Origin: Intrasporangiaceae bacterium URHB0013
GTDB taxonomy: Bacteria; Actinomycetota; Actinomycetes; Actinomycetales; Dermatophilaceae
Length of the DNA stretch: 64,000 nucleotides
Reading direction: 5' to 3'
Assembly: GCA_000620545.1 (NCBI GenBank)
Contig: JIBA01000016.1
Coordinates: forward strand, 248,001 to 312,000
Positions within the stretch are counted from its first letter, which is position 1. Each line of letters starts with the position of its first letter. The notes beneath the pieces were generated by a model, which worked only from the letters and a program-made list of their open reading frames with translations, did no database searches and had not been told where the DNA came from. Of the stretch, positions 1 to 64,000 are shown piece after piece. Both the position numbers and the translations under genes were made by a program.

Positions 1-2995
1 ACTTGTCGCCGCCGAGGTCGAGCCGCAGCGGGGCGTTGGTGCGGTAGTCGCGCTTCCAGTCGAGGTCGAGCACCACGCTCGGGGTGCCGCCGTCGTCGAG
101 GTAGCGGAAGTGCATGGCGCCGGTGCCCAGACGGTCGTCGATCAGCCCGACGAGGTCCTGCATGTTCTGCGGCGGGTGGGCGGAGAGGATGTCGATGGCG
201 TCGTCGAGGGGCGACCGGAAGCTGTATGCCGTGTCGTCCGCGGGCTTGTTCGCCCAGTTCTCCGTCAGGGTGAGGGTGTCCCCCGAGGCCGAGGCGACGA
301 CGGCCACCTGCGTGCCGACGATCACCGTCCGCCCGGCGAACGACGTGTCGAAGGTCCGGCCGACGTGCTGGAGGGTGTTGGCCCCGTAGTTCACGTCGCT
401 GCCCACGCCGGAGGTGTCGCGGCGCATGAGGTCGCGCAGCGACGTTCCGGTGCCGGGGATCTCCTGGCTGTAGATGCCGGACGCGCCGCCCGGCTGGGCC
501 TCGGCGAGCTGGGCCGCGAGCGTCTGCAGCGTCTTGAGGACGATGGCGAAGAGCTCGGACTGCGAGCCCGGCTTGAAGTCCAGCGCGAGGATCCGGTCGA
601 GCCGGCTGAGGTCGAGCTGCGGGCCGTCGGCACCGGACAGCTTGGTCAGGTCGTTCCACGTCGCCGAGACGCCGACGTCGGCGCCGGCGGGGAGGAAGCC
701 GTCGGCCCCGGGGATCGACACGTCGAGGTCGGCGGTCGCCCGCACGTTGACGTCGACGTCGAGCAGGCCACCCGCCTGGCTCGGCCCGGTCGGGCTCGAG
801 GTGACGAGCTGCGCGAAGAGCTGGCGCAGCCGGATGTCGTGCTGCGCGTCGCCGGCCTGCTTGAGGCCGATCGAGAGCATGTGGCCGGACCCGGCCGCGG
901 AGCAGTCCGCCGGGGCGGCGCTGTTGCAGACCTTGAGGTTGCCCTTGAGGCGCACCTGGAAGAAGCCGGCGTTGGCCGTGAAGTCGGCGGCGGTTTCGAT
1001 CGGGAAGTCAGCGGTGAGGAGCGGGCTGCCCGTGCGGACCATGATGCGGTCAGGACCGAGCGGCAGCGAGGTGATGTTCGTCGAGAACGCGCCGGTCTTC
1101 TGCACGAACGGGCAGGCCTCGGTGTTGCCCTCGAAGCCGATGCAGGCGCTGCCGGTACGCGGGTCCTGCAGGTCGAGCACGAGGGTCAGGTCCGCCGCGA
1201 AGGACGGCTTGACCGTCGCGAACGTCTGGGCGGAGTTGGCCTTGAGGATGCCGCGGCGGGGACCGCCCGCCACCGGCTGGTCGGTCAGCTGGTCACCGAA
1301 GGTCACGGCGCCGAGCTGTGCCTCCGGTCCGACGATGACGAAGGGCGTGTTGGCAGAAGGCTGTCCGCCGATCCACGGACCGGCCAGGGTCAGGCCGTTC
1401 TTCGTGTTCGAGGCGATCTCGCCGGCGGACGTCCCCGCCATGACACGCATGCCGGTCCACTGGTTCGCCGTCCACGGCTGGGTGCCGTCGTCGAGAGTGA
1501 GCCCGTTGGCGGCATACGTCGCGGACGGGCGGGAGGTGCGCGCGGCACCGGCGTCCATCGAGACTCCTGCTGACGGGGCCGTCTTCACCATGCGCATGCG
1601 GAAGGCGAGCTTGCTCGTCGTCGCGTCCCAGGCGAGGTTGTCGAGGCCGATCCCCGCGGTCTTGAGCTTGCCGATGAGGTCTTGGAGGGAGTCGAACGTC
1701 GGGTTGCCGACGGTCCCGGCGTCGAAGCCGGGCGGGGCCGGCTGGTCGGGGTCCGGCTGCTGGACGACGTTGGCCTTGAGGAAGTCGACGAGGACCTGGT
1801 TGGCCTTGATCGCGTCGGACACGGTGCCGCGCAGGAACGGCAGGTCGAGGTTGCCGGTCGCCGGCAGCGGGCCGGCGCCGTCGGGGTCGAACTTCGCCTG
1901 CTGGATGCCCGTGAGGGCCGTCGCGACCTGTGCGAGGCCATCGGCCAGGTCACGGAGGCTCATGTTCTGGAACTTGCCGACGAGCGTGGCGAGGCTGGGC
2001 GCCGTGATGCTCGGCGCGCCGGTCGAGATGTCGGGCCAGGCGAGGGTCACGTCCGCGGCGACATTGCTCGGGAAGCTGACTCCCGCGATGCCGCTCGTGT
2101 CCGCAGCGATCGACAGGGTGCCTGTGACCGAGCCGGAGGTCCCGGGGTCGGACGGAGAGCCGGTGGGGTCGAGGCTCGCCGACACGAGTCCTGCCAGGGA
2201 CCCGTCGGCAGCCAGCTCGCCGTCGCCGACGCCCGCCGCGTCGAAGGCGAGCACGCCGTCGTTGTTGGGGTCGTTGACGCGGGCGTACGCGTGGGCCTTG
2301 ACCGTGAAGTCGGTGCTGCTCAGCGTCACGCCGAGGATGCCGACCGCCGCCTTCGCGGCGCCGGAGAGCTGGGCCGTGACGTCGACGTCGAGGCGTGGCG
2401 CATGAGCGGCATCGCTGGCGAGGTAGACACGGTTGGTCGTCGGGCCGGTCCAGACGACCCACAGCGAGAGGGTCGCCTCGACGGTCGCCGTGACGCCCTT
2501 GGGTGAGGACAGCTCCACCTTGGGGCTCGCGGAGCTGACGACGAGCGACTGCTGCGTCGCGGTCCGCGTCACGACGAGGTTGACATGGACACGCTTGCCG
2601 TCGGCCAGGTCGTCGACCGAGATGTCGAGGGTGCCGGAGCGGCCGCCGGGGAGGGAGACCGACTCCCCCGACGTGGCGAGGTCGGCCCACGTCGCCGTGC
2701 CCGCGAGGGCCGTGGCCACTCCTTGCGCGACGAGGTCGTCGACCCCGGCGAGCCCGCCCGGGCTCGCGGACACGAACGGGATCGGCTTCCCGAGCGCGCC
2801 GATGCCGGCCAGCCCCGTGGTCCAGGCGGCGAGGTTCCTCGTGCCGCCGCTCCCGCCCAGCAGCGCCACCACGCGGTCGACCCCCGGATCGGGATCAGCG
2901 GCGAACGCAGGCGACTGGCCCGCCAGCGCTCCCACGACGACGAGGAGCGAGGTGAGACCGGCTCCGAGGGCACGACGAATCGACTTGCGCACCAT
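1..2995 (-). CDS. Large secreted protein, C-terminus beyond the left edge
   Basis: The frame is open from 2995 to the left edge, at least 998 codons, with no stop. The ATG at 2995 follows GGGGAGA, a good ribosome binding site. Residues 1-33 look like a Sec signal peptide: basic start (MVRKSIRR), hydrophobic core, cleavage after AFA. The mature part is rich in Thr, Ser, Asp, Leu and Gly and reads like a beta-rich surface protein. DPNNDGVLAFD at 242-252 resembles a single calcium-binding loop. Two close cysteine pairs, near residues 615-630 and 690-700, could form disulfides. I see no catalytic motif and do not recognise the family. Any anchoring signal would lie outside the window. It is transcribed away from the SRPBCC gene. 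Being coding is well supported; function is unknown. Confidence 0.85.
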   Translation of the reverse strand, partial: MVRKSIRRALGAGLTSLLVVVGALAGQSPAFAADPDPGVDRVVALLGGSGGTRNLAAWTTGLAGIGALGKPIPFVSASPGGLAGVDDLVAQGVATALAGTATWADLATSGESVSLPGGRSGTLDISVDDLADGKRVHVNLVVTRTATQQSLVVSSASPKVELSSPKGVTATVEATLSLWVVWTGPTTNRVYLASDAAHAPRLDVDVTAQLSGAAKAAVGILGVTLSSTDFTVKAHAYARVNDPNNDGVLAFDAAGVGDGELAADGSLAGLVSASLDPTGSPSDPGTSGSVTGTLSIAADTSGIAGVSFPSNVAADVTLAWPDISTGAPSITAPSLATLVGKFQNMSLRDLADGLAQVATALTGIQQAKFDPDGAGPLPATGNLDLPFLRGTVSDAIKANQVLVDFLKANVVQQPDPDQPAPPGFDAGTVGNPTFDSLQDLIGKLKTAGIGLDNLAWDATTSKLAFRMRMVKTAPSAGVSMDAGAARTSRPSATYAANGLTLDDGTQPWTANQWTGMRVMAGTSAGEIASNTKNGLTLAGPWIGGQPSANTPFVIVGPEAQLGAVTFGDQLTDQPVAGGPRRGILKANSAQTFATVKPSFAADLTLVLDLQDPRTGSACIGFEGNTEACPFVQKTGAFSTNITSLPLGPDRIMVRTGSPLLTADFPIETAADFTANAGFFQVRLKGNLKVCNSAAPADCSAAGSGHMLSIGLKQAGDAQHDIRLRQLFAQLVTSSPTGPSQAGGLLDVDVNVRATADLDVSIPGADGFLPAGADVGVSATWNDLTKLSGADGPQLDLSRLDRILALDFKPGSQSELFAIVLKTLQTLAAQLAEAQPGGASGIYSQEIPGTGTSLRDLMRRDTSGVGSDVNYGANTLQHVGRTFDTSFAGRTVIVGTQVAVVASASGDTLTLTENWANKPADDTAYSFRSPLDDAIDILSAHPPQNMQDLVGLIDDRLGTGAMHFRYLDDGGTPSVVLDLDWKRDYRTNAPLRLDLGGDK

Positions 2996-3216
2996 GATTC
3001 TCCCCATGAGGGGGCGCGCCGTGTGCCCGTTCCCTGTGCGAGCCGTGTCCGTCACGCCATCCCTGGGCCCAAGGTATTGAGGCAGAGGTCACATGTCCGG
3101 AAAATCGTCGGAAATGGCGCTGATCCGGTGATAGCGGGATCTCTGTGACCTGTGGGGCGAAAGCGTCGCCGACGCCTCCCGTGCCGACGCGGACGCGTCG
3201 GTGGCAGGATGCCGCC

Positions 3217-3681
3217 ATGGCCGACAAGAGCTTCCACATCAGCCGCGAGACGACGATCGCTGCACCGCCGGAGCGGGTCCACTCCCTCGTGAACGACTTC
3301 CACGAGTGGCAGGCCTGGTCCCCGTGGGAGGGCCTGGATCCCGCGATGGAGCGCACGTACGACGGCCCCACGACCGGCGTCGGCGCCGTCTACGCCTGGC
3401 GCGGCAACAGCAAGGCGGGCCAGGGCCGCATGGAGATCCGCGAGTCGGAGGACCGGCACGTCGCCGTCGACCTGCTCTTCGCCGCGCCGATGAAGGCGCA
3501 CAACCGCGTCGACTTCACCCTGACCCCGGCCGGCGAGGGCACCCACGTCGAGTGGGCCATGACGGGGCCCCAGAACCTCGTCATGCGGCTCATGAGCAAG
3601 GTCTACTCCATGGAGAAGCTCATCGGGCCGGACTTCGAGAAGGGGCTCGCGCAGCTCAAGCGCGCCGCCGAACGGGCATGA
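3217..3681 (+). CDS. SRPBCC (START/polyketide cyclase-type) family protein
   Basis: This 154-residue protein has the SRPBCC pattern: N-terminal strand with TIAAPPERV, then the W-x-x-W region around WQAWSPWEGL, and a C-terminal helix ending FEKGLAQLKRAAE. Family members form a hydrophobic cavity that binds small lipophilic ligands; the ligand here is unknown and no enzymatic activity can be assigned. The ATG at 3217 (MADKSF) is preferred to an in-frame start at 3145 because GGCAGG lies just upstream and the family domain begins here. Its stop overlaps the next start by 4 bp, so it is probably cotranscribed with the acetyltransferase. Confidence 0.88.
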   Translation: MADKSFHISRETTIAAPPERVHSLVNDFHEWQAWSPWEGLDPAMERTYDGPTTGVGAVYAWRGNSKAGQGRMEIRESEDRHVAVDLLFAAPMKAHNRVDFTLTPAGEGTHVEWAMTGPQNLVMRLMSKVYSMEKLIGPDFEKGLAQLKRAAERA

Positions 3682-4136
3682 GCCCACTGCGGATTCGTCC
3701 TGCTCACCGCGACGACGTGCCGGCGATCGTGGCCATGCTGGCCGACGACCCGCTCGGCGCGGCGCGAGAGGACCTCGCCGATCCTCGCCCGTACGACACC
3801 GCCTACGACCGGGTCCAGGCCGACGCCGGTCAGCACCTCGTCGTCGCCGAGCGCGACGGCACGGTCGTCGGGACGCTCCAGCTCAGCATCATCCCCGGGC
3901 TGTCCCGGCGCGGCGCCACCCGCTCCATCATCGAGGGGGTTCGGGTGGCACGCGAAGAACGCGGCTCCGGCCTCGGCACCGAGCTCGTCACCTGGGCGGT
4001 CGAGGAGTCTCGCCGGCTGGGCTGCACCCTCGTGCAGCTCACGAGCGATGCGAGCCGCACCGACGCGCGCCGCTTCTACGAACGCCTCGGCTTCGTGGCC
4101 TCGCACGTCGGCTTGAAGCTGCAGCTCGACGACTGA
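3678..4136 (+). CDS. GNAT-family N-acetyltransferase
   Basis: A 152-residue GNAT protein, the usual single-domain length. It starts with MSPLRIRPAHRDDVPAIVAM (strand 1/helix 1). The acetyl-CoA site is visible as VRVAREERGSGLGTEL (motif A, R-x-x-G-x-G/A type) and the C-terminal ARRFYERLGF is the typical GNAT motif B helix. The acceptor is not predictable. The ATG lies in ATGA overlapping the stop of the SRPBCC gene, indicating translational coupling. It converges with the M13 peptidase gene 47 bp downstream. Confidence 0.9.
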   Translation: MSPLRIRPAHRDDVPAIVAMLADDPLGAAREDLADPRPYDTAYDRVQADAGQHLVVAERDGTVVGTLQLSIIPGLSRRGATRSIIEGVRVAREERGSGLGTELVTWAVEESRRLGCTLVQLTSDASRTDARRFYERLGFVASHVGLKLQLDD

Positions 4137-4183
4137 CGGCGCAGGCGCTACCCCTGGGGGCGGTCGTCACGCCACCGCTTCCG

Positions 4184-6142
4184 TCAGAAGATGCGGACGC
4201 GCTGGTCCTCCTCGAGCCAGAGCCCGTCGCCCGGCTCGACCGCGAACGCGGCGTGGAACTCCGACAGGTTGCGCACGGCGTTGCCGCGCACGTCCTGGGG
4301 CGAGTGCGGGTCCACGGCGAGCAGCCGGATGGCCTCGGCCTCGCGTGCCTTGCCCTTCCAGACCTGTGCCCAGCCGATGAAGAACCGCTGCGGGCCCGTG
4401 AAGCCATCGATCTCGGGCATGCCCGCGCCCTCGGTGGCGATGCAGTAGGCGGAGTAGCCGATCTGCAGCCCACCGAGGTCGCCGATGTTCTCGCCGACGG
4501 TCAGGCCGCCGTTGACCTTGTGCTCATCGGACAGGCCGGCGGGCGTGTAGCGGCTGAACTGCTCGATGAGCCGCTGCGACAGGGCGTCGAAGCGCTCGCG
4601 GTCGGCCTCGGTCCACCAGTCACGCAGCGCCCCGGTGCCGTCGTAGCGCGAGCCCTGGTCGTCGAAGCCGTGGCCGAGCTCGTGGCCGATGACCGCGCCG
4701 ATGCCGCCGTAGTTGACGGCGTCGTCGGCGTCGAGGTCGAAGAACGGCGGCTGGAGGATCGCGGCGGGGAAGACGATCTCGTTCATCGACGGCATGTAGT
4801 AGGCGTTGACGTGCTGCGGCAGCATGAACCACTCGGTGCGGTCGATCGGGCGGCCGATCTTCGCGAGGTTGCGGTCGACCTCGAACGCCGTGCTCCGGCG
4901 GACGTTGCCGACGAGGTCGGCCGGGTCGATGACGATGGCGGAGTAGTCGCGCCACACGTCTGGGTAGCCGATCTTGGGCGTGAACGCGTCGAGCTTGTCG
5001 ATGGCCTGGGCGCGGGTCTCGGGGCCCATCCACTCGAGCGACGAGAAGGACCGCCGGAACGCCTCGACGAGGTTGGCGACGAGCTCCTGCATGCGAGCCT
5101 TCGCCGCCGGAGGGAACCACCGCTCGGCGTAGAGCTGACCGACTGCCTCCCCGACGCACGACTCGACGACGGAGACGCCGCGCTTCCACCGCTCCTTGTT
5201 CTGCGGCTGGCCCGAGAGCGTGCGACCGTAGAAGTCGAAGTCCTCGTCGACGAACGACTGCGGGAGCACGGACGCGAACTCCGAGAGGACGTGCCACGTC
5301 AGCCATGAGCGCCAGTCGGCGACGTCGATGGACTCCAGCGCGGCGCCGAGTCCGGCGACGAAGCTCGGTTGGCGCACGACGACCTTGTCGAATGATCCAG
5401 CCGGCGCCCCCAGCCCGGAAAGCCAAGCGTCCCAAGGGAACTGCGGGGAGAGCGCCTTCGCCTCATCCATGCTGTGCGCGTTGTAGGTCTTGATCGCGTC
5501 GCGATTGCTCACGGTGTCCCAGTGCGACTCCGCGAGACGTGTCTCGAGCGCCATGGTGCGGGCGGCCTTGGCGTCGGCGTCGGGGATGCCGGCGAGGCCC
5601 AGCAGCCTCCCGATGTGGGCCACGTAGGCGGTCCGGATGTCGGCGTACTTCTCCTCGCGGTAGTACGACTCGTCCGGCAGACCCAGGCCACCCTGCTCGA
5701 GGTAGACGACGTAGTCCTCCGGCGAGCGCTCGTCGGGCGACACGAAGTGCTGCAGCGCACCGGCGACGCCGTCGCGGGCGAGGCGACCCAGGACCGTGCC
5801 GAGGGAGTCGACGTCGGCGACGGCCGCGACCTCCGAGAGGAGCACCTGCAGGGGCGAGAGCCCGAGCTCCTCGATGCGGTCGGTGTCCGTGAAGCTCGCG
5901 TAGAGGTCGCCGACCTGTCGCTTCGGCGTGCCCGGCCTGCTGCCCTCGTCACCGGCCGCCTCCTCGATGAGGTCGCGCACCCGCGAGGTCGACTCCTCGC
6001 GCAGGATGTCGAAGGTGCCGAAGCGGGCGCGGTCGCCCGGGATCTCCGTCGTGTCGAGCCACGTGCCGTTGACGAACCGGAACAGGTCGTCCTGCGGCCG
6101 GGTCGAGCGGTCGAAACCCTCGAGCGTGATGCCGGACCTCAT
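4184..6142 (-). CDS. M13-family zinc metallopeptidase (neprilysin/PepO-like)
   Basis: The 652-residue product matches the size of bacterial M13 endopeptidases. The zinc site is HELGH at 487-491 (HExxH) with the third ligand Glu in GENIGD near 551; the substrate-binding NAYYMP lies upstream, as in neprilysin and PepO. No signal peptide or membrane segment is visible at the N-terminus, so it is probably a cytoplasmic oligopeptidase like PepO. The ATG at 6142 (MRSGITLEGF) has GGGAGAG about nine bases upstream; a longer reading to 6208 adds residues untypical of the family. Monocistronic by position. Confidence 0.93.
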   Translation of the reverse strand: MRSGITLEGFDRSTRPQDDLFRFVNGTWLDTTEIPGDRARFGTFDILREESTSRVRDLIEEAAGDEGSRPGTPKRQVGDLYASFTDTDRIEELGLSPLQVLLSEVAAVADVDSLGTVLGRLARDGVAGALQHFVSPDERSPEDYVVYLEQGGLGLPDESYYREEKYADIRTAYVAHIGRLLGLAGIPDADAKAARTMALETRLAESHWDTVSNRDAIKTYNAHSMDEAKALSPQFPWDAWLSGLGAPAGSFDKVVVRQPSFVAGLGAALESIDVADWRSWLTWHVLSEFASVLPQSFVDEDFDFYGRTLSGQPQNKERWKRGVSVVESCVGEAVGQLYAERWFPPAAKARMQELVANLVEAFRRSFSSLEWMGPETRAQAIDKLDAFTPKIGYPDVWRDYSAIVIDPADLVGNVRRSTAFEVDRNLAKIGRPIDRTEWFMLPQHVNAYYMPSMNEIVFPAAILQPPFFDLDADDAVNYGGIGAVIGHELGHGFDDQGSRYDGTGALRDWWTEADRERFDALSQRLIEQFSRYTPAGLSDEHKVNGGLTVGENIGDLGGLQIGYSAYCIATEGAGMPEIDGFTGPQRFFIGWAQVWKGKAREAEAIRLLAVDPHSPQDVRGNAVRNLSEFHAAFAVEPGDGLWLEEDQRVRIF

Positions 6143-6352
6143 GAGCACGTTCTCTCCCCACTGCGAGTACCGGACCTGACCGGCGAGCGTGCACCCGAGC
6201 CTAGTCACGGCCGGCGACGACGGGCGCGGCGACCAGCCGAGCTGGTATGCCGTGTCGTGGCCTCGAGGGACGGGCCGGGCCGCCGGCCCGGTCCCGTCGA
6301 CCCGGCCGGCGGCCGCCGCTCCTGCATCCCTCGCGGGCGGCGAGGGAGGGGC

Positions 6353-7024
6353 TCAGCGGCGCAGCCTGCCGGCGACGACGCCCGCCAGTCCGACGAGGAG
6401 CAGCATGCCACCGAAGGCACCGATCATCGACGGCCCGACCAGCCGGAAGCTGAGGTCGGCGTCGGTGAGGTTGGCCACGAGGATGTAGGCCGCCACCAGC
6501 ATCGTCAGCAGCCCGAGCATGATCGACCCGGGACGCGGGCCCTTGCGGACCGTGACCAGGGCGGGCCGTGGGGCGGGCTGCGGTGCCGGCTGGGGCACGA
6601 CCGGCGCCGGCCACGACGGGTCGGGCGCGGACAGGGTCGGCGGCGGCAGGTGCGGCAGCCGCGATCCCTCGGCGACGGCGTCGTCGGGCACCGGCGTGGG
6701 CGGCTCGACGCGGAAGGGTGCCGCGGTCGGCATCGCCTGGGTGGAGGTGGCCGGGATCGTCGTCGTCTCGGCCGTGTCCGCCCACAGGCCTTCCTTCGGG
6801 TCGGCCGTCGGGCTCTCCGTCGGGTCGGCCGTTGGGCTCTCCGTCGGGCCGGCCGTCGGGCTCTCCGTCGGGCTGTCCGTTGGCTCGACCGTCGGGTCGG
6901 CCGTCGGATCACGGAACTCCGGCATCGGGTCCGGGGTGTCGTTCGTCGTCATGCTGCTCGTCTCCGCTGCGCTCGTCGGTGGGTTCGTCGGTTCGGTCGT
7001 GGGGTCGTGCGGTCCGGTGCTCAC
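6353..7024 (-). CDS. Pro/Thr-rich membrane protein of the PspC/Lia module
   Basis: A 223-residue protein starting at a GTG that overlaps the stop of the upstream PspC gene (GTGA), so the two are translationally coupled. Residues about 1-135 are hydrophilic and Pro/Thr/Ser-rich, with an ESPTADPT-type repeat at about 40-78. The C-terminal part has two hydrophobic segments (GLLTMLVAAYILVANL and FGGMLLLVGLAGVV) ending in basic GRLRR, giving a short hairpin in the membrane with a long disordered tail. I do not recognise a named family. Context suggests an accessory part of the envelope-stress system. Confidence 0.75.
   Translation of the reverse strand: MSTGPHDPTTEPTNPPTSAAETSSMTTNDTPDPMPEFRDPTADPTVEPTDSPTESPTAGPTESPTADPTESPTADPKEGLWADTAETTTIPATSTQAMPTAAPFRVEPPTPVPDDAVAEGSRLPHLPPPTLSAPDPSWPAPVVPQPAPQPAPRPALVTVRKGPRPGSIMLGLLTMLVAAYILVANLTDADLSFRLVGPSMIGAFGGMLLLVGLAGVVAGRLRR
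6790..6905 (-). repeat. Imperfect 12/24-bp coding repeat (ESPTADPT)
   Basis: Repeated GGGCTCTCCGTCGGGTCGGC-type units on the plus strand encode the Pro-Thr-Ser-Asp repeats of the membrane protein on the minus strand. Such arrays tend to vary in copy number by slippage. Confidence 0.7.
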
Positions 7025-8361
7025 GACGCGCGCGCCGTCGTGATCTGGATCTGGCCGACGCCGACCTCGGCGTCGACGATGATCTGGGGGGTGGCCGTCG
7101 GGGCGCCGAACGTCACCTTCTGCGTCCAGCTCGTGCCCTCGTGCTGGAGCTGGTCCGGGCCGAGGCGCTGCATGCCCTCGCCGGCCACCGTCGGTCCTGT
7201 CGCCAGGAGCTCGCCGGCACGCGCCTTGGCGTTGACGACCACCGTGACGCCCTCGGGGACGACGACGTCGAGCTCGCCGACGCCCATCGTGGCCGTCACG
7301 GTGTCCGGACCGGGAGTTCCCTCGACGTTCGCGTCGCGCAGGTCGACCTTCATCTGGCCGAGACCGAGCTCGAACTCGGGCGCCGGTGTCATCGACGTGA
7401 CCTGGTGGGTCACGTCGCCGACCTGCCACGGCTGGGAGAGCCCGACGGGCGCCGCCGTCGTCGCGGCGGCCGCGATCATGCCGGTCACGGCGAAAAACGC
7501 GAGCCCTCCCGAACGACGGCCGGCGATGCCGGCGACGAGGATGCCGAGCCCCAGCATGCCCAGGCTCGAGGCGATCCCGATCGCGACCGGGTTGCCAGAC
7601 CAGCCGGCGGCGTGCGCCACCGAGGACATGACGACGCCGGTGACGATGGCCAGGCCGAGGACGAGGAGCCCACCGGCGAACCCGATCGACGGGGTCCGCT
7701 CCCGCACCGGCGTCGGTGCGGGCGGTCGAGGTGCCGCGAGCGTCGCACCGGCGTTGGCGGCCGCATTGCCCGTGGAGCCGTATGCCGTCGCGGCCGCAGG
7801 GACCGAGGACGTGGCGCCGGGACCGGGCTGGGTGACCGGGTCGCCGGTCACCGGGTCGACCGAGGTCGTCGCGCCCGGCGCAGTGGGGCCGGGCTTCCTC
7901 CAGGGTGCCTGGGCCATGAGCTCACGTCCGGTGTCGGTCCGGGTCGCGAACCACCAGGCGCCGACGACGACGAGCACGAAGCCGAAGAACCGGAACCCCC
8001 GCGTGTCACCGCCCCACCAGGGTCCCCCGCCGAGCACGGCGATGGCCGTGACGACGAGGAGGAAGATCGAGTGGCCCTCACCGTGCTTGAGGGCCCGCTC
8101 GACGTGGATCTCGCCGCGCTCGTCGGGCATGAGCAGCCACAGCACGAGGTAGAGGGCGACCCCCATCCCGAAGAAGATCGAGAAGAGGATGAAACCCGCT
8201 CGGACGACGAGGGGATCGACGCCGAGCCAGCGGGCCAGGCCCGTCGCGACGCCGGCGAACCAGCGACCGTCTCCTCGGCGCACGATCCCCGGGCGTCGCA
8301 GAGCGGTGTAGAAACCGTCCAGGCCGTGCCCCTGCGGAGGGGCGTCATTGCTTTTCGTCAT
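7021..8361 (-). CDS. PspC domain membrane protein with LiaF-like C-terminal domain
   Basis: A 446-residue protein. Residues about 20-80 are a PspC domain: GRWFAGVATGLARWLGVDP followed by a membrane segment (LFSIFFGMGVALYLVLWLLM) and MPDERG. Further membrane segments follow (FLLVVTAIAVLGG, FFGFVLVVVGAWWF, GGLLVLGLAIVTGVVM, and one more). The C-terminal about 130 residues are beta-rich (MGVGELDVVVPEGVTVVV) and resemble the extracytoplasmic domain of LiaF/YvqF proteins. Start ATG at 8361 (MTKSND). It is divergent from the PspC-histidine kinase gene with only 125 bp between starts, the usual arrangement of an actinobacterial envelope-stress signalling set. Probably senses or modulates the kinase; this is inference. 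Confidence 0.88.
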   Translation of the reverse strand: MTKSNDAPPQGHGLDGFYTALRRPGIVRRGDGRWFAGVATGLARWLGVDPLVVRAGFILFSIFFGMGVALYLVLWLLMPDERGEIHVERALKHGEGHSIFLLVVTAIAVLGGGPWWGGDTRGFRFFGFVLVVVGAWWFATRTDTGRELMAQAPWRKPGPTAPGATTSVDPVTGDPVTQPGPGATSSVPAAATAYGSTGNAAANAGATLAAPRPPAPTPVRERTPSIGFAGGLLVLGLAIVTGVVMSSVAHAAGWSGNPVAIGIASSLGMLGLGILVAGIAGRRSGGLAFFAVTGMIAAAATTAAPVGLSQPWQVGDVTHQVTSMTPAPEFELGLGQMKVDLRDANVEGTPGPDTVTATMGVGELDVVVPEGVTVVVNAKARAGELLATGPTVAGEGMQRLGPDQLQHEGTSWTQKVTFGAPTATPQIIVDAEVGVGQIQITTARAS

Positions 8362-8486
8362 GTCACCAACAGTGGCGTCCCAGGCTCCGCCCAACCATGA
8401 GGGTCGACCCTGAGCGCACCCTGACGCGACCCCCAAAGACGGTCGGGATGGTGCCCAGGCGCGCCCCGGTGGGCGAGGATGGAACG
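8362..8486. promoter_or_regulatory. Divergent promoter region of the PspC/Lia module
   Basis: These 125 bp separate the start of the minus-strand PspC gene from the preferred GTG start of the kinase. Both promoters must lie here. I cannot place reliable -35/-10 boxes by eye. Confidence 0.5.
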
Positions 8487-10034
8487 GTGCACACGGCATA
8501 CGAGAACGGAACGGGCCCCGCGCGCCCCGCCTGGCGGGCGACACCGCGGCCACCGCTCGTGCGCCAACGGCAGGGCAAGGTCATCGCCGGCGTCGCAGCC
8601 GGGCTCGCCGAGCACCTCGGCGTGCCAGTCGTCGCCGTGCGCGTGGCGCTCGTGCTGACGAGCATCCCGCTCGGCGCGGGGCTGGCCGTCTACGTCTTCC
8701 TCTGGGCCACGATGCGCGAGGTCGGCGACGTCGACCCGGGCGTCGCCGCCGGCCCGAACGGGTCCATGGGCCCGGGAGCCCCGGTCGCCGGGACCGCCGC
8801 AGGCGGCGCTGCCGGGACCACCAGCACGACCACCGGCGTGCGGCACCACGTCGACCTCGCGAGCCTGCGCACGTGGCTGCGCAGCGGCAACCAGGCCGTC
8901 GTCATCACCCTCCTCGGGGTCGGGGCCCTCGCCGTGGCGGGCGCCCTCTGGCTCGGCAGCGCCGGCTTCGACGTGCACGCCGAGGTGATGCTGCCCGTCG
9001 TCGCCATCGTCATCGGGGCCATCTTCTTCTGGTCGCAGCTCGACGACACCGACACCCTCGGCGCGCGCCGACCGGTCCGCTGGATCTGGCTCCTCGTGGG
9101 ACTCGCCCTCACCATTCTCGGGCTCGTCGGGCTGCTCGTCCGCGGAACCAACGTGACCGAGCTGTGGCAGGTTGCTGGCGCCGTGCTCGCCGCACTCGTC
9201 GGCGTCGCCGTGCTGTCGGCTCCGTGGATCCTGCGGCTGTGGAGCAACCTGCGCGTCGAGCAGGCTGCCCGCATCCGCGCCACCGAGCGCGCCGACATCG
9301 CCGCCCACCTGCACGACTCGGTGCTCCAGACCCTGGCCCTCATCCAGCGTCAGTCCGGCGACTCCGCCACCGTGGCGCGGCTCGCGCGAGCCCAGGAGCG
9401 GCAGCTGCGCAGCTACCTGTACGACGAGGACGCCCGTGCCGGCACGCTCGGCGCCGCACTCACCGCGGCGATGGGCGAGGTCGAGGACCTGCACGGCGTC
9501 CCGGTCCAGCTCGTCGTCACCGGCGACCGGCCGATGGACGAGCACCTCGACGCCCTGGTCAAGGCCGTGCGCGAGGCCACGTGGAACGCCGTGCGCCACG
9601 CGAGCCCCCCGGTGAGCACCTACGTCGAGGTCGGGCCCGACGCCGTCGAGGCGTTCGTCCGCGACCACGGCGCGGGCTTCGACCTCGACACCGTGCCCGA
9701 CGACCGCGCCGGAGTCCGCGAGTCGATCATCGGGCGCATGGAGCGCCACGGCGGCACGGCCCGCATCCGCCGGCGCCCCGACGGGACCGAGGTCGAGCTG
9801 CGGCTGCCCGTCAGGCAACCACAGTCGCCCGAGCAGCCCTCGCCCGGCCCGTCCGCCGCCGGCCCCCCGAGCCCCCCGAGCCCCCCGAGCCCCCCGAGCA
9901 CTCCGAGCACTCCGAGCACTCCGAGCAGCACCCCCAGCGGCACTCCGAGCAGCACCCCCAGCGGCACTCCGAGCAGCACTCCCACCGGCACCGTCGCCAC
10001 GCCGGACCCCCAGACCCAGGAGCAGGCTTCATGA
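8487..10034 (+). CDS. PspC-domain sensor histidine kinase (NarL/LiaS type)
   Basis: About 515 residues. A PspC domain opens the protein (QGKVIAGVAAGLAEHLGVPV) and is followed by four to five membrane segments. The HisKA_3 dimerisation box is DIAAHLHDSVLQTLALI with the phospho-His in HLHD. The ATP-binding domain shows the N box (REATWNAVRHA), the G1 box (DHGAGFD) and a G2-like GRMERHGG. The last about 60 residues are a low-complexity Pro/Ser/Thr tail after the kinase fold ends. I prefer GTG at 8487, with GAGGA eight bases upstream; an ATG at 8397 would give a 545-residue form without a clear ribosome site. Its stop overlaps the response regulator start (ATGA). Confidence 0.9.
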   Translation: MHTAYENGTGPARPAWRATPRPPLVRQRQGKVIAGVAAGLAEHLGVPVVAVRVALVLTSIPLGAGLAVYVFLWATMREVGDVDPGVAAGPNGSMGPGAPVAGTAAGGAAGTTSTTTGVRHHVDLASLRTWLRSGNQAVVITLLGVGALAVAGALWLGSAGFDVHAEVMLPVVAIVIGAIFFWSQLDDTDTLGARRPVRWIWLLVGLALTILGLVGLLVRGTNVTELWQVAGAVLAALVGVAVLSAPWILRLWSNLRVEQAARIRATERADIAAHLHDSVLQTLALIQRQSGDSATVARLARAQERQLRSYLYDEDARAGTLGAALTAAMGEVEDLHGVPVQLVVTGDRPMDEHLDALVKAVREATWNAVRHASPPVSTYVEVGPDAVEAFVRDHGAGFDLDTVPDDRAGVRESIIGRMERHGGTARIRRRPDGTEVELRLPVRQPQSPEQPSPGPSAAGPPSPPSPPSPPSTPSTPSTPSSTPSGTPSSTPSGTPSSTPTGTVATPDPQTQEQAS

Positions 10035-10735
10035 CCGACCCGCGGACCATCCGCATCGTCATCGTCGATGACCACCACATGTTCCGCACCGGCGTGCGCG
10101 CCGAGCTCACCTCACTGGCAGCGACGCCACGGGCCGGGGCGTTCACCCTCGAGATCGCCGGCGAGGCAGGAGCGGTCGAGTCGGCGGTGCAGGCCATCAC
10201 CGAGCAGCGCCCCGACGTCGTGCTCCTCGACGTGCACCTGCCGGGCGGCGACGGCCACGGCGGCGCCGACGTCATCCGCGCCTGCGCAGGGGTCCAGTCG
10301 ACGGCCGACGTGCCGGTGCGCTTCCTCGCCCTGTCGGTGTCCGACGCTGCCGAGGACGTCATCGCCGTGATCCGCGCCGGTGCCCGCGGCTACGTCACCA
10401 AGACGATCAGCGCCGAGGAGCTGCTCACCGCGATCGGGCGGGTGGCCGACGGTGACGCCGTCTTCAGCCCGCGCCTCGCCGGCTTCGTCCTCGACGCGTT
10501 CGGTGCGACCGCCGGCGAGGTCGCCGAGATCGACGAGGAGCTCGACCGGCTCTCGGCCCGCGAGCGCGAGGTCATGCGCCTCATCGCCCGCGGCTACCAG
10601 TACAAGGAGGTTGCCAAGGAGCTCTTCATCTCCGTCAAGACCGTCGAGACCCACGTCAGCTCGGTGCTGCGCAAGCTCCAGCTCAGCTCGCGCCACGAGC
10701 TCACGGCGTGGGCCATGGGCCGCCGCCTCCTCTGA
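10031..10735 (+). CDS. LuxR/NarL-family response regulator
   Basis: A 234-residue two-domain regulator. The receiver domain has the acidic pair in IVIVDDHHMFRTGV, the phospho-acceptor Asp in VVLLDVHLPGGDGHGG, and the conserved Lys in GYVTKTISAEELL. The C-terminal LuxR HTH reads LSAREREVMRLIARG ... VKTVETHVSSVLRKL. It is coupled by a 4-bp overlap to the PspC kinase, which is therefore its partner. By analogy with LiaR it probably activates the two membrane protein genes divergently transcribed from the kinase; this is inferred from context. Confidence 0.95.
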   Translation: MTDPRTIRIVIVDDHHMFRTGVRAELTSLAATPRAGAFTLEIAGEAGAVESAVQAITEQRPDVVLLDVHLPGGDGHGGADVIRACAGVQSTADVPVRFLALSVSDAAEDVIAVIRAGARGYVTKTISAEELLTAIGRVADGDAVFSPRLAGFVLDAFGATAGEVAEIDEELDRLSAREREVMRLIARGYQYKEVAKELFISVKTVETHVSSVLRKLQLSSRHELTAWAMGRRLL

Positions 10736-10840
10736 GCCGGGCCGGCGGGTGGTCGTTGGTGTGGTCACCACGACGCGACGCCGGTGGCACGTCGCCGTCG
10801 CCCACGGCATACGCACCAAGGGTCGTCGGTCTGCGGCCGG

Positions 10841-11671
10841 TCAGTCGGCGTCGGCGACGAAGCGGCGCAGGGCGGTCACGATGATGTCGGGTGCGTCGGT
10901 GTGCACCCAGTGCCCGGCGCCCTTGATCGTGAAGAGCCGCGTCCGCGGGAAGTGGCGGCGCATCCGCTCGCCGTCCTCGCGCTTGACGTAGCGCGAGTCG
11001 CCGCCGGCGACCCAGAGCACGGGGCCGTCGTATGCCGGCAGCTCGTCGACCGCGTCCGGCCAGTCCGCGATGCGCGAGTCCACCCCGAGCGCCGCGTCGC
11101 GGGCGACGAGGTCGAGGTTGACCTGCCAGCGCCATGACTGCCCGTCCCGCCGGAGGTTCTGCAGGAGGAACGCCTTGACGCCCGGGTCCGGCTCGGTGAA
11201 GCGCGCCTCGGCGTCGCCGCGGCTCGTCAGCTCGCCGAGCGGCAGGCCCTGCATCTCGCGGATGTAGCCCTCGAACCGCTCGAGCGAGCCGTAGCCCTTG
11301 GGCGCGATGTCGACGACGACGAGCCGGTTGACGCGCCCGGGATGGCGCAGGGCGAGCACCATGGCGACCTTGCCGCCGAGGGAGTGTCCGACGACGGCCC
11401 ACCGCTCCCCCGGAGCTACCGATCGCAGCGTCGCCGCCACGGCGTCGGCGTAGGCGTCGAGCGAGAACTCCTGTGACCACGGCGACCGGCCGTGGTCCGG
11501 GAGGTCGACGAGCAGGCAGCGTGCCTCCGTGCCGTCCGCGCCGCTGACCGCCTTGGCGATCTGGTTCCAGTTGCGACCCTGGCCGAAAAGACCGTGCAGG
11601 AAGGCGATCCGGGGCCCGGCGGCGCCCACGGACAGGGTGTTGAGCGAGGCCTGCTGGGGAGCCGAGGTCAT
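10841..11671 (-). CDS. Alpha/beta hydrolase (YbfF/EphB-like)
   Basis: A 276-residue alpha/beta hydrolase. Visible are the oxyanion region (FLHGLFGQGRNW), the nucleophile elbow GHSLGG, the acid region near LWVAGGDSRYV, and the catalytic His in GAGHWVHTDAP. Substrate unknown; YbfF-type esterases with this HGLFG signature act on short acyl esters. ATG at 11671 gives the normal N-terminus. It stands alone, convergent with the response regulator gene. Confidence 0.9.
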   Translation of the reverse strand: MTSAPQQASLNTLSVGAAGPRIAFLHGLFGQGRNWNQIAKAVSGADGTEARCLLVDLPDHGRSPWSQEFSLDAYADAVAATLRSVAPGERWAVVGHSLGGKVAMVLALRHPGRVNRLVVVDIAPKGYGSLERFEGYIREMQGLPLGELTSRGDAEARFTEPDPGVKAFLLQNLRRDGQSWRWQVNLDLVARDAALGVDSRIADWPDAVDELPAYDGPVLWVAGGDSRYVKREDGERMRRHFPRTRLFTIKGAGHWVHTDAPDIIVTALRRFVADAD

Positions 11672-11715
11672 GACCGCGAGCCTACGCGGCGGGCCACCTC
11701 ACACCCCACCCAACC

Positions 11716-11838
11716 GGCCGTGAGGGCCGCGCGGCGGCGCTCGTGGCCGACCTCACGGCCTTGCCCGAGGGCCGTGAGCCAGCTGTAACCGCGCTGTCAC
11801 GGCCGGCCCGGCGCCCTGCAACACCGGCTTCCTAGCGT
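11716..11838 (+). promoter_or_regulatory. Control region of the nitrate operon with GlnR-like half-sites
   Basis: Between the hydrolase and the nitrate transporter. GTGAG (11774-11778), GTAAC (11785-11789) and GTCAC (11796-11800) are spaced exactly 11 bp start to start, the spacing of actinobacterial GlnR boxes (GTnAC-n6-GAAAC type). Upstream, GGCCGTGAGG at 11716-11725 and CCTCACGGCC at 11751-11760 form a 10-bp inverted repeat. A possible -10, TAGCGT, lies at 11833-11838. GlnR control of nitrate assimilation is well known in actinobacteria; its action here is inferred. Confidence 0.5.
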
Positions 11839-11913
11839 GGGCGTCACGCTCTCGCAGCGGCCCCACCAGCGCGCCCCCCACCCCGCTCGGCTCGAGCAGC
11901 CCAGGAGGAACCC

Positions 11914-13389
11914 GTGAGCACGACCACCGGAAGCACGACCGACAGCACGACCGGCAGCGCCGCCGGGTCCCCGACCCTCGCAGCCGCCACCGGGCGTCCC
12001 GGCCGTCTTCGTCGGCTCACCGCCCCGCGCCAACGGGTCATCCGTGACTGGGACCCCGAGGACGTCGCGGCCTGGGAGACCGGCAACAAGGACGTCGCGC
12101 GTCGCAACCTCGTCTGGTCGGTCGCGACCGAGCACGTCGGATTCTCCATCTGGTCGATCTGGTCGGTCATGGTCCTCTTCATGCCGCAAGCGGTCTACGG
12201 CTTCACGGCGGCCGACAAGTTCTTCCTCGTGGCCGTCCCGACGCTCGTCGGCGCCGTGCTGCGGGTGCCCTACACGATGGCGACGGCCTACTTCGGTGGT
12301 CGCAACTGGGCCATCGTCAGCGGTTTCGCCCTGCTCGTGCCGACGGTGCTGACGTGGTGGCTCATGGTCAACCCGGGCCACTCCCTCACCACGTTCCTGC
12401 TGGTCGCCGGCCTCGCCGGCCTCGGCGGTGGCAACTTCGCCTCGTCGATGACGAACATCAACGCCTTCTACCCGCAGCGGATGAAGGGCTGGGCCCTCGG
12501 GCTCAACGCCGGTGGCGGCAACATCGGTGTCCCCGTCGTCCAGCTCGTCGGGCTGCTCGTCATCGCGACGCTCGGCAACCGCCGCCCCGAGGTCGTCTGC
12601 GCCGTGTACCTCGTCCTGCTCGCCGCCGCGAGCATCGGCGCCGCGGTCTTCATGGACAACCTCGACCACCAGACGGCCAACCCCAAGGCGATGCTCGAGG
12701 TGCTGCGGCACACGGACGCCTGGGTCATCTCGCTGCTCTACATCGGCACGTTCGGCTCCTTCATCGGCTTCGGCTTCGCCTTCGGGCAGGTGCTCAACCA
12801 GACGTTCCTCGCCGGGATGACCGGGGGCGCTGCGCCGACACCGTCCCAGACCACGGCCGCGAGCCTCCACGCGGCCCAGATCGCCTTCGTCGGACCGCTG
12901 CTCGGCTCGGTCAGCCGCGTGTGGGGCGGCCGGCTCGCCGACCGCCGCGGCGGCGCCACCGTGACGCTGTGGACGTTCGTCGGCCTCGCTCTCGCCGGCG
13001 TCCTGTTGACGCTCGCCGCGCGCTCCGACGACGTGTCCGCCGGGGCCGCGACCGGCCTGCAGCTCGCGGGCCTCATCGGCGGTTTCGTGCTCCTCTTCGT
13101 CCTGTCCGGCATCGGCAACGGCTCGGTCTACAAGATGATCCCGGCCCTCTTCGAGGCCAAGTCCGTGTCGATCCCCGGTCCCGCGGTCGAGCGCACCGCG
13201 TGGTCGCGGTCGATGGCTGGTGCCCTCATCGGCATCGCCGGTGCCATCGGAGCCCTCGGCGGCGTCCTCATCAACCTCGGGCTGCGCGCCTCCTACCAGG
13301 GCGCCAGCCACTCGGCCACGGCCGCGTTCGTCGCCTTCACCCTCTTCTACGTCGGCGCGGCCGCCCTCACCAAGGTGCGCTACCGGTGA
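11914..13389 (+). CDS. narK: MFS nitrate/nitrite transporter (NarK/NasA type)
   Basis: A 491-residue major facilitator protein with about twelve membrane segments. Nitrate-porter signatures are visible: a glycine-rich stretch AGLGGGNFASSMTNINAFYP and GLNAGGGNIGVPVVQL in the N-half, and FVLSGIGNGSVYKMIP in the C-half. The N-terminal 40 residues are Thr/Ser/Gly-rich and cytoplasmic. GTG at 11914 follows AGGAGG six bases away. It is first in a tight operon with the nitrate and nitrite reductases, so nitrate uptake (and perhaps nitrite export) for assimilation is the clear role. Confidence 0.93.
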   Translation: MSTTTGSTTDSTTGSAAGSPTLAAATGRPGRLRRLTAPRQRVIRDWDPEDVAAWETGNKDVARRNLVWSVATEHVGFSIWSIWSVMVLFMPQAVYGFTAADKFFLVAVPTLVGAVLRVPYTMATAYFGGRNWAIVSGFALLVPTVLTWWLMVNPGHSLTTFLLVAGLAGLGGGNFASSMTNINAFYPQRMKGWALGLNAGGGNIGVPVVQLVGLLVIATLGNRRPEVVCAVYLVLLAAASIGAAVFMDNLDHQTANPKAMLEVLRHTDAWVISLLYIGTFGSFIGFGFAFGQVLNQTFLAGMTGGAAPTPSQTTAASLHAAQIAFVGPLLGSVSRVWGGRLADRRGGATVTLWTFVGLALAGVLLTLAARSDDVSAGAATGLQLAGLIGGFVLLFVLSGIGNGSVYKMIPALFEAKSVSIPGPAVERTAWSRSMAGALIGIAGAIGALGGVLINLGLRASYQGASHSATAAFVAFTLFYVGAAALTKVRYR

Positions 13390-15578
13390 TGACCACCGAC
13401 CTGATGGAGTCAGGGAACGGCGAACTGGGAACGTGCGTCGACGTCCACTCGCGCACGTCCCGTGCGCTCGAAGCGGATGCACCCTCCGAGCGGGCGGGCG
13501 TCGCGACCCACTGCGCCTACTGCGGGCTCCAGTGCGCCATGACGCTGACCGGAAGCACAACCACCGACCTCGCGGTGGCGCCCCGGCGGTTCCCGACGAA
13601 CCGCGGCGGCCTCTGCCAGAAGGGGTGGACGAGCGCCGAGCTGCTGCGCGCGCCGGGGCGCCTGACGACCCCGCTCGTGCGGAGGGACGGTGAGCTGGTG
13701 CCCGCGTCGTGGGACGACGCCCTCGGCATCGTGGCCGACGCCATCGTGAGGACGCAGACGGCATACGGCCGGGACGCCGTGGCGGTGTTCGGCGGCGGGG
13801 GGCTGACGAACGAGAAGGCATACCAGCTGGGCAAGTTCGCGCGCGTGGCGCTCCGAACGAGCCAGATCGACTACAACGGCCGCTGGTGCATGAGCTCCGC
13901 AGCCGCTGCGGGCATCCGCTCGTTCGGCCTCGACCGCGGGCTCCCCTTCCCGGTCACCGACATCGGGTCGGCGCACGCGGTGCTGCTGCTCGGAGCCAAC
14001 CCCGCCGAGACGATGCCGCCCTTCCTGACGCACCTCGTCCGCGCCGCCGAGGCCGGCGGCCTCATGGTGGCTGACCCGCGCCTGACGCCGACCGCCGCCA
14101 AGGCGGTGGACGGCGGCGGACTCCACCTGCAGCTGCGCCCCGGCAGCGACGCCGCGCTGGCCCTCGGCATGCTCCACCTCGCCGTCACCGAGGGGTATGC
14201 GGACCGTCACTTCATCGCCGAGCGCACCTCGGGCTTCGACGACCTGTGGCCGATCGCCGCACAGTGGCTGCCCGAGCGCGTCGAGCGCGTCACGGGCGTC
14301 GCCGTGACGACGATGCGCGCTGCCGTCGCGGCGCTGGCCCGGGCGCGCGACACCGAGCGCGGCGCCTACATCCTCTCGGCTCGCGGCACCGAACAGCACG
14401 CGACCGGCACCGACACGGTCTCGGCGTGCATCGGGCTCGCCCTCGCCCTGGGGCTGCCCGGCAACCCCGGCACCGGCTACGGCACCATCACGGGCCAGGG
14501 CAACGGACAAGGCGGTCGGGAGCACGGCCAGAAGGCGGACCAGCTGCCCGGCTACCGCAAGATCGACGACCCAGCGGCTCGTGCCCACGTCGCGGCCGTC
14601 TGGGGCGTCGACCCCGCAGACCTGCCCGGCCCCGGGCGCAGCGCCTTCGAGCTGTTGTCGGCCCTGGGCACCGACGGTGGACCTCGGGTGCTGATGGTCC
14701 ACGGGAGCAACCCCGTCGTGTCAGCGCCCGACGCACGTGTCGTCAGCGAGCGCCTCACGGCCCTCGACCTGCTCATCGTGTCGGACTTCGTCCTGTCCGA
14801 GACCGCCGCCGTCGCCGACGTCGTGCTGCCCGTCCTCCAGTGGGCCGAGGAGGAGGGCACGCTCACCAACCTCGAGGGACGGGTCCTGCGCCGGCGCCGA
14901 GCACTCACCGCGCCCGTCGGATGCCGGAGCGAACTCGAGATCTGGAGCGAGCTCGCAGGCCGGATAGGGTGCAGCACAGACTTCCCCACCGACCCACGGA
15001 CCGTCTTCGACGAGCTGCGGCGTGCGTCGGCCGGCGGACCGGCCGACTACTCAGCGGTGACGTGGGAGCGGCTCGATGCGGGCGAGAGCCTGCACTGGCC
15101 GTGCAGCACCGAGCGCCCCCAGGGCACGCCTCGGCTGTTCCTCGACGCCTTCGCCACTCCCGACGGGCTGGCCCGGTTCGTGCCGGTCGACCACGTCGGT
15201 CCTGCGGAGGCAGACGACGCGGAGTTTCCCCTCGTCGCCACGACGGGCCGGGTGCTCCAGCACTACCAGTCCGGCGCCCAGACACGCCTCGTCGCTGAGC
15301 TCTGCGCCTCCGCCGGCGAGATGTTCGTCCAGGTGCACCCCGACACCGCCTCGGCCGTTGGACTCGGGGAGGGCGACCTGGCCGACGTCGTCAGCCGTCG
15401 CGGACGCACCCGCGCCGCCGTCCGCGTCGACGAGGACATGCGCGCCGACGTCGTCTTCCTCCCGTTTCACTGGGGCGGAGAAGCGCGGGCGAACTCCCTG
15501 ACGCACGCCGCCCTCGACCCGACCAGCCGCATGCCGGAGTTCAAGGCGTGCGCCGTCCGCCTGGAGGCCATCGCATGA
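13389..15578 (+). CDS. nasA: Assimilatory nitrate reductase catalytic subunit (molybdopterin)
   Basis: A 729-residue molybdopterin oxidoreductase. The N-terminal [4Fe-4S] motif is C42-x2-C45-x3-C49 ... C76. RWCMSS places Cys167 as the likely molybdenum ligand, the Nas/Nap type rather than the Asp of NarG. The cofactor-binding domains follow (LLGANPAET, VADPRLTPTA) and the C-terminal dinucleotide-binding domain contains TTGRVLQHYQSGAQTR. No Tat signal, so cytoplasmic. ATG at 13389 shares one base with the transporter stop. It reduces nitrate to nitrite, with electrons probably supplied by the next gene product. Confidence 0.93.
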   Translation: MTTDLMESGNGELGTCVDVHSRTSRALEADAPSERAGVATHCAYCGLQCAMTLTGSTTTDLAVAPRRFPTNRGGLCQKGWTSAELLRAPGRLTTPLVRRDGELVPASWDDALGIVADAIVRTQTAYGRDAVAVFGGGGLTNEKAYQLGKFARVALRTSQIDYNGRWCMSSAAAAGIRSFGLDRGLPFPVTDIGSAHAVLLLGANPAETMPPFLTHLVRAAEAGGLMVADPRLTPTAAKAVDGGGLHLQLRPGSDAALALGMLHLAVTEGYADRHFIAERTSGFDDLWPIAAQWLPERVERVTGVAVTTMRAAVAALARARDTERGAYILSARGTEQHATGTDTVSACIGLALALGLPGNPGTGYGTITGQGNGQGGREHGQKADQLPGYRKIDDPAARAHVAAVWGVDPADLPGPGRSAFELLSALGTDGGPRVLMVHGSNPVVSAPDARVVSERLTALDLLIVSDFVLSETAAVADVVLPVLQWAEEEGTLTNLEGRVLRRRRALTAPVGCRSELEIWSELAGRIGCSTDFPTDPRTVFDELRRASAGGPADYSAVTWERLDAGESLHWPCSTERPQGTPRLFLDAFATPDGLARFVPVDHVGPAEADDAEFPLVATTGRVLQHYQSGAQTRLVAELCASAGEMFVQVHPDTASAVGLGEGDLADVVSRRGRTRAAVRVDEDMRADVVFLPFHWGGEARANSLTHAALDPTSRMPEFKACAVRLEAIA

Positions 15579-17143
15579 CTCGCACTCGCCGGCACGTCCT
15601 CGTCGTCGGCAACGGTATGGCCGGTGCCCGGCTCGCTGAGGAGATCCGCCAGCGCGACCCCGAGGCAGCCCGCTTCGCCGTCACGGTCGTCGGGGAGGAG
15701 CCGCACCCCGCCTACAACCGCGTGCTGCTCTCGACCGTCGTCGCCGGCGGCATCACGCCGCGCGACACCCGCCTCAAGCCCGGCGGCTGGTGGGCCGCCC
15801 GCCACATCGACGTCGTCACCGGTACCCGGGTGACGTCCGTCGACGTCGACGCGCACACCGCGACGCTGGGCACCGACGGCACCGGACGCACCGGACGCAC
15901 CGAGCGCATCGTCGCCTGGGACGAGCTCGTCCTCGCGACCGGCAGCACGAGCTTCGTCCCACCGACCGACGGCTTGTATGCCGGCGCACCCCGTCCCGGT
16001 GCCGTGCTGGCCGACGGGGTCGTCGCCTTCCGCACCGTCGACGACTGCGGCCGCATCGTCGAGGCAGCGGGGTCCGCCTCCACCGCAGTCGTGATCGGCG
16101 GCGGGCTGCTCGGACTCGAGGCGGCCCGCGGCCTGCTCGCTCGCGGCGTGGACGTCACCGTCGTTCACCCGCAGGACTTCCCGATGGACCGCCAGCTCGA
16201 CGCCGACGGGGGCGCCGTGCTCTCCCGTGTCGTCCGTGGCATCGGCGCACGCCTGGTCCTCGGACGCTTCGTGGCTGCTCGGCATGCACGAACCGACAGC
16301 GTCCCCGCCCACGTCGTCCTCGACGACGGCACGAGCCTCGCCGCCGACCTCGTCGTCGTCGCGACCGGCGTCCGCCCTCGCACCGACCTCGCCGTCGCGA
16401 TCGGCCTCGATGTCGCCCGCGGCGTCGTCGTCGACGACCGCCTGGCGACCTCGGTCCCCCACGTCCACGCGATCGGCGAGTGCGCCGAGCACCGGGGCGA
16501 GGTGCCCGGGCTCGTCCAGCCGGGGTGGGACCAGGCACGGGTCCTCGCCGACGTGCTCACCGGTTCCGACCCGCGCGCCGTCTACGAGGGCACGAGCGTC
16601 CTGACCCGGCTCAAGGCCCCTGACATCGACCTGGCGAGCATGGGCACCGTCGACGTCGACGTTCACGACCCCGGGCACGAGGTGCTCGCCTTCACCGACC
16701 CGAGCCGCGGCCGCTACGCCAAGCTCGTGCTGCGCCACGACCGCCTCGTCGGCGCGATCCTGCTCGGGGTCGGCGACGCCGCCGGCGCCCTGACCCAGCT
16801 CTACGACACCGGCTCGGTCGCTCCACGGGATCGCCTGTCACTCATGCTCGGTCGCGCCATCTCCCGCTCGGGGACCACCGAGGGCGTCAACCTCGCCGAG
16901 ATGCCCGGAACGGCCGTCATCTGCCGGTGCAACACCGTGACGAAGTCCGCGATCGTCGGTGCCTTCCGGTCCGGCGCCGACACGGTCGGCGCGGTCGCCG
17001 ATGCCACGCGGGCCACGACCGGATGCGGCTCGTGCAAGAGCGCCGTCGACGGCCTCTGCTCCTGGCTGCGCTCGGCCGAGCCCACCAGCCCCACCCCCGC
17101 ACCCGTGCCGGCACCCGCCGCCCTGACCGAAGGAGCTGCCTGA
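15575..17143 (+). CDS. FAD-dependent oxidoreductase with BFD-type [2Fe-2S] domain, nitrate reductase electron transfer
   Basis: A 522-residue protein. Residues 1-300 are a pyridine nucleotide-disulfide oxidoreductase: FAD motif VLVVGNGMAGARLAE at the N-terminus, ATGS, then NAD motif VIGGGLLGLEAA, and VVATGVRPRTDLA. The C-terminus carries a BFD-like [2Fe-2S] site, C450-x-C452 and C484-x2-C487. The layout equals the N-terminal half of NirB and of NasB/NasC-type subunits. It lies between nasA and nirB, overlaps nasA by ATGA and touches nirB, so it is most likely the NAD(P)H-to-nitrate-reductase electron carrier. It lacks the sulfite/nitrite reductase domains. Confidence 0.9.
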   Translation: MTRTRRHVLVVGNGMAGARLAEEIRQRDPEAARFAVTVVGEEPHPAYNRVLLSTVVAGGITPRDTRLKPGGWWAARHIDVVTGTRVTSVDVDAHTATLGTDGTGRTGRTERIVAWDELVLATGSTSFVPPTDGLYAGAPRPGAVLADGVVAFRTVDDCGRIVEAAGSASTAVVIGGGLLGLEAARGLLARGVDVTVVHPQDFPMDRQLDADGGAVLSRVVRGIGARLVLGRFVAARHARTDSVPAHVVLDDGTSLAADLVVVATGVRPRTDLAVAIGLDVARGVVVDDRLATSVPHVHAIGECAEHRGEVPGLVQPGWDQARVLADVLTGSDPRAVYEGTSVLTRLKAPDIDLASMGTVDVDVHDPGHEVLAFTDPSRGRYAKLVLRHDRLVGAILLGVGDAAGALTQLYDTGSVAPRDRLSLMLGRAISRSGTTEGVNLAEMPGTAVICRCNTVTKSAIVGAFRSGADTVGAVADATRATTGCGSCKSAVDGLCSWLRSAEPTSPTPAPVPAPAALTEGAA

Positions 17144-19701
17144 TGTCCACCACCACCGAGAGCCCGACGGACGCCGGGACCCGCACCGTCGTCGTCGTCG
17201 GCCACGGCATGGTCGGCCACCGCTTCGTCGAGGCCCTGCGGTCGCGCGACACCGAGAGCACCTGGAAGGTCGTCGTCCTCTCCGAGGAGGCGGAGGCGGC
17301 ATACGACCGCGTAGGCCTCTCCTCCTACATCGGGACGTGGGACCGCGCGTCGCTCGCCCTCGGCGGCAACACCTATGACGGTGACGATCTCGTTGACCTG
17401 CGCCTCGGCACGCGGGCCGAGCACGTCGACCGTGACGCACGCACGGTGACGACGAGCTCGGGTGAGCTCATCGCCTACGACTCGCTCGTCCTCGCCACCG
17501 GCTCGCACCCCTTCGTCCCACCGGTTCCGGGACACGACTCGGCAGGATGCTTCGTCTACCGCACGCTCGACGACCTCGACGGCATCCGCACGGCCGCGGA
17601 GGCAGCCATCGAGCGGGCCGCCGCGAAGGGGCGTGAGGCCAACGGGCTCGTCGTCGGCGGTGGCCTCCTGGGACTGGAGGCGGCCAACGCTCTCCGACTG
17701 CTCGGCCTGACTCCCCACGTCGTCGAGTTCGCGCCGCGCCTCATGCCGCTCCAGGTCGACGACGGCGGCGGTGCCGTGCTCGAGGGACTCATCAGCAGTC
17801 TCGGCGTGCAGGTGCACACGGGTGCTGGCACGAGCTCGATCGCGGCCCAGGACGACGGGCGTCTCGCGGTCGAGCTCTCGGACGGCACCGCCCTGCTCAC
17901 CGACCTCGTCGTCTTCTCCGCCGGCGTCCGTCCCTCCGACGGCGTCGCGCGGGCGGCGGGTCTCGACGTCGGCGAGCGCGGCGGTGTCGTGACCGACCTC
18001 ACCTGCCGCACGAACGACGAGAACGTCTGGGCCGTGGGCGAGGTCGCGGCCGTCGAGGGTCGGTGCTACGGCCTCGTGGCGCCGGGCTACACCATGGCCG
18101 AGGTCGTCGCCGACCGCCTGCTCGGGGGCGAGGCGACGTTCCCCGGTGCCGACCTGTCGACGAAGCTCAAGCTCCTCGGCGTCGACGTCGCCTCCTTCGG
18201 GGACGCGATGGCCACGACGCCCGGAGCGCTCGAGATCGTGCACACCGACGCGACGAAGGGAACCTACGCCAAGGTCGTCGTCAGCGACGACGCGAAGACG
18301 CTCCTCGGCGGCATCCTCGTCGGCGACGCGTCGGCGTACACCACGCTCAAGGCATACGTCGGGCGCGAGGTCCCGGGCGACCCGGGCGCGCTCGTCTCCC
18401 CCGCCGGTGCCGAGCTCGGCGCCGACGCCCTGCCCGACGACGCCGTCATCTGCTCCTGCAACAACGTGACGAAGGGCTCGATCTGCTCGGCCATCGCCGA
18501 CGGGTCCTGCGACCTCGCGGCGATCAAGGGCTGCACGAACGCCGGAACGACCTGTGGCGGCTGCCTTCCCACCGTCAAGAAACTCCTCGTCGACTCGGGA
18601 GTCGAGCTGTCGAAGGCCCTGTGCGAGCACTTCGAACAGAGTCGGGCCGAGCTCTTCGAGATCGTGGCATCGACCGGCATCCGCACCTTCTCGGCGCTCG
18701 TCGCGCGACACGGCACGGGCACCGGCTGCGAGATCTGCAAGCCGACCGTCGCCTCGATCCTCGCGTCGACGAGCAGCGACCACGTCCTCGACGGCGAGCA
18801 GGCAGCGCTGCAGGACAGCAACGACCACTTCCTCGCCAACCTCCAGAAGAACGGCACCTACTCGGTCGTCCCGCGGATGCCGGGTGGCGAGGTGACCGCT
18901 GACCAGCTCATCGTCATCGGCCAGCTCGCCAAGGACTTCGGTCTCTATGTCAAGGTCACCGGCGGCCAGCGCATCGACCTCTTCGGCGCCCGCGTCGAGC
19001 AGCTGCCCGCGATCTGGCAGCGCCTCGTGGACGTCGGCATGGAGTCCGGGCAGGCCTACGGCAAGTCGCTGCGCACCGTGAAGTCGTGCGTCGGCTCGTC
19101 GTGGTGCCGCTACGGAGTGCAGGACTCGGTCGGGATGGCCGTCGACCTGGAGCACCGCTACCGCGGGCTCCGGTCGCCGCACAAGATCAAGTTCGGCGTC
19201 TCGGGCTGCGCGCGCGAGTGCGCCGAGGCCCGGGGCAAGGACGTCGGCGTCATCGCCACCGACAGGGGCTGGAACCTCTACGTGTGCGGCAACGGCGGCC
19301 AGACGCCCGCCCATGCCAGGCTCCTCGCGAGCGACCTCGACGACGAGACCCTGGTGCGCTACATCGACCGCTTCCTCATGTTCTACGTGCGCACGGCCGA
19401 CCGGCTCCAGCGCACGGCCCCGTGGCTCGACGCGCTCGAGGGCGGGCTCGACCACCTCCGGGCAGTCGTGTGCGAGGACTCGCTCGGGATCGCCGACGAC
19501 CTGGAGGCTGCCATGGGCCGCCACGTCGAGGGTTACCGGGACGAGTGGAAAGCCGTGCTCGACGACCCCGAGAAGCTCTCGCGCTTCGTGTCGTTCGTCA
19601 ACGCGCCCGAGGAGGCCGACCCGACGGTGGCCTTCGACGAGTCCGGACCACGCAAGGTGCCGGTGCTGCTCGGCCTGCCCACCGTCCGCGAGAAGGTTTG
19701 A
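17143..19701 (+). CDS. nirB: Nitrite reductase [NAD(P)H] large subunit
   Basis: An 852-residue NirB, normal length. Order: FAD domain (VVVVGHGMVGHRF), NAD domain (VVGGGLLGLEAAN), BFD [2Fe-2S] with C437-x-C439 and C471-x2-C474, then the nitrite/sulfite reductase ferredoxin-like and siroheme domains. The siroheme/[4Fe-4S] cysteines are C649-x5-C655 and C689-x3-C693. The start ATG at 17143 shares a base with the preceding stop and follows AAGGAG. It reduces nitrite to ammonium using NAD(P)H, with NirD encoded 18 bp downstream; the siroheme genes lie just beyond. Confidence 0.96.
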   Translation: MSTTTESPTDAGTRTVVVVGHGMVGHRFVEALRSRDTESTWKVVVLSEEAEAAYDRVGLSSYIGTWDRASLALGGNTYDGDDLVDLRLGTRAEHVDRDARTVTTSSGELIAYDSLVLATGSHPFVPPVPGHDSAGCFVYRTLDDLDGIRTAAEAAIERAAAKGREANGLVVGGGLLGLEAANALRLLGLTPHVVEFAPRLMPLQVDDGGGAVLEGLISSLGVQVHTGAGTSSIAAQDDGRLAVELSDGTALLTDLVVFSAGVRPSDGVARAAGLDVGERGGVVTDLTCRTNDENVWAVGEVAAVEGRCYGLVAPGYTMAEVVADRLLGGEATFPGADLSTKLKLLGVDVASFGDAMATTPGALEIVHTDATKGTYAKVVVSDDAKTLLGGILVGDASAYTTLKAYVGREVPGDPGALVSPAGAELGADALPDDAVICSCNNVTKGSICSAIADGSCDLAAIKGCTNAGTTCGGCLPTVKKLLVDSGVELSKALCEHFEQSRAELFEIVASTGIRTFSALVARHGTGTGCEICKPTVASILASTSSDHVLDGEQAALQDSNDHFLANLQKNGTYSVVPRMPGGEVTADQLIVIGQLAKDFGLYVKVTGGQRIDLFGARVEQLPAIWQRLVDVGMESGQAYGKSLRTVKSCVGSSWCRYGVQDSVGMAVDLEHRYRGLRSPHKIKFGVSGCARECAEARGKDVGVIATDRGWNLYVCGNGGQTPAHARLLASDLDDETLVRYIDRFLMFYVRTADRLQRTAPWLDALEGGLDHLRAVVCEDSLGIADDLEAAMGRHVEGYRDEWKAVLDDPEKLSRFVSFVNAPEEADPTVAFDESGPRKVPVLLGLPTVREKV

Positions 19702-19719
19702 GACCAAAGGAGATTCGTC

Positions 19720-20157
19720 ATGACGACGCTCATCACCGCAGTCGGGAACATCTCTGTCGAGGAGGGCACGCGATCGACGGTGCGGAACGCCGTCCGGCCC
19801 GGCATCCTCCCGGCCCCCGGCGCCAAGCTGTGGGTGCCGGCCTGCCTCGTGGGCCGGCTCGTGCCCGGCCGTGGCGTCGCGGTGCTCCTGCCGGGCGGGG
19901 CCCAGGCTGCCGTCTTCCTGCTGCCCAACGGGATGATCTACGCCATCGAGAACCTCGATCCGTACTCGGGAGCGGCCGTCCTCTCCCGGGGTCTCACGGG
20001 TGACCGGACGGGTGAGCCGACCGTGGCCTCACCGCTGCTCAAGCAGGTCTTCTCGCTCCGCACGGGCGCCGCCCTCGACGACCCCTGCGTCACCCTGCCG
20101 ACGTATGCCGTCCGCGTCCAGCACGGCACCGTCAAGGTCGGCGTCCCCCTCCCCTGA
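19720..20157 (+). CDS. nirD: Nitrite reductase small subunit
   Basis: A 145-residue NirD. It has the Rieske-like fold (LWVPACLVGRLVPGRGVAVL ... YAIENLDPYSGAAVLSRG ... TLPTYAVRVQHGTVKV) but, as usual for NirD, lacks the Cys-His cluster ligands. About 35 residues at the N-terminus extend beyond the common core. ATG at 19720 follows AAAGGAG. Last gene of the plus-strand nitrate operon; its stop is followed within 20 bp by the inverted minisatellite. Confidence 0.93.
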   Translation: MTTLITAVGNISVEEGTRSTVRNAVRPGILPAPGAKLWVPACLVGRLVPGRGVAVLLPGGAQAAVFLLPNGMIYAIENLDPYSGAAVLSRGLTGDRTGEPTVASPLLKQVFSLRTGAALDDPCVTLPTYAVRVQHGTVKVGVPLP

Positions 20158-20589
20158 CCCCAACCCCTCCAACCGTCGAAAGGCCAAACTTTGCGGCTCC
20201 CCCACCGTCGAAGGGCCAAACTTCGCGGGTCCCCCACCATCGAAGGGCCAAACTTCGCGGGTCCCCTCACCGTCGAAAGGCCAAACCTTGCGAGTCCCCC
20301 CACGGCCGAAAGGCCAACCTCCTCGAAAGGTGTGTGCCGTCTTGGGCTCAGACGGGTAGGCAGGCGCGAACTTTGGCCCTTCGACGGGTAGGCAGGCGCG
20401 AACTTTGGCCCTTCGACGGGTAGGGAGCCGCAAACTTTGGCCCTTCGACGGGCAGCCAGCCGCGAACTTTGGCCTCTCGACGAGTGGGGAGCCGCGAACT
20501 TTGGCCTTTCGACGGGTAGGCAGCCGCGAACTTTGGCCTCTCGACGAGTGGGGAGCCGCGAACTTTGGCCTTTCGACGGTGGAGGGCGG
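20158..20589. repeat. Inverted minisatellite: 32-33-bp units, 5 copies one way and 7 the other
   Basis: This convergent intergenic stretch between nirD and hemD consists of one repeat. Its 17-bp core GTCGAA(A/G)GGCCAAACTT starts at 20175, 20207, 20239, 20272 and 20305 on the plus strand. The inverted core AACTTTGGCC(C/T)(T/C)TCGAC starts at 20369, 20401, 20433, 20465, 20497, 20529 and 20561, exactly 32 bp apart. The last four copies also form a 64-bp higher-order unit. A spacer of about 47 bp separates the arms, so a transcript could fold into a hairpin with arms over 100 nt. No CRISPR spacers: bases between cores are also conserved. It may act as a bidirectional terminator. Confidence 0.92.
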
Positions 20590-21795
20590 TTAGACGTTGA
20601 GGCGGTAGCCCCGGCGCACGACCGTCTGCACGAGGTGCCGGTCGGGCAGCGCGGACCGCAGGCGACTCACGGCCATGTCGAGCGCGTGCTCGTTCTCCGC
20701 CTCGGGCAGCTCGTCGAGGAGTCGCTCGCGGCTCATCACCGCACCCGGCTCGGACATGAGCGCGGCGAGCATCGCGCGCGGCCCGCGGGCCAGGGTGACG
20801 GTCTCCCCGCCGAAGGTCACGACGCGGCCGTGCACGACGAGCGGTCCCAGCGCGGTCTGCACCTCCTCCACACCGTTCAGGGTCAGGTGCTCGACGACGG
20901 TCCGGATGAGAGCGCCCATGCGGAAGCGCTCGGGCACGATCGGCGTCACACCGAGGTCGAGCAGTGGCGCCGCCGTCACCGGGCCGACGGCGGCGGCCGT
21001 CACGCCGCAGCGCAGGGCCTCGACGAGCACACCGTCCATGCCGAGCTGCGCTGCGGCGGAGACGAGTCCGTCGACCGCGGGCGCGGACGTGAAGGTCACG
21101 ACGTCGATCTCACGAGCCGCGATCGCCGCGACGAGACGACCCAGGCGGCTCTCGTCGGTCGGGCGAACCCACCGATAGGGCGCCACGGTCAGCACCGTCG
21201 CCCCGGCTGAACGCAGCCGCTCGAGCTGCTCGACGTCCTCGTGGCCGTGGAGCTGCACGGCCACGCGCTGGCCGACGACGCCGGCCTCGAGGGCCAGTCC
21301 GACGGTCGAAGCCGTGCGCTCGTCGTCCGCGATGCCGTTGTCGTCGTGACCGGCCGCCCGCACGGCGCCACGCGCCTTGGGCCCACGGACGATGATGCGA
21401 GCGCGGTCGAGCGTCCGCGTGAGGTCCTCACCCAGGCCTGCCGCGTCCGCAGCCTCGATCCAGCGGCGGAATCCGTAGGCCGTCGTGACGATGACGACGT
21501 CGGGCCGGCAGTCGATGATCGCGCGCGTGTCACCGATGAGGATCTCGTCCTCCTCGACGGGCGCGATGCGTACAGCAGGTGCGTGCAGCACCTCGGCACC
21601 ACGGCGCACGAAGGCGTCGATGAGGTCGCCGGACCGCCGGTCCGAGGTGACGGCGATGCGAAAGCCCTCCAGCACCGTCGCCGGGGAGTCGATCCGCGCG
21701 ACGTCGGGGTCGGGGCCCGTCAGCTCGGCCGACCACGCCGTGTGCGGATGGCTGCGACGCGTGCCCTGCGGGGGTGGGGCTGTCCGCTCGCTCAC
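20590..21795 (-). CDS. hemD: Uroporphyrinogen-III synthase fused to a winged-helix DNA-binding domain
   Basis: A 401-residue protein. Residues about 45-300 are a HemD fold (FRIAVTSDRRSGDLIDAFVR; VVIVTTAYGFRRWIE; VVTFTSAPAVDGLVSAA; VGPVTAAPLLDLGV). Residues about 310-401 are an OmpR/PhoB-type winged helix (LARGPRAMLAALMSEPGAVM, then LDMAVSRLRSALPD, then VVRRGYRLNV). The same fusion is known in mycobacteria (Rv0260c) close to nirBD. The GTG start at 21795 overlaps the upstream SUMT stop (GTGA). The enzyme would supply uroporphyrinogen III for siroheme; the DNA-binding domain may make it a regulator of the nitrate locus. Which role dominates cannot be told from sequence. Confidence 0.9.
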   Translation of the reverse strand: MSERTAPPPQGTRRSHPHTAWSAELTGPDPDVARIDSPATVLEGFRIAVTSDRRSGDLIDAFVRRGAEVLHAPAVRIAPVEEDEILIGDTRAIIDCRPDVVIVTTAYGFRRWIEAADAAGLGEDLTRTLDRARIIVRGPKARGAVRAAGHDDNGIADDERTASTVGLALEAGVVGQRVAVQLHGHEDVEQLERLRSAGATVLTVAPYRWVRPTDESRLGRLVAAIAAREIDVVTFTSAPAVDGLVSAAAQLGMDGVLVEALRCGVTAAAVGPVTAAPLLDLGVTPIVPERFRMGALIRTVVEHLTLNGVEEVQTALGPLVVHGRVVTFGGETVTLARGPRAMLAALMSEPGAVMSRERLLDELPEAENEHALDMAVSRLRSALPDRHLVQTVVRRGYRLNV

Positions 21796-22934
21796 GCGAC
21801 GACGTCCATCGTGTGACCGTAGATGGACCCGTCGATGGACCCGTCGATGGACCCGTCCATGGACCGGGCTCCCACACGGCGGGCCCACACGGCGGACTGC
21901 CGCACCACCTCGCCGACGACGATCACCGAGGGCGACTTGGCGCCGGCCCGTGCCGCGAGGTCGGGCAGGGTGGCGAGGGTGCCGACGATGCTGCGCTGGT
22001 CGGGAGCGAAGCCGCGCTCGACGACGGCGGCCGGGGTGTCGGCGGCGAGCCCAGCCCGCGCCAGTGCGGTCATGAGCGGGACGAGGTTGTGCATGCCCAT
22101 CAGGAAGACGACGGTGCCGCCGAGACCCACGAGCGACTCCGCCTGCAACGGCTCGAGGGGGACGTGCCCCGACACGACCGTGAACACGTGACTGACGCCG
22201 CGACGGGTCACGGGTATGCCGGCACTTCCCGGCACGCCGACCGCCGACGACACCCCGGGCACGACGGTCACGGGCAGCCCGGCGTTCACGGCGGCCTCGA
22301 CCTCCTCAGCACCTCGGCCGAAGACGTACGGATCGCCTCCCTTGAGCCGCACGACCGTCCGGCCGGCGAGTGCCCGCTCCACCATGATCCGCTCGATCTT
22401 GCCCTGGGGCACCGCGTGGTGCCCCGGACGTTTGCCGACGTCGACGACCTCGGCCCCCGGCGCGAGGGCGGCGACGTCGCCCACCTCGGCGAGCCGGTCG
22501 GCGAGCACGACGTCGGCCTCGGCGAGGGCGCGCACCCCGGCGAGCGTCAGCAGCTCGAGACCTCCGGGACCCGCTCCGACGAGGATGACCCGACCTCGGG
22601 GTGCGTCCGGGACCGGCTCGGTCACGACGAGGCACTGGGCGGCCAGCGTGTCGCGGGCGCCGCCCCATCCGGCCGCCGGACCGACGAGGACGCCCAGCCG
22701 GACATCGGCGCACGCCTCGGCGGTCACCTCACCCGGTGAGGCCGCCACTGTCACCGCGGCCCCGGACCGCCAGTATCGACGCACCACCGCGGCCGTGAGA
22801 CCCGGTGGTCCCGCGACGAGCACGGGCAGTCCCGTCAGGTCGGTCTCGATCAGCACCGCGGCCTCCCGTCGCACCTCGCGTTCCACGTCCGCCACCACGG
22901 TAGGAAGGCTGTGTTTCGTCTGCGTTTCCGTCAC
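21792..22934 (-). CDS. cobA: Uroporphyrinogen-III C-methyltransferase (SUMT) with degenerate N-terminal domain
   Basis: A 380-residue protein. The SUMT domain starts near residue 115 with VILVGAGPGGLELLTLAG and shows VVRLKGGDPYVFGRG, VVPGVSSAVGVP, GIPVTRRG and LMGMHNL, all diagnostic. It methylates uroporphyrinogen III to precorrin-2 for siroheme. Residues about 25-110 (VLVAGPPGLTAAVVRRYWRS) look like a shortened CysG-type NAD-binding domain without its clear GGG motif. GTG at 22934 follows GAGGGG. The C-terminus carries a DGSIDGSI repeat. The GI in GIPVT uses a rare ATA codon inside a GGCATAC motif at 22214. Confidence 0.92.
   Translation of the reverse strand: MTETQTKHSLPTVVADVEREVRREAAVLIETDLTGLPVLVAGPPGLTAAVVRRYWRSGAAVTVAASPGEVTAEACADVRLGVLVGPAAGWGGARDTLAAQCLVVTEPVPDAPRGRVILVGAGPGGLELLTLAGVRALAEADVVLADRLAEVGDVAALAPGAEVVDVGKRPGHHAVPQGKIERIMVERALAGRTVVRLKGGDPYVFGRGAEEVEAAVNAGLPVTVVPGVSSAVGVPGSAGIPVTRRGVSHVFTVVSGHVPLEPLQAESLVGLGGTVVFLMGMHNLVPLMTALARAGLAADTPAAVVERGFAPDQRSIVGTLATLPDLAARAGAKSPSVIVVGEVVRQSAVWARRVGARSMDGSIDGSIDGSIYGHTMDVVA
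21822..21857 (-). repeat. 12-bp tandem repeat, three copies, at the SUMT 3' end
   Basis: GATGGACCCGTC occurs three times in a row (21822, 21834, 21846) with a degenerate fourth. It encodes the repeated Asp-Gly-Ser-Ile near the C-terminus of SUMT. Confidence 0.85.
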
Positions 22935-23054
22935 GCGATCCCCTCGTAACGGCGTGCGCACCCGGGGGTATGCCCTACGTGCGTTCCTGTGCACCCACAC
23001 CTCACCAGGTGGCCGGGCCAGGGCCGCCATGGCCCGACCTGACAGAGTGAGGCC
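22935..23054. promoter_or_regulatory. Divergent promoter region, SUMT/hemD versus chelatase
   Basis: This 120-bp gap separates the divergent siroheme genes and must hold both promoters. It contains one GTATGCC copy at 22968-22974. No firm -35/-10 or operator is recognisable by eye. Confidence 0.45.
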
Positions 23055-23744
23055 ATGACCAGCCCTGGACCCGTGCTCGTGGCGGTGGCCCACGGCACGT
23101 CCTCCGCTGCCGGCCGGTCGGCGATCGGCAGTCTCGTCGCCGCCGTCGCTGCGCGCCGACCGGACCTCACCGTCCGGGCGGCCTTCGTCGACGTGCAGCC
23201 CCCGGACCCGGCCGCCGTGCTGACCTCGCTCGAGGGTGCCGCCTCGGCCCGGCTGGTGCCGCTGTTGCTGTCGGCCGGCTACCACGTCTACGTCGACCTC
23301 GCCGAGGCGGCAGCTGCCGTTCCCGGCACCACCGTCGCGCCGGCCCTCGGCCCCGACGACCGCCTCGCCATCCTGCTACGACGTCGGCTCTGGGCGGCCG
23401 GACTGCGTGACGACGACGTCGTCGTGCTCGGCGCTGCGGGGTCGTCGCAGGTCTCGGCAGTCGCCGACTGCGAGCGGGTGGCCACCGCGCTCGGGCGGCT
23501 CCTCGGAAGGCCCGTCGTCACGGGCTACCTGTCCGCCGTGGAGCCGCGGCTCGCCGATGCCGTTGCCGCGCAGCGCCTTGCGGGCCGTCGGGTGGTCGTC
23601 GCAACCTACCTGCTCGCGCCTGGCTTCTTCGCCGACCTCGCCAGCAGGTCAGGCGCGGACGTGGTCACTCCCCCGCTGTTGCTCCCCCACGAGCAGGCAC
23701 CTGAGGAGCTCGTCGACGTCGTCGTCGAGCGCTACCTCAGCTGA
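23055..23744 (+). CDS. Sirohydrochlorin chelatase-like protein (CbiX/SirB type)
   Basis: A 229-residue protein with two CbiX-like halves. The metal/active-site His is in LVAVAHGTSS at the N-terminus, and a second conserved region SARLVPLLLSAGYHVYVDLAE contains the second His. It would insert ferrous iron into sirohydrochlorin, the last step to the siroheme of NirB; a cobalt or nickel chelatase is the alternative, made less likely by the neighbours. Its stop overlaps the stop of the convergent fluoride channel gene by 8 bp. Confidence 0.88.
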   Translation: MTSPGPVLVAVAHGTSSAAGRSAIGSLVAAVAARRPDLTVRAAFVDVQPPDPAAVLTSLEGAASARLVPLLLSAGYHVYVDLAEAAAAVPGTTVAPALGPDDRLAILLRRRLWAAGLRDDDVVVLGAAGSSQVSAVADCERVATALGRLLGRPVVTGYLSAVEPRLADAVAAQRLAGRRVVVATYLLAPGFFADLASRSGADVVTPPLLLPHEQAPEELVDVVVERYLS

Positions 23745-24102
23745 CGAGCGCCCACGCGCCCCAGACCGCGAGCAGCCCGAGTGAGACGTTGACGACCACG
23801 TTGACCACCGCGTCACGGCGACGGTTCTCGAGCCACAGCTCCACCGTGTCGGCCGCCAGCGTCGACAGGGTCGACAGCCCGCCGCAGAAGCCGCCGATCA
23901 GGACGAGCGACCAGGTCGGCCCCAGCTCGACGCGGTTTGCCACGGCGATGCCACCGACGGCCGACGCCATGACGTTGGCGGTGAGGACCCCGAAGGGCAC
24001 CGGTCGCTTCGGCAAGGCACGCACGAACCAGGTGCGCAGCAGGGCCCCGGTCGAGCCGGCCACGACTGCGAGCACCCAGCCCCACCCGGCGATTGAGCTC
24101 AC
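23737..24102 (-). CDS. crcB: Fluoride channel subunit FluC/CrcB (second copy)
   Basis: A 121-residue four-helix membrane protein with the FluC pattern: GSTGALLRTWF in helix 1, LTANVMASAVGG in helix 2 (conserved Asn), and GGLSTLSTLAADTVE in helix 3 (usual GGxTTFSTF). It forms dual-topology dimeric fluoride exporters. The GTG start overlaps the stop of the upstream paralogue, so the two are made together and may form a heterodimer. Confidence 0.92.
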   Translation of the reverse strand: MSSIAGWGWVLAVVAGSTGALLRTWFVRALPKRPVPFGVLTANVMASAVGGIAVANRVELGPTWSLVLIGGFCGGLSTLSTLAADTVELWLENRRRDAVVNVVVNVSLGLLAVWGAWALVS

Positions 24103-24461
24103 GCGGTCTCCCGCTCGCCGGCGCGGAGCAGACCGCCCAGCCACATGCCCAGGGCGGCCGCGGCCACCCCGAAGACGATGCTCGTGACGAGACCCAGGGC
24201 GACGGCATACCCCGGAGTTCCGTCGACGGAGGCGATGCTGAGCGCGGAGAAGGAGGTGAGGGACCCGAGCCCGCCCGAGGCCAGCATCGAGCGGAGCCAC
24301 GGCCGCACGGGAAGCCTGACGAGCACCCCGAGGAGGAAGGCGCCGACGACGTTGATGACGCTGATCCGCAGGTCCCACTCGGTCCCGCCGTTGCCGAGCG
24401 TCAGGAGCAGCCGGAGCAACGTCCCCACCGCGCCGCCGAGGGCCACTGCGAACGGGTGCAT
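24099..24461 (-). CDS. crcB: Fluoride channel subunit FluC/CrcB (first copy)
   Basis: A 120-residue paralogue of the next gene. It shows GGAVGTLLRLLL at helix 1, the conserved Asn in SVINVVGAFLLG, and GSLTSFSALS in helix 3, all FluC hallmarks. Paired crcB genes are common in Gram-positives, where the two subunits form a heterodimer of fixed opposite topology. ATG at 24461. Its promoter lies in the short divergent gap to the YigZ gene. Confidence 0.93.
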   Translation of the reverse strand: MHPFAVALGGAVGTLLRLLLTLGNGGTEWDLRISVINVVGAFLLGVLVRLPVRPWLRSMLASGGLGSLTSFSALSIASVDGTPGYAVALGLVTSIVFGVAAAALGMWLGGLLRAGERETA

Positions 24462-24582
24462 CGCGCCAGTCTGTCAGCCGGGCTCGGCGGAGCGCGCGAC
24501 GTCCACGTGACGGTGCGATGACGGGCGCGCCCCCTGTCGCTTGTCATACTCAGTGCGTCTCGCTCCACGCTCCGAGGAAGGT

Positions 24583-25236
24583 ATGCCGCTGTCCTCGCCA
24601 CGCCGCTACCTGACCCTGGCGTCCGCCGCCACAGCGGAGCTGGAGGTGAAGCGCTCGCGCTTTGTCTGTGACGTCGCGCCGGTGTCGTCGGAGGAGGCGG
24701 CTCGCGCGTTCGTCCAGCAGGTGCGCGCCGCCAGTCGCGACGCCCGGCACCACTGCACGGCCTTCGTGCTCGGGGCGGACGGCGCGACGGAGCGCAGCAA
24801 CGACGACGGTGAGCCGTCCGGCACGGCGGGCGCGCCGATGCTCGATGTCCTGCGAGGTCGTGACCTCACCGACGTCGTGGCCGTCGTCACACGGTGGTTC
24901 GGCGGGACCCTGCTCGGCACGGGCGGCCTCATCCGCGCCTACGGTGACGCCGTGTCGACGGCCCTCGACGGCGCCACGGTGCTGGCCCACGAGCTGCGCG
25001 CAGGCCTCGTCGTGACGGTCGGGACCGCCGACAGGCCACGTGTCGAGAACGCCCTGCGGGGACTTCCCCGCTGCGCGGTCACGTCGACCACCTGGGCTGC
25101 GACGGGACTCGTCCTGGAGCTCGCCGTCGAGCCGGGCACGCAGGAGTCCGTGCGCAGCCTCGTGGGGTCCCTCACCTCGGGAGCAGGCAGCGTCGCCGCC
25201 GGTCGGGACTCCTGGGTCGCGGTGCCGACGGACTAG
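24583..25236 (+). CDS. YigZ/IMPACT-family protein
   Basis: A 217-residue protein of normal YigZ length. The N-terminal UPF0029 domain has RSRFVCDVAPV, the conserved HHCTAFVLG, and the loop SNDDGEPSGTAGAPMLDVL, followed by VVTRWFGGTLLGTGGLIRAYGD, diagnostic of the family. The C-terminal DUF1949 part follows. Relatives bind ribosomes or act in translation control; the exact role is unknown. ATG at 24583 follows GAGGAAG. A GTATGCC motif (24581) overlaps this start codon. Divergent from crcB. Confidence 0.92.
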   Translation: MPLSSPRRYLTLASAATAELEVKRSRFVCDVAPVSSEEAARAFVQQVRAASRDARHHCTAFVLGADGATERSNDDGEPSGTAGAPMLDVLRGRDLTDVVAVVTRWFGGTLLGTGGLIRAYGDAVSTALDGATVLAHELRAGLVVTVGTADRPRVENALRGLPRCAVTSTTWAATGLVLELAVEPGTQESVRSLVGSLTSGAGSVAAGRDSWVAVPTD

Positions 25237-25288
25237 GTCCGCCATCCGGTCACCATGTCGGCTCCGGTGCGCGTGAGAGCATGCGTGC

Positions 25289-25861
25289 ATGGGCTTCCAC
25301 ATCGCCAACGAACCAGCCGCTGACCAGGTCCTCGACGAGTACCCGTTCGCCGTCGTCGTCGGGATGATGCTCGACCAGCAGTACGGCATGGAGCATGCGT
25401 TCCGGGGCGGCCACAAGGTGCTGAGCCGCTTCGGCTCGCTGGACCCTGGGGCGATCGCTGCTGCCGACCCCGAGTCGTTCAAGGCCATGGCGAGCACCCC
25501 GCCGGCGATCCACCGCTTCCCCGGCTCCATGGCGGCCCGCCTGCAGGAGCTCGCAGCCCTCGTCGAGGGCCGCTACGGCGGCGACGTCACCCGGCTCTGG
25601 ACCGAGGCGACCACCGGCAAGGAGCTGTTCAAGCGCGTCCAGGAGCTGCCGGGCTTCGGCAAGCAGAAGGCGCAGATCTTCGTGGCCCTGCTCGCCAAGC
25701 AGCTCGGAGTCCGTCCCGAGGGCTGGGAGTCCGTGGCCGGTGACTATGCACTCGAGGGCTACCGCTCGGTGGCCGACGTCGTCGACGCCGAGTCACTCCT
25801 CAAGGTGCGGGAGTACAAGCAGGCCAAGAAGGCAGAGGCAAAGGCGAAGCAGGAGGCCTGA
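25289..25861 (+). CDS. HhH-GPD-type base excision repair family protein
   Basis: A 190-residue protein of the actinobacterial HhH-GPD family. The helix-hairpin-helix is LPGFGKQKAQIFVALLAKQL at about residues 114-133, preceded by VVVGMMLDQQYGMEHAFRG resembling the glycosylase N-terminal helix. The catalytic Lys/Asp of classical Nth/MutY and an FeS cluster are not evident, so glycosylase activity is uncertain. The C-terminus is a Lys/Ala helix. The gene ends at a strong hairpin. Confidence 0.88.
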   Translation: MGFHIANEPAADQVLDEYPFAVVVGMMLDQQYGMEHAFRGGHKVLSRFGSLDPGAIAAADPESFKAMASTPPAIHRFPGSMAARLQELAALVEGRYGGDVTRLWTEATTGKELFKRVQELPGFGKQKAQIFVALLAKQLGVRPEGWESVAGDYALEGYRSVADVVDAESLLKVREYKQAKKAEAKAKQEA

Positions 25862-25878
25862 GCCCCAAGGAGTTCCGT

Positions 25879-25929
25879 ACGTATGCCGCTGGGCTCGCTT
25901 CTCGTGGAAGCGAGCCCAGCGGCATACGT
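25879..25929. terminator. Perfect 23-bp hairpin, bidirectional terminator
   Basis: Arms 25879-25901 and 25907-25929 are perfectly complementary over 23 bp with a 5-nt loop (TCGTG). It lies between convergent genes (the HhH-GPD gene ends at 25861, cystathionine beta-synthase at 25955), as expected for a two-way terminator. The outer stem is ACGTATGCC/GGCATACGT, a head-to-head pair of the dispersed heptamer. There is no U-tract. Confidence 0.85.
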
Positions 25930-25954
25930 GGTCTCAGGCAGCGCCTGACGGAGG

Positions 25955-27325
25955 TCAGTCGGCGAGGAAGCCGAGCAGGTCGGCCCTCGTCAGCACACCG
26001 ATCGGCTTGCCGTCCTCGACGACGAGGATCGCATCGGACTCCTCGAGCTCCTTGCGCGCTGCCGAGACGGGGGAGCCTGCTCCGACGAGCGGCAGGCCGT
26101 TCTCCATGTGCTTCTCGACCGAGTCGGCGAGGTGCGCCTGTCCGGTGAAAAGGGCTGCGAGCAGGGCCCGTTCGCTGACGGAGCCGGCCACCTCGCCCGA
26201 CATGACGGGCGGCTCGGCCTTGACGACGGGCATCTGCGAGACGCCGTACTCGCGGAGGATCTGCACGGCGTCGCGGATGGTCTCGTTGGGGTGCGTGTGC
26301 ACGAGCGCCGGCATGTCACCCGACTTGCCGTGCAGGACGGAGCCGACCGTCGCCTCCGTGTGGTCGTTGAGGAACCCGTAGGAGTGCATCCACTCGTCGT
26401 TGAAGATCTTGCTCATGTAGCCGCGGCCCGAGTCGGGCAGCAGCACCACCATGACGGCGTCCTCGGGCAGGTCCCGGGCGGCGCGCAACGCGGCCACGAC
26501 GGCCATGCCGCACGAGCCTCCGACGAGCAGTCCCTCCTCGCGGGCGAGGCGACGGGTCATCTCGAACGAGTCGGCGTCGCTCACGGCGATGACCTCGTCG
26601 ACGACCGACGGGTCGTACGCCCCCGGCCAGAAGTCCTCACCGACGCCCTCGACGAGGTAGGGACGACCCGTACCGCCGGAGTAGACGGAGCCTTCCGGGT
26701 CGGCTGCGATGATGCGCACGGCGCCGTCGCTGACCTCCTTGAGGTACTTGCCGACGCCGCTGATCGTGCCGCCGGTGCCGGCGCCGGCGACGAAGTGCGT
26801 GACCCGGGCGTCGGTGTCGCGCCAGATCTCGGGGCCGGTGGTCAGGTAGTGGCTGTTGGGGCCCTCGGGGTTGTAGTACTGGTTCGGCTTCCAGGCGCCG
26901 TCGATCTCCCGCACGAGACGGTCGGAGACGGAGTAGTAGGAGTCCGGGTGCTCGGGCTCGACGGCCGTCGGGCAGACGACGACCTCGGCGCCGTACGCCT
27001 TGAGCACGTCGCGCTTGTCCTGGCTCACCTTGTCGGGGCAGACGAACACGCAATGGTACCCGCGACGTTGGGCCACGAGCGCCAGGCCCACACCGGTGTT
27101 GCCGCTCGTCGGCTCGACGATGGTGCCGCCTGGGCTCAGCAGGCCGTCGCGCTCGGCGGCCTCGACCATGCGCAGGGCGATGCGATCCTTCACCGAGCCG
27201 CCGGGGTTGAAGTACTCCACCTTCGCCAGCACGGTGCACCTCACCCCCGCGTCCGCGGCGATGGCGCCGAGCTTGACCAGGGGCGTGTTGCCGACGAGGT
27301 CGGCGACGTTCTCTGCATACTTCAC
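25955..27325 (-). CDS. cbs: Cystathionine beta-synthase
   Basis: A 456-residue PLP enzyme with C-terminal CBS pair. The PLP Lys is K46 in FNPGGSVKDRIA; the phosphate loop is AGAGTGGTISG and the substrate loop EPTSGNTGVGLALVA. Residues about 330-456 form two CBS domains (IRDAVQILREYGVSQMPVV; DAILVVEDGKPIGVLTRADL). It condenses homocysteine and serine to cystathionine (transsulfuration). The CBS tail separates it from cysteine synthase, though O-acetylserine-type activity cannot be excluded. Cytoplasmic; ATG at 27325. Confidence 0.93.
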   Translation of the reverse strand: MKYAENVADLVGNTPLVKLGAIAADAGVRCTVLAKVEYFNPGGSVKDRIALRMVEAAERDGLLSPGGTIVEPTSGNTGVGLALVAQRRGYHCVFVCPDKVSQDKRDVLKAYGAEVVVCPTAVEPEHPDSYYSVSDRLVREIDGAWKPNQYYNPEGPNSHYLTTGPEIWRDTDARVTHFVAGAGTGGTISGVGKYLKEVSDGAVRIIAADPEGSVYSGGTGRPYLVEGVGEDFWPGAYDPSVVDEVIAVSDADSFEMTRRLAREEGLLVGGSCGMAVVAALRAARDLPEDAVMVVLLPDSGRGYMSKIFNDEWMHSYGFLNDHTEATVGSVLHGKSGDMPALVHTHPNETIRDAVQILREYGVSQMPVVKAEPPVMSGEVAGSVSERALLAALFTGQAHLADSVEKHMENGLPLVGAGSPVSAARKELEESDAILVVEDGKPIGVLTRADLLGFLAD

Positions 27326-27533
27326 ACGCCCATCCTAGGAGGGCCGTCCCACGCGCCGAGACAGGCGGTCGCCTCAGCGTCCGCACCGTCCACGCTGCGC
27401 CCCCGCCGTCCGTGCCGTCCACCCCGGCCGCCAGGGCCGTCACCCGCGGAACTCGCGAACCGGGCACGGACCGTTCGGCCCGGGCGTTACCGTGGTGCAC
27501 CCGGTTGACCACGGCACAGGAGGGGGCTTCGGC

Positions 27534-28640
27534 ATGGGGCGGGCACGGCGCGCGCGCAAGATCGCCCAGGCGGCGGCATACGGCGGCGGCATGGGTGTCG
27601 CCGGTCTCGGCGCGCTCGGAGCCCTCGGCTACGGACTCATCCGCGCCGAGGCCGTGATGGCCCGGCGGATCGTTGGCCAGCACTTCGAGGGCGCCCCCTC
27701 GGACGGCGACACCTATGGATCCGGCTCCGGGGCGCCCCTGCACCTCCTCGTGCTCGGCGACTCCACCGGGGTCGGCATGGGTGCGGACCACCCCCACCAG
27801 ACGATCGGCGCCACCATCGCGAACGGCGTCGCCGCCTTCAGCGGCTGCCCCGTCGAGCTGACCAACGTCGCCGTCATCGGCGCCGAGTCCACGGGCCTCG
27901 ACGAGCAGGTCGACCGGGGACTCGCCGCCGTACCCGTGCCGGACGTCGCCCTCATCCTGGTGGGCGCCAACGACGTGACCCACCGCATCGACAAGTCCGT
28001 CGCCGTACGCCACCTCGGGATGGCCGTCCGCAGACTCAGGGAGGCGAGGGCCGAGGTCGTCGTCGGTACCTGCCCCGACCTCGGCGCCATCCGGCCCGTC
28101 CCACAGCCGCTCCGCCTGCTCGCGCGCCGCTGGTCACGCGATCTCGCCGCGGCCCAGACCGTCGCCGTCGTCGAGGCCGGCGGACGAGCCGTCTCGATCG
28201 GCGACCTCCTCAGCGAGGCCTTCTCGGCCGAGCCGCACGTGATGTTCAGCAAGGACCGCTTCCACCCGAGCCCCGCGGGCTACGCCCGCGTCGCTGCCGC
28301 CCTGCTGCCCACGGTCAGCGCGGCCCTCGACCTCTTCGGGGAGCGGAGCACGCCGACCGAGCCGAACCCGCGCCGCGGCGAGGGCGTCGGCCCGCTGGCC
28401 GTGGCCGCGACGCGAGCCGTCACCCAGCCCGGCAGCGAGGTGGCGGCAGCCGAGGTAGGCGGACAGGCCCGAGGACCACGCGGCCGCTGGGCCGTGCTGC
28501 TGCACCGCATCCGGCCTGCCGTGCCCCTGCCTGCCCCAGCGACAACGGGCCCCACGGCGCCCGCCGACGACCCCACGGCGCCCGCCGGCGACCCGACCGC
28601 GCACGCCGACGGGCGGACCGAGGACCCCGTCCTGCGCTGA
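27534..28640 (+). CDS. SGNH/GDSL-family hydrolase, probably membrane-anchored
   Basis: A 368-residue protein. Block I LLVLGDSTGVGMG holds the nucleophilic Ser; block III GANDVTH the Asn; and DRFHPSPAGYA the catalytic Asp-His. The N-terminus is basic followed by a hydrophobic Ala/Gly segment (VAGLGALGALGYGLI), likely a membrane anchor. The C-terminal about 80 residues are Pro/Thr/Ala-rich with GDPTAP-like repeats. ATG at 27534 has AGGAGGGGG nine bases upstream. An esterase or lipase role at the envelope is likely; substrate unknown. Confidence 0.88.
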   Translation: MGRARRARKIAQAAAYGGGMGVAGLGALGALGYGLIRAEAVMARRIVGQHFEGAPSDGDTYGSGSGAPLHLLVLGDSTGVGMGADHPHQTIGATIANGVAAFSGCPVELTNVAVIGAESTGLDEQVDRGLAAVPVPDVALILVGANDVTHRIDKSVAVRHLGMAVRRLREARAEVVVGTCPDLGAIRPVPQPLRLLARRWSRDLAAAQTVAVVEAGGRAVSIGDLLSEAFSAEPHVMFSKDRFHPSPAGYARVAAALLPTVSAALDLFGERSTPTEPNPRRGEGVGPLAVAATRAVTQPGSEVAAAEVGGQARGPRGRWAVLLHRIRPAVPLPAPATTGPTAPADDPTAPAGDPTAHADGRTEDPVLR

Positions 28641-28679
28641 GGCCGCCCTGCACCCAGCCGGAAGATCGCACCACGACGA

Positions 28680-28715
28680 CGAAGGGACCGCCCGCTCGTG
28701 CGGACGGCCCCTTCG
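28680..28715. terminator. Imperfect 16-bp hairpin between convergent genes
   Basis: CGAAGGGACCGCCCGC and GCGGACGGCCCCTTCG pair over 16 positions with two mismatches and a TCGT loop. It lies between the stops of the SGNH hydrolase and the lipoprotein genes. Confidence 0.65.
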
Positions 28716-28729
28716 TGCTGACTGCGCGG

Positions 28730-29518
28730 TCAGCTGACCTTCATGATCTGGCTCGCCTCGGGCGCCTTGATGCCGAGGTCCGCGTTCCACTGTGAGAAGT
28801 CCAACTGACCCGGGCTGGCCGAGGACCCGGTGAAGCGCACGACCTCGGACTTGTCCTTGGAGACGTAGAGCGCACCCTCCGTCTTGCCCTTCTTGTCGGT
28901 GAGGACCCAGCAGTCCACGCCGCCGACGTTCTCGCTCGCGACGTCGGTGGCGAGCTGCTCGGGCGTCACCGCACCGAAGGCCTTCTCCAGGAACGTCTTG
29001 AGGCTGAGGCTCTCGGTCATCGCGGAGGCCGAGGACGGCGCCTGGATGAACTTGTCGCCGGCCTTCTGCACGGACGCCGGGGCGCCCTGCTTCTTCCAGA
29101 ACGTCTCGTCACCCTGGATGTAGACGCCGTCGGCGACCGAGATGACACGAGCCTTGCCGTCGCCCTCCATGGAGATGGCGATGTCGGCGGTCTTGCCGTC
29201 GCTCGTGCCCTTGAAGTCGATCTTGATCGTCTTGCCGCTCTGGTCGACCTCCCCGACGAAGGCGCCCGAGGTGGCGGCGAGCGCGTTCGTCTTGGCCTTG
29301 TCGAGGATGTCGGAGGCCTCGGGAGCGTCGGTGGCGCCCGCCGAGCTCGAGCTCGCCGGGGCGGTGGCCGTCGGCGCGGTGGCACTCGCGGAACCGCTGG
29401 AGCCGCTGGAGGCGGTGGAGCTGGTGGCGGGCGTGTCGGACTTCGAGCACGCGGCCGCGCCGAGGCTGATCGCGATCGCGCCGGACACGGCGACGACGCG
29501 AGTCGTGAAGCTGTTCAT
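28730..29518 (-). CDS. LppX/LprAFG-family lipoprotein
   Basis: A 262-residue lipoprotein. The signal peptide ends in the lipobox GAAAC (Cys24), followed by a Ser/Thr/Ala-rich linker to about residue 65. The remainder has the LppX_LprAFG pattern of a half-barrel that binds lipids (DILDKAKTNALAATSGAFVGE; IAISMEGDGKARVISVADG; VDCWVLTDKKGK). Mycobacterial relatives carry lipids or glycolipids across the periplasm. ATG at 29518 with AAGGGG upstream. It stands alone, divergent from the thiolase. Confidence 0.9.
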   Translation of the reverse strand: MNSFTTRVVAVSGAIAISLGAAACSKSDTPATSSTASSGSSGSASATAPTATAPASSSSAGATDAPEASDILDKAKTNALAATSGAFVGEVDQSGKTIKIDFKGTSDGKTADIAISMEGDGKARVISVADGVYIQGDETFWKKQGAPASVQKAGDKFIQAPSSASAMTESLSLKTFLEKAFGAVTPEQLATDVASENVGGVDCWVLTDKKGKTEGALYVSKDKSEVVRFTGSSASPGQLDFSQWNADLGIKAPEASQIMKVS

Positions 29519-29842
29519 GGTGGGCGTGCCCCTTGGTCGTCGGCGGTTCGGAGGGTCCGAACCCTGCGCCGCGCGCCTGGCGCGTCGGCGACTCGTCCAC
29601 CCTAGCGGTCGCTCAGGCAGAGCCCCGGACCCCGCCCGAGGGGATCCGACACCCTCGACCCCTCGTCAGAGCCGCCAGCGCATGCCCACCGCCCCTTCCG
29701 GCCCGTGGCCGGCGAGACGCAGGTCATGGCCGGCGGGCTGTCCAACCGGTGTGAGGACGTCCTACCATCGTGGGGACTGAGCGAGCGCTTAGTCGCCCGT
29801 CGGGTCGCCGCGGGCCGTCGATGCTGCACCAGGAGATGTCCC
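29519..29842. promoter_or_regulatory. Divergent intergenic region with a TetR-type palindrome
   Basis: 324 bp between the lipoprotein and thiolase starts. ACTGAGCG-AG-CGCTTAGT at 29776-29793 is an inverted repeat with 8-bp arms and one mismatch, the shape of operators bound by TetR-family regulators of fatty-acid genes. It sits 50 bp upstream of the thiolase start, probably over its promoter. I see nothing else convincing in the stretch. Confidence 0.6.
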
Positions 29843-31066
29843 GTGACCGAAGCCGTCATCGTCTCGACCGCCCGCTCCCCGTTCGGCCGGGCCTTCAAGG
29901 GCTCGCTCAAGGAGGTCCGCCCCGACGACCTCGCGGCCACGGTCATCCAGGCCGCCCTCGACAAGGTGCCGGCGCTCGACAAGCGCCTCGTCGAGGACAT
30001 CTACCTCGGCTGCGCCGAGCCCTCCGGCCGGCACGGCTCCAACATGGCCAAGGTGGTCGCCACCCTCCTCGACCTCGACGCGACGCCCGCCGCGACGATC
30101 AACCGCTTCTGCGCCAGCTCGGCCCAGACGACGCGCATGGCCTTCCACGCGATCAAGGCCGGCGAGGGCGACATCTTCGTGTCGGCAGGCGTCGAGTGCG
30201 TCTCGCAGTACACCGACTGGGCCGGAGCCGGCGGCGCCAAGGAGGACCAGCAGAACGGTCGCTTCGCCGACGCCCAGGCGCGGACCCGGCGCATCGCCGA
30301 GACCAACGAGACGTGGACCGACCCGCGCGAGGACGGCGCCCTGCCCGACATCTACATCGCGATGGGTCAGACGGCCGAGAACGTCGCCACGGCCTACGGC
30401 GTCACTCGCGAGCGCCAGGACGAGTGGGGCGTCACGAGCCAGAACCGCGCCGAGGCTGCCATCGGCCGAGGCTTCTTCGACTGGGAGATCACTCCGGTCA
30501 CGACCCCGGACGGCTCCGTGGTGAGCAAGGACGACGGCCCGCGCGCCGGCGTGACGCTCGAGGCGGTGCAGGCCCTCAACCCGGTCTTTCGCCAGCAGGG
30601 CACCGTGACGGCCGGCAACTGCTGCCCGCTCAACGACGGCGCGGCGGCCCTCGTGATCATGAGCGACACGAAGGCGAAGGAGCTCGGGCTCGAGCCGCTC
30701 GCCCGCGTCGTCTCCACCGCCGCGACCGGCCTCTCCCCCGAGATCATGGGCCTCGGCCCCGTCGAGGCGACGAACCTCGCCCTCAAGCGGGCCGGCCTCT
30801 CGATCGGCGACATCGACCTCTACGAGATCAACGAGGCCTTCGCCGCCCAGGTCATCGGCTCGGCCGACCAGATCGGCATGGACTACGACAGGCTCAACGT
30901 CAACGGCGGCGCCATCGCGATCGGCCACCCGTTCGGTGCCACGGGCGCCCGCATCACCGGGACGCTCATCAACGCCCTGCGCGAGCGCGACGGCCAGTTC
31001 GGGCTCGAGACGATGTGCGTTGGCGGCGGCCAGGGCATGGCTGTCATCTTCGAGCGCCTCAGCTGA
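29843..31066 (+). CDS. Acetyl-CoA C-acyltransferase (thiolase, FadA type)
   Basis: A 407-residue thiolase. The acyl-enzyme Cys is in TINRFCASSAQTTRMA; the C-terminal active site shows NEAFAAQ, NVNGGAIAIGHPFGATGAR (His) and the final Cys in LETMCVGGGQGMAVIF. It cleaves 3-ketoacyl-CoA in beta-oxidation. GTG at 29843 (VTEAVIVSTARSPFGRA) follows GGAGA and gives the canonical thiolase N-terminus. No partner fadB is adjacent. Probably controlled through the palindrome upstream. Confidence 0.94.
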   Translation: MTEAVIVSTARSPFGRAFKGSLKEVRPDDLAATVIQAALDKVPALDKRLVEDIYLGCAEPSGRHGSNMAKVVATLLDLDATPAATINRFCASSAQTTRMAFHAIKAGEGDIFVSAGVECVSQYTDWAGAGGAKEDQQNGRFADAQARTRRIAETNETWTDPREDGALPDIYIAMGQTAENVATAYGVTRERQDEWGVTSQNRAEAAIGRGFFDWEITPVTTPDGSVVSKDDGPRAGVTLEAVQALNPVFRQQGTVTAGNCCPLNDGAAALVIMSDTKAKELGLEPLARVVSTAATGLSPEIMGLGPVEATNLALKRAGLSIGDIDLYEINEAFAAQVIGSADQIGMDYDRLNVNGGAIAIGHPFGATGARITGTLINALRERDGQFGLETMCVGGGQGMAVIFERLS

Positions 31067-31102
31067 CGGATCGCGCGGCGAGCAGCCGGGAGCGGGCGGA
31101 GG

Positions 31103-31417
31103 TCAGAGCTCGCGACGTATGCCGGCAAGCTCGTCCGCGATCGCGGCCGGGTCAGCTCGCGGCTGGAACAGGAACAGGTCGAAGACCATGACGGTGAGCT
31201 GGTCCATCACGGCGGCCGGACCGAGGTCGGGCACCTGCTGTGGCACGGCCCCGCGCGTCTCGGCCACGCGGTCGGCGAGCGACTGGACGAGAACCCGGAC
31301 GGACGGCATACGTGAAAGCGCGTGGTCGAGCGGAAGCTGGTGCCACCGCTCGACCACGCGCCGGAGCTCGTCGGACACCTCCTGCGGGGTCGGCGAACCC
31401 ACGCGAGGAGACGTCAC
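31103..31417 (-). CDS. Small uncharacterised protein, 104 residues
   Basis: An Arg/Leu/Val-rich helical protein (VSDELRRVVERWHQLPLD ... VLVQSLADRVAETRG ... AAVMDQLTVMVFDLFLFQPR) with no recognised motif, signal or membrane span. Codon third positions are almost all G/C, supporting coding. Two GTATGCC motifs fall in it; one is read as Gly-Ile with a rare ATA codon. It lies 17 bp downstream of the BI-1 gene's stop on the same side... in fact its start is 17 bp before that stop in map order, so it is the next gene after BI-1 only in map position and follows it in transcription. Confidence 0.65.
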   Translation of the reverse strand: MTSPRVGSPTPQEVSDELRRVVERWHQLPLDHALSRMPSVRVLVQSLADRVAETRGAVPQQVPDLGPAAVMDQLTVMVFDLFLFQPRADPAAIADELAGIRREL

Positions 31418-31434
31418 CGCTCAGGGGTCGAGAG

Positions 31435-32319
31435 TCAGTCGCGCAGGCGCGCGAAGAGACGGACGAACTCGATGTAGAGCCAGACGATCGAGACGATGAG
31501 GCCATGGGCCAGCAGCCACGAGTACTTCTTCGGGGCGCCCACCCGGACGGCGTTGTCGATCGTGTCGAAGTCGATGGCCAGGGAGTACGACGCGAGGCCG
31601 ACGCCGAGGATCGACAGGCCGATGCCGAGAGGACCGCTGCCGCCGAAGCCCCAGCCGTCGATAACGCCGGTCATGAGCAGGACGACCTGCAGCAGCGAGA
31701 AGAGGCCGTAGCCGACGATCGCGAAGAAGAACATCCGACGCGTCTTGTCGTTGACCTTCACGAAGCCCGTCGCGTAGCCGACATACATCGCCACGAACAC
31801 GCACAGGGTCGCCAGCACCGCCATCTGCACGACGCCCGCGTAGTCGGGGATCGAGTTGATGTACTGGCTGAAGGCACCGAGGAAGGCACCCTGCAGCACG
31901 GCGTAGACCATGAGCAGCGGCACCGACACCTTCTTCATGAAGGCGATGACGAAGCCGAGGGCCAGCGTGCCGAACATGCCACCGAGCCAGAACGGCAGCG
32001 TCATGTCGGTGTTGGCCGCGGTCCAGACCCACGACGCGAAGGCGACGGCGACCGTGACGACGAAGAGCGTCAGGCTCTTGATGACGACGTCGTCGATGGT
32101 GACGCGACCGGTGTCGGCGGGGCCGGCCGGCGGCTGCGCATACATCTCGTTCAGCTGCTGCGCCGTCATCGCGTCCTGGGTCGCATAGCCGGTCGTCGCG
32201 GCCTGGGTCCCCTGCTGCGCCGGCCGCTGCGGACTGCCCTGCGGAGCGCCGAAGCCGGCGTAGCGCTCCTTCTCGATCTGCTTGTTGAGCCGGTCGAAGA
32301 CCGGGTTTCCACCTGCCAT
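31435..32319 (-). CDS. Bax inhibitor-1/YccA-family membrane protein
   Basis: A 294-residue protein. Residues 1-75 are hydrophilic and Gln/Ala/Pro-rich; the rest has seven hydrophobic segments typical of actinobacterial YccA/BI-1 proteins (VTIDDVVIKSLTLFVVTVAV; FVIAFMKKVSVPLLMVYAVL; LCVFVAMYVGYATGFVKVND; SYSLAIDFDTIDNAV; ending YIEFVRLFARLRD). Bacterial members may be calcium leak channels; the function here is unproven. ATG at 32319 follows GAGGAGCG. The small unknown gene lies 17 bp downstream in its transcription direction. Confidence 0.93.
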   Translation of the reverse strand: MAGGNPVFDRLNKQIEKERYAGFGAPQGSPQRPAQQGTQAATTGYATQDAMTAQQLNEMYAQPPAGPADTGRVTIDDVVIKSLTLFVVTVAVAFASWVWTAANTDMTLPFWLGGMFGTLALGFVIAFMKKVSVPLLMVYAVLQGAFLGAFSQYINSIPDYAGVVQMAVLATLCVFVAMYVGYATGFVKVNDKTRRMFFFAIVGYGLFSLLQVVLLMTGVIDGWGFGGSGPLGIGLSILGVGLASYSLAIDFDTIDNAVRVGAPKKYSWLLAHGLIVSIVWLYIEFVRLFARLRD

Positions 32320-32504
32320 GTGAGTGCGCTCCTCGAAGCACTGGGTGCCACGACCCGCGAATGGGCGTGGCGACTGTCCCCAAGGGTAAGCGAACGCACC
32401 CCACCGGAAGGTTCCCGCGCGCGCCCGGGACCGCGCCGAAACCCGATCGTGACGCGCGTCGGCCGGCAGCTGGTAGCCCGGCGCCGCGGCATACTGGGGA
32501 CCCC

Positions 32505-32579
32505 GCCCCCGTGGCCCAATCGGCAGAGGCAGGCGACTTAAAATCGCCAACGGTGAGGGTTCGAGTCCCTCCGGGGGTA
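32505..32579 (+). tRNA. tRNA-Leu-like, anticodon UAA, short variable region
   Basis: A 75-nt cloverleaf. Acceptor GCCCCCG pairs with CGGGGGT (first pair G-U), discriminator A, no encoded CCA. The D arm has a 3-bp stem GCC/GGC and loop ending GGCAGA, the pattern of leucine tRNAs. Anticodon stem GGCGA/TCGCC encloses CTTAAAA, anticodon TAA (32539-32541). The variable region is only AACGGT, not the long arm expected of leucine tRNAs. T arm GAGGG-TTCGAGT-CCCTC. Leucine identity rests on anticodon and D arm. Confidence 0.88.
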
Positions 32580-32772
32580 CGACAGCGGCACGGGTCGTCC
32601 GGGCACGGTTTCGTAACGGCACCGCTCCCGCGGTGAGCAGGGTGAAGCACGCACTCTGCCACTGCGCCTAGGATGACCCAAGAGATCGAGGTCACGGGGC
32701 CATGCCGACGCGCTCCTCCTGGCCTGTGCCGCACCGCTGAGTGCGAACCCACACCACATGAAGGAGCTGCGG

Positions 32773-34356
32773 GTGCTGGAGCATCGTGTCGCCGGGGCGA
32801 CGACGACGGCTCCTGCTCGCACGCCGTGGGTCGCCGACCCGCGCGTGGCGGCGTTCGGCGACCGGCTCGCCGCAGCCCTGCGCCGCAGCTGGGCCGACCC
32901 CATGGTGCGCCGAGGCACGCTCGGGATGTCGCTGGTGGCGGGCGGCTCGATCAGCCCTGCGTTCCTGCCTGCCGACACCTTCGAGCTGCCGGCCTCGCCG
33001 CTCATCGAGCGCTTCGGCCTCGAGTGGCTCGGGACCGGGGCCGGGAGAGTCCTGACCACGATCCTGCTCGCCGTCGGCATGGCGCTGCTCGTCGACGCGT
33101 GGCTGCGGATGCGTCCGGTCCACGGCCGCAAGGCGCCGTCCATGGCCTGGCTGCTGTGGAGCCTGCCGATCATGCTCGCGCCGCCGCTCTTCAGCCGCGA
33201 CGCCTACAGCTACGCCGCGCAGGGCCAGATCGTCCACCGCGGGATGGACCCGTATGCCGTCGGCCCCTACTGGGTGGCGGGCCCCTTCGCCGACCAGGTC
33301 GACCCGATGTGGGTGCAGACACCGGCCCCCTACGGGCCCCTCGCGCTCCAGGTCCAGCACGCCATCGTGGGGATCTTTCCCGAGAACGCCTATGTCTCGG
33401 CCGTCGCGATGCGGGTGCCCGCGCTCCTCGCGGTGGGCCTGCTGGCCTACGCGCTGCCCCGCCTGGCTGAGCGCTACGGCGTCAGCGGCCGGCACGCGCT
33501 CTGGCTCGGCGTGCTCAACCCGCTCGTCATGATGCACTTCATCGGTGGTGCCCACGGCGACGCCGTCATGGTCGCCCTCGTCACCTTCGCCCTGCTGCTC
33601 GGCAGCCGCGGCCAGCTCGTCCTGGCGGCCATGACGATCGCGGCGGCCGCCGCGTACAAGCAGACCGCCGTGCTGGCCCTCATCGGCATCGTGGGCATGG
33701 CCCTGCAGGCCCAGACCGACCTGGAACCGGGAGCCCGGGCGCGTCTCCGGGCGATGATCCGCCACGGCCTCGTCTACGGCGGCGTCACCGCGGCGACGTT
33801 CACGGCCATCACGGCCGTGAGCGGACTGGGCTGGGGCTGGATCCCCAACCTGTCCGTGCCCGTCTCGCTGCGCTCGATGGTCGCGCCACCGACGTTCGTC
33901 GGCAGTGTCGTCGAGTGGCTCATGCGCGTCGGCGGCATGCCCGAGAGCGTGGCCGCCGCGCCGGTGCCGATCGCGCAGACCATCGGCCTGCTCGCCGGCC
34001 TGGCCGCCATCGCCTGGATCACGTGGCGGGTCGCACCGCGCAACCCGGTGCTCGCGACGGCCGGGGCGCTGCTCGCTCTGTGCGCCTCGGGGCCGGTCCT
34101 GCACCCGTGGTACCTCCTCTGGGGCGGCCTGCTCCTCGCCGCCGTGCGCCTGTCCGCGAGGTACGTGCGCACCGTCGTCTTCGTGACCCTCTTCTTCGTC
34201 ACCTACGGCGTCGTCGACGCGACGGTCTCCAACGGCACGTGGGCGCTCGGCGTCTCGGCCGCGCTGTGGATGGCCGCGCGGCTGCGCGCCAACCGCCGTC
34301 GGGTGCACGAGCAAGCCGACGAGCCCGTGCTCGCCGCCGCCCTCCCCCGCCACTGA
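32773..34356 (+). CDS. MptA/MptB-like alpha-(1,6)-mannosyltransferase
   Basis: About 527 residues with some 12-13 membrane segments. The loop LFSRDAYSYAAQGQIVHRGM contains the Arg-Asp motif of GT-C polyprenol-phosphate mannose transferases, and DPYAVGPYWVAG and HPWYLLWGG are typical of the actinobacterial MptA/MptB group that elongates lipomannan cores. It would act on the outer face of the membrane. GTG at 32773 is preferred because AAGGAG lies seven bases upstream; an ATG at 32758 includes that site in the coding sequence. It stands alone after the tRNA. Confidence 0.88.
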   Translation: MLEHRVAGATTTAPARTPWVADPRVAAFGDRLAAALRRSWADPMVRRGTLGMSLVAGGSISPAFLPADTFELPASPLIERFGLEWLGTGAGRVLTTILLAVGMALLVDAWLRMRPVHGRKAPSMAWLLWSLPIMLAPPLFSRDAYSYAAQGQIVHRGMDPYAVGPYWVAGPFADQVDPMWVQTPAPYGPLALQVQHAIVGIFPENAYVSAVAMRVPALLAVGLLAYALPRLAERYGVSGRHALWLGVLNPLVMMHFIGGAHGDAVMVALVTFALLLGSRGQLVLAAMTIAAAAAYKQTAVLALIGIVGMALQAQTDLEPGARARLRAMIRHGLVYGGVTAATFTAITAVSGLGWGWIPNLSVPVSLRSMVAPPTFVGSVVEWLMRVGGMPESVAAAPVPIAQTIGLLAGLAAIAWITWRVAPRNPVLATAGALLALCASGPVLHPWYLLWGGLLLAAVRLSARYVRTVVFVTLFFVTYGVVDATVSNGTWALGVSAALWMAARLRANRRRVHEQADEPVLAAALPRH

Positions 34357-34417
34357 CGCGCTGGGCCGGGCCGCGCTGATCGTCGCCCGGAGCGCACGGT
34401 GCGCGTCCGAACGGGCT

Positions 34418-34477
34418 GCCGCGTCGCGCAGCGCTCAGCCGCGTCGCGCAGCGCTCAGCCGCGTCGCGCAGCGCTCA
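34418..34477. repeat. 20-bp tandem repeat, three copies, spanning the ppx stop codon
   Basis: GCCGCGTCGCGCAGCGCTCA occurs at 34418, 34438 and 34458 without interruption. Each copy contains TCA, read on the minus strand as TGA; the second copy gives the stop of ppx. The repeat therefore both encodes the protein end (SAARRG) and extends into the downstream non-coding DNA. Confidence 0.92.
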
Positions 34478-35450
34478 GCGCGATCCCGTCGAGGATGTCG
34501 TGCTCGGAGGTGACGACCTGAGTGATACCCGCGCGCTCGACGACCCGCTCGACGACCCGGCGCCACACGAGGGCGCCCGCGCCGATGACGTCCGCGCGAC
34601 CGGGGTGCATGTAGGGCAGCGCGGCGCGCCGAGCGCGCGTCATGGCGAGCAGGTCGTCGCACGCGGCGACCATGCCGGCCGGTGCCGAGTGGGCGAGGTG
34701 GATGAGCTCGGGGTCGTATGCCGTCAGGCGCAGCAGGTGCGCCGTGATCGTCGTGACGCTGCCGGCGAGGCCCACGAGCGTCGCGACGCCCTCGAGGGGC
34801 ACGGTCGACTCGGCGAGGTCGAGCGCCGCGTCGATGTCACGGGTGGCCGCCCCGACCTCGTCGTCGGTGGGTGGGTCGCTGACGAGATGCCGTTCGGTCA
34901 TGCGCACGCAGCCGATGTCGACCGAGCGGGCGGCCTCGACCTGGTCGGTGCCGCGGACCAGCTCGGTCGATCCGCCGCCGAGGTCGACGACGAGGTAGGG
35001 TCCGGACACCCCGCGGGCGGCAAGGCCTCCGGTGGCGCCCGAGAACGACAGGGCGGCCTCCTCATCACCCGAGACCACCTCGGGTGACACCTCGGAGCCA
35101 TAGTGCTCGAGGAAGGCCGCCCGCACGCCCTCGATGAAGTCGGCAGCGTTGCCCGCGTCGCGCGACGCCGACGTGGCGACGAAGCGCACGGCGGCGGCGC
35201 CCAGCTCTCGGCACGTGGCGGCATACTCCCGCGTCACGGCGAGGGTGCGTTCCATCGACTCCGGGGCGATCACGCCGGTGCGGTCGACGCCGTGCCCGAG
35301 TCGGACGATCTCCATGCGTCGCAAAACGTCGGTGAGTGCGCCCGTCCCGGGGTCGACGTCGGCGACCAGCAGGCGGATCGAGTTGGTCCCGCAGTCGATC
35401 GCGGCGGCGCGAACCGTCGGGGCGCTCGGGTTGGTCGTGGTGTCGCTCAC
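34455..35450 (-). CDS. ppx: Ppx/GppA exopolyphosphatase-type phosphatase
   Basis: A 331-residue ASKHA-fold phosphatase. ATP/phosphate motifs are AAIDCGTNSIRLLVADV at the N-terminus, FVATSASRDAGN, and LVVDLGGGSTELVRG. Actinobacterial Ppx of this length (lacking the C-terminal extension of E. coli Ppx) hydrolyses polyphosphate or (p)ppGpp-related substrates. GTG at 35450 follows AGGAGG and overlaps the DUF501 stop by 4 bp. Final gene of the eno-ftsB-DUF501-ppx run. Confidence 0.93.
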   Translation of the reverse strand: MSDTTTNPSAPTVRAAAIDCGTNSIRLLVADVDPGTGALTDVLRRMEIVRLGHGVDRTGVIAPESMERTLAVTREYAATCRELGAAAVRFVATSASRDAGNAADFIEGVRAAFLEHYGSEVSPEVVSGDEEAALSFSGATGGLAARGVSGPYLVVDLGGGSTELVRGTDQVEAARSVDIGCVRMTERHLVSDPPTDDEVGAATRDIDAALDLAESTVPLEGVATLVGLAGSVTTITAHLLRLTAYDPELIHLAHSAPAGMVAACDDLLAMTRARRAALPYMHPGRADVIGAGALVWRRVVERVVERAGITQVVTSEHDILDGIALSAARRG

Positions 35451-36019
35451 TGTGCCTCCTCGGTTGCGGCGGCGTCCTCGGCCGCGTGCACGGCCGCGCA
35501 CGATGTCGGCTGCCACCAGTCGTCGAGCATGGCCAGGGCCTCGTCACCGAGCGGGTTGACACCCGGACCGGCCGCGAGGGAGTGGCCGACGAGGACGTGC
35601 AGGCACTTGACTCGATTCGGCATGCCGCCGGCTGAGATCCCGTCGATCTCCGGCACGTCGCCGAGCTGCGCGCGCTGCCTCAGGTAGTGCTCGTGGGCGG
35701 CGGCGTACGCGGCCGCGAGGTCGCCGTCGTGGGCAAGCCGCTCGGTCATCTCCTTCATGACGCCGCCGGTCTCCAGCGTGCTCACGGCGCCGGTGAGGCG
35801 CGGGCACGTGGCGTAGTACGTCGTCGGGAAGGGGGTGCCGTCGGGCAGGCGGGGCTCGGTGCGCAGGACGTCGGGCTCGCCGCACGGACAGCGGTGCGCC
35901 ACCTCGGCCACGCCGCGCGGGCGGCGCCCGAGCTGGCGCTCGACCGCGTCGAGGTCGGCCGCCTCGACGCGATGGGCGGCCGGGGCGGGCTGCGGGGACG
36001 GACGGGACGGGTCGCTCAC
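35447..36019 (-). CDS. DUF501 family protein
   Basis: A 190-residue protein of the DUF501 family, present in actinobacteria between ftsB/divIC and ppx. Conserved features seen are LGRRPRGVAEVAHRCPCGEP, TYYATCPRLTGAVSTLETGG, MKEMTERL, and GGMPNRVKCLHVLVGHSLA. Several Cys/His residues (CPCG, CP, KCLH, GH) suggest a metal site, but no function is established. GTG start; 39 bp after ftsB in the same direction. Confidence 0.9.
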   Translation of the reverse strand: MSDPSRPSPQPAPAAHRVEAADLDAVERQLGRRPRGVAEVAHRCPCGEPDVLRTEPRLPDGTPFPTTYYATCPRLTGAVSTLETGGVMKEMTERLAHDGDLAAAYAAAHEHYLRQRAQLGDVPEIDGISAGGMPNRVKCLHVLVGHSLAAGPGVNPLGDEALAMLDDWWQPTSCAAVHAAEDAAATEEAQ

Positions 36020-36058
36020 GCGATACTCACTTCTCGGACGGTCGGGACATGACCGGGG

Positions 36059-36874
36059 TCACCTGGTGCGCTTGACACCGGCCGTGGGTCGGTCGGCGAT
36101 CTGGATGGACTGCCACACCTTGCCGTACCACGGCGACGCGGCGTTGGCCATGGGCGCGGCCACGACCGGACGCTCCGCCGCGGGAGCGCTGGCCTCGTTG
36201 GTCGACGGGTCGATGACGGTGTAGGCGCGGTCACCGACCCGCACGAACTTGAGGCGTTCCCGGGCCTGGACCTCGATGTAGGCAGGGTCCTTCCACAGTG
36301 CGGCCTCGCGCTCGAGCTGCTGGACCGTCCGGCGCTGCTCGGCGACCTTCTCCTGCATGGCCGAGGCGTCGCCGCGCTGCTGCACGAGCGAGCGGAGGGT
36401 GGGCACGATGGTCACGGCGAGCATGACGAGGATGCCGAGCAGGATGGCGCCGCGTACCCAGGCCGTCGAGGCCGACGGCGGCGCTGTCTGCGGCGTGCGG
36501 GGCCGCGCGGCGAGGGCCGGGCGCTCCTTGCCGGCGCCGGGACGGCTCGCGCGCGAGGGGCCGGGACGGGACTGACCCGGGCGGGTGGCCGACGTGCGGC
36601 CCGCTCCCGAGCGAGCGGTCGACCTCGCGGAGGCCGAACGGCCGGTGGGCGTGGAGGCCGTCGCTCCCCCCGCCGTGCCCGAGACCGAGCCGGACCTCGA
36701 ACCGGGCTTCGGGCTCGGCTTGGGGCTCGACTTGGAGGTGGGCTTGGGCCCCGGTTTCGCGTCCGGCGTCGGCCGCGACGCCGGTCGGGCCGAGGCTGAG
36801 GCCGGCCGCGCGCCACCCCCTGGGCGACCCGTCGACGACGGGCGGCCCGGGCGGGACGGCGTGCGGTCGGCCAC
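36059..36874 (-). CDS. FtsB/DivIC septum formation initiator with long basic N-terminal tail
   Basis: A 271-residue protein. Residues 1-138 are low-complexity, basic, Pro/Ser/Lys/Arg-rich and would lie in the cytoplasm. One membrane span follows at about 140-160, then a coiled coil (LVQQRGDASAMQEKVAEQRR ... LEREAALWKDPAYIEVQARERLKFV), the DivIC/FtsB signature, outside. It should bind FtsL and FtsQ in the divisome. Position right after eno is the usual actinobacterial order. GTG start four bases after the enolase stop. Confidence 0.92.
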   Translation of the reverse strand: MADRTPSRPGRPSSTGRPGGGARPASASARPASRPTPDAKPGPKPTSKSSPKPSPKPGSRSGSVSGTAGGATASTPTGRSASARSTARSGAGRTSATRPGQSRPGPSRASRPGAGKERPALAARPRTPQTAPPSASTAWVRGAILLGILVMLAVTIVPTLRSLVQQRGDASAMQEKVAEQRRTVQQLEREAALWKDPAYIEVQARERLKFVRVGDRAYTVIDPSTNEASAPAAERPVVAAPMANAASPWYGKVWQSIQIADRPTAGVKRTR

Positions 36875-36878
36875 GGGG

Positions 36879-38551
<1,673 letters not shown>

Positions 38552-40045
38552 ATGGGTCAGCCCATGCGCGATTCGGGGGTCGTCCTTCTCGACGTGAGCA
38601 CGCGTCCGGTGACGCAGCCGCTCAGCGAGAGGGGCCGGGGGCAGCGACTGCTGCAGCTCGGGATCGCTGGTGGTGACCTGCTGGTCATCACGACGGCCAC
38701 CGCGCTGGCGGCGGTCGGACGGACGAGCCTGGATGTCTTCGACGTCGCGAACGACGTCAACCAGGTCGCCCAGTCGGTCGGCCTCTGGATCGTGGCTGCC
38801 TGGATGATCGCCAACCTCGCGCTCGGGACCTACACGAGCAGCCATCTGGGTGTCGGGACCATCGAGTACGCCCGGGTGTGCAGCGCCGCAGGCCTCACGG
38901 CCGGGGTCATCGGCATCCTCAGCTACCTCACGAAGTTCAACCTCTCTCGGGGCTTCTTCGTGCTGATCTTCGCGATCGGACTGCCGCTCGTGCTCCTCTG
39001 GCGGTGGTATGCCAGGCGACTCGTGCACCGTGCACACGCCCACGGCCACCTGCTGACCCGGGTGCTCATCTCGGGCTCGGCCTCGCACGTCGACGACGTC
39101 GCCGCGGTGCTCGAACGTGAGACGTGGCTCGGCTACCGCATCGTCGGCGCTCTCACGCCGTCGTCGCGGCCGTCCCCGGCCACCCCGCGCGGCGTCCCGG
39201 TCGTCGGGACCACCGGGCAGACCGCGGAGTCGGCCCTCGCGGAGAAGGCTGACCTCGTGGTCTTCACCGAGGGCGCCTTCCCCTCGGCCGTCGACTTCCG
39301 CCGCATCGCCTGGGACCTCGAGGGGCACCACGTGCAGATGGCGGTCGTCCCCAGCCTGAGCGACATCAGCTCCGGCCGCATGGCCATGCGCCCCGTCGGA
39401 GGGCTGCCGCTCGTGCACGTCGAGCCGCCCCAGAGCCTGGGCGCCTCCCGTGGCCTCAAGCGCGCCTTCGACCTCGTCGGTGCCACGCTCCTGCTCCTGC
39501 TCGCCGCGCCCGTCATGGTCGTCTTCGCGATCGCCACCAAGCTGCAGGACGGCGGCCCCGTGCTCTTCCGCCAGACGCGCGTCGGGCGCGACGGCGAGCT
39601 CTTCGAGTGCCTGAAGTTCCGCAGCATGGTCGTCGACGCCGAGGCGAAGCTCGCCGGCATCACGCACCTGAACCAGAACGCCGACGGCGTGCTCTTCAAG
39701 GCCCAGCACGACCCCCGCATCACCGCGGTCGGGGCCTTCATGCGCCGCTACTCCATCGACGAGCTGCCCCAGCTGATCAACGTGGTGAACGGGGACATGA
39801 GCCTCGTCGGGCCCCGTCCCGCACTGCCGGCCGAGGTACGCCGCTACGTCCCCGACGTCCAGCGCCGCCTGCACGTCCGCCCGGGCATGACGGGACTCTG
39901 GCAGGTCTCCGGCCGCAGCGACCTCTCCTGGGAGGACACCGTGCGCCTCGACCTCTACTACGTCGACAACTGGTCCAGCGTGCAGGACCTGTCGATCATG
40001 GCGAAGACCATCCACGCGGTCCTGCGTTCACACGGCGCCTACTGA
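38552..40045 (+). CDS. Polyprenyl glycosylphosphotransferase (exopolysaccharide initiation)
   Basis: A 497-residue WbaP/PglC-superfamily enzyme. Four to five N-terminal membrane spans are followed by a soluble nucleotide-binding-like domain (RVLISGSASHVDDVAAVLER), one further span (GATLLLLLAAPVMVVFAI), and the catalytic sugar transferase domain: ECLKFRSMVVDAEAK, RRYSIDELPQLINVVNGDMS, VGPRPALPAEV, PGMTGLWQVSGRS. It transfers a sugar phosphate from UDP-sugar to undecaprenyl phosphate. ATG at 38552 follows GGGGGA; a Met four codons later is a possible alternative. No other polysaccharide genes adjoin it. Confidence 0.93.
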   Translation: MGQPMRDSGVVLLDVSTRPVTQPLSERGRGQRLLQLGIAGGDLLVITTATALAAVGRTSLDVFDVANDVNQVAQSVGLWIVAAWMIANLALGTYTSSHLGVGTIEYARVCSAAGLTAGVIGILSYLTKFNLSRGFFVLIFAIGLPLVLLWRWYARRLVHRAHAHGHLLTRVLISGSASHVDDVAAVLERETWLGYRIVGALTPSSRPSPATPRGVPVVGTTGQTAESALAEKADLVVFTEGAFPSAVDFRRIAWDLEGHHVQMAVVPSLSDISSGRMAMRPVGGLPLVHVEPPQSLGASRGLKRAFDLVGATLLLLLAAPVMVVFAIATKLQDGGPVLFRQTRVGRDGELFECLKFRSMVVDAEAKLAGITHLNQNADGVLFKAQHDPRITAVGAFMRRYSIDELPQLINVVNGDMSLVGPRPALPAEVRRYVPDVQRRLHVRPGMTGLWQVSGRSDLSWEDTVRLDLYYVDNWSSVQDLSIMAKTIHAVLRSHGAY

Positions 40046-40065
40046 GGCCGTCGCCCCAGCCCGGT

Positions 40066-40102
40066 GAGGGCCGCGCTGCCACACCCGAGTGGCGCGGCTC
40101 TC
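40066..40102. terminator. Hairpin between convergent glycosylphosphotransferase and mazG
   Basis: GAGGGCCGCGC (40066-40076) pairs with GCGCGGCTCTC (40092-40102) with one G-U. It lies in the convergent gap and is followed by two GTATGCC copies (40106, 40131) in the same orientation. Confidence 0.55.
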
Positions 40103-40148
40103 CCCGTATGCCCGGGCATCACCTGTGGTCGTATGCCGGCCGGCAGGC

Positions 40149-41132
40149 TCAGGCGTCCGGCTCCGCGTGCGCGCCGGCCGCGCTCGCCGACTCGAGTCCC
40201 CGCAGGGTCTCGCGCAGGGCGGCCTCGGCGTCGATGCCCTCGAGCCTGGCCCGACGGACGAGGTCGAGCAGCTGCGCGCCCAGGTCACCGGTCGCGACCG
40301 CGTCGTCGACGAGATCGTCGCGGCCCGCCCGGCGCAGCCGCGACACGTACTTCTCGGCCCGGGCCAGGGCGGGCAGCGAGCTCGGGACGCCTTCGAGGGG
40401 GTGGGTGCGATGCTGCTTCTCGTCGGCCTTGATCGACTCCCAGTTGGCCTCGACGGCGTCGGCCGTGTCGGCCTCGACGTCGGAGAAGACGTGCGGGTGT
40501 CGCCGGACCAGCTTGTCGACGAGCCCGCCTGCGACGTCGTCGATGCCGAAGGGGTCGCTCGGGTGCTCCTGCGCCACGCGGGACTGGAAGGCGATCTGCA
40601 GCAGGAGGTCGCCGAGCTCCTCCTGCATGTGTGCCCGGTCGCCGCTCTCGATGGCCTCGATGGCTTCGTGCGCCTCCTCGAGGAGGTACGGCACGAGCGA
40701 GGCATGGGTCTGCTTCGCATCCCACGGGCAGCCGCCCGGCGAGCGGAGCCGGTCCATGACGGCGACGACGTCGAGCAGCCGCGCGCCCGGCACGTCGAAC
40801 GAGCCGATGAGCAGCTCGACCTCGGGCGGCTCGGGAAGCCGCGACACCTCGACCGCGATGGCGTCGCTGAGGCCGGGGTCACCGTCGGACGAGCCGACCC
40901 AGACGATGTCGCCGAGCTCGGAGGCCGAGACGAGGTCGCGAGCAAGGTCGGCCGGGTGACCGTCCTCACGCGGCAGCACCGCGATGCCGGCCTCCGCCAC
41001 GGCGACGACCTGCGGCTCGTCGGGACGGCCCCAGACCGCATGCGCCCGCGCGAGGCCGGTCCAGGCCTCGCGCGTCAGCAGGCCCGGGGCGATGCGCGGC
41101 GTCGTGACGAGCAGGACGAGGCGGGCGGTCAC
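40149..41132 (-). CDS. mazG: Nucleoside triphosphate pyrophosphohydrolase MazG
   Basis: A 327-residue MazG. Residues about 1-115 form a less conserved N-terminal domain. The MazG core begins at LLDVVAVMDRLRSPGGCPWD with the metal-binding E-x-x-E in LEEAHEAIEAI and EELGDLLLQ-type EExxD further on. It hydrolyses aberrant or alarmone nucleotides. It lies 20 bp after the SurA-like lipoprotein gene in transcription order. GTG start at 41132. Confidence 0.93.
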   Translation of the reverse strand: MTARLVLLVTTPRIAPGLLTREAWTGLARAHAVWGRPDEPQVVAVAEAGIAVLPREDGHPADLARDLVSASELGDIVWVGSSDGDPGLSDAIAVEVSRLPEPPEVELLIGSFDVPGARLLDVVAVMDRLRSPGGCPWDAKQTHASLVPYLLEEAHEAIEAIESGDRAHMQEELGDLLLQIAFQSRVAQEHPSDPFGIDDVAGGLVDKLVRRHPHVFSDVEADTADAVEANWESIKADEKQHRTHPLEGVPSSLPALARAEKYVSRLRRAGRDDLVDDAVATGDLGAQLLDLVRRARLEGIDAEAALRETLRGLESASAAGAHAEPDA

Positions 41133-41152
41133 GAGGGAGGGGGCGGCGGGGC

Positions 41153-41704
41153 CTACTGGGCCGTGGCCGGGGCGGTGTTGCCCCCCGGCTTGACCCAGTT
41201 GGGCGTCTGCTGACCGATGGTGAAGTAGACCGGCCCCTCGTCGGACTGCACGACCGAGCCGTACTTGGGGTTGACCGTGATGTCGGCCTTCTTGAGGTCG
41301 GCGCGGTAGGCGGCCACGTCTGCGGGCGTCATCTTCTGCGACTGGATGAGGGCGACGGCCTCGACGAACTCCTTCGTCGTGTCGGTGGCGTCGGGGATCG
41401 AGGAGATGACCGACGCGTACGTCTGGTCGGGCTTCCAGCTGCCGGACTGGGCGACGGCGTCCTTGAGCAGGGGCGCGGCGACGAGGGCCGTGACGACGAT
41501 GTTCTCGGCGAAGTCCAGCTTGGCGGCCTTCAGCTGGTCGAACGTCTTGCGGACGTCGGCCTCGTGGATGACCTCACCGTTGACGACGGCGGCGGCCTGC
41601 TGGCGCGTCTCGAAGCCGCACCCGCCGAGCAGCGACACGGCACCGAGCGCCGCGATCGCGGCGACGACCACGCGCTTGACGGGTTGAGCAGACCAAGCCT
41701 TCAC
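41153..41704 (-). CDS. SurA N-terminal domain lipoprotein
   Basis: A 183-residue exported lipoprotein. The signal peptide ends in LLGGC (Cys29). The mature part begins with the SurA_N-type segment AAAVVNGEVIHEADVRKTFD typical of PpiC/SurA chaperones, but there is no parvulin domain. ADITVNPKYGSV near the C-terminus is a common ending in such actinobacterial proteins. Start GTG at 41704 follows AGGAGG. Situated between mfd and mazG, the usual place in related genomes. Probably an envelope chaperone. Confidence 0.9.
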   Translation of the reverse strand: MKAWSAQPVKRVVVAAIAALGAVSLLGGCGFETRQQAAAVVNGEVIHEADVRKTFDQLKAAKLDFAENIVVTALVAAPLLKDAVAQSGSWKPDQTYASVISSIPDATDTTKEFVEAVALIQSQKMTPADVAAYRADLKKADITVNPKYGSVVQSDEGPVYFTIGQQTPNWVKPGGNTAPATAQ

Positions 41705-41737
41705 GAATTTCCTCCTCTGGCGGATGCGTCTGACATC

Positions 41738-44700
41738 CTACGGGGCGCTCACGCTGGATCTCGCCGCGCCCGGCGAGGCGGCCGACGACGCGCCGGCCGC
41801 GGCCGCGATGTCGTCGAGCAGGACGGCCGTGATCAGCTGCCGCGCCCACGTCAGGACCTCCACGTCACGCAGCGGCTTGCCGCCGACGCGCGCCGTCATC
41901 GGGACCGGGACGAGGATCGTGCCGAGGGCCTCCTTGACGATCGTGCCCGGGTAGAGGCGCATGAGCCGCAGCTGCTGGCTCTCGCGCAGCTCCTTGACCG
42001 GGCCGAACCGCACGACCTTGCCCTGCACCCCGATGTCGCCGATGCGGGCGGCGCGGGCCACGACGCGGAGCCGGGCGACCTCGAGGAGGTTCTGGACGGG
42101 CGTGGGCGGGGCGCCGTAGCGGTCGCGGAGCTCGGCGTCGATCTCGTCGACGGCCTCGAAGGTCTCGACGGTCGCGAGCTTCTTGTAGGCCTCGAGGCGC
42201 AGCCGCTCCCCCGGCACGTAGTCGTGTGGTAGGTGGGCGTCGACGGGCAGCTCGATCTTGATCTCGGCGGGCAGGTCGACGGCGTCGCCACGGAAGTCGG
42301 CCACGGCCTCGCCGATGAGGCGGACATAGAGGTCGAAGCCGACGCCCTGGATGTGGCCCGACTGCTCGCCGCCGAGCAGGTTGCCGGCGCCGCGGATCTC
42401 GAGGTCCTTCATGGCGACCGCCATCCCGGAGCCGAGGTCGGTGTTGCTGGCGATGGTGCGCAGACGGTCGTGCGCCGTCTCGGTCATCGGCTTCTCGGGC
42501 GGGTAGAGGAAGTAGGCGTAGGCGCGCTCGCGGCCACGTCCGACACGGCCGCGGAGCTGGTGCAGCTGCGAGAGGCCGAGCATGTCGGAGCGCTCGACGA
42601 TGAGGGTGTTGGCGTTGGAGATGTCGAGGCCGGTCTCGACGATCGTCGTGCACACGAGCACGTCGAAGCGCTTCTCCCAGAAGTCCTCGACGACCTGTTC
42701 GAGCTTGTGCTCTCCCATCTGGCCGTGGGCGGTGGCGATGCGCGCCTCGGGGACGAGCTCGCGCAGCCGCGCCGCGGCCTTCTCGATGCTGCTGACCTTG
42801 TTGTGCACGAAGAAGACCTGGCCCTCACGGAGCAGCTCGCGGCGGACGGCCGCGGTGATCTGCTTCTCGTCGTAGGGACCGACGAAGGTGAGCACCGGGT
42901 GGCGCTCCTCGGGCGGCGTTGCCAGAGTGGACATCTCGCGGATTCCGGTCACCGCCATCTCGAGGGTGCGCGGGATCGGGGTGGCCGACATCGACAGGAC
43001 GTCGACGGCCGTGCGCATCGTCTTGAGCAGCTCCTTGTGCTCGACGCCGAAGCGCTGCTCCTCGTCGATGATGACGAGACCGAGGTCCTTGAACGTCACG
43101 TCCTTGGCGAGCAGGCGGTGCGTGCCGATGACGAGGTCGATCGTGCCGTCGGCCATGCCGGCCATGACGTCCTTGGCCTCCTTGTCGCTCTGGAAGCGCG
43201 ACAGCGAGGAGACCTTGACCGGGAACTGGGAGTAGCGCTCGGCGAAGGTCTGCTGGTGCTGGCTGACGAGCAGGGTCGTCGGCACGAGGACCGCGACCTG
43301 CTTGCCGTCCTGGATCGCCTTGAACGCCGCGCGCACCGCGATCTCGGTCTTGCCGTAGCCCACGTCGCCACAGATGAGCCGGTCCATCGGGACCTGCTTC
43401 TCCATGTCGGCCTTGACCTCGTCGATGCTGACCAGCTGGTCCGGGGTCTCGACGTAGCCGAAGGCGTCCTCGAGCTCGCGCTGCCATGGGGTGTCGGGCG
43501 CGAACGCGTGACCCTTGGTGGCCTGACGGGCGCTGTAGAGCCGGATGAGGTCGGCGGCGATCTGCTTGACGTAGCGCTTGGCTCGCGACTTCGTCTTGGT
43601 CCAGTCGGAGCCGCCCATCTTGTTGAGCGTGGGCTCCTCCCCGCCGACGTACTTCGTCACCTGGTCGAGCTGGTCGGTGGGCACGAAGAGCCGGTCCCCG
43701 GGCTGCCCACGCTTGCTCGGGGCGTACTCGATGACGAGGTACTCGCGCGTCGCGCCGGCCACGGTGCGCTGCATCATCTCGACGAAGCGACCGACACCGT
43801 GCTGCTCGTGGACGACGTGGTCACCCGGGCGCAGCTGGAGGGGGTCGACCTGGTTGCGGCGGCGCGACGGCATACGCCGCATGTCCTTCGTGGACGTGCC
43901 GCTCCCGGGCTGGCCGGTCAGGTCGGTCTCGGTGAGCACCTCGACGCGCGCCCCCTCGTGGACGAAGCCGCGACCGAGCGGGGCCGTCGTGACGTGCACC
44001 CAACCCGGCTCGAGCGAGTCGTCCCGGGTGGTGTCGAGGGGACGGACCGCGACCTCGTGCTCGCCCAGCACCTCGGCGACACGCTTGGCGAGACCGGGCC
44101 CCTCGGTGACGACGGCGACGGCCCAGCCTTCGCGGACCCGCTCGCGCAGGTGCTCGACGGCCCGGTCGGTGTCGCCGCGGAAGGCGTCGGGGTCGGTGGT
44201 GCGCACCGCCAGGCGCTCGTCGACGTCGTCGTCCTCGATGACGAGCTCTGCGTCGGCCGCAAAGGGCGTGAGGGTCCACCAGGCGCGCCCGGTGCGCTCG
44301 GCGAGGGCACGCACCTCGGCGAGTGACCAGTACGACGCGCTGCCGAGCAGCGACTGGAGGTCGACGGGCACCTGGTTGCCGGCGGCGGCGTTGGCCCAGC
44401 TCGCCTCGAGGAACTCCTCGCTCGTCGCGACGAGGTCGTGCGCGCGGCGCCGCACCCGCTCCGGATCGGCGAGCAGCACGGTCGAGCGCTGCGGCAGGAC
44501 GTCGAGGACCGACTCCATGCCGTCGACGAGGGCCGGCGCGAGGGACTCCATGCCCTCGACGGCGATGCCCTCGGCGACCTTGGAGAGCATCTCGGCGACC
44601 CCTGGGAGCTGGTCGGCGAGCGCCCGAGCGCGGGCGCGCACGGCGTCGGTGAGGAGCAGCTCGCGGCACGGCGGCGCCCAGAGCCCGTGCTCGGCGATCT

Positions 44701-45448
44701 CGAGGGACCGCTGGTCGGCGACCTTGAACCAGCGCACCTCCTCGACGGTGTCGCCCCAGAACTCGATGCGGACCGGGTGCTCCTCCGTGGGCGGGAAGAC
44801 GTCGAGGATCCCGCCACGCACGGCGAACTCGCCGCGCCGCTCGACGAGGTCGGTGCGCGTGTAGGCGGCAGCGACGAGTGCGTCGACGACGTCCTCGAGG
44901 GGGCGCTCGTCGCCCGCGCGCAGCGCGACGGGCACGAGCTCGCCGAGCCCCTTGGTCAGCGGTTGGAGGAGGGCGCGCACGGGCGCGACGACCACCGAGA
45001 GCGGGCCGTATGCCGGGTCGTTCGGGTCGGGGTGCGCGATCCGTCGCAGCACGGCCAGTCGCCGGCCGACGGTGTCGCTGCGAGGCGAGAGACGCTCGTG
45101 CGGCAGCGTCTCCCACGACGGGAACACGGCGATGCGGTCCGCTGAGAGGAAGAGGCCGAGCGCGCTCGCGAGGTCCTCGGCCTCGCGAGTCGTCGCGGTG
45201 ACGACGACGAGCGGGGCCGGCTCCGTGGCCGGCCCGGTGGTGACCGGCACGGTGGTGGCGGGCGCGGCGGCGTTCCGGTCCAGAGCGCCGGCTCGGGACC
45301 CGTCGGCCTGCTGGGCCAGCGCCGCCACGAGGAACGGCCGCGTGCCGTCGCTCGCGGAGACGTCGACGAGGCGGGCACGCCCCACCTGGTCGAGGACGTG
45401 GCGGACATCGGGAAGCGCCCTGAAGGCGGACAGCAGTGGGTGCGGCAT
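41738..45448 (-). CDS. mfd: Transcription-repair coupling factor
   Basis: A 1236-residue Mfd. Order: UvrB-like N-terminal domains, RNA polymerase interaction domain ([17 protein letters not shown] ... YLVIEYA), and RecG-like helicase with Walker [10 protein letters not shown] near residue 695, DEEQ box [13 protein letters not shown], and [14 protein letters not shown]; the TRCF C-terminal domain follows. It removes stalled RNA polymerase and recruits UvrA. ATG at 45448 follows GGAGG. Arg-Met-Pro near the middle is read through a GGCATAC motif in a different frame from the usual. Confidence 0.97.
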
Positions 45449-45550
45449 CAGGTCCTCCAGTCTAGGTCCGTGCGGTGACGGCCGTGACGCCGGTGCAGGC
45501 GCCCGCCGCCCGGCGGAGATGCACGTCCGGGGCAGCCTCGAGGCCGGCCG

Positions 45551-46144
45551 TCAGCGTGGCGCGTGGAAGCGCTGCTGGGCGTCGAGCAGCCCGACCTCGA
45601 TGAGAGCCTCGACGGCGTCGGCCCCCTCGTCGATCAGGAACGGCAGGACCTCGCTCCGCTCGGCCTTGGAGAAGTCCTTGAGCACGTAGTCTGCGGGGTC
45701 CTGGCGGCCCGGCGGCCGGCCGATGCCGAGACGCACCCGGAGGTAGTCGCGGGTGCCGAGCGAGCGCGAGATGGAGCGCAGGCCGTTGTGCCCGCCCTCA
45801 CCACCGCCCTGCTTGAGCCGCACGAGTCCGGCGTCGATGTCGAGCTCGTCGTGGAGCACGACCACGCGGTCGGCGGGCACGTCGTAGTACTTCGAGAGAC
45901 CGGCGACGGCCGAGCCCGACTCGTTCATGAACATCGACGGGACGGCGAGGACCACCTTGGGGCCACCGACCCGAAGGCGCGCCTCGGCAACGCGCGCCCG
46001 GGCGGCCTTGTGCGCCTTGAAGGTGGCACGTCCACCGGCCGCGCGGCCGGCGACCTCGTCGACCGTCATGGCTCCGACGTTGTGCCGGTTCTCGGCGTAT
46101 CCGGGCCCGGGGTTGCCGAGTCCGACGACGAGCCAGGTGTCCAT
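45551..46144 (-). CDS. pth: Peptidyl-tRNA hydrolase
   Basis: A 197-residue Pth. Conserved LVVGLGNPGPGYAENRHNVG contains the catalytic His; PSMFMNESGSAV and VVLHDELDIDAG, and GGGEGGHNGLRSI complete the signature. It releases tRNA from peptidyl-tRNA. It follows rplY (gap 148 bp with a hairpin), the common actinobacterial order rplY-pth. Confidence 0.97.
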   Translation of the reverse strand: MDTWLVVGLGNPGPGYAENRHNVGAMTVDEVAGRAAGGRATFKAHKAARARVAEARLRVGGPKVVLAVPSMFMNESGSAVAGLSKYYDVPADRVVVLHDELDIDAGLVRLKQGGGEGGHNGLRSISRSLGTRDYLRVRLGIGRPPGRQDPADYVLKDFSKAERSEVLPFLIDEGADAVEALIEVGLLDAQQRFHAPR

Positions 46145-46213
46145 GCGGTCCTCGATCGGTGGTCAGGTCGTGATGGGCTCACGGTCCGGTGCTGGTGGTG
46201 CTGGTGCGGGCAC

Positions 46214-46246
46214 GGGCCCCGCCGAGCCGGGGCTCGGGCGGGACCC
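46214..46246 (-). terminator. GC-rich hairpin after rplY
   Basis: GGGCCCCGCCGAGCC and GGCTCGGGCGGGACCC pair with one mismatch and one bulge. On the minus strand it follows the rplY stop and precedes pth, so it may attenuate read-through. Confidence 0.55.
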
Positions 46247-46292
46247 GTGGACGCGTGGTGTGGCGCGCGGCGCCACGGAAGGGAGCTTCGGC

Positions 46293-46979
46293 TCAGGCCT
46301 CGTCGCCCTCTGCCTTGGCCTCGTCGCCCTCGGCGGACTCGGCGGACTCGGCGGGCTCAGCGGCCTCCTCGTCGGACTCCTCACGCTCGATGCCGGCCTC
46401 GGCCTCGGCCTCGGCGAGCTCGGCCTCGAGGGCCTCGGCGGAGATGGCCTGCGTGACGTTGACGACGAGCGCCTCCTCGTCGGTGACCAGGGTGGCACCC
46501 TCGGGCAGCTCGACGGCGCCCGCGAGGATCTGCGTGCCCGCCTCGAGGCCCTCGACGGAGACGACGACGTTCTCGGGGATGTTCGTGGCGAGCGCCTCGA
46601 CCTGCAGCGTGTTGTGGTCGAGCGTGACGACGGTCTCGGGAGCGGCCTCGCCCTCGAGGTGCACGGCGACGTCGACGGTGACCTTCTCGCCCTTGCGGAC
46701 GACGACCAGGTCGACGTGGTCGATGACGGGCTTGATCGCGTCGCGCTGGACGTCCTTGGCGAGGGCGAGCTGCTCGTTGCCGTCGACGACGATCGTGAGC
46801 AGGGCGTTGGCCTGCTTGAGCGCCATCATCGTGTCGTGGCCCGGCAGCGAGATGTGCACGGGCTCGGTGCCGTGGCCGTACATGACGGCCGGGATGTTGC
46901 CGGCGCGGCGGATCTTGCGGGCGGCGCCCTTGCCGAAGTCGGTGCGCTTCTCGGCGACGAGCTTGGTGTTGTCGGACAC
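46293..46979 (-). CDS. rplY: 50S ribosomal protein L25/general stress protein Ctc
   Basis: A 228-residue long-form L25 (TL5/Ctc). The 5S rRNA-binding domain starts KLVAEKRTDFGKGAARKIRR and GNIPAVMYGHGTEPVHI; the C-terminal beta domain follows (VDVAVHLEGEAAPETVV). The last about 40 residues are strongly acidic (Glu/Ala, EESDEEAAEPAES). ATG at 46979. Confidence 0.96.
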   Translation of the reverse strand: MSDNTKLVAEKRTDFGKGAARKIRRAGNIPAVMYGHGTEPVHISLPGHDTMMALKQANALLTIVVDGNEQLALAKDVQRDAIKPVIDHVDLVVVRKGEKVTVDVAVHLEGEAAPETVVTLDHNTLQVEALATNIPENVVVSVEGLEAGTQILAGAVELPEGATLVTDEEALVVNVTQAISAEALEAELAEAEAEAGIEREESDEEAAEPAESAESAEGDEAKAEGDEA

Positions 46980-47289
46980 GGGGGTCTCCTGGGTATCTCG
47001 GGTGAGGCGGTCTATGTGGTCGGCCTCGACGCGGGACGACGCGCGGTGTCGGTGGTGACGGAGCAGGAAGGTGATGTGGTCCGCACGCAGAGGCGAACCC
47101 GACCGTGGAGCTCCACGTCAGGCCACCGCGTCGATCACGGACCTCGTCACGCCCTGCCGTGGCAGCCGTGCACCGTCCCTCGCCGAGGCAACTGCTCGAT
47201 CTTACGGGACGGACGCCCGGGCGGTGAAATCCGTGGCGGGCCGGTGCCCACGGTGGCGGCCACCGTGGCGGCCACGGTGGCGGGCACGC
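46980..47289. other. Intergenic region between rplY and the metallophosphatase
   Basis: 310 bp. It must hold the rplY promoter at its left end. At 47248-47268 CCACGGTGGC and GCCACCGTGG form a near-contiguous 10-bp inverted repeat followed by another GCCACGGTGG, a likely terminator for the minus-strand metallophosphatase gene. I see no gene. Confidence 0.5.
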
Positions 47290-48420
47290 TCATCGGGACG
47301 GCATACGCCCCAGCACCCACTCGTCGGTGAACGTCCCTCCGGCTCCGCGCACGAAGCCGAAGCGCAGCTCGGTGGACGTGACCCGGAGGTCGGCGAACCC
47401 GTACGTCGGGTTCCGTGCCGTTCCGGACGCGGTCGCGAAGTAGCCACTCTCCGGGCTCGTCGCGGAGACCGGTCGCAGGTCGACGCCGCCTGTGCCGACC
47501 GTCGCGAACACCGTCCCGGCGCCGGCGACCATGGACGCGTCGGCGTCGACGACGCACGCGGGCGAGTAGGACCCGACCGTGACGCGGCCGCAGCCCTCGC
47601 CCTCCCGCAGCTGCTTGGTGCGCTGGTACAGGTGCTCGTGCCCGGAGAGCACGACGTCGACCCGTTCGGAGACGAGCAGGTGCAGCAGGTCCGGGCCGAC
47701 GGGGCACCCGTAGCGGCCCATCGTGAGGCAGGACTCGTGCATGGCGACGACCACCCACCGGATGCCGGCCCGTCGGGCGCCGTCGATCGCCGCCGCCGTC
47801 CACGCATAGCGAGCCGACCCTGCCGTGTAGTGCCACGTGCCGTCGGGGAAGGTCAGTGCCGGCGAGATGAGCACGACGCGCACGAGGGGCGCGGCGTGCG
47901 GGAGGTCGACGTAGTACTGCCGCGCGTACTGGCCGACGATGCCGGGGAGCCGGTTGGGCAGGCACTCCTCGAACCGGTCGATGGACCCGTTGCCGCCGCT
48001 GCTCTCGTGGTTGCCGGCGAGAAGCTGGAAGGGAAAGGTCGTGCCGACGTGCGAGGTCACGAAGGAGCACCAGGCCTGCTCTCCGCCGGCCGAGCCGTAG
48101 GAGAGGTCACCGAGTGCGAGGTGCGCATCGGAACCGCCCGCCGCAAGGGCCTCGAGCACACCAGCGGTGTTCGCCGTGGCGCCGTAGTCCCCGGCCGCTG
48201 TCAGGTGCACGCTGGTCGGGTTAGCGGTCGAGCGCGCGGAGCCCGCGCGCGGTGCGCTCGTGGGGCGCGGCGACAAGGGGGTCGAGGTGGCGGTCGCCCC
48301 CCGGGCATCCGAGGCCGCTGGAGCGGCCGGGACCGGGCGGTCACCCTGCGAGGCGCATGCGGCCGGGCCGGCCAGGGTGAGGACTCCCAGCACGCCGACC
48401 ACGGCTCGACGCCACTGCAC
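47290..48420 (-). CDS. Exported purple-acid-phosphatase-like metallophosphoesterase
   Basis: About 376 residues. The N-terminus RRAVVGVLGVLTLAGPAAC is a signal peptide with a lipobox-like end (the -3 Pro is unusual, so secretion rather than lipid anchoring is possible). Calcineurin-like metal motifs are AAGDYGAT, LALGDLSYG, LLAGNHESSG, VVVAMHESC and VVLSGHEHLYQR. A beta domain follows to the C-terminus. GTG at 48420 is chosen because the following residues form the signal; an upstream extension would remove it. Likely a phosphomonoesterase at the cell surface. Confidence 0.87.
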   Translation of the reverse strand: MQWRRAVVGVLGVLTLAGPAACASQGDRPVPAAPAASDARGATATSTPLSPRPTSAPRAGSARSTANPTSVHLTAAGDYGATANTAGVLEALAAGGSDAHLALGDLSYGSAGGEQAWCSFVTSHVGTTFPFQLLAGNHESSGGNGSIDRFEECLPNRLPGIVGQYARQYYVDLPHAAPLVRVVLISPALTFPDGTWHYTAGSARYAWTAAAIDGARRAGIRWVVVAMHESCLTMGRYGCPVGPDLLHLLVSERVDVVLSGHEHLYQRTKQLREGEGCGRVTVGSYSPACVVDADASMVAGAGTVFATVGTGGVDLRPVSATSPESGYFATASGTARNPTYGFADLRVTSTELRFGFVRGAGGTFTDEWVLGRMPSR

Positions 48421-48430
48421 TCTCGTCAGT

Positions 48431-49474
48431 CTAGGGTGCGCTGGCGGAGTCGACCCGACGGGCGGCAGGGTCGTCTGCCGGGCGAACCGGCCCTCGCGCC
48501 TCGTCGGCTCGCACGGCCACGAGGCCGGCGACGATGAGCAGGCCACCGACGAGCTGGATCGGGGTGGGCAGCTCGGCGAGGACCAGCCACGCGAAGAGCA
48601 CGGCGAAGAGCACCTCGGTCAGGGCGACGAAGGAGGCGACCTTGGCGCCGAGCATGCGCACGGCCGCGATCCCCGTGACGTAGGCGAAGGCGGCGGCCAC
48701 GAGCGAGATGACGAGGACCGGCACCCACCAGTCCACCACGACGCCGCCGAGCGGCACGCGTGCAGCACCGCGGCTCATGTCGAGCACCCCGATGAGGCCG
48801 GCGAGACCGAGGGACACCGCGCCGACGGCGAGGCCGCCTCCGGCCAGTGCGAGCGGCGGCACGTCGTCGTCGACGTGGTCGGCGAGCAGGAAGTAGAGGA
48901 CGAGGCAGATGGCAGCACCCAGGCCCCAGAGCACCCCGACGAGGCTGACGCTCGCGCCGCCCAGGACGTCGAGGACGAGAAGCAGACCGGCCACGGCGAG
49001 CACCATCCCGGCCAGGGTGAGACGGCGCGGCGCCTGACGCTGTCGCAGCCAGAGCCAGCCGACGATGAGGACCGGTGCGAGGTACTCGAGCAGCAGTGCC
49101 ACGCCGACCGACAGGTGGGTCACCGCGTTGAAGTAGGCGAGCTGGCAGCCCGCGACGCCGGTGAGGCCGTAGCCGACGACGACCCACGCGTTGCGGCGCA
49201 GCGCCGCCCACCGGCCGCGCAGCGACCACAGGGCGGGCCCGAGCAGCACGAGGGCGGCGAGGGTGATGCGCATCGTGACGACGGCTCCCGGTGACCAGCC
49301 GCCGGTGAGCAGCGACTTGCCGAAGGCACCCGACGTGGCGAACGCCGCTGCGGAGGCGAGCGCGACGCCGAGGCCGACGAGCGGGTGGCGGACCGGCCGG
49401 GACGACGATGGCGTCGCCCCACTCGTCCCTGCACCCACCACCGAAGCCTTGCCGACCACGACCTGATCTGCCAT
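48431..49474 (-). CDS. EamA-family (DMT) transporter
   Basis: A 347-residue drug/metabolite transporter with ten membrane segments in two EamA repeats (GVALASAAAFATSGAFGKSL; YVTGIAAVRMLGAKVASFVA; AVLFAWLVLAELPTPIQLVG). Such proteins export amino acids or other metabolites; the substrate is unknown. ATG at 49474 follows GAGGGA. Divergent from the CGNR regulator with a 113-bp gap, suggesting regulation by it. Confidence 0.92.
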   Translation of the reverse strand: MADQVVVGKASVVGAGTSGATPSSSRPVRHPLVGLGVALASAAAFATSGAFGKSLLTGGWSPGAVVTMRITLAALVLLGPALWSLRGRWAALRRNAWVVVGYGLTGVAGCQLAYFNAVTHLSVGVALLLEYLAPVLIVGWLWLRQRQAPRRLTLAGMVLAVAGLLLVLDVLGGASVSLVGVLWGLGAAICLVLYFLLADHVDDDVPPLALAGGGLAVGAVSLGLAGLIGVLDMSRGAARVPLGGVVVDWWVPVLVISLVAAAFAYVTGIAAVRMLGAKVASFVALTEVLFAVLFAWLVLAELPTPIQLVGGLLIVAGLVAVRADEARGPVRPADDPAARRVDSASAP

Positions 49475-49587
49475 GACAGTCCCTCGCCGCTCCTGCTGGC
49501 GCTCGCACCCGGCGTCCGGCGCGCCCACGTCAGTACCAAAAATGATTACACTCATGACAGTAGCGATCCTTGCCGTCAGGAGTCAAC
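49475..49587. promoter_or_regulatory. Divergent promoter region, EamA versus CGNR regulator
   Basis: 113 bp. An AT-rich core CAAAAATGATTACACTCATG (49537-49556) is unusual for this genome and probably holds the promoter and operator. CATGACAGT occurs at 49472 and at 49553. Confidence 0.55.
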
Positions 49588-50148
49588 ATGCTTTTCACCC
49601 ATGACACCGACGTCGCCCTCGCAGCCGCCGCGGCCCTCGTCAACACGATGCCGGGCTCGGTGCCCGGCGACGACGACCCTGACCGGCTGACGACGCTCGA
49701 CGAGCTCGAGGCGCTCTACCGCGGACAGGGCTGGACCGGCCGTTTCGACCGCGACCTCGTCGAGCTCGAGGGGGTCCGGGCGATGCGTCCACGGTTGCGC
49801 GGCTTCTGGGACCGTGACGAGGCCGGCGTCGTCGTGCTCGTCAACGAGCTGCTCGCCGAGGCGCGAGCCGTCCCCCAGCTCGTCGACCACGACGACGTGG
49901 GCTGGCACGTCCACGCCACCCCGGCCGACGCCCCCCTCCCCCGGCGGATGGCCGTCGAGGCCGCGATCGCGGTCATCGACGTCGTGCGCGCCGGTGAGCT
50001 GGCCAGGCTGCGGGTCTGCGAGGCCGCCGACTGCGACGACGTGGTTGTCGACCTCTCCCGCAACCGCTCTCGCCGCTTCTGCGAGGGCGGTTGCGCGGCG
50101 CGTGCGCACACGGCTGCCTACCGGGCCCGCCGGGCCGCGCACGGCTGA
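49588..50148 (+). CDS. CGNR zinc finger/ABATE domain protein
   Basis: A 186-residue protein. Residues 1-130 match the ABATE (ginkbilobin-like) pattern: FTHDTDVALAAAAALVNT at the start and LVNELLAEARAVPQL in the middle. The C-terminal CGNR zinc finger is CEAADCDDVVVDLSRNRSRR followed by FCEGGCAARAHTAAYRARR, with four Cys and basic residues for DNA binding; the eponymous CGNR is here FCEGGC preceded by SRNRS. Probably a transcription regulator of the divergent EamA gene. ATG at 49588 follows AGGAG. Confidence 0.92.
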   Translation: MLFTHDTDVALAAAAALVNTMPGSVPGDDDPDRLTTLDELEALYRGQGWTGRFDRDLVELEGVRAMRPRLRGFWDRDEAGVVVLVNELLAEARAVPQLVDHDDVGWHVHATPADAPLPRRMAVEAAIAVIDVVRAGELARLRVCEAADCDDVVVDLSRNRSRRFCEGGCAARAHTAAYRARRAAHG

Positions 50149-50173
50149 GGGTCGGCGCAGCCCACGACGCACG

Positions 50174-50216
50174 GAGGGCGTATGCCGCCGGGCGCGTCCC
50201 GACGGCATACGCCCTC
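50174..50216. terminator. 19-bp hairpin with paired heptamer, bidirectional terminator
   Basis: GAGGGCGTATGCCG (50174-50187) pairs perfectly with CGGCATACGCCCTC (50203-50216); after one mismatch four more pairs close a CGCGT loop. It lies between the convergent CGNR and prs stops. As at 25879, the stem is built from a GTATGCC/GGCATAC pair. Confidence 0.8.
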
Positions 50217-50233
50217 GTCGTGTGGGGAGGCGC

Positions 50234-51214
50234 TCAGGCCTTGCCGTCGAAGAGGCTGGTCACCGAGCCGTCCTCGAAGACCTCGCGGATCGCCATCGAG
50301 ACGAGCGGGGCGATCGAGAGGACCTCGAGCTTGTCGAAGCGGCGGTCGTCGGGGATCGGCAGGGTGTTGGTGACGATGACCTCCTCGACCTTGCACGCCT
50401 TGAGGCGGTCGACCGCCGGGCCCGACAGGATCGCGTGCGTGGCGGCGATGATGACGCCCGCGGCGCCCTCCGCCATGAGGGCGTCCGCCGCCTTGGTGAT
50501 CGTGCCCGCGGTGTCGATCATGTCGTCGACGAGCACGCAGACCCGGCCCTTGATCTCACCGACGACGCGGTTGGCGACGACCTCGTTCGGTCGGTTGATG
50601 TCGCGCGTCTTGTGGATGAAGGCCAGCGGGGCGCCACCGAGACGCGAGCTCCAGTCCTCGGCGACCTTGATCCGGCCGGCGTCGGGCGAGACGACCGCGA
50701 GGTCGAGGTGACCGTACTTCCTGCCGACGTAGGCCGCGAGGATCGGCATCGCCATGAGGTGGTCGACGGGGCCGTCGAAGAAGCCCTGGATCTGGGCGGT
50801 GTGCAGGTCGATCGCCATGAGCCGGTCGGCGCCGGCCGTCTTGAAGAGGTCGGCCATGAGGCGGGCCGAGATCGGCTCGCGGCCGCGGTGCTTCTTGTCC
50901 TGGCGGGCGTAGCCGTAGAAGGGCAGGACCACGGTGATGCGCTTGGCCGACGCCCGCTTGAGCGCGTCGATCATGATGAGCTGCTCCATGATCCACTCGT
51001 TGATCGGAGCGGTGTGGCTCTGGATGACGAAGGCGTCGGAGCCGCGCACGGACTCCTCGTAGCGGACATAGATCTCGCCGTTGGCGAAGTCGTAGGCCGA
51101 CGTCGGCACGAGGTTGGTGCCCAGCTCCTTTGCGACCTCCAGCGCCAGCTGCGGGTGAGCCCGCCCCGAGAAGACCATGAGGTGCTTCTCGGTGGTCTTG
51201 TTGATGCCGGTCAT
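50234..51214 (-). CDS. prs: Ribose-phosphate pyrophosphokinase
   Basis: A 326-residue PRPP synthetase. Motifs: MVFSGRAHPQLALEVAKELG, flexible loop ARQDKKHRGREPIS, divalent-cation site MAIDLHTAQIQGFFDG, and PRPP loop VCVLVDDMIDTAGTI. Makes PRPP for nucleotides, His and Trp. ATG at 51214 overlaps the glmU stop (ATGA), so glmU-prs form an operon as in other actinobacteria. Confidence 0.97.
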   Translation of the reverse strand: MTGINKTTEKHLMVFSGRAHPQLALEVAKELGTNLVPTSAYDFANGEIYVRYEESVRGSDAFVIQSHTAPINEWIMEQLIMIDALKRASAKRITVVLPFYGYARQDKKHRGREPISARLMADLFKTAGADRLMAIDLHTAQIQGFFDGPVDHLMAMPILAAYVGRKYGHLDLAVVSPDAGRIKVAEDWSSRLGGAPLAFIHKTRDINRPNEVVANRVVGEIKGRVCVLVDDMIDTAGTITKAADALMAEGAAGVIIAATHAILSGPAVDRLKACKVEEVIVTNTLPIPDDRRFDKLEVLSIAPLVSMAIREVFEDGSVTSLFDGKA

Positions 51215-52704
51215 CCCTGGGCGTCCTTCGTCTCGGTGGTCGGCTCGGCCGGCTCGGTGGTCGGCTCGGTGGTCGGCTGGTCCTGCGCGGCTCGGGCGGC
51301 CTCGTCGGTCTTCGTGCCGGCACGGCGGCGGGCGACCCAGCCGTCGACGTTGCGCTGCTGGACGCGGGTCACCGCGAGCTGGCCGGCGGCGACGTCGCTC
51401 ACGACCGCGGACCCCGCGGCGACGTAGGCACCGTCGGCGATCGTCCGCGGAGCCACGATGACCGAGTTGCTCCCGACGAAGCTGTGGGCGCCGACGTTCG
51501 TGTGGCTCTTCGTGACGCCGTCGTAGTTGGCGAAGATCGTGCCGGCACCGATGTTGGCGCCCTCGCCGATGGTCGCGTCGCCGCAGTAGGTCAGGTGCGG
51601 GACCTTGGCGCCCGCGCCGATGTCCGCGTTCTTCGTCTCGACGAAGCCGCCGATCTTGCCCTGGGCTCCGAGGCGGGTGCCAGGACGCAGGTAGGAGAAG
51701 GGCCCGACGCTTGCGCCGGGCCCGATCTCGGCCAGCTCCGCCTGCGTGCGGACGACGCTCGCGCCGTCGCCGACCTCGACGTCGGTCAGCGTCGTGTCGG
51801 GGCCGATGACGCAGTCGCGACCGATCGTGCTCGCCCCGAGGATCTGGGTGCCGGGGCGCACGACCGTGTCGGGACCGATGGTCACGTCGGCGTCGAGCCA
51901 CGTGGTCGCCGGGTCGATGACGATCGCACCGTCGCGCATCGCCCGCTCGACGGTGCGTCGGTTGAGCTCAGCCCCGAGACGGGCGAGCTGGACCTTGTCG
52001 TTGACCCCTTCGGTCTGCCACAGGTCGGCGACGAGGTGCGCGCGGACTCCCAGACCACGTCCACGAGCGATCGCGATGACGTCGGTGAGGTACTTCTCGC
52101 CCTGGGCGTTGTCGGTGCCCACCTCGGAGAGCGCCTCGCGCAGGACCGCGGCGTCGAAGGCATACAACCCGCTGTTGACCTCGCGGATCGCGCGCTGCTG
52201 CTCGTCGGCGTCCTTCTGCTCCACGATGGCGACCACCGAGCCCTCGGGGTCACGGACGACGCGGCCGTAGCCGGTGGGGTCCGCAAGCGTCGCCGTGATC
52301 ACGCTGACGGCGCTGCCGGCCGCGTGGTGCGCCGCGACGAGATCCTCGAGGGTCTCGCTCGTGAGCAACGGCACGTCGCCGTAGGTGACGACGACCGTGC
52401 CGGCGAGGTCACCGGGTAGTGCCTCGAGCGCGCACTCGACGGCGCGGCCCGTGCCCTTGACGTCGTCCTGGTCGGCGACGACCGCCTCAGGGTCGACCTG
52501 CGACACGTGCTCTGCGACGCGGTCGCGCTCGTGTCGCACGACGACGGCGAGGTGGTGCGGGCTCGTGCCCCTCGCCGCCCGGATCGCGTGGGCCACGAGA
52601 CTGCGGCCGCCGATCGTGTGGAGGACCTTGGGGGTCGTGGACTTCATGCGTGTGCCCTCACCGGCGGCGAGGACGATCACGGCGGTCGGCCGTAGATCGC
52701 TCAC
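51211..52704 (-). CDS. glmU: Bifunctional GlmU (N-acetylglucosamine-1-phosphate uridyltransferase/glucosamine-1-phosphate acetyltransferase)
   Basis: A 497-residue GlmU. The uridyltransferase half opens AVIVLAAGEGTRMKSTTPKV and contains VTYGDVPLLT; the left-handed beta-helix half has hexapeptide repeats (IGPDTVVRPGTQILG; IGPFSYLRPG-type VGPFSYLRPGTRLG) and the acetyltransferase His/Asn region VETKNADIGAGAKVPHL. The last about 45 residues are a Thr/Glu/Pro-rich tail. GTG at 52704 follows AAGGAG ten bases upstream. It makes UDP-GlcNAc for peptidoglycan. Confidence 0.97.
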   Translation of the reverse strand: MSDLRPTAVIVLAAGEGTRMKSTTPKVLHTIGGRSLVAHAIRAARGTSPHHLAVVVRHERDRVAEHVSQVDPEAVVADQDDVKGTGRAVECALEALPGDLAGTVVVTYGDVPLLTSETLEDLVAAHHAAGSAVSVITATLADPTGYGRVVRDPEGSVVAIVEQKDADEQQRAIREVNSGLYAFDAAVLREALSEVGTDNAQGEKYLTDVIAIARGRGLGVRAHLVADLWQTEGVNDKVQLARLGAELNRRTVERAMRDGAIVIDPATTWLDADVTIGPDTVVRPGTQILGASTIGRDCVIGPDTTLTDVEVGDGASVVRTQAELAEIGPGASVGPFSYLRPGTRLGAQGKIGGFVETKNADIGAGAKVPHLTYCGDATIGEGANIGAGTIFANYDGVTKSHTNVGAHSFVGSNSVIVAPRTIADGAYVAAGSAVVSDVAAGQLAVTRVQQRNVDGWVARRRAGTKTDEAARAAQDQPTTEPTTEPAEPTTETKDAQG

Positions 52705-53022
52705 AGGGCGCAGCTCCTTTTTGGATCGGGGTGCACTCGGGTGCGTACGACCCCGGCCCAGAAGGGCGCCGGGGTGCGCCTCGGCCATGCTACTCGCGGG
52801 CCGTGGAGGCGCCGCCCCCGCCGTGGGAGCGCCGCCGTGACCCTCCACGTGCTCATCGGCGGCGCAGGTTCGTGCCCGGGGCCAAACGGCGTCGCGTGGG
52901 TTCGCCGTGACAGGTCCTGTCGTGCCGCATCGAGCATGTCGCCATCAGCCCCGGTCTCGTCGGTCAAGAGGTTTTGGTCCGGTCGGCAGGCCCCCACACC
53001 GTTCGTCGCTAGGTTCGGCGAC
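52705..53022. other. Intergenic region between glmU and the RidA-family gene
   Basis: 318 bp separating divergent genes, so promoters of both lie here. No tRNA or conserved element is apparent. Confidence 0.5.
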
Positions 53023-53439
53023 ATGACCCAACCAGCCAGCATCGTCCGGTTGATCCGATCGGACGCCCTCACAGACACCGCGCCCTACGCGTATGCCGCC
53101 ACGACCGACGGGCCGGCCCGCCTCGTCTTCGCGGCGGGGTCCTGCCCGCTCGACGATGCGGGCGCCACCGTGGCGCCCGGCGACATCGCGGCCCAAGCCA
53201 GGCAGTGCGTCGACAACATGGTCGAGGCCCTGGCGGCGGCCGGCGCGACCATGCGCGACGTCGTCTACACACGCGTGCTCGTCGCGACGACGGTGCGCGA
53301 GGACCTCGTCGCGGCGTGGACGGTGGTGCACGACGCGTTCGGAGACCACGAGGTGCCGAGCACCCTGCACGGCGTGACCGTGCTCGGCCACCCCGACCAG
53401 CTCGTCGAGATCGAGGCCGTCGCCGCCCTCGGCCCGTGA
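53023..53439 (+). CDS. RidA/YjgF-family protein
   Basis: A 138-residue RidA-superfamily protein. It shows YAYAATTDGPARLVFAAGSC, QCVDNMVEALAAAGATMRDV and VYTRVLVATT, and HGVTVLGHPDQLVEIEAVA. Canonical RidA deaminates reactive enamine/imine intermediates using an Arg near VEIEAVA-type ends; that Arg is absent from the C-terminal VEIEAVAALGP, so it may be another Rid subgroup. ATG at 53023. It contains the last GTATGCC motif of the window. Confidence 0.9.
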   Translation: MTQPASIVRLIRSDALTDTAPYAYAATTDGPARLVFAAGSCPLDDAGATVAPGDIAAQARQCVDNMVEALAAAGATMRDVVYTRVLVATTVREDLVAAWTVVHDAFGDHEVPSTLHGVTVLGHPDQLVEIEAVAALGP

Positions 53440-53589
53440 CGAGGTGCGTCAGCTGCCCGCCGCCCGCGCCGTCCGCTCCGAGGACTGCTGCGCAGCTCTG
53501 CCTCGAGTCGCGCATCGCAGGGCCTCAATAGGGTAAAGACCTCGGCGTACCGAGGTATCCAGGGTCGGGCAGCAGGTCGGGAAGGGGAC

Positions 53590-54318
53590 ATGAACGGTTT
53601 CGTGTTGGACTACGAGGCGTTGTTCGACGCCACCCCTACCCCGTACCTGGTGCTCACTCCCGACCTCACGATCGTCGCCATGAACAAGGCCCGCGAACGG
53701 GTCACCGGCACCTGGCGTGAAGACATCATCGGCCGCGACATCTTCGAGGTGTTCCCCGACAACCCCCAGGAGCCGACAGCGACGGGGGTTGCCAACCTGC
53801 GGGCGTCCTTGGAGCGTGTGCTGGCCACCAAGCAGCCGGACACGATGCCGACGCAGAAGTACGACCTTCTCGACCCTGCCACCCAGACGTTCACGGAGCG
53901 CTGGTGGAGTCCGGTCAACGTGCCCGTCCTCGACGACAACGACGACGTTGTCCTGCTGTTGCACCGGGTGACCGAGGTGACCGAGTGGATGCAGATGAGA
54001 TCGCAGCGCCAACAGGCCGTCGACCCGACCCTCGACGAAGCCGACAGCGACCTGTACTCGCGGGCTCAGGAGCTGCACGCGGCGTGGATGCAGGCCAGCC
54101 GCGACGTCGAGAACTTCCGCGCGGCCATGCGGTCCCAGCGAGCCATCGGTCAGGTAGTCGGCATGCTCATGGCGAGGATGCAGCTCACCGCGGAGGACGC
54201 CTTCGCCCTGCTGGTCCTGGAGTCCCAGCACCGCAACATCAAGTTGCGTGACATCGCAGACGAGCACCTCGTTCGGCACGCGCGGACGACGCCGACGCGC
54301 TCGAAGACCCCGAAGTGA
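53590..54318 (+). CDS. PAS-ANTAR domain regulator
   Basis: A 242-residue protein. Residues about 8-125 are a PAS domain (LFDATPTPYLVLTPDLTIVA ... IIGRDIFEVFPDNP). A helical stretch follows, then a C-terminal ANTAR domain at about 180-232 (MRSQRAIGQVVGMLMARMQL; AEDAFALLVLESQHRNIKLR). ANTAR binds paired RNA hairpins and prevents termination. There is no kinase or receiver, so the PAS domain probably senses directly. ATG at 53590 after GGAAGGGGAC. Stands alone. Confidence 0.9.
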   Translation: MNGFVLDYEALFDATPTPYLVLTPDLTIVAMNKARERVTGTWREDIIGRDIFEVFPDNPQEPTATGVANLRASLERVLATKQPDTMPTQKYDLLDPATQTFTERWWSPVNVPVLDDNDDVVLLLHRVTEVTEWMQMRSQRQQAVDPTLDEADSDLYSRAQELHAAWMQASRDVENFRAAMRSQRAIGQVVGMLMARMQLTAEDAFALLVLESQHRNIKLRDIADEHLVRHARTTPTRSKTPK

Positions 54319-54922
54319 CTCTGACCAGAGCGCCCCGCACTGACGATCGCATCCGCCACCTCAGGGTCAGCCGAGCATTCACGGGTCGAGACGAAACTCT
54401 TCATCGAAGGGTTGGCTGAGCAGGTACGCCACGAACTCAGTAGAAGGTAGGTCGGTGGACGGCCCGCCTCAGGGCAAGGTGAACATTCGGCAACTGCCAC
54501 TCTGCGCCACACCTTGCCTACCGGCGTACGTGGGGTCTTCGATGGAATGGCGCGTAGAACTCCACGACGCCGGCCCGCGGCCCCTCGTGGTGTTGGACGC
54601 CGCCGCCGTGCTCGCCGACGAAGGCGTTGACGGCATCCGCGATCGCTGATAGGTCAGCCCAGGCGCAGACGCGAACCTCCTGCACGTCCATCTCCCGTTC
54701 GAAGGCACGCGCGTCTTGGTTCTCGGTTCGGTGAGGCGGACCCATTCACCCACTGGCTCACCGCTGTTGACCATGCATGCTTGGGGGGAGGATCGTTGAT
54801 CGCCGACGGAACCACGTCCTTCCGCAGGTCTCAATGGATCGGCGCTCCGAGCACGCCACTTCGATGGTGTCGGGACGCTGGCTGCGAACGGTCTTGGCGG
54901 GCGCCGGACGAGAGGACTTGTC
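54319..54922. other. Long intergenic region with a possible gene remnant
   Basis: 604 bp between the ANTAR gene and the next gene. Base use is more mixed than in the core. A short minus-strand frame (54518-54691) has coding-like third positions; otherwise I see nothing definite. Confidence 0.4.
54518..54691 (-). CDS. Possible small gene or gene fragment, 57 residues
   Basis: MDVQEVRVCAWADLSAIADA starts a 57-residue frame whose third codon positions are nearly all G or C. GGGAG lies directly before the ATG, too close for an ideal site; the frame can extend to 54745. No family recognised; it could be a remnant. Confidence 0.3.
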   Translation of the reverse strand: MDVQEVRVCAWADLSAIADAVNAFVGEHGGGVQHHEGPRAGVVEFYAPFHRRPHVRR

Positions 54923-55549
54923 ATGAGCATTCGCGCCAAGCTGCGGCACCTGACCGAACACGCGACACGGCAGCCGAGCACGCCTGAGTCGCCACGGCCA
55001 TCCACGGGGGAAGGCGACGCGACGTTGAACCTCGCGCGGTACAAGTACCTGCTCAGAGTGGCGTCACCGGAAGTCGTCGAGCAGTTGCACCGGGAGGCCT
55101 TCGCGGCCTTGGATCTCGAGCAGCGCGAGCGGGTCTTCCTCCGGCTGCGTCATGATCTCGCCGAGAACCAGCAGCCCGCCAGCAGCCAACCGGTCGACTT
55201 GGCGCGCGCCGCGGTGGCCGCCCATCAAACGGACCACGGGTACCTGGTCCGCATGTTGCGCCGCCCTGGTCAAGGCGTCACCGAGGGCCACGCCATGGGC
55301 GCAACCGGCGCGCTCACCGACATTGCCCTGTTTTCCGGGTCCGTAGTCGGTCCCGTCACCGCCACGATCGCCGCCGCATCATCTGCGTCCGAGGTGCTTG
55401 CCCGATTCGAAGTTTCCCCCGAGGCTGCCCAGGTCGATCCCGCCCTGTTCGCCGATCCCCGGACCGGGACCCCATCCCGCCACCGGCAAGCCGCCCTCGG
55501 AGGCCACGACATGGGCGATGGCCTGAACGGCGGCTTCCGCAAACCCTGA
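54923..55549 (+). CDS. Uncharacterised protein, 208 residues
   Basis: A soluble-looking protein not recognised. Residues about 35-85 are helical and charged (LARYKYLLRVASPEVVEQLH; AALDLEQRERVFLRLRHDLA), residues 110-150 are Gly/Ala-rich (GHAMGATGALTDIALFSGSV) and could insert in a membrane, and the C-terminus is Gly/Arg-rich. GAGAGGAC precedes the ATG. Flanked by intergenic gaps of about 600 and 400 bp. Confidence 0.65.
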   Translation: MSIRAKLRHLTEHATRQPSTPESPRPSTGEGDATLNLARYKYLLRVASPEVVEQLHREAFAALDLEQRERVFLRLRHDLAENQQPASSQPVDLARAAVAAHQTDHGYLVRMLRRPGQGVTEGHAMGATGALTDIALFSGSVVGPVTATIAAASSASEVLARFEVSPEAAQVDPALFADPRTGTPSRHRQAALGGHDMGDGLNGGFRKP

Positions 55550-55944
55550 CTCACCAATCATGGGCCCGGCTCAAGAGGTCAGGACCGCGCCGGGAGGGGA
55601 CTTCCAGTACGCCATCCCCTCGGACGCGGCCGTACGAAACCTCACCGTCGTCTCAGCCAGACGCGGCCCTCACGAGGCAAGGTTCAGCACCCGAGCACAT
55701 CCGCCATAAGCCGGGCGGAGAAACATCTGCGAGGCGCGCGCTCGGCGAGGAGACTCAGAAGGCACGGCCATTCGCCAACTTCTCTGTGGGTCGTCGGCAC
55801 GTACACACCGCCATGGAAGCCGCGTCAACGAGCAGGTTGACGTCCCTGCCTCTTGTGTCGCCGCGGGCACAGACCGACGCCTCATGAACGGTCATCGTCG
55901 AAGTGGACGACCACAGGTGGTCGCACACTCGCAAGGAGGCCCTC
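55550..55944. other. Intergenic region without recognisable content
   Basis: 395 bp before the hydrolase-like lipoprotein. No convincing gene or RNA. Confidence 0.4.
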
Positions 55945-56895
55945 ATGACATCCATGACCGACCAGCGCAGGCGTCGCCGTGCCCATGGGAGCGCGCTCGC
56001 TGCCGCCGGCTTGGCCCTCGGGCTCGGCGTCACCGGCTGCTCCGCCGACGCCCATCCGGTCGCCTCCACCACGACGTCGACCGTGACCGCGACCGGCGCG
56101 AGGGGGGTGAGCACGCCGACAACTGCGCCTGCAGCGACCACGACGAACGGGGCGGAACGCGACATCGTCCTGGCGGGTCGGCACTTCCGGGCCCGGTGCG
56201 ACGGCAGCGGACCCGCGGTCATCGCGGTGGCCGACTACGGGCGGTCCATGGACGACACGGGAACCGACCTCCAGAGCTTGGCCCCGCATGCTCAGGTCTG
56301 CCTTTACGACCGGCTCGGCGTCGGCCGCAGCGACTCGGCGCCGCACGTGCAGACCTTCGCCTCCCTGGCCGATGACCTCGACGGCGTCATCTCCGGGCTC
56401 GGGCTCACCCGCCCCGTCGTCGTGCTCGGTGACGCGCTCGGCGCGCCCATCGCGCTCACCTGGGCGAGCCGGCACGAGAAGGACGCCCGCGCTGTGGTGC
56501 TCGTCATGCCGACTCCTCCCGGCTTCATGGGCCCCCACGGGGCGCTGCTCAGGCTGCTGCCCCCGAAGGACCCGGGCGACCTCCAGCTGAGCAGCCTCAG
56601 GGCCGAACTGGACCGCTTCAACAACCCGGCGAGCAACCGCGAGAGCCTCGACCCCCGGTCCTGGGACGCCTACCTCCGGCTTCCGTCGACGTCCACGCCG
56701 CTCTACGACCTCGTCGGGGCTCCGACGCGGCCGTGGCCGGCCTCGGTCGACGAGAAGAAGGTCAACGGTGCATGGCAGCAGGGCCAAACCCGGGTGCTGG
56801 GGCAGTCTTCGTCCTCCCAGCTGGTCACGGTCACGGAGCAGTCCGACTGGCCAGCGGCCATCAAGCGGACCCTCGAGCGTGCGCTCCAGAGCTGA
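55945..56895 (+). CDS. Alpha/beta-hydrolase-fold lipoprotein lacking the nucleophile
   Basis: A 316-residue lipoprotein; lipobox LGVTGC. After a Thr/Ala linker the fold of an alpha/beta hydrolase is visible: PAVIAVADYGRSMDD, VCLYDRLGVGRSDS, then the nucleophile elbow VVVLGDALGAPIALTWA. The usual G-x-S-x-G is G-D-A-L-G, so the nucleophilic Ser is Ala. A DYGRS replaces the HG oxyanion motif. A catalytic His is not obvious in the C-terminal LVTVTEQSDW. It may be a pseudoenzyme or binding protein. ATG at 55945 follows AAGGAGG. Confidence 0.85.
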   Translation: MTSMTDQRRRRRAHGSALAAAGLALGLGVTGCSADAHPVASTTTSTVTATGARGVSTPTTAPAATTTNGAERDIVLAGRHFRARCDGSGPAVIAVADYGRSMDDTGTDLQSLAPHAQVCLYDRLGVGRSDSAPHVQTFASLADDLDGVISGLGLTRPVVVLGDALGAPIALTWASRHEKDARAVVLVMPTPPGFMGPHGALLRLLPPKDPGDLQLSSLRAELDRFNNPASNRESLDPRSWDAYLRLPSTSTPLYDLVGAPTRPWPASVDEKKVNGAWQQGQTRVLGQSSSSQLVTVTEQSDWPAAIKRTLERALQS

Positions 56896-57185
56896 CGCCT
56901 CGCCCGGAGGCCGAAGAGGCCGGGCTCAGCAGCGACCCACACGCAAGGGTCCAAAGAAAGCCTGATCGCGAACGACGAGTGGACGAAGTCCCACACCGTG
57001 TCGGCCGACGTCCGACGAGGTTTCGGCCTGGACCTGCTTGCACTCACGCCACGCAAGACCCGGAGGCTCCCGAGCGACATCGCGGCCCTCTTGGTCCCAC
57101 GAAGCCTCACAATGGGTCTGTCCGCTCTTGCCGCAGGATCGATGAAACGTCGCTCTTCACCCAGCCTGGTACGGGAGGTCACCGC

Positions 57186-57767
57186 ATGACTGCCAGCTAC
57201 ACGTGGGACGTGTTCTCCACCTTGGACGGCTACGGGTCCTACGGGCCCGACGGCGACTGGGGCGGCTACTGGAGCAAACAGGGACCGGAGCTCCTCGCGC
57301 ACCGGGCGTCGCTGTTCGACACGCCGCAGCGGATGGTCTTCGGGGCGACCACGTTCCGCGAGAACGCCGAGATTCTGCTGCGCTCTGCGGACCCGCACAA
57401 CCAGGACGAGTGGAACCGCCGGACGCTGTGCATGCCGGCCACCGTCATCTCCTCGACCCTGCACGACACGCTCGGCTGGCCGGACGCGACCGTCGTCAGC
57501 GGCGACGCGGGCCAGATCGTGACCCGGCTCAAGGAGGACTCGGACATACCTCTCCGCTCGCAGGCGAGCCTGTCGCTCAACCGCTCGCTGATGGCCGCCG
57601 GGTTGGTCGACCGCATCGAGGTGACGATCTTCCCGGTGATCTCGGGCAGGACGGGGACCAGCCCGATCCTGGCCGGGGCCGGTGACTTCGACCTCGAGCT
57701 GCTGGACTCACGGACCTTCGACGGTCGTAGCCAGCTGCTGGTCTACCGGCCGACGGCGCACGGGTGA
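57186..57767 (+). CDS. RibD C-terminal/dihydrofolate reductase-family protein
   Basis: A 193-residue DHFR-fold protein of the YyaP/YwjB/RibD-C group: start YTWDVFSTLDGYGSYGP, central MVFGATTFRENAEILL, NADPH region VVSGDAGQIVTRLKED, and a C-terminal FPVISGRTGTSPI. Such proteins are NAD(P)H-dependent reductases of uncertain substrate; they are usually not true DHFR. GGGAGG precedes the ATG. First of a three-gene operon with overlapping stops and starts. Confidence 0.88.
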   Translation: MTASYTWDVFSTLDGYGSYGPDGDWGGYWSKQGPELLAHRASLFDTPQRMVFGATTFRENAEILLRSADPHNQDEWNRRTLCMPATVISSTLHDTLGWPDATVVSGDAGQIVTRLKEDSDIPLRSQASLSLNRSLMAAGLVDRIEVTIFPVISGRTGTSPILAGAGDFDLELLDSRTFDGRSQLLVYRPTAHG

Positions 57768-58498
57768 TCGACGTCGGGATTCTCACCCCACACGCCGCCG
57801 CGGGGGCCGATGACGAGCTCTGCGTCATGGCGGTAGACGTCCGCACGCGTGTGCGCAGGATCTCGCTGCTGCCGGACGGCTCGGCCCCCACGTCGCCCGA
57901 GGACCTGCGCCCGCACGCGGACCCGTCGCTGGTCGACGCGGCCGCGGCCGAGCTCGACCCGATGAGCCTGCAGGCGATTGCCTACGCCTCCACGAGCACG
58001 GCCTACGTCTTGGGGCACCGAGACGAGCGCGAGCTCGTCGCCCGGCTCGCCGATCGCTGGGACCTTCCGGTCTGCTCGACGCCTGCCTCCACCGTCGACG
58101 CCCTGCGTCACCTGGGCGCCGAGCGCCTGGCGGTCGTGCACCCGCCGTGGTTCGGGGAGGACCGCAACGCCCTCGGGGCAGCCTACTTCCGCGGCCAGGG
58201 CTTCTCGGTCTCCAGCGCCGACCTCGCCGACGTCACCGACGACCCGGCTCTCGTGCAGCCCGCCGAGGTGGTCGAGTGGGTCGCCGAGAACGTGCCGCGC
58301 GACGTCGATGCTGTCTTCCTGGGCGGCAACGGCTTCCGTGCCGCCCGAGCCGTAGACCCCTTGGAGCAGTGCCTGGATCGATTGGTCCTCGAGTCCAGCC
58401 AGGTCCTCCTGTGGTCGGTCAACGAGAGCCTCGGCAACCCGCTCAACGTCCGCGGCTTCGGCCGGCTGCTGGAACCACGACGAGAGGACCACTCATGA
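57764..58498 (+). CDS. Maleate isomerase/arylmalonate decarboxylase-like (Asp/Glu racemase superfamily) protein
   Basis: A 244-residue protein with the pattern VGILTPHAAAGADDELCVM at the N-terminus, AIAYASTSTAYVLG (first site, Thr/Ser where a catalytic Cys can occur), VCSTPASTVDALRHLGAERL and a later VFLGGNGFRAA. The first Cys of maleate isomerases is not at the TST position, and a second Cys is not seen at VFLGGNGFR, so the two-Cys racemase chemistry is doubtful. GTG overlaps the previous stop. Probably acts on a dicarboxylic or similar acid; substrate unknown. Confidence 0.8.
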   Translation: MIDVGILTPHAAAGADDELCVMAVDVRTRVRRISLLPDGSAPTSPEDLRPHADPSLVDAAAAELDPMSLQAIAYASTSTAYVLGHRDERELVARLADRWDLPVCSTPASTVDALRHLGAERLAVVHPPWFGEDRNALGAAYFRGQGFSVSSADLADVTDDPALVQPAEVVEWVAENVPRDVDAVFLGGNGFRAARAVDPLEQCLDRLVLESSQVLLWSVNESLGNPLNVRGFGRLLEPRREDHS

Positions 58499-59361
58499 GG
58501 ACGCTGCACGTCGGTCTCCGGGTGAACGACCGCGCACGCTCGGTCGCCTACTACACGGCGCTCGGCTACCAGGTGGTGGGCGAGGTGCCCGAGACGCCGA
58601 TCGGCCACCTCACCATGCTGAAACTCCCCCGTGACCCCTTCGTCAGCCTGGAGCTGGTGCATGACCCGAGCCGCGGCGAGGTGGAGCCGGGTGACTTCAG
58701 CCACCTCGTCATCGCGGTCGCGGACGTACGTGCCACCCTCGGCGATCTGGCCGACGTGGGGATCGCGAGCGAGGCGCCCAGCTCCCCTGACGGTTCGGAC
58801 ACTTTTTGGACGGCCATGCTCACCGACCCCGATGGCTACCGCGTCGAGCTCGTCCAATGGCCACCCGGACACCCGGAGGGCATGACCGCCAGCGATCTGG
58901 GCGGCCGTGATGATGCACCGGAGGAGCGCAGCGCCAAGGACGTTGTCGCCGAGATGTTCCGGCGCCAGCAGGCCGGCGACGACACGGTGCTCGACGACCT
59001 GGTCGCGACCGAGTTCGTCAACCACGCCGCCGGCCCCCAAGGTCGCGAGGGCCTTCGGAAGATCCTGCACACCATCGACGTCGACCTCGGTCCGGTATCG
59101 CTCGAGCAGCACCACCTCGTCGGCGAGGGCGACCTGGTAGCCCAGCACCTGACCCTGCACGGCACCCACCGGGCATCGACCATGCCATTGCTCAGCGGCA
59201 CCGAGGCATCCGGCGAGCCGGTGACGTGGACCTTCGTCCACCTCTGGCGGGTCGCAGACGGCACGATCGCCGAGCACTGGGCGTGCCGTGACGACATGGG
59301 CCTTCTCCTGCAGGCGCGCAAGGCCTCCGGCAAAGCGCCGCCGACGCCAGGTGCGTCGTGA
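58495..59361 (+). CDS. Fusion: VOC (glyoxalase) domain plus SnoaL-like ester cyclase domain
   Basis: A 288-residue two-domain protein. Residues 1-125 are a VOC domain (LHVGLRVNDRARSVAYYTAL; FVSLELVHDPSRGEV; FWTAMLTDPDGYRVELVQW), with His and Glu positions for a metal. Residues 150-275 are a SnoaL-like/ester cyclase domain (VVAEMFRRQQAGDDTVLDDL; FVNHAAGPQGREGLRKIL; WTFVHLWRVADGTIAEHWAC). ATG overlaps the previous stop by 4 bp. Either module binds small molecules; the fusion suggests consecutive steps on one substrate. Confidence 0.88.
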   Translation: MRTLHVGLRVNDRARSVAYYTALGYQVVGEVPETPIGHLTMLKLPRDPFVSLELVHDPSRGEVEPGDFSHLVIAVADVRATLGDLADVGIASEAPSSPDGSDTFWTAMLTDPDGYRVELVQWPPGHPEGMTASDLGGRDDAPEERSAKDVVAEMFRRQQAGDDTVLDDLVATEFVNHAAGPQGREGLRKILHTIDVDLGPVSLEQHHLVGEGDLVAQHLTLHGTHRASTMPLLSGTEASGEPVTWTFVHLWRVADGTIAEHWACRDDMGLLLQARKASGKAPPTPGAS

Positions 59362-59461
59362 CAGTGCGCACCACCCCATGGAGCGCTGTGCAAGCAGATC
59401 CCTGAGAACGCCCCGCACCTCCCGAGCAGGCCAAGTCGGAAGCCCCCGCCCCTGGACCGGC

Positions 59462-60211
59462 TCAGGCCGACAGCTTTCGAGCGGACCACACGTAGGTGCC
59501 ACCCCGCGCGGCGATTTGTCCGCCGTGCCGATCGATGATGCGGCGCACGGCCTGCTGCAAGGCAGTCAGGCGTTCTTCACCCAGTCGTTGATGGTCGCTG
59601 AACGTACTCAACATCCCAGGCCAGTCCCTGGCGTCGAACTCGCGGACCCACCGGTAGGTGCGGGTCTCTCCCGGCGACAACGACGAAACGGCACCGAAGG
59701 GGTCCGCGTCGTCGAGCCCGCTGGGATCCTGCCCCACGACGGACAGATCAGGCGCATACGTCTCGTATGCGACCCGTACCTCTGCCAGCAGGTCCTCGTC
59801 GAGCACGTGGTAGTTCCAAAACAGAGCGATGACTCCTCCCGGGCGAAGGAGCGACGCCGCCTTGCTCCCGCCGATGAGCGGATCGATCCACTGCCACGCA
59901 TGACCGCAGGTGACCAGGTCGAACATCTCACCACGACTGTCCCAGTCCTCGAACGAGACGACATCGACCTCCACCCCCCGCGCGCGCGCCACCGCCGCCA
60001 TCCGCTGGTCCGGCTCGACACCCACGACGCGGAACCCGCGGGCGGCAATAGCGGCAGCCACCTTCCCGGTGCCACACCCGACATCCAGCGTGTTCGAGGG
60101 GCGGGCGGCGAGCAGATCGTCGATCAGCGCATCGGGATAGCCCGAGCGAAACGCGTCATAGGCCTCCGCCGCCGAGCCGAACGACTCCGCGCGTCCTCGG
60201 TCCTGGTGCAT
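59462..60211 (-). CDS. Class I SAM-dependent methyltransferase
   Basis: A 249-residue protein. SAM motif I is TLDVGCGTGKVAAAIAARG, the acidic motif II VVGVEPDQRMAAVARARG, and FDLVTCGHAWQWIDP/LLRPGGVIALFW complete the fold. N-terminal FGSAAEAYDAFRSGYPDALI is the UbiE/Methyltransf_11-like opening. Substrate unknown. The Ala-Tyr and Tyr-Ala pair in VAYETYAP lies in an 8-bp palindrome. ATG at 60211 abuts GGAGGGG, so a start slightly upstream is possible. Confidence 0.87.
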   Translation of the reverse strand: MHQDRGRAESFGSAAEAYDAFRSGYPDALIDDLLAARPSNTLDVGCGTGKVAAAIAARGFRVVGVEPDQRMAAVARARGVEVDVVSFEDWDSRGEMFDLVTCGHAWQWIDPLIGGSKAASLLRPGGVIALFWNYHVLDEDLLAEVRVAYETYAPDLSVVGQDPSGLDDADPFGAVSSLSPGETRTYRWVREFDARDWPGMLSTFSDHQRLGEERLTALQQAVRRIIDRHGGQIAARGGTYVWSARKLSA

Positions 60212-60337
60212 CCCCTCCAACGGCACACCACGATGCTGCCACGCGCCACACGCAGACCGGGCGATGCTCCTCGAGGGCGCGCAGCCTCGCCGGCTCACCT
60301 CTTGCGGGTCCGCACTTACTGCGCCTACGATGGATGC

Positions 60338-60760
60338 ATGAGTGAAGACGCACGACGGCCTCTGCCGGTCGAGACAGGACAGGCCCTGCGCGCGGCGGTC
60401 GACGCCGCGCGGGAGGCGCTCGAGCGTGCCGACGCCTCCCGCCCCCTCGACGCGCTGCCGCTGCTGCGAGCCGCCCAGGAGCACCTGACATCCGCCGTCG
60501 ACGAGGCGATGGCGGCGGTCCTCGTGGCCGAGGGCGGCACGATCCGGACCACCGGCGCCCTGGCCGGCCTGTCGGAGAACGCCGTCGGGCCGCGCCTTGC
60601 CCGCACCAGCCTGCTCGGCGCCTACGGCTCCGAGGCCGGACGCGTCACCGCCGCCGGCGTCGAGCGGGCCCGCTACGACCTCGAGGAAGGACGGCACCGC
60701 CCCGCGCCCGACGCGTCGGACCGGCCGGTGCGCTTCCGCGCCCGCCGCAGCAGCACCTGA
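60338..60760 (+). CDS. Uncharacterised helical protein, 140 residues
   Basis: A mostly helical protein (ALRAAVDAAREALERADASR; AAQEHLTSAVDEAMAAVLVA). The middle (GGTIRTTGALAGLSENAVGP) could be a short helix-turn-helix, but it is not convincing. Basic Pro/Arg-rich C-terminus. No motif recognised. 35 bp before the vWA gene in the same direction, so the two are probably cotranscribed. Confidence 0.65.
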   Translation: MSEDARRPLPVETGQALRAAVDAAREALERADASRPLDALPLLRAAQEHLTSAVDEAMAAVLVAEGGTIRTTGALAGLSENAVGPRLARTSLLGAYGSEAGRVTAAGVERARYDLEEGRHRPAPDASDRPVRFRARRSST

Positions 60761-60795
60761 GGACCACCAGCCAGCCCGACCACGGAGGAGACGCC

Positions 60796-61449
60796 ATGAC
60801 GAACCCGAACCTCACGCACCTCTACTTCCTGCTCGACCGCAGCGGGTCGATGCAGTCGATCAAGGACGACACCGAGGGCGGCTTCGACGCCTTCGTCGCC
60901 GAGCAGCGCAGCCAGCCCGGCGAGTGCCGGGTGACCCTCGCGCAGTTCGATGACCAGTACGAGGAGGTCTACCGCGACGTGCCGGTGGCCGACGTGCCGC
61001 CGCTGTCCCTGTCACCGCGCGGATCCACCGCGCTGCTCGACTCCATCGGGCGCCTCCTCGGCGAGGCCGGCGCCCGCCTCGCCGCCCTTCCCGAGCACGA
61101 GCGTCCCGGCGTCGTCATCGTCGGGATCATGACCGACGGCCACGAGAACTCCTCACGCGAGCTCACCCACGCCCAGGTCAAGGGGCTCATCGAGCGGCAG
61201 ACCTCCGAGTACGCGTGGCAGTTCCTCTACATGGGCGCCGACCAGGACGCCATCGAGGTCGGGTCGAGCATCGGAATCGCCGCCGCCACCTCGATGACCT
61301 ACGGCCGCGGCCGGGTCGCGGCCGCGATGGCCGCCACCTCCCGCAACATCGGGCTGACCCGCTCGGCCGTCGCCGCGGGCGCCTCCGCCAAGGAGGCGGC
61401 CGTCCACCTCGCCTTCGACGACGAGCAGCGTCGAGCCGCCACCGAGTGA
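60796..61449 (+). CDS. von Willebrand factor A domain protein
   Basis: A 217-residue stand-alone vWA domain. The MIDAS site is FLLDRSGSM, with the Thr in LSPRGSTALLDSIGRLL and the Asp in IMTDGHENSS. No signal peptide or membrane segment, so cytoplasmic. GGAGGAGA precedes the ATG. Bacterial proteins of this type mediate metal-dependent assembly; the partner is not visible. It is followed by a strong hairpin. Confidence 0.9.
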   Translation: MTNPNLTHLYFLLDRSGSMQSIKDDTEGGFDAFVAEQRSQPGECRVTLAQFDDQYEEVYRDVPVADVPPLSLSPRGSTALLDSIGRLLGEAGARLAALPEHERPGVVIVGIMTDGHENSSRELTHAQVKGLIERQTSEYAWQFLYMGADQDAIEVGSSIGIAAATSMTYGRGRVAAAMAATSRNIGLTRSAVAAGASAKEAAVHLAFDDEQRRAATE

Positions 61450-61879
61450 CGGGTCGGACTGGCGCTCCGGATTCAGCGGGCTGGACGTGCCATCGGGGTG
61501 TCAGGCAGCGCGGCCCACCCGGGGTGGGGGTTGGGTGGGCCGCGCCCTGGATGCCGCGGGTGGGGAACCGGGCAGCAGGCGGCCCGTCGTGTTTGGGGGA
61601 ACCGACGGGCACGCGAGAGGGATTGTGCCTGAACCGGGCCGAGGCTCGTGAGGCTTTCGCCAAGATGGCGTCCTCGATCTCTGCCGGCACCCCTGGCTCG
61701 GCCGAGGGGTGGACCGAGGCCCTCAAGGTCGGTCTCGCGGGCCCCCCAATGATCGCTGAGTGGGCACCGCGGCGCCGAGGAGTGTCACGAAGCAGTGACG
61801 CGCCTTCCCTGATCCACCTGAATCTCCTGCTGGCATCATGAGCGTCGAAGGTGCCGCCAATCAGAGGAGTTGGGCCAAG
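61450..61879 (+). terminator. Gap after the vWA gene with two hairpins
   Basis: 430 bp. At 61508-61545 GCGCGGCCCACCC and GGGTGGGCCGCGC make a perfect 13-bp stem, a terminator for the vWA gene. At 61582-61610 GCCCGTCG and CGACGGGC make a second 8-bp stem. The rest of the gap shows no convincing gene. Confidence 0.6.
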
Positions 61880-62245
61880 ATGGCCGATTTCCAGCACGGC
61901 AAGATCTGCTATCTCTTCATGCCGAGTCACGATCCGACGGCATCCGGTGCCTTCTACCGCGACGTGTTCAGCTGGACCCTGCGAACCAACGACGAGGGTG
62001 GTCTGTCTTTCGACGACTCGACGGGTCAGGTGTCCGGAACGTGGGTTACCGATCGAGAGGCCGCCAGCAACAACAGCCTCGAGGTACACATCATGGTCGA
62101 CGACCTCGGCAGCACCGTGAAGGCGATTCGGGATGCGGGTGGCCACGTAGATGACGCGGACATCCACACGGAGAGTGAGCGGTTCGCGGTGTTCACCGAC
62201 ATCGACGGCAACCGGCTTGGCATCTACCAGAACCGCGAGAACTGA
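61880..62245 (+). CDS. VOC (glyoxalase/bleomycin resistance)-family protein
   Basis: A 121-residue single VOC domain: KICYLFMPSHDPTASGAFYR at the N-terminus, SLEVHIMVDDLGSTVKAIR in the middle (His in VHIMVD), and ESERFAVFTDIDGNRLGIYQ at the end (Glu and Tyr). Metal-dependent dioxygenase, isomerase or binding protein; substrate unknown. ATG at 61880 (MADFQHG) has GAGGAG about eleven bases upstream; a longer start at 61838 lacks one. Confidence 0.87.
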   Translation: MADFQHGKICYLFMPSHDPTASGAFYRDVFSWTLRTNDEGGLSFDDSTGQVSGTWVTDREAASNNSLEVHIMVDDLGSTVKAIRDAGGHVDDADIHTESERFAVFTDIDGNRLGIYQNREN

Positions 62246-62426
62246 GCTGAGAGTGGTCGCGGGGCGCTCACCCCTAGCGCTCCCGACCTTTTCGTCCATG
62301 TCCAACAGGACGGCGCGCATTGCCGAAGGGGACGCCAGGAGCGATTGGCTGCACTCATGGGTCTACAAGGGCTCGCCGCGCGATCTGCGCGTCGGGCCAC
62401 ATCCGTGCTCTGACCTGCTGCTATTG

Positions 62427-62505
62427 CTCCCCGGGCAGGAGTCGAACCTGCGTCGCTTGTCCTGATTCAAAGTCAGGCGGGCCCTGCCGGCAGACCAACC
62501 GGGGA
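62427..62505 (-). tRNA. tRNA-Gln-like, anticodon UUG, unusual arms
   Basis: Read on the minus strand: acceptor TCCCCGG pairs perfectly with CCGGGGA, discriminator G, no CCA. D stem GGTC/GGCC (one G-U) with a loop lacking the conserved A14; anticodon stem CCTGA/TCAGG encloses CTTTGAA, anticodon TTG. The variable region is 9 nt (ACAAGCGAC); T arm GCAGG-TTCGACT-CCTGC is standard. The stems are good but the D loop is odd, so it may be a divergent or element-borne tRNA. Confidence 0.7.
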
Positions 62506-62561
62506 TCGTCGAGACCAGCACAGGGTAGTGCAGCAGCGCGGCCCACTCGGACGAGGAGGGG

Positions 62562-64000
62562 TCAGGGCGAGATGGGTGCCGCCAGGGCCGGCGGGTCGGA
62601 GGTGCCGGCAGGTGCACCATCGACGGCAGGGGCGGGGTCCGATGCTGCCGCCGGGTCCTCCGGAGCGGGCGTCGGGTCGGACGGAACGGCAGGCGCCGCT
62701 GGAGCATCAGGCGCGGGGCCGACCGCGAGAACGGAGGGCGGGTCGTCGGGGGCCGAGTCGGCCCGAGCCGACGCGGCGGGATCGGCCAGTGCAGGGTCGG
62801 CCGGGGCAGGGTCGGCCGGGGCGGTGTCGGCCGGGGGGTCGGCCGGGGCGGGGTCGGCCGGGGCGGGGTCGGCCGGGGTCGCGTCGGCCGGAACCGAGTC
62901 AGCGGGGCCGGGGTCAGCGCTGGCGGGGTCGGCCGGGGCGGGGTCGACAGGACCTGGGTCGGCCGGTGCCGGGACGCTCGGGCTCGCCGGCGCAGGGTCC
63001 GAGGACGAGTCGGCCGACGGCCCCGGGTCTGCCGGTGCAGCAACCGGCGGAGGTGCCAGCGAACCCAAGTTCTCTGCGGCCGGCGACGACCCGGCCGCGG
63101 ACCCCGTCGTGTCCACCGCCGGCGATGCCTCCGCCGGTGCGGCCGGTACGGGCGCCGGCACCGTGGCGTCCACCGCGATGGCTGTCGGCTCCGTCTGCGC
63201 CGGCGGGACGTCCGACGCCGTGGCAGCCGTGCCGCTGCCCGAGATCGCCGGCTGAAGGTCGACGAGCTGGAGGAGGTCTGTCGGCGCTGAGCCGGCTGCG
63301 GTGCTGCTTCCCACGCCGGCCACGACGGCAGAGCCGGTGTCCGCCAGCACGGCAACCGGGGGCGGTGCGAGTGGCTCCTGCGCAGCCGCGGGCACGGCGA
63401 CGCCCAGCCCGACGACCAGCCCGGCGAAGGCAGTGGCCAGGGTTGGCATGAGGGCCGAGCCGGCAACGACGGAACCGCCGGCCACAGCGCCGGAGACGAG
63501 GGCCGCGGAGCCCGCGATGCCCGCCGCGGCAATGGGCAGGCTGGCTGCCGCCGTGCCGCCTGCGGCCGCCGCTGCGGTGGCCGCCACCGACGTCGTGGCA
63601 GTGCCAGCGGCAGTTGCGGTGCCAGCGGCAGTTGCGGTGCCAGCCGCCGCGGCGGTGGCAGTGGCGGACGATGCTGCGCCCGTGGTGACGGCCCCGACTC
63701 CAGTGACGCCGGCGGCACTCGTCGCGGACGCCGTCACACCTGCCGTCGCCCCGGTCGCGCCGACGGTGGCGGCAGAGGTCGTCGCCGTCCCTCCGGCAGC
63801 GGTTGCGCCCGTGGCGGTGGCCGTAGCCGTAGCTCCGACGGTGGACGTGCCGGCCGCGCTCGCGCCTGCTGCCGTGCCGCCGACGAGCCCGGCCATGGTG
63901 CCGTGCCCGAGCTGGCCGGCCATCGAGGCACCCGCAATGAGGACGAGCGGACCGGTCATCGCCCCGAAGCGGTCATGGACGTGTTTCAGCTCAGCCGCGA
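62562..64000 (-). CDS. Long Ala/Pro/Thr-rich protein, N-terminus beyond the right edge
   Basis: The frame is open from 62562 to the right edge; an internal ATG lies at 63959 but upstream codons (AELKHVHDRFGAM) remain open, so the start is probably outside. Residues after that are an extraordinary Ala/Thr/Gly stretch (about 160), then a hydrophobic segment near ATAFAGLVVGLGVAV, and a C-terminal half built on repeated P-A-D-P units. The final third is acidic and disordered. No enzymatic domain is visible. It could be a membrane-anchored protein with an extended tail. Confidence 0.75.
   Translation of the reverse strand, partial: AAELKHVHDRFGAMTGPLVLIAGASMAGQLGHGTMAGLVGGTAAGASAAGTSTVGATATATATGATAAGGTATTSAATVGATGATAGVTASATSAAGVTGVGAVTTGAASSATATAAAAGTATAAGTATAAGTATTSVAATAAAAAGGTAAASLPIAAAGIAGSAALVSGAVAGGSVVAGSALMPTLATAFAGLVVGLGVAVPAAAQEPLAPPPVAVLADTGSAVVAGVGSSTAAGSAPTDLLQLVDLQPAISGSGTAATASDVPPAQTEPTAIAVDATVPAPVPAAPAEASPAVDTTGSAAGSSPAAENLGSLAPPPVAAPADPGPSADSSSDPAPASPSVPAPADPGPVDPAPADPASADPGPADSVPADATPADPAPADPAPADPPADTAPADPAPADPALADPAASARADSAPDDPPSVLAVGPAPDAPAAPAVPSDPTPAPEDPAAASDPAPAVDGAPAGTSDPPALAAPISP
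62784..62960 (-). repeat. 15-18-bp tandem repeat encoding Pro-Ala-Asp-Pro
   Basis: GGTCGGCCGGGGCGG-type units repeat about ten times in imperfect form and encode the PAPADP tail of the edge protein. A shorter 18-bp repeat, GTGCCAGCGGCAGTTGCG, is at 63601 and 63619. Confidence 0.85.

Follow-up and report, generated by a model that had tools for sequence, protein, structure and literature searches.

The window, by which we mean the whole stretch of 64,000 nucleotides analysed here, contains 38 matches to the heptamer GTATGCC, 19 per strand, the first at 224 and the last ending at 53097, exactly as a previous sequence-only reading had counted them. Coding copies in the frame nnG-GCA-TAC lie at 224..230 (+), in the gene at 2-2995 (-), and at 7780..7786 (+), 11030..11036 (+), 13760..13766 (-), 13817..13823 (-), 17298..17304 (-), 18351..18357 (-), 27575..27581 (-), 34716..34722 (+) and, within mfd, 45008..45014 (+). 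The frame nnG-TAT-GCC is found at 1511..1517 (-), 15976..15982 (+), 20103..20109 (+), 24204..24210 (-), 33252..33258 (+), 35220..35226 (-), 39007..39013 (+), 52159..52165 (-) and 53091..53097 (+), and nGT-ATG-CCn at 31305..31311 (-), 43869..43875 (-), again within mfd, and 47300..47306 (-). At 22214..22220 (+) and 31117..31123 (+), the motif is read as GGC-ATA-C, so that the rare ATA codons noticed earlier at about 22217 and 31119 indeed both belong to motif copies.

The intergenic copies lie at 6245..6251 (+), 8495..8501 (-), 10806..10812 (-), 22968..22974 (+), 32488..32494 (-), which adjoins tRNA-Leu, 38351..38357 (-), 38469..38475 (-), 40106..40112 (+) and 40131..40137 (+); the copy at 24581..24587 (+), 2 bp upstream of a called start, is intergenic according to the gene calls used. 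Two inverted pairs complete the set. The first (25881..25927) consists of a left arm at 25881..25887 (+) and a right arm at 25921..25927 (-) and forms a long hairpin between convergent genes (25865-25945, dG -55.8); the second (50180..50210), with arms at 50180..50186 (+) and 50204..50210 (-), likewise forms a hairpin between convergent genes (50170-50225, dG -40.5). Among the inverted pairs that were folded, five of six were strong (z -5.6 to -9.0). Such intergenic hairpins, formed by some motif copies, are few in number, and in 784 kb of Terrabacter sequence inverted pairs within 50 bp were not in excess over direct pairs (7 vs 6). Inverted pairs did outnumber direct ones in G384, a relative with a single-contig chromosome (10 vs 2), and in another relative, G452 (5 vs 1). 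An excess of the motif between convergent genes in the first sample was weaker in a larger sample (p=0.086).

The whole Terrabacter genome (4.57 Mb) carries 2156 copies of GTATGCC (1063/1093 by strand), or about one per 2 kb with both strands counted, whereas the reversed pattern, used as a whole-genome control, gave 188/203. The heptamer was correctly recognised as enriched in the sequence-only reading, but it is not the full unit: in 464 kb, it is preceded by C in 64% of the cases and followed by G in 91%. The resulting nine-letter word, CGTATGCCG, occurs 1251 times in the genome, and little signal except codon periodicity is seen in the flanks beyond it.

The over-representation of the motif is confirmed. 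Markov models of orders 1, 2 and 3 predict 1.8, 2.6 and 4.4 copies in the window on both strands, and GTATGCC ranks first among the window's 7-mers by order-3 z-score. At orders 4 and 5, the expectation rises to 15.4 and 35.5 in the window and to 99 and 212, against 226 observed, in 464 kb. To the letter, this is the outcome that the sequence-only reading had named as telling against its claim; however, the motif's own 5- and 6-mers enter into these models, which makes them a poorer null. We therefore preferred a null based on protein sequence and codon usage in 464 kb, with genes called by an in-house script; tests of enrichment beyond this codon and protein expectation covered samples of 464 kb and 80 kb. 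Under this null, 18.5 coding copies are expected in 464 kb and 178 are observed. The motif was originally described as independent of the reading frame, which it is not: six frames occur, but nnG-TAT-GCC and nnG-GCA-TAC together account for 154 of the 178 coding copies (13.4 expected), a preference to be expected if a DNA word is inserted wherever synonymous change permits. The GGC-ATA-C frame accounts for 13 copies vs 0.3 expected, and 103 of 238 TAT codons fall inside the motif. Furthermore, 48 of the 226 copies are intergenic, at about 1.7 times the coding density, and GTATGNN words other than the motif are rare.

The equal use of the two strands, noted originally for the window, extends to the whole genome and to the chromosome of G384. 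Over 20 stretches of the Terrabacter genome, the strand counts were 94/94 without heterogeneity (p=0.52), and 20 stretches around the G384 chromosome gave 185/199 (chi2 p=0.43), the most biased split into halves being 102/118 and 83/81. Strand bias by replichore, the hallmark of Chi and KOPS, was thus not found in G384 or in the Terrabacter stretches, and this symmetry makes KOPS or an ordinary Chi unlikely. The spacing of the motif is random; the motif-free stretch after 53097, which extends to 64587, is not unusual, given that 2 gaps longer than 10 kb were found in 504 kb vs 1.8 expected.

Among seven Terrabacter-like sequences, the motif was retained in 310 of 430 orthologous comparisons (72%), whereas other 7-mers with TAT or ATA in the same place were retained in 26 of 334 (8%); the control words GCATGCC and GGATGCC were retained in 258 of 428 comparisons within Terrabacter. 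Toward Humibacillus, Intrasporangium and T. aerolatus, retention of the motif (136/321) was barely higher than that of all 7-mers with four G/C (39%) and was exceeded by that of the control words (152/304). Together with the excess of coding copies, the retention among Terrabacter supports the original inference of selection acting on DNA rather than on protein.

The motif is high in 30 of the 53 genera of the family, according to our own grouping of genome counts, whereas 273 genomes from other families of the order are at background, with at most 60 copies each. Within the family, some close relatives lack the motif, and its presence on an Mfd tree is patchy yet clustered. Some sister genera employ other words, which are strand-symmetric as well. 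In G452, the word CGGATGCCG is present in 50 copies vs 3.1 expected, and its flanks match those of CGTATGCCG (C before in 65%, G after in 94%). In all five sampled genomes of genus g9, the dense word is CGAAGGGGG, which is unrelated to CGTATGCCG. Perhaps CGTACGCCG in genera g97 and g123 is a further dialect word, with a signal that is weaker and GTACG words generally raised there. Among 16 motif-poor or weak genomes searched for a sharp word, six yielded none. Restriction to one family and dialects in sister genera, both observed here, are what an uptake sequence is expected to show.

The Terrabacter genome itself contains comEA, comEC and two tad loci (Tad/Flp pilus); motif-poor relatives possess com and tad genes as well. 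Irrespective of the motif, comEC and HHH_3 are present in 42/42 genomes, TadE in 35/35 and the pilus ATPase family in 185/186; therefore, none of the genes found tracks the motif. PilM of type IVa (T4a) pili is absent from nine Terrabacter genomes, so a ComP-like pilin of the T4a machine is unlikely. Near phage capsid genes of seven genomes, we counted 20 copies in 70 kb vs 103 in 210 kb (p=0.014), with a clear capsid-centred depletion in only three of the seven. Tetrasphaera phage TJE1 is at background (3 copies vs 2.3 expected).

Taking into account these lines of evidence, CGTATGCCG is probably a DNA uptake sequence of competent Terrabacter and relatives that favours own-kind DNA in natural transformation. 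Of the three candidates named in the sequence-only reading, this one fits best, given the family restriction, the dialects and the com and tad genes. The word also matches known uptake words in its density and shape, with both orientations used equally. Three parts of this reading are inferences: the role of uptake as the selecting force, the competence of Terrabacter and the existence of a receptor. Under this model, a protein on the cell surface would bind CGTATGCCG in incoming double-stranded DNA, after which ComEA and ComEC would import one strand; the likeliest candidate is a minor pilin of the Tad/Flp pilus, or else another com-associated protein. Fragments bearing the word would be taken up and recombined more often, alleles with the word would spread, and the word would accumulate where codons and intergenic DNA permit.

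Another of these candidates, the binding site of a family-specific chromosome-organising or nucleoid-associated protein with more than 1000 non-polar sites and a specificity shifted between genera, appears rather unlikely but is the strongest rival. Random spacing, even use of the strands, copies in genes as well as between them, retention among Terrabacter and the clustered patchiness on the Mfd tree would all suit such a protein. However, no nucleoid protein is known to us that recognises a sharp word of 9 bp present in more than 1000 copies, and this reading predicts neither the one-base dialects and wholly different g9 word, nor the long hairpins of paired words, nor the lower copy number near some phage capsid genes. 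It is improbable that the word is a Chi-like recombination signal, non-polar in the chromosome, that a helicase-nuclease would recognise at broken DNA ends. Chi is also a short non-palindromic word with about as many copies as CGTATGCCG, and words that differ between lineages while being retained within Terrabacter would be in keeping with it; but Chi favours the leading strand, a bias missing from the stretches and from any half of the G384 chromosome, and hairpins of paired words play no part in it.

The remaining candidate, a modification site, is very improbable, whether the word is targeted by a conserved restriction-modification system or DNA methyltransferase or is produced by a repair or mutation bias linked to one. 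Some such systems typically use non-palindromic words of 6-9 bp, as here, but a methyltransferase common to motif-rich genomes was not found among three families in 35 genomes. The families do not follow the motif (PF01555 in 6/21 motif-rich and 6/14 motif-poor genomes, PF00145 in 12/21 and 5/14, PF02384 in 13/21 and 10/14), and G444, G034 and G381, the last with the most copies of 186 genomes, lack all three; a single-position mutation bias could presumably not account for enrichment across frames in which different positions have to change. Finally, the two dominant frames might suggest that a preference for certain codon pairs or dipeptides (Tyr-Ala, Ala-Tyr) generates the word as a by-product. 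This is scarcely credible: most of the signal contradicts it, as seen in the coding excess in those same frames and in GGC-ATA-C, the dense intergenic copies and the rarity of other GTATGNN words.

If the uptake reading is correct, Terrabacter, Knoellia, Tetrasphaera and their relatives are routinely competent, and a new receptor is to be expected in Tad/Flp systems. We consider it slightly favoured that this would be a third, independent origin of DNA uptake sequences and the first in Gram-positives, with a Tad/Flp-type pilus as the machinery and a family that uses three or more words, namely CGTATGCCG, CGGATGCCG and, as an unrelated one, CGAAGGGGG. Sequence-specific uptake would then be a repeated evolutionary outcome, reached in a third family, in another phylum and with another kind of pilus, and the unrelated word in g9 would imply wholesale replacement of the receptor specificity, isolating this genus genetically. 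Natural controls are already available in the dialects and in those members of motif-rich genera that are themselves poor in the motif.

Some Gram-negative bacteria recognise own-kind DNA by 'self' tags before uptake, and, to our knowledge, uptake sequences with dialects have so far been described only in Neisseriaceae and Pasteurellaceae. Chi and KOPS are short, over-represented and lineage-specific, as is CGTATGCCG, but they are strand-biased by replichore. HIP1 of cyanobacteria, the function of which is debated, is highly repeated and lineage-restricted too, but is a palindrome, which CGTATGCCG is not. The uptake signal sequence (USS) of Pasteurellaceae has an extended AT-rich flank; CGTATGCCG has none, and the phylum and pilus type differ. 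The likeness to the USS lies in a 9-bp word enriched genome-wide and in dialects, the USS having two dialect types according to PMC12616744. In Micrococcus luteus, natural transformation requires com and Flp/Tad-pilus genes, the kind of gene set represented here by comEA, comEC and two tad loci; that study (PMC4322843) nowhere uses the term 'uptake sequence'. The letters ATGCCG also occur within DUS12 of Neisseriaceae, ATGCCGTCTGAA, probably by chance. The DNA uptake sequences (DUS) of that family are centred on CTG, whereas the core word here is GTATGCCG; moreover, the present host is an actinobacterium, Terrabacter has Tad/Flp genes and no PilM of T4a pili, its inverted pairs are not in excess, and the g9 word is unrelated. 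Nevertheless, the DUS, as portrayed in PMC3630211 and PMC5031613, is a short word with very many copies in coding and intergenic DNA, inverted pairs in hairpins, dialects between genera of one family and some members without the word, and in all these respects, with hairpins formed by some of the inverted pairs, the motif described here resembles it.

The existence of the word is certain. The 38 copies of GTATGCC, equal in orientation, that the sequence-only reading had noticed in the window (64,000 bases, 71.6% GC, placed at C14:248001-312000) were recounted as 19 per strand, and the whole source genome (4,567,713 bases in 17 contigs, designated C) holds 1063 and 1093 copies on the two strands, compared with 188 and 203 of the reversed control. 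The longer 9-mer CGTATGCCG, which contains the heptamer, is present in 604 and 647 copies, compared with 102 and 130 for a reversed 9-mer that has seven letters in common with the motif, so that this control count is inflated by it. Under an order-3 Markov model, 24.6 heptamers and 5.1 9-mers are expected in 464 kb, compared with 226 and 135 observed. The motif is preceded by C in 64% of these copies and followed by G in 91%, with T (47%) or C (34%) next, and the farther flanks hold hardly anything except codon periodicity; the remaining GTATGNN words are scarce (at most 0.5 per 10 kb vs 4.9 for the motif). Spacing of the copies is approximately exponential (CV 0.95 in 504 kb). At Markov orders 4-5, the test originally proposed, the expectation does come close to the observed number, because 5- and 6-mers of the motif itself enter such models; these orders were set aside as a null for protein-and-codon nulls, under which the excess persists.

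Selection on DNA, as claimed from the sequence alone, is borne out by these nulls. Genes were called by a custom script with no annotation cross-check (390 genes, 86% coding), and the coding copies (178 of 226) were compared with what the encoded proteins, together with codon usage outside the motif, would predict. The frames nnG TAT GCC (103 seen vs 4.9 expected), nnG GCA TAC (51 vs 8.5), GGC ATA C (13 vs 0.3) and nGT ATG CC (9 vs 3.8) account for all but two copies, with about one expected in the two remaining frames together. As many as 103 of the 238 TAT codons and 13 of the 31 ATA codons lie inside the motif; for the copy-richest genome, G381, the corresponding values from 119 kb are 44 of 92 and 8 of 17. 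Among the five control words included in this test, CCGTATG/CATACGG, which overlaps CCGTATGCC, was raised in two frames (16 vs 2.0 and 15 vs 4.3 expected), and GTACGCC was under-represented on both strands in its main frame (59 vs 83 and 30 vs 52). A synonymous-codon shuffle of 80 kb ranked the motif first by a wide margin. Intergenic density reaches 0.8-1.2 per kb, compared with 0.43 in genes (784 kb).

The strand balance, which had been held to argue against a polar signal such as KOPS or Chi, extends beyond the window, and polar words are excluded. Along the single-contig genome G384, twenty 20-kb stretches at even intervals contain 185 and 199 copies on the plus and minus strands without heterogeneity (p=0.43), and twenty stretches of the source genome contain 94 and 94 (p=0.52). 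An apparent polarity, seen as long runs of plus-strand copies, was attributed to the listing, the plus-strand density there being about the genome average.

Some copies form close pairs. Both inverted pairs of the window (25881/25921 and 50180/50204) lie between convergent genes and fold strongly; five folded pairs, namely these two, one in stretch L108 and two in G384, have z from -5.6 to -9.0, and a sixth, in stretch L165, is unremarkable (z -0.6). Ten inverted and two direct close pairs were found in 400 kb of G384, and five inverted and one direct within 50 bp, all intergenic, in 80 kb of G452, a genome of genus g135. In 784 kb of Terrabacter, inverted pairs are not in excess (7 of 13 close pairs, the other 6 being direct). 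The excess between convergent genes seen at first (1.76 per kb, from 13 sites over 7.4 kb) shrank in a larger sample to 1.21 per kb vs 1.08 and 0.80 (p=0.086).

Taking these properties together with the comparisons that follow, we consider it probable that CGTATGCCG is a DNA uptake sequence (DUS). Retention among relatives was assessed over 23 kb surrounding mfd, aligned between the window and eleven relatives; the Mfd of the window (41738-45448, minus strand) groups among Terrabacter/Terracoccus proteins in the tree, with up to 95% identity to them in the best segment. Among seven Terrabacter-like sequences, the motif is intact in 310 of 430 comparisons (72%), which are non-independent because each site enters many pairs, compared with 26 of 334 (8%) for the remaining TAT/ATA 7-mers in the same place, 72 of 217 (33%) for GTACGCC, 52% for all four-G/C 7-mers and 258 of 428 (60%) for the control words GCATGCC/GGATGCC. 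Against Humibacillus, Intrasporangium and T. aerolatus, the corresponding values are 136 of 321 (42%), 0 of 236, 40 of 161, 39% and 152 of 304 (50%). Thus, at the longer range, retention of the motif is far above that of TAT/ATA words but not above that of average DNA. The GCATGCC/GGATGCC control speaks against the uptake reading and slightly lowers its odds. Several of the 32 aligned motif columns are filled in a single lineage, indicating that motif sites turn over.

The word may be less frequent around capsid genes. HK97 capsid matches were found in 9 of 40 genomes, of which seven, all motif-rich, were sampled, leaving out G301 (contig end) and G368 (weak match); in total, 20 copies fall in the central 10 kb, compared with 103 in the outer 30 kb (one-sided p=0.014). 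A clear dip is seen in the source genome (central/outer 0/19), G449 (1/15) and G421 (4/29), and none in G442 (7/18), G383 (3/5) and G080 (4/13). Tetrasphaera phage TJE1 carries 3 GTATGCC, with 2.3 expected, and no copy of the 9-mer. On contig C12 of the source genome, at about 233339-235469, a capsid gene and an adjacent PF01555 methyltransferase gene lie in a 14.7-kb word-free stretch, possibly a small prophage. The site-free part of the window, 53098-64000, was dropped as a genomic island, a gap of that length being expected by chance. Among ten proteins encoded at about 53-64 kb, six have telling Pfam matches (PAS-ANTAR, hydrolase, RibD_C, arylmalonate decarboxylase, SnoaL/glyoxalase and methyltransferase) besides RidA (Ribonuc_L-PSP), and three have no match. 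Elsewhere in the window, ARAGORN places a tRNA-Val at 9768-9847, which is absent from an Rfam search at the gathering score.

Of 297 genomes from the order, 24 belong to the family; in none of the other 273 does the 9-mer exceed 60 copies, and most of these counts lie near the controls. In a family survey of 186 genomes from 53 genera, grouped by us from the copy-number table, 30 genera include one or more genomes exceeding 150 copies, three are intermediate (79-112 copies; in one of these, g102, the control count is 69) and the other 20 stay at background, with no more than 59. Motif-poor genomes also occur inside rich genera (G302 of g3 with 10 copies, G367 of g121 with 4, G395 of g12 with 16), and genus g12, ranging from 16 to 765 copies across 31 genomes, offers a natural series for tracing gain or loss. 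In named loci, mostly 18-24 kb long, the motif is frequent in Terrabacter, Humibacillus xanthopallidus, Intrasporangium oryzae, Knoellia, Tetrasphaera australiensis, a Lapillicoccus and two Arsenicicoccus, and missing or rare in Phycicoccus, Mobilicoccus, Dermacoccus, Arsenicicoccus piscis, Intrasporangium flavum and Humibacillus sp. DSM 29435. On an Mfd tree of 57 rows, built by a quick method, 6 changes of the high label suffice vs 18.8 in shuffles; an old gain followed by losses agrees with this, and several gains are possible.

A search for alternative words covered parts (60-80 kb each) of 16 motif-poor or weak genomes. G452 (L224-L227) uses CGGATGCCG, which differs by one base from the Terrabacter word and occurs 50 times (22/28 by strand) vs 3.1 expected at order 2, and 25 times in coding DNA vs 2.7 by codon shuffle, with flanks as in Terrabacter (C 65%, G 94%); GGATGCC is intergenic there in 32 of 79 cases. 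All five genomes sampled from g9, a sister genus without GTATGCC (L117-L120, L212-L223), carry on both strands a second widespread and unrelated word, CGAAGGGGG. One of them has 35 copies per 80 kb and the other four have 22, 25, 28 and 37 per 60 kb, exceeding the order-2 expectation 16- to 19-fold; the word is raised 6-8 times over the codon shuffle in four of the five, and for G343 its inner 8-mer alone is among the five words listed. In eleven further genomes it does not exceed 1.4 copies per 80 kb. In G373 (L141-L144) and G298 (L145-L148), CGTACGCCG and CGTACGACG exceed Markov and codon-shuffle expectation and may constitute a weaker dialect; CGTACGCCG (35 vs 4.2 and 26 vs 3.5 expected, with a weak signal in G136) is suggestive only, because further GTACG words are likewise raised in both. 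GATGCGG in G366 (37/32 by strand), raised in the codon shuffle, is a doubtful candidate and was not counted as a dialect, being mostly in two frames and intergenic in 6 of 69; coding DNA of the same genome (L228-L231) also contains CACCGCATC 14 times vs 0.9 by codon shuffle. No sharp word emerged in 80 kb each of G367, G302, G435, G458, G329 and G313, the last having no gene calls and hence lying outside the codon test; GGCGTCGTAC is raised in G367 and GGTCTAC in G302. CAAAGTT, which ranked high among the k-mers of the window, is not a genome word and owes its rank to two 32-bp tandem repeat arrays in opposite orientations (20172-20579; 4.5 and 7.2 copies).

These dialects bear on the candidates named at the outset, among which an uptake sequence is the best inference. 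A nucleoid protein binding the word also stands as a candidate, but the dialects count against it and we judge it unlikely; they also count against a non-polar Chi-like signal, which appears quite improbable. A methyltransferase or restriction-modification site is very unlikely, given that the three methyltransferase families surveyed do not track the word and 3 of 21 motif-rich genomes tested lack all three.

For the uptake reading, candidate machinery is present. The competence genes that were to be looked for, comEC and comEA, are both on C15, and two tad loci were found, at C1:83378-88242 (ATPase, two T2SSF, a 71-residue protein, TadE, a match-less protein and a TadE/G-like protein) and C2:63347-71906 (two Flp pilins, TadE, RcpC, ParA-like, ATPase and two T2SSF). 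Transformation of Micrococcus luteus requires two tad clusters, and tad together with com genes is reportedly frequent across the actinobacterial lineage (PMC4322843). Motif-rich and motif-poor genomes cannot be told apart by their counts of pilus ATPase, TadE, ComEC and ComEA; because motif-poor relatives have them as well, the com and tad genes permit the uptake reading but do not prove it. A T4a pilus was rejected as the uptake machine (PilM in 7 of 186 genomes and 0 of 9 Terrabacter). A second strong HHH_3 match in Terrabacter sits in Tex, an ordinary protein.

Searches of the open-access literature for GTATGCC, and for uptake sequences together with actinobacteria, Actinomycetota or Terrabacter, returned nothing on such a word among the matches listed; searched as whole words, CGTATGCCG had no match and CGGCATACG matched one crystallography paper. 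A 2025 paper confines such words to two families (PMC12616744). The chances are slightly better than even that the present case represents a third independent origin of uptake sequences, the first in Gram-positives, operating via a Tad/Flp-type pilus. At the level of sequence, the Terrabacter word behaves like a DUS, and assignment to that class is conditional on uptake. Dialects are familiar among DUS (PMC3630211), and some relatives of Terrabacter likewise have dialects.
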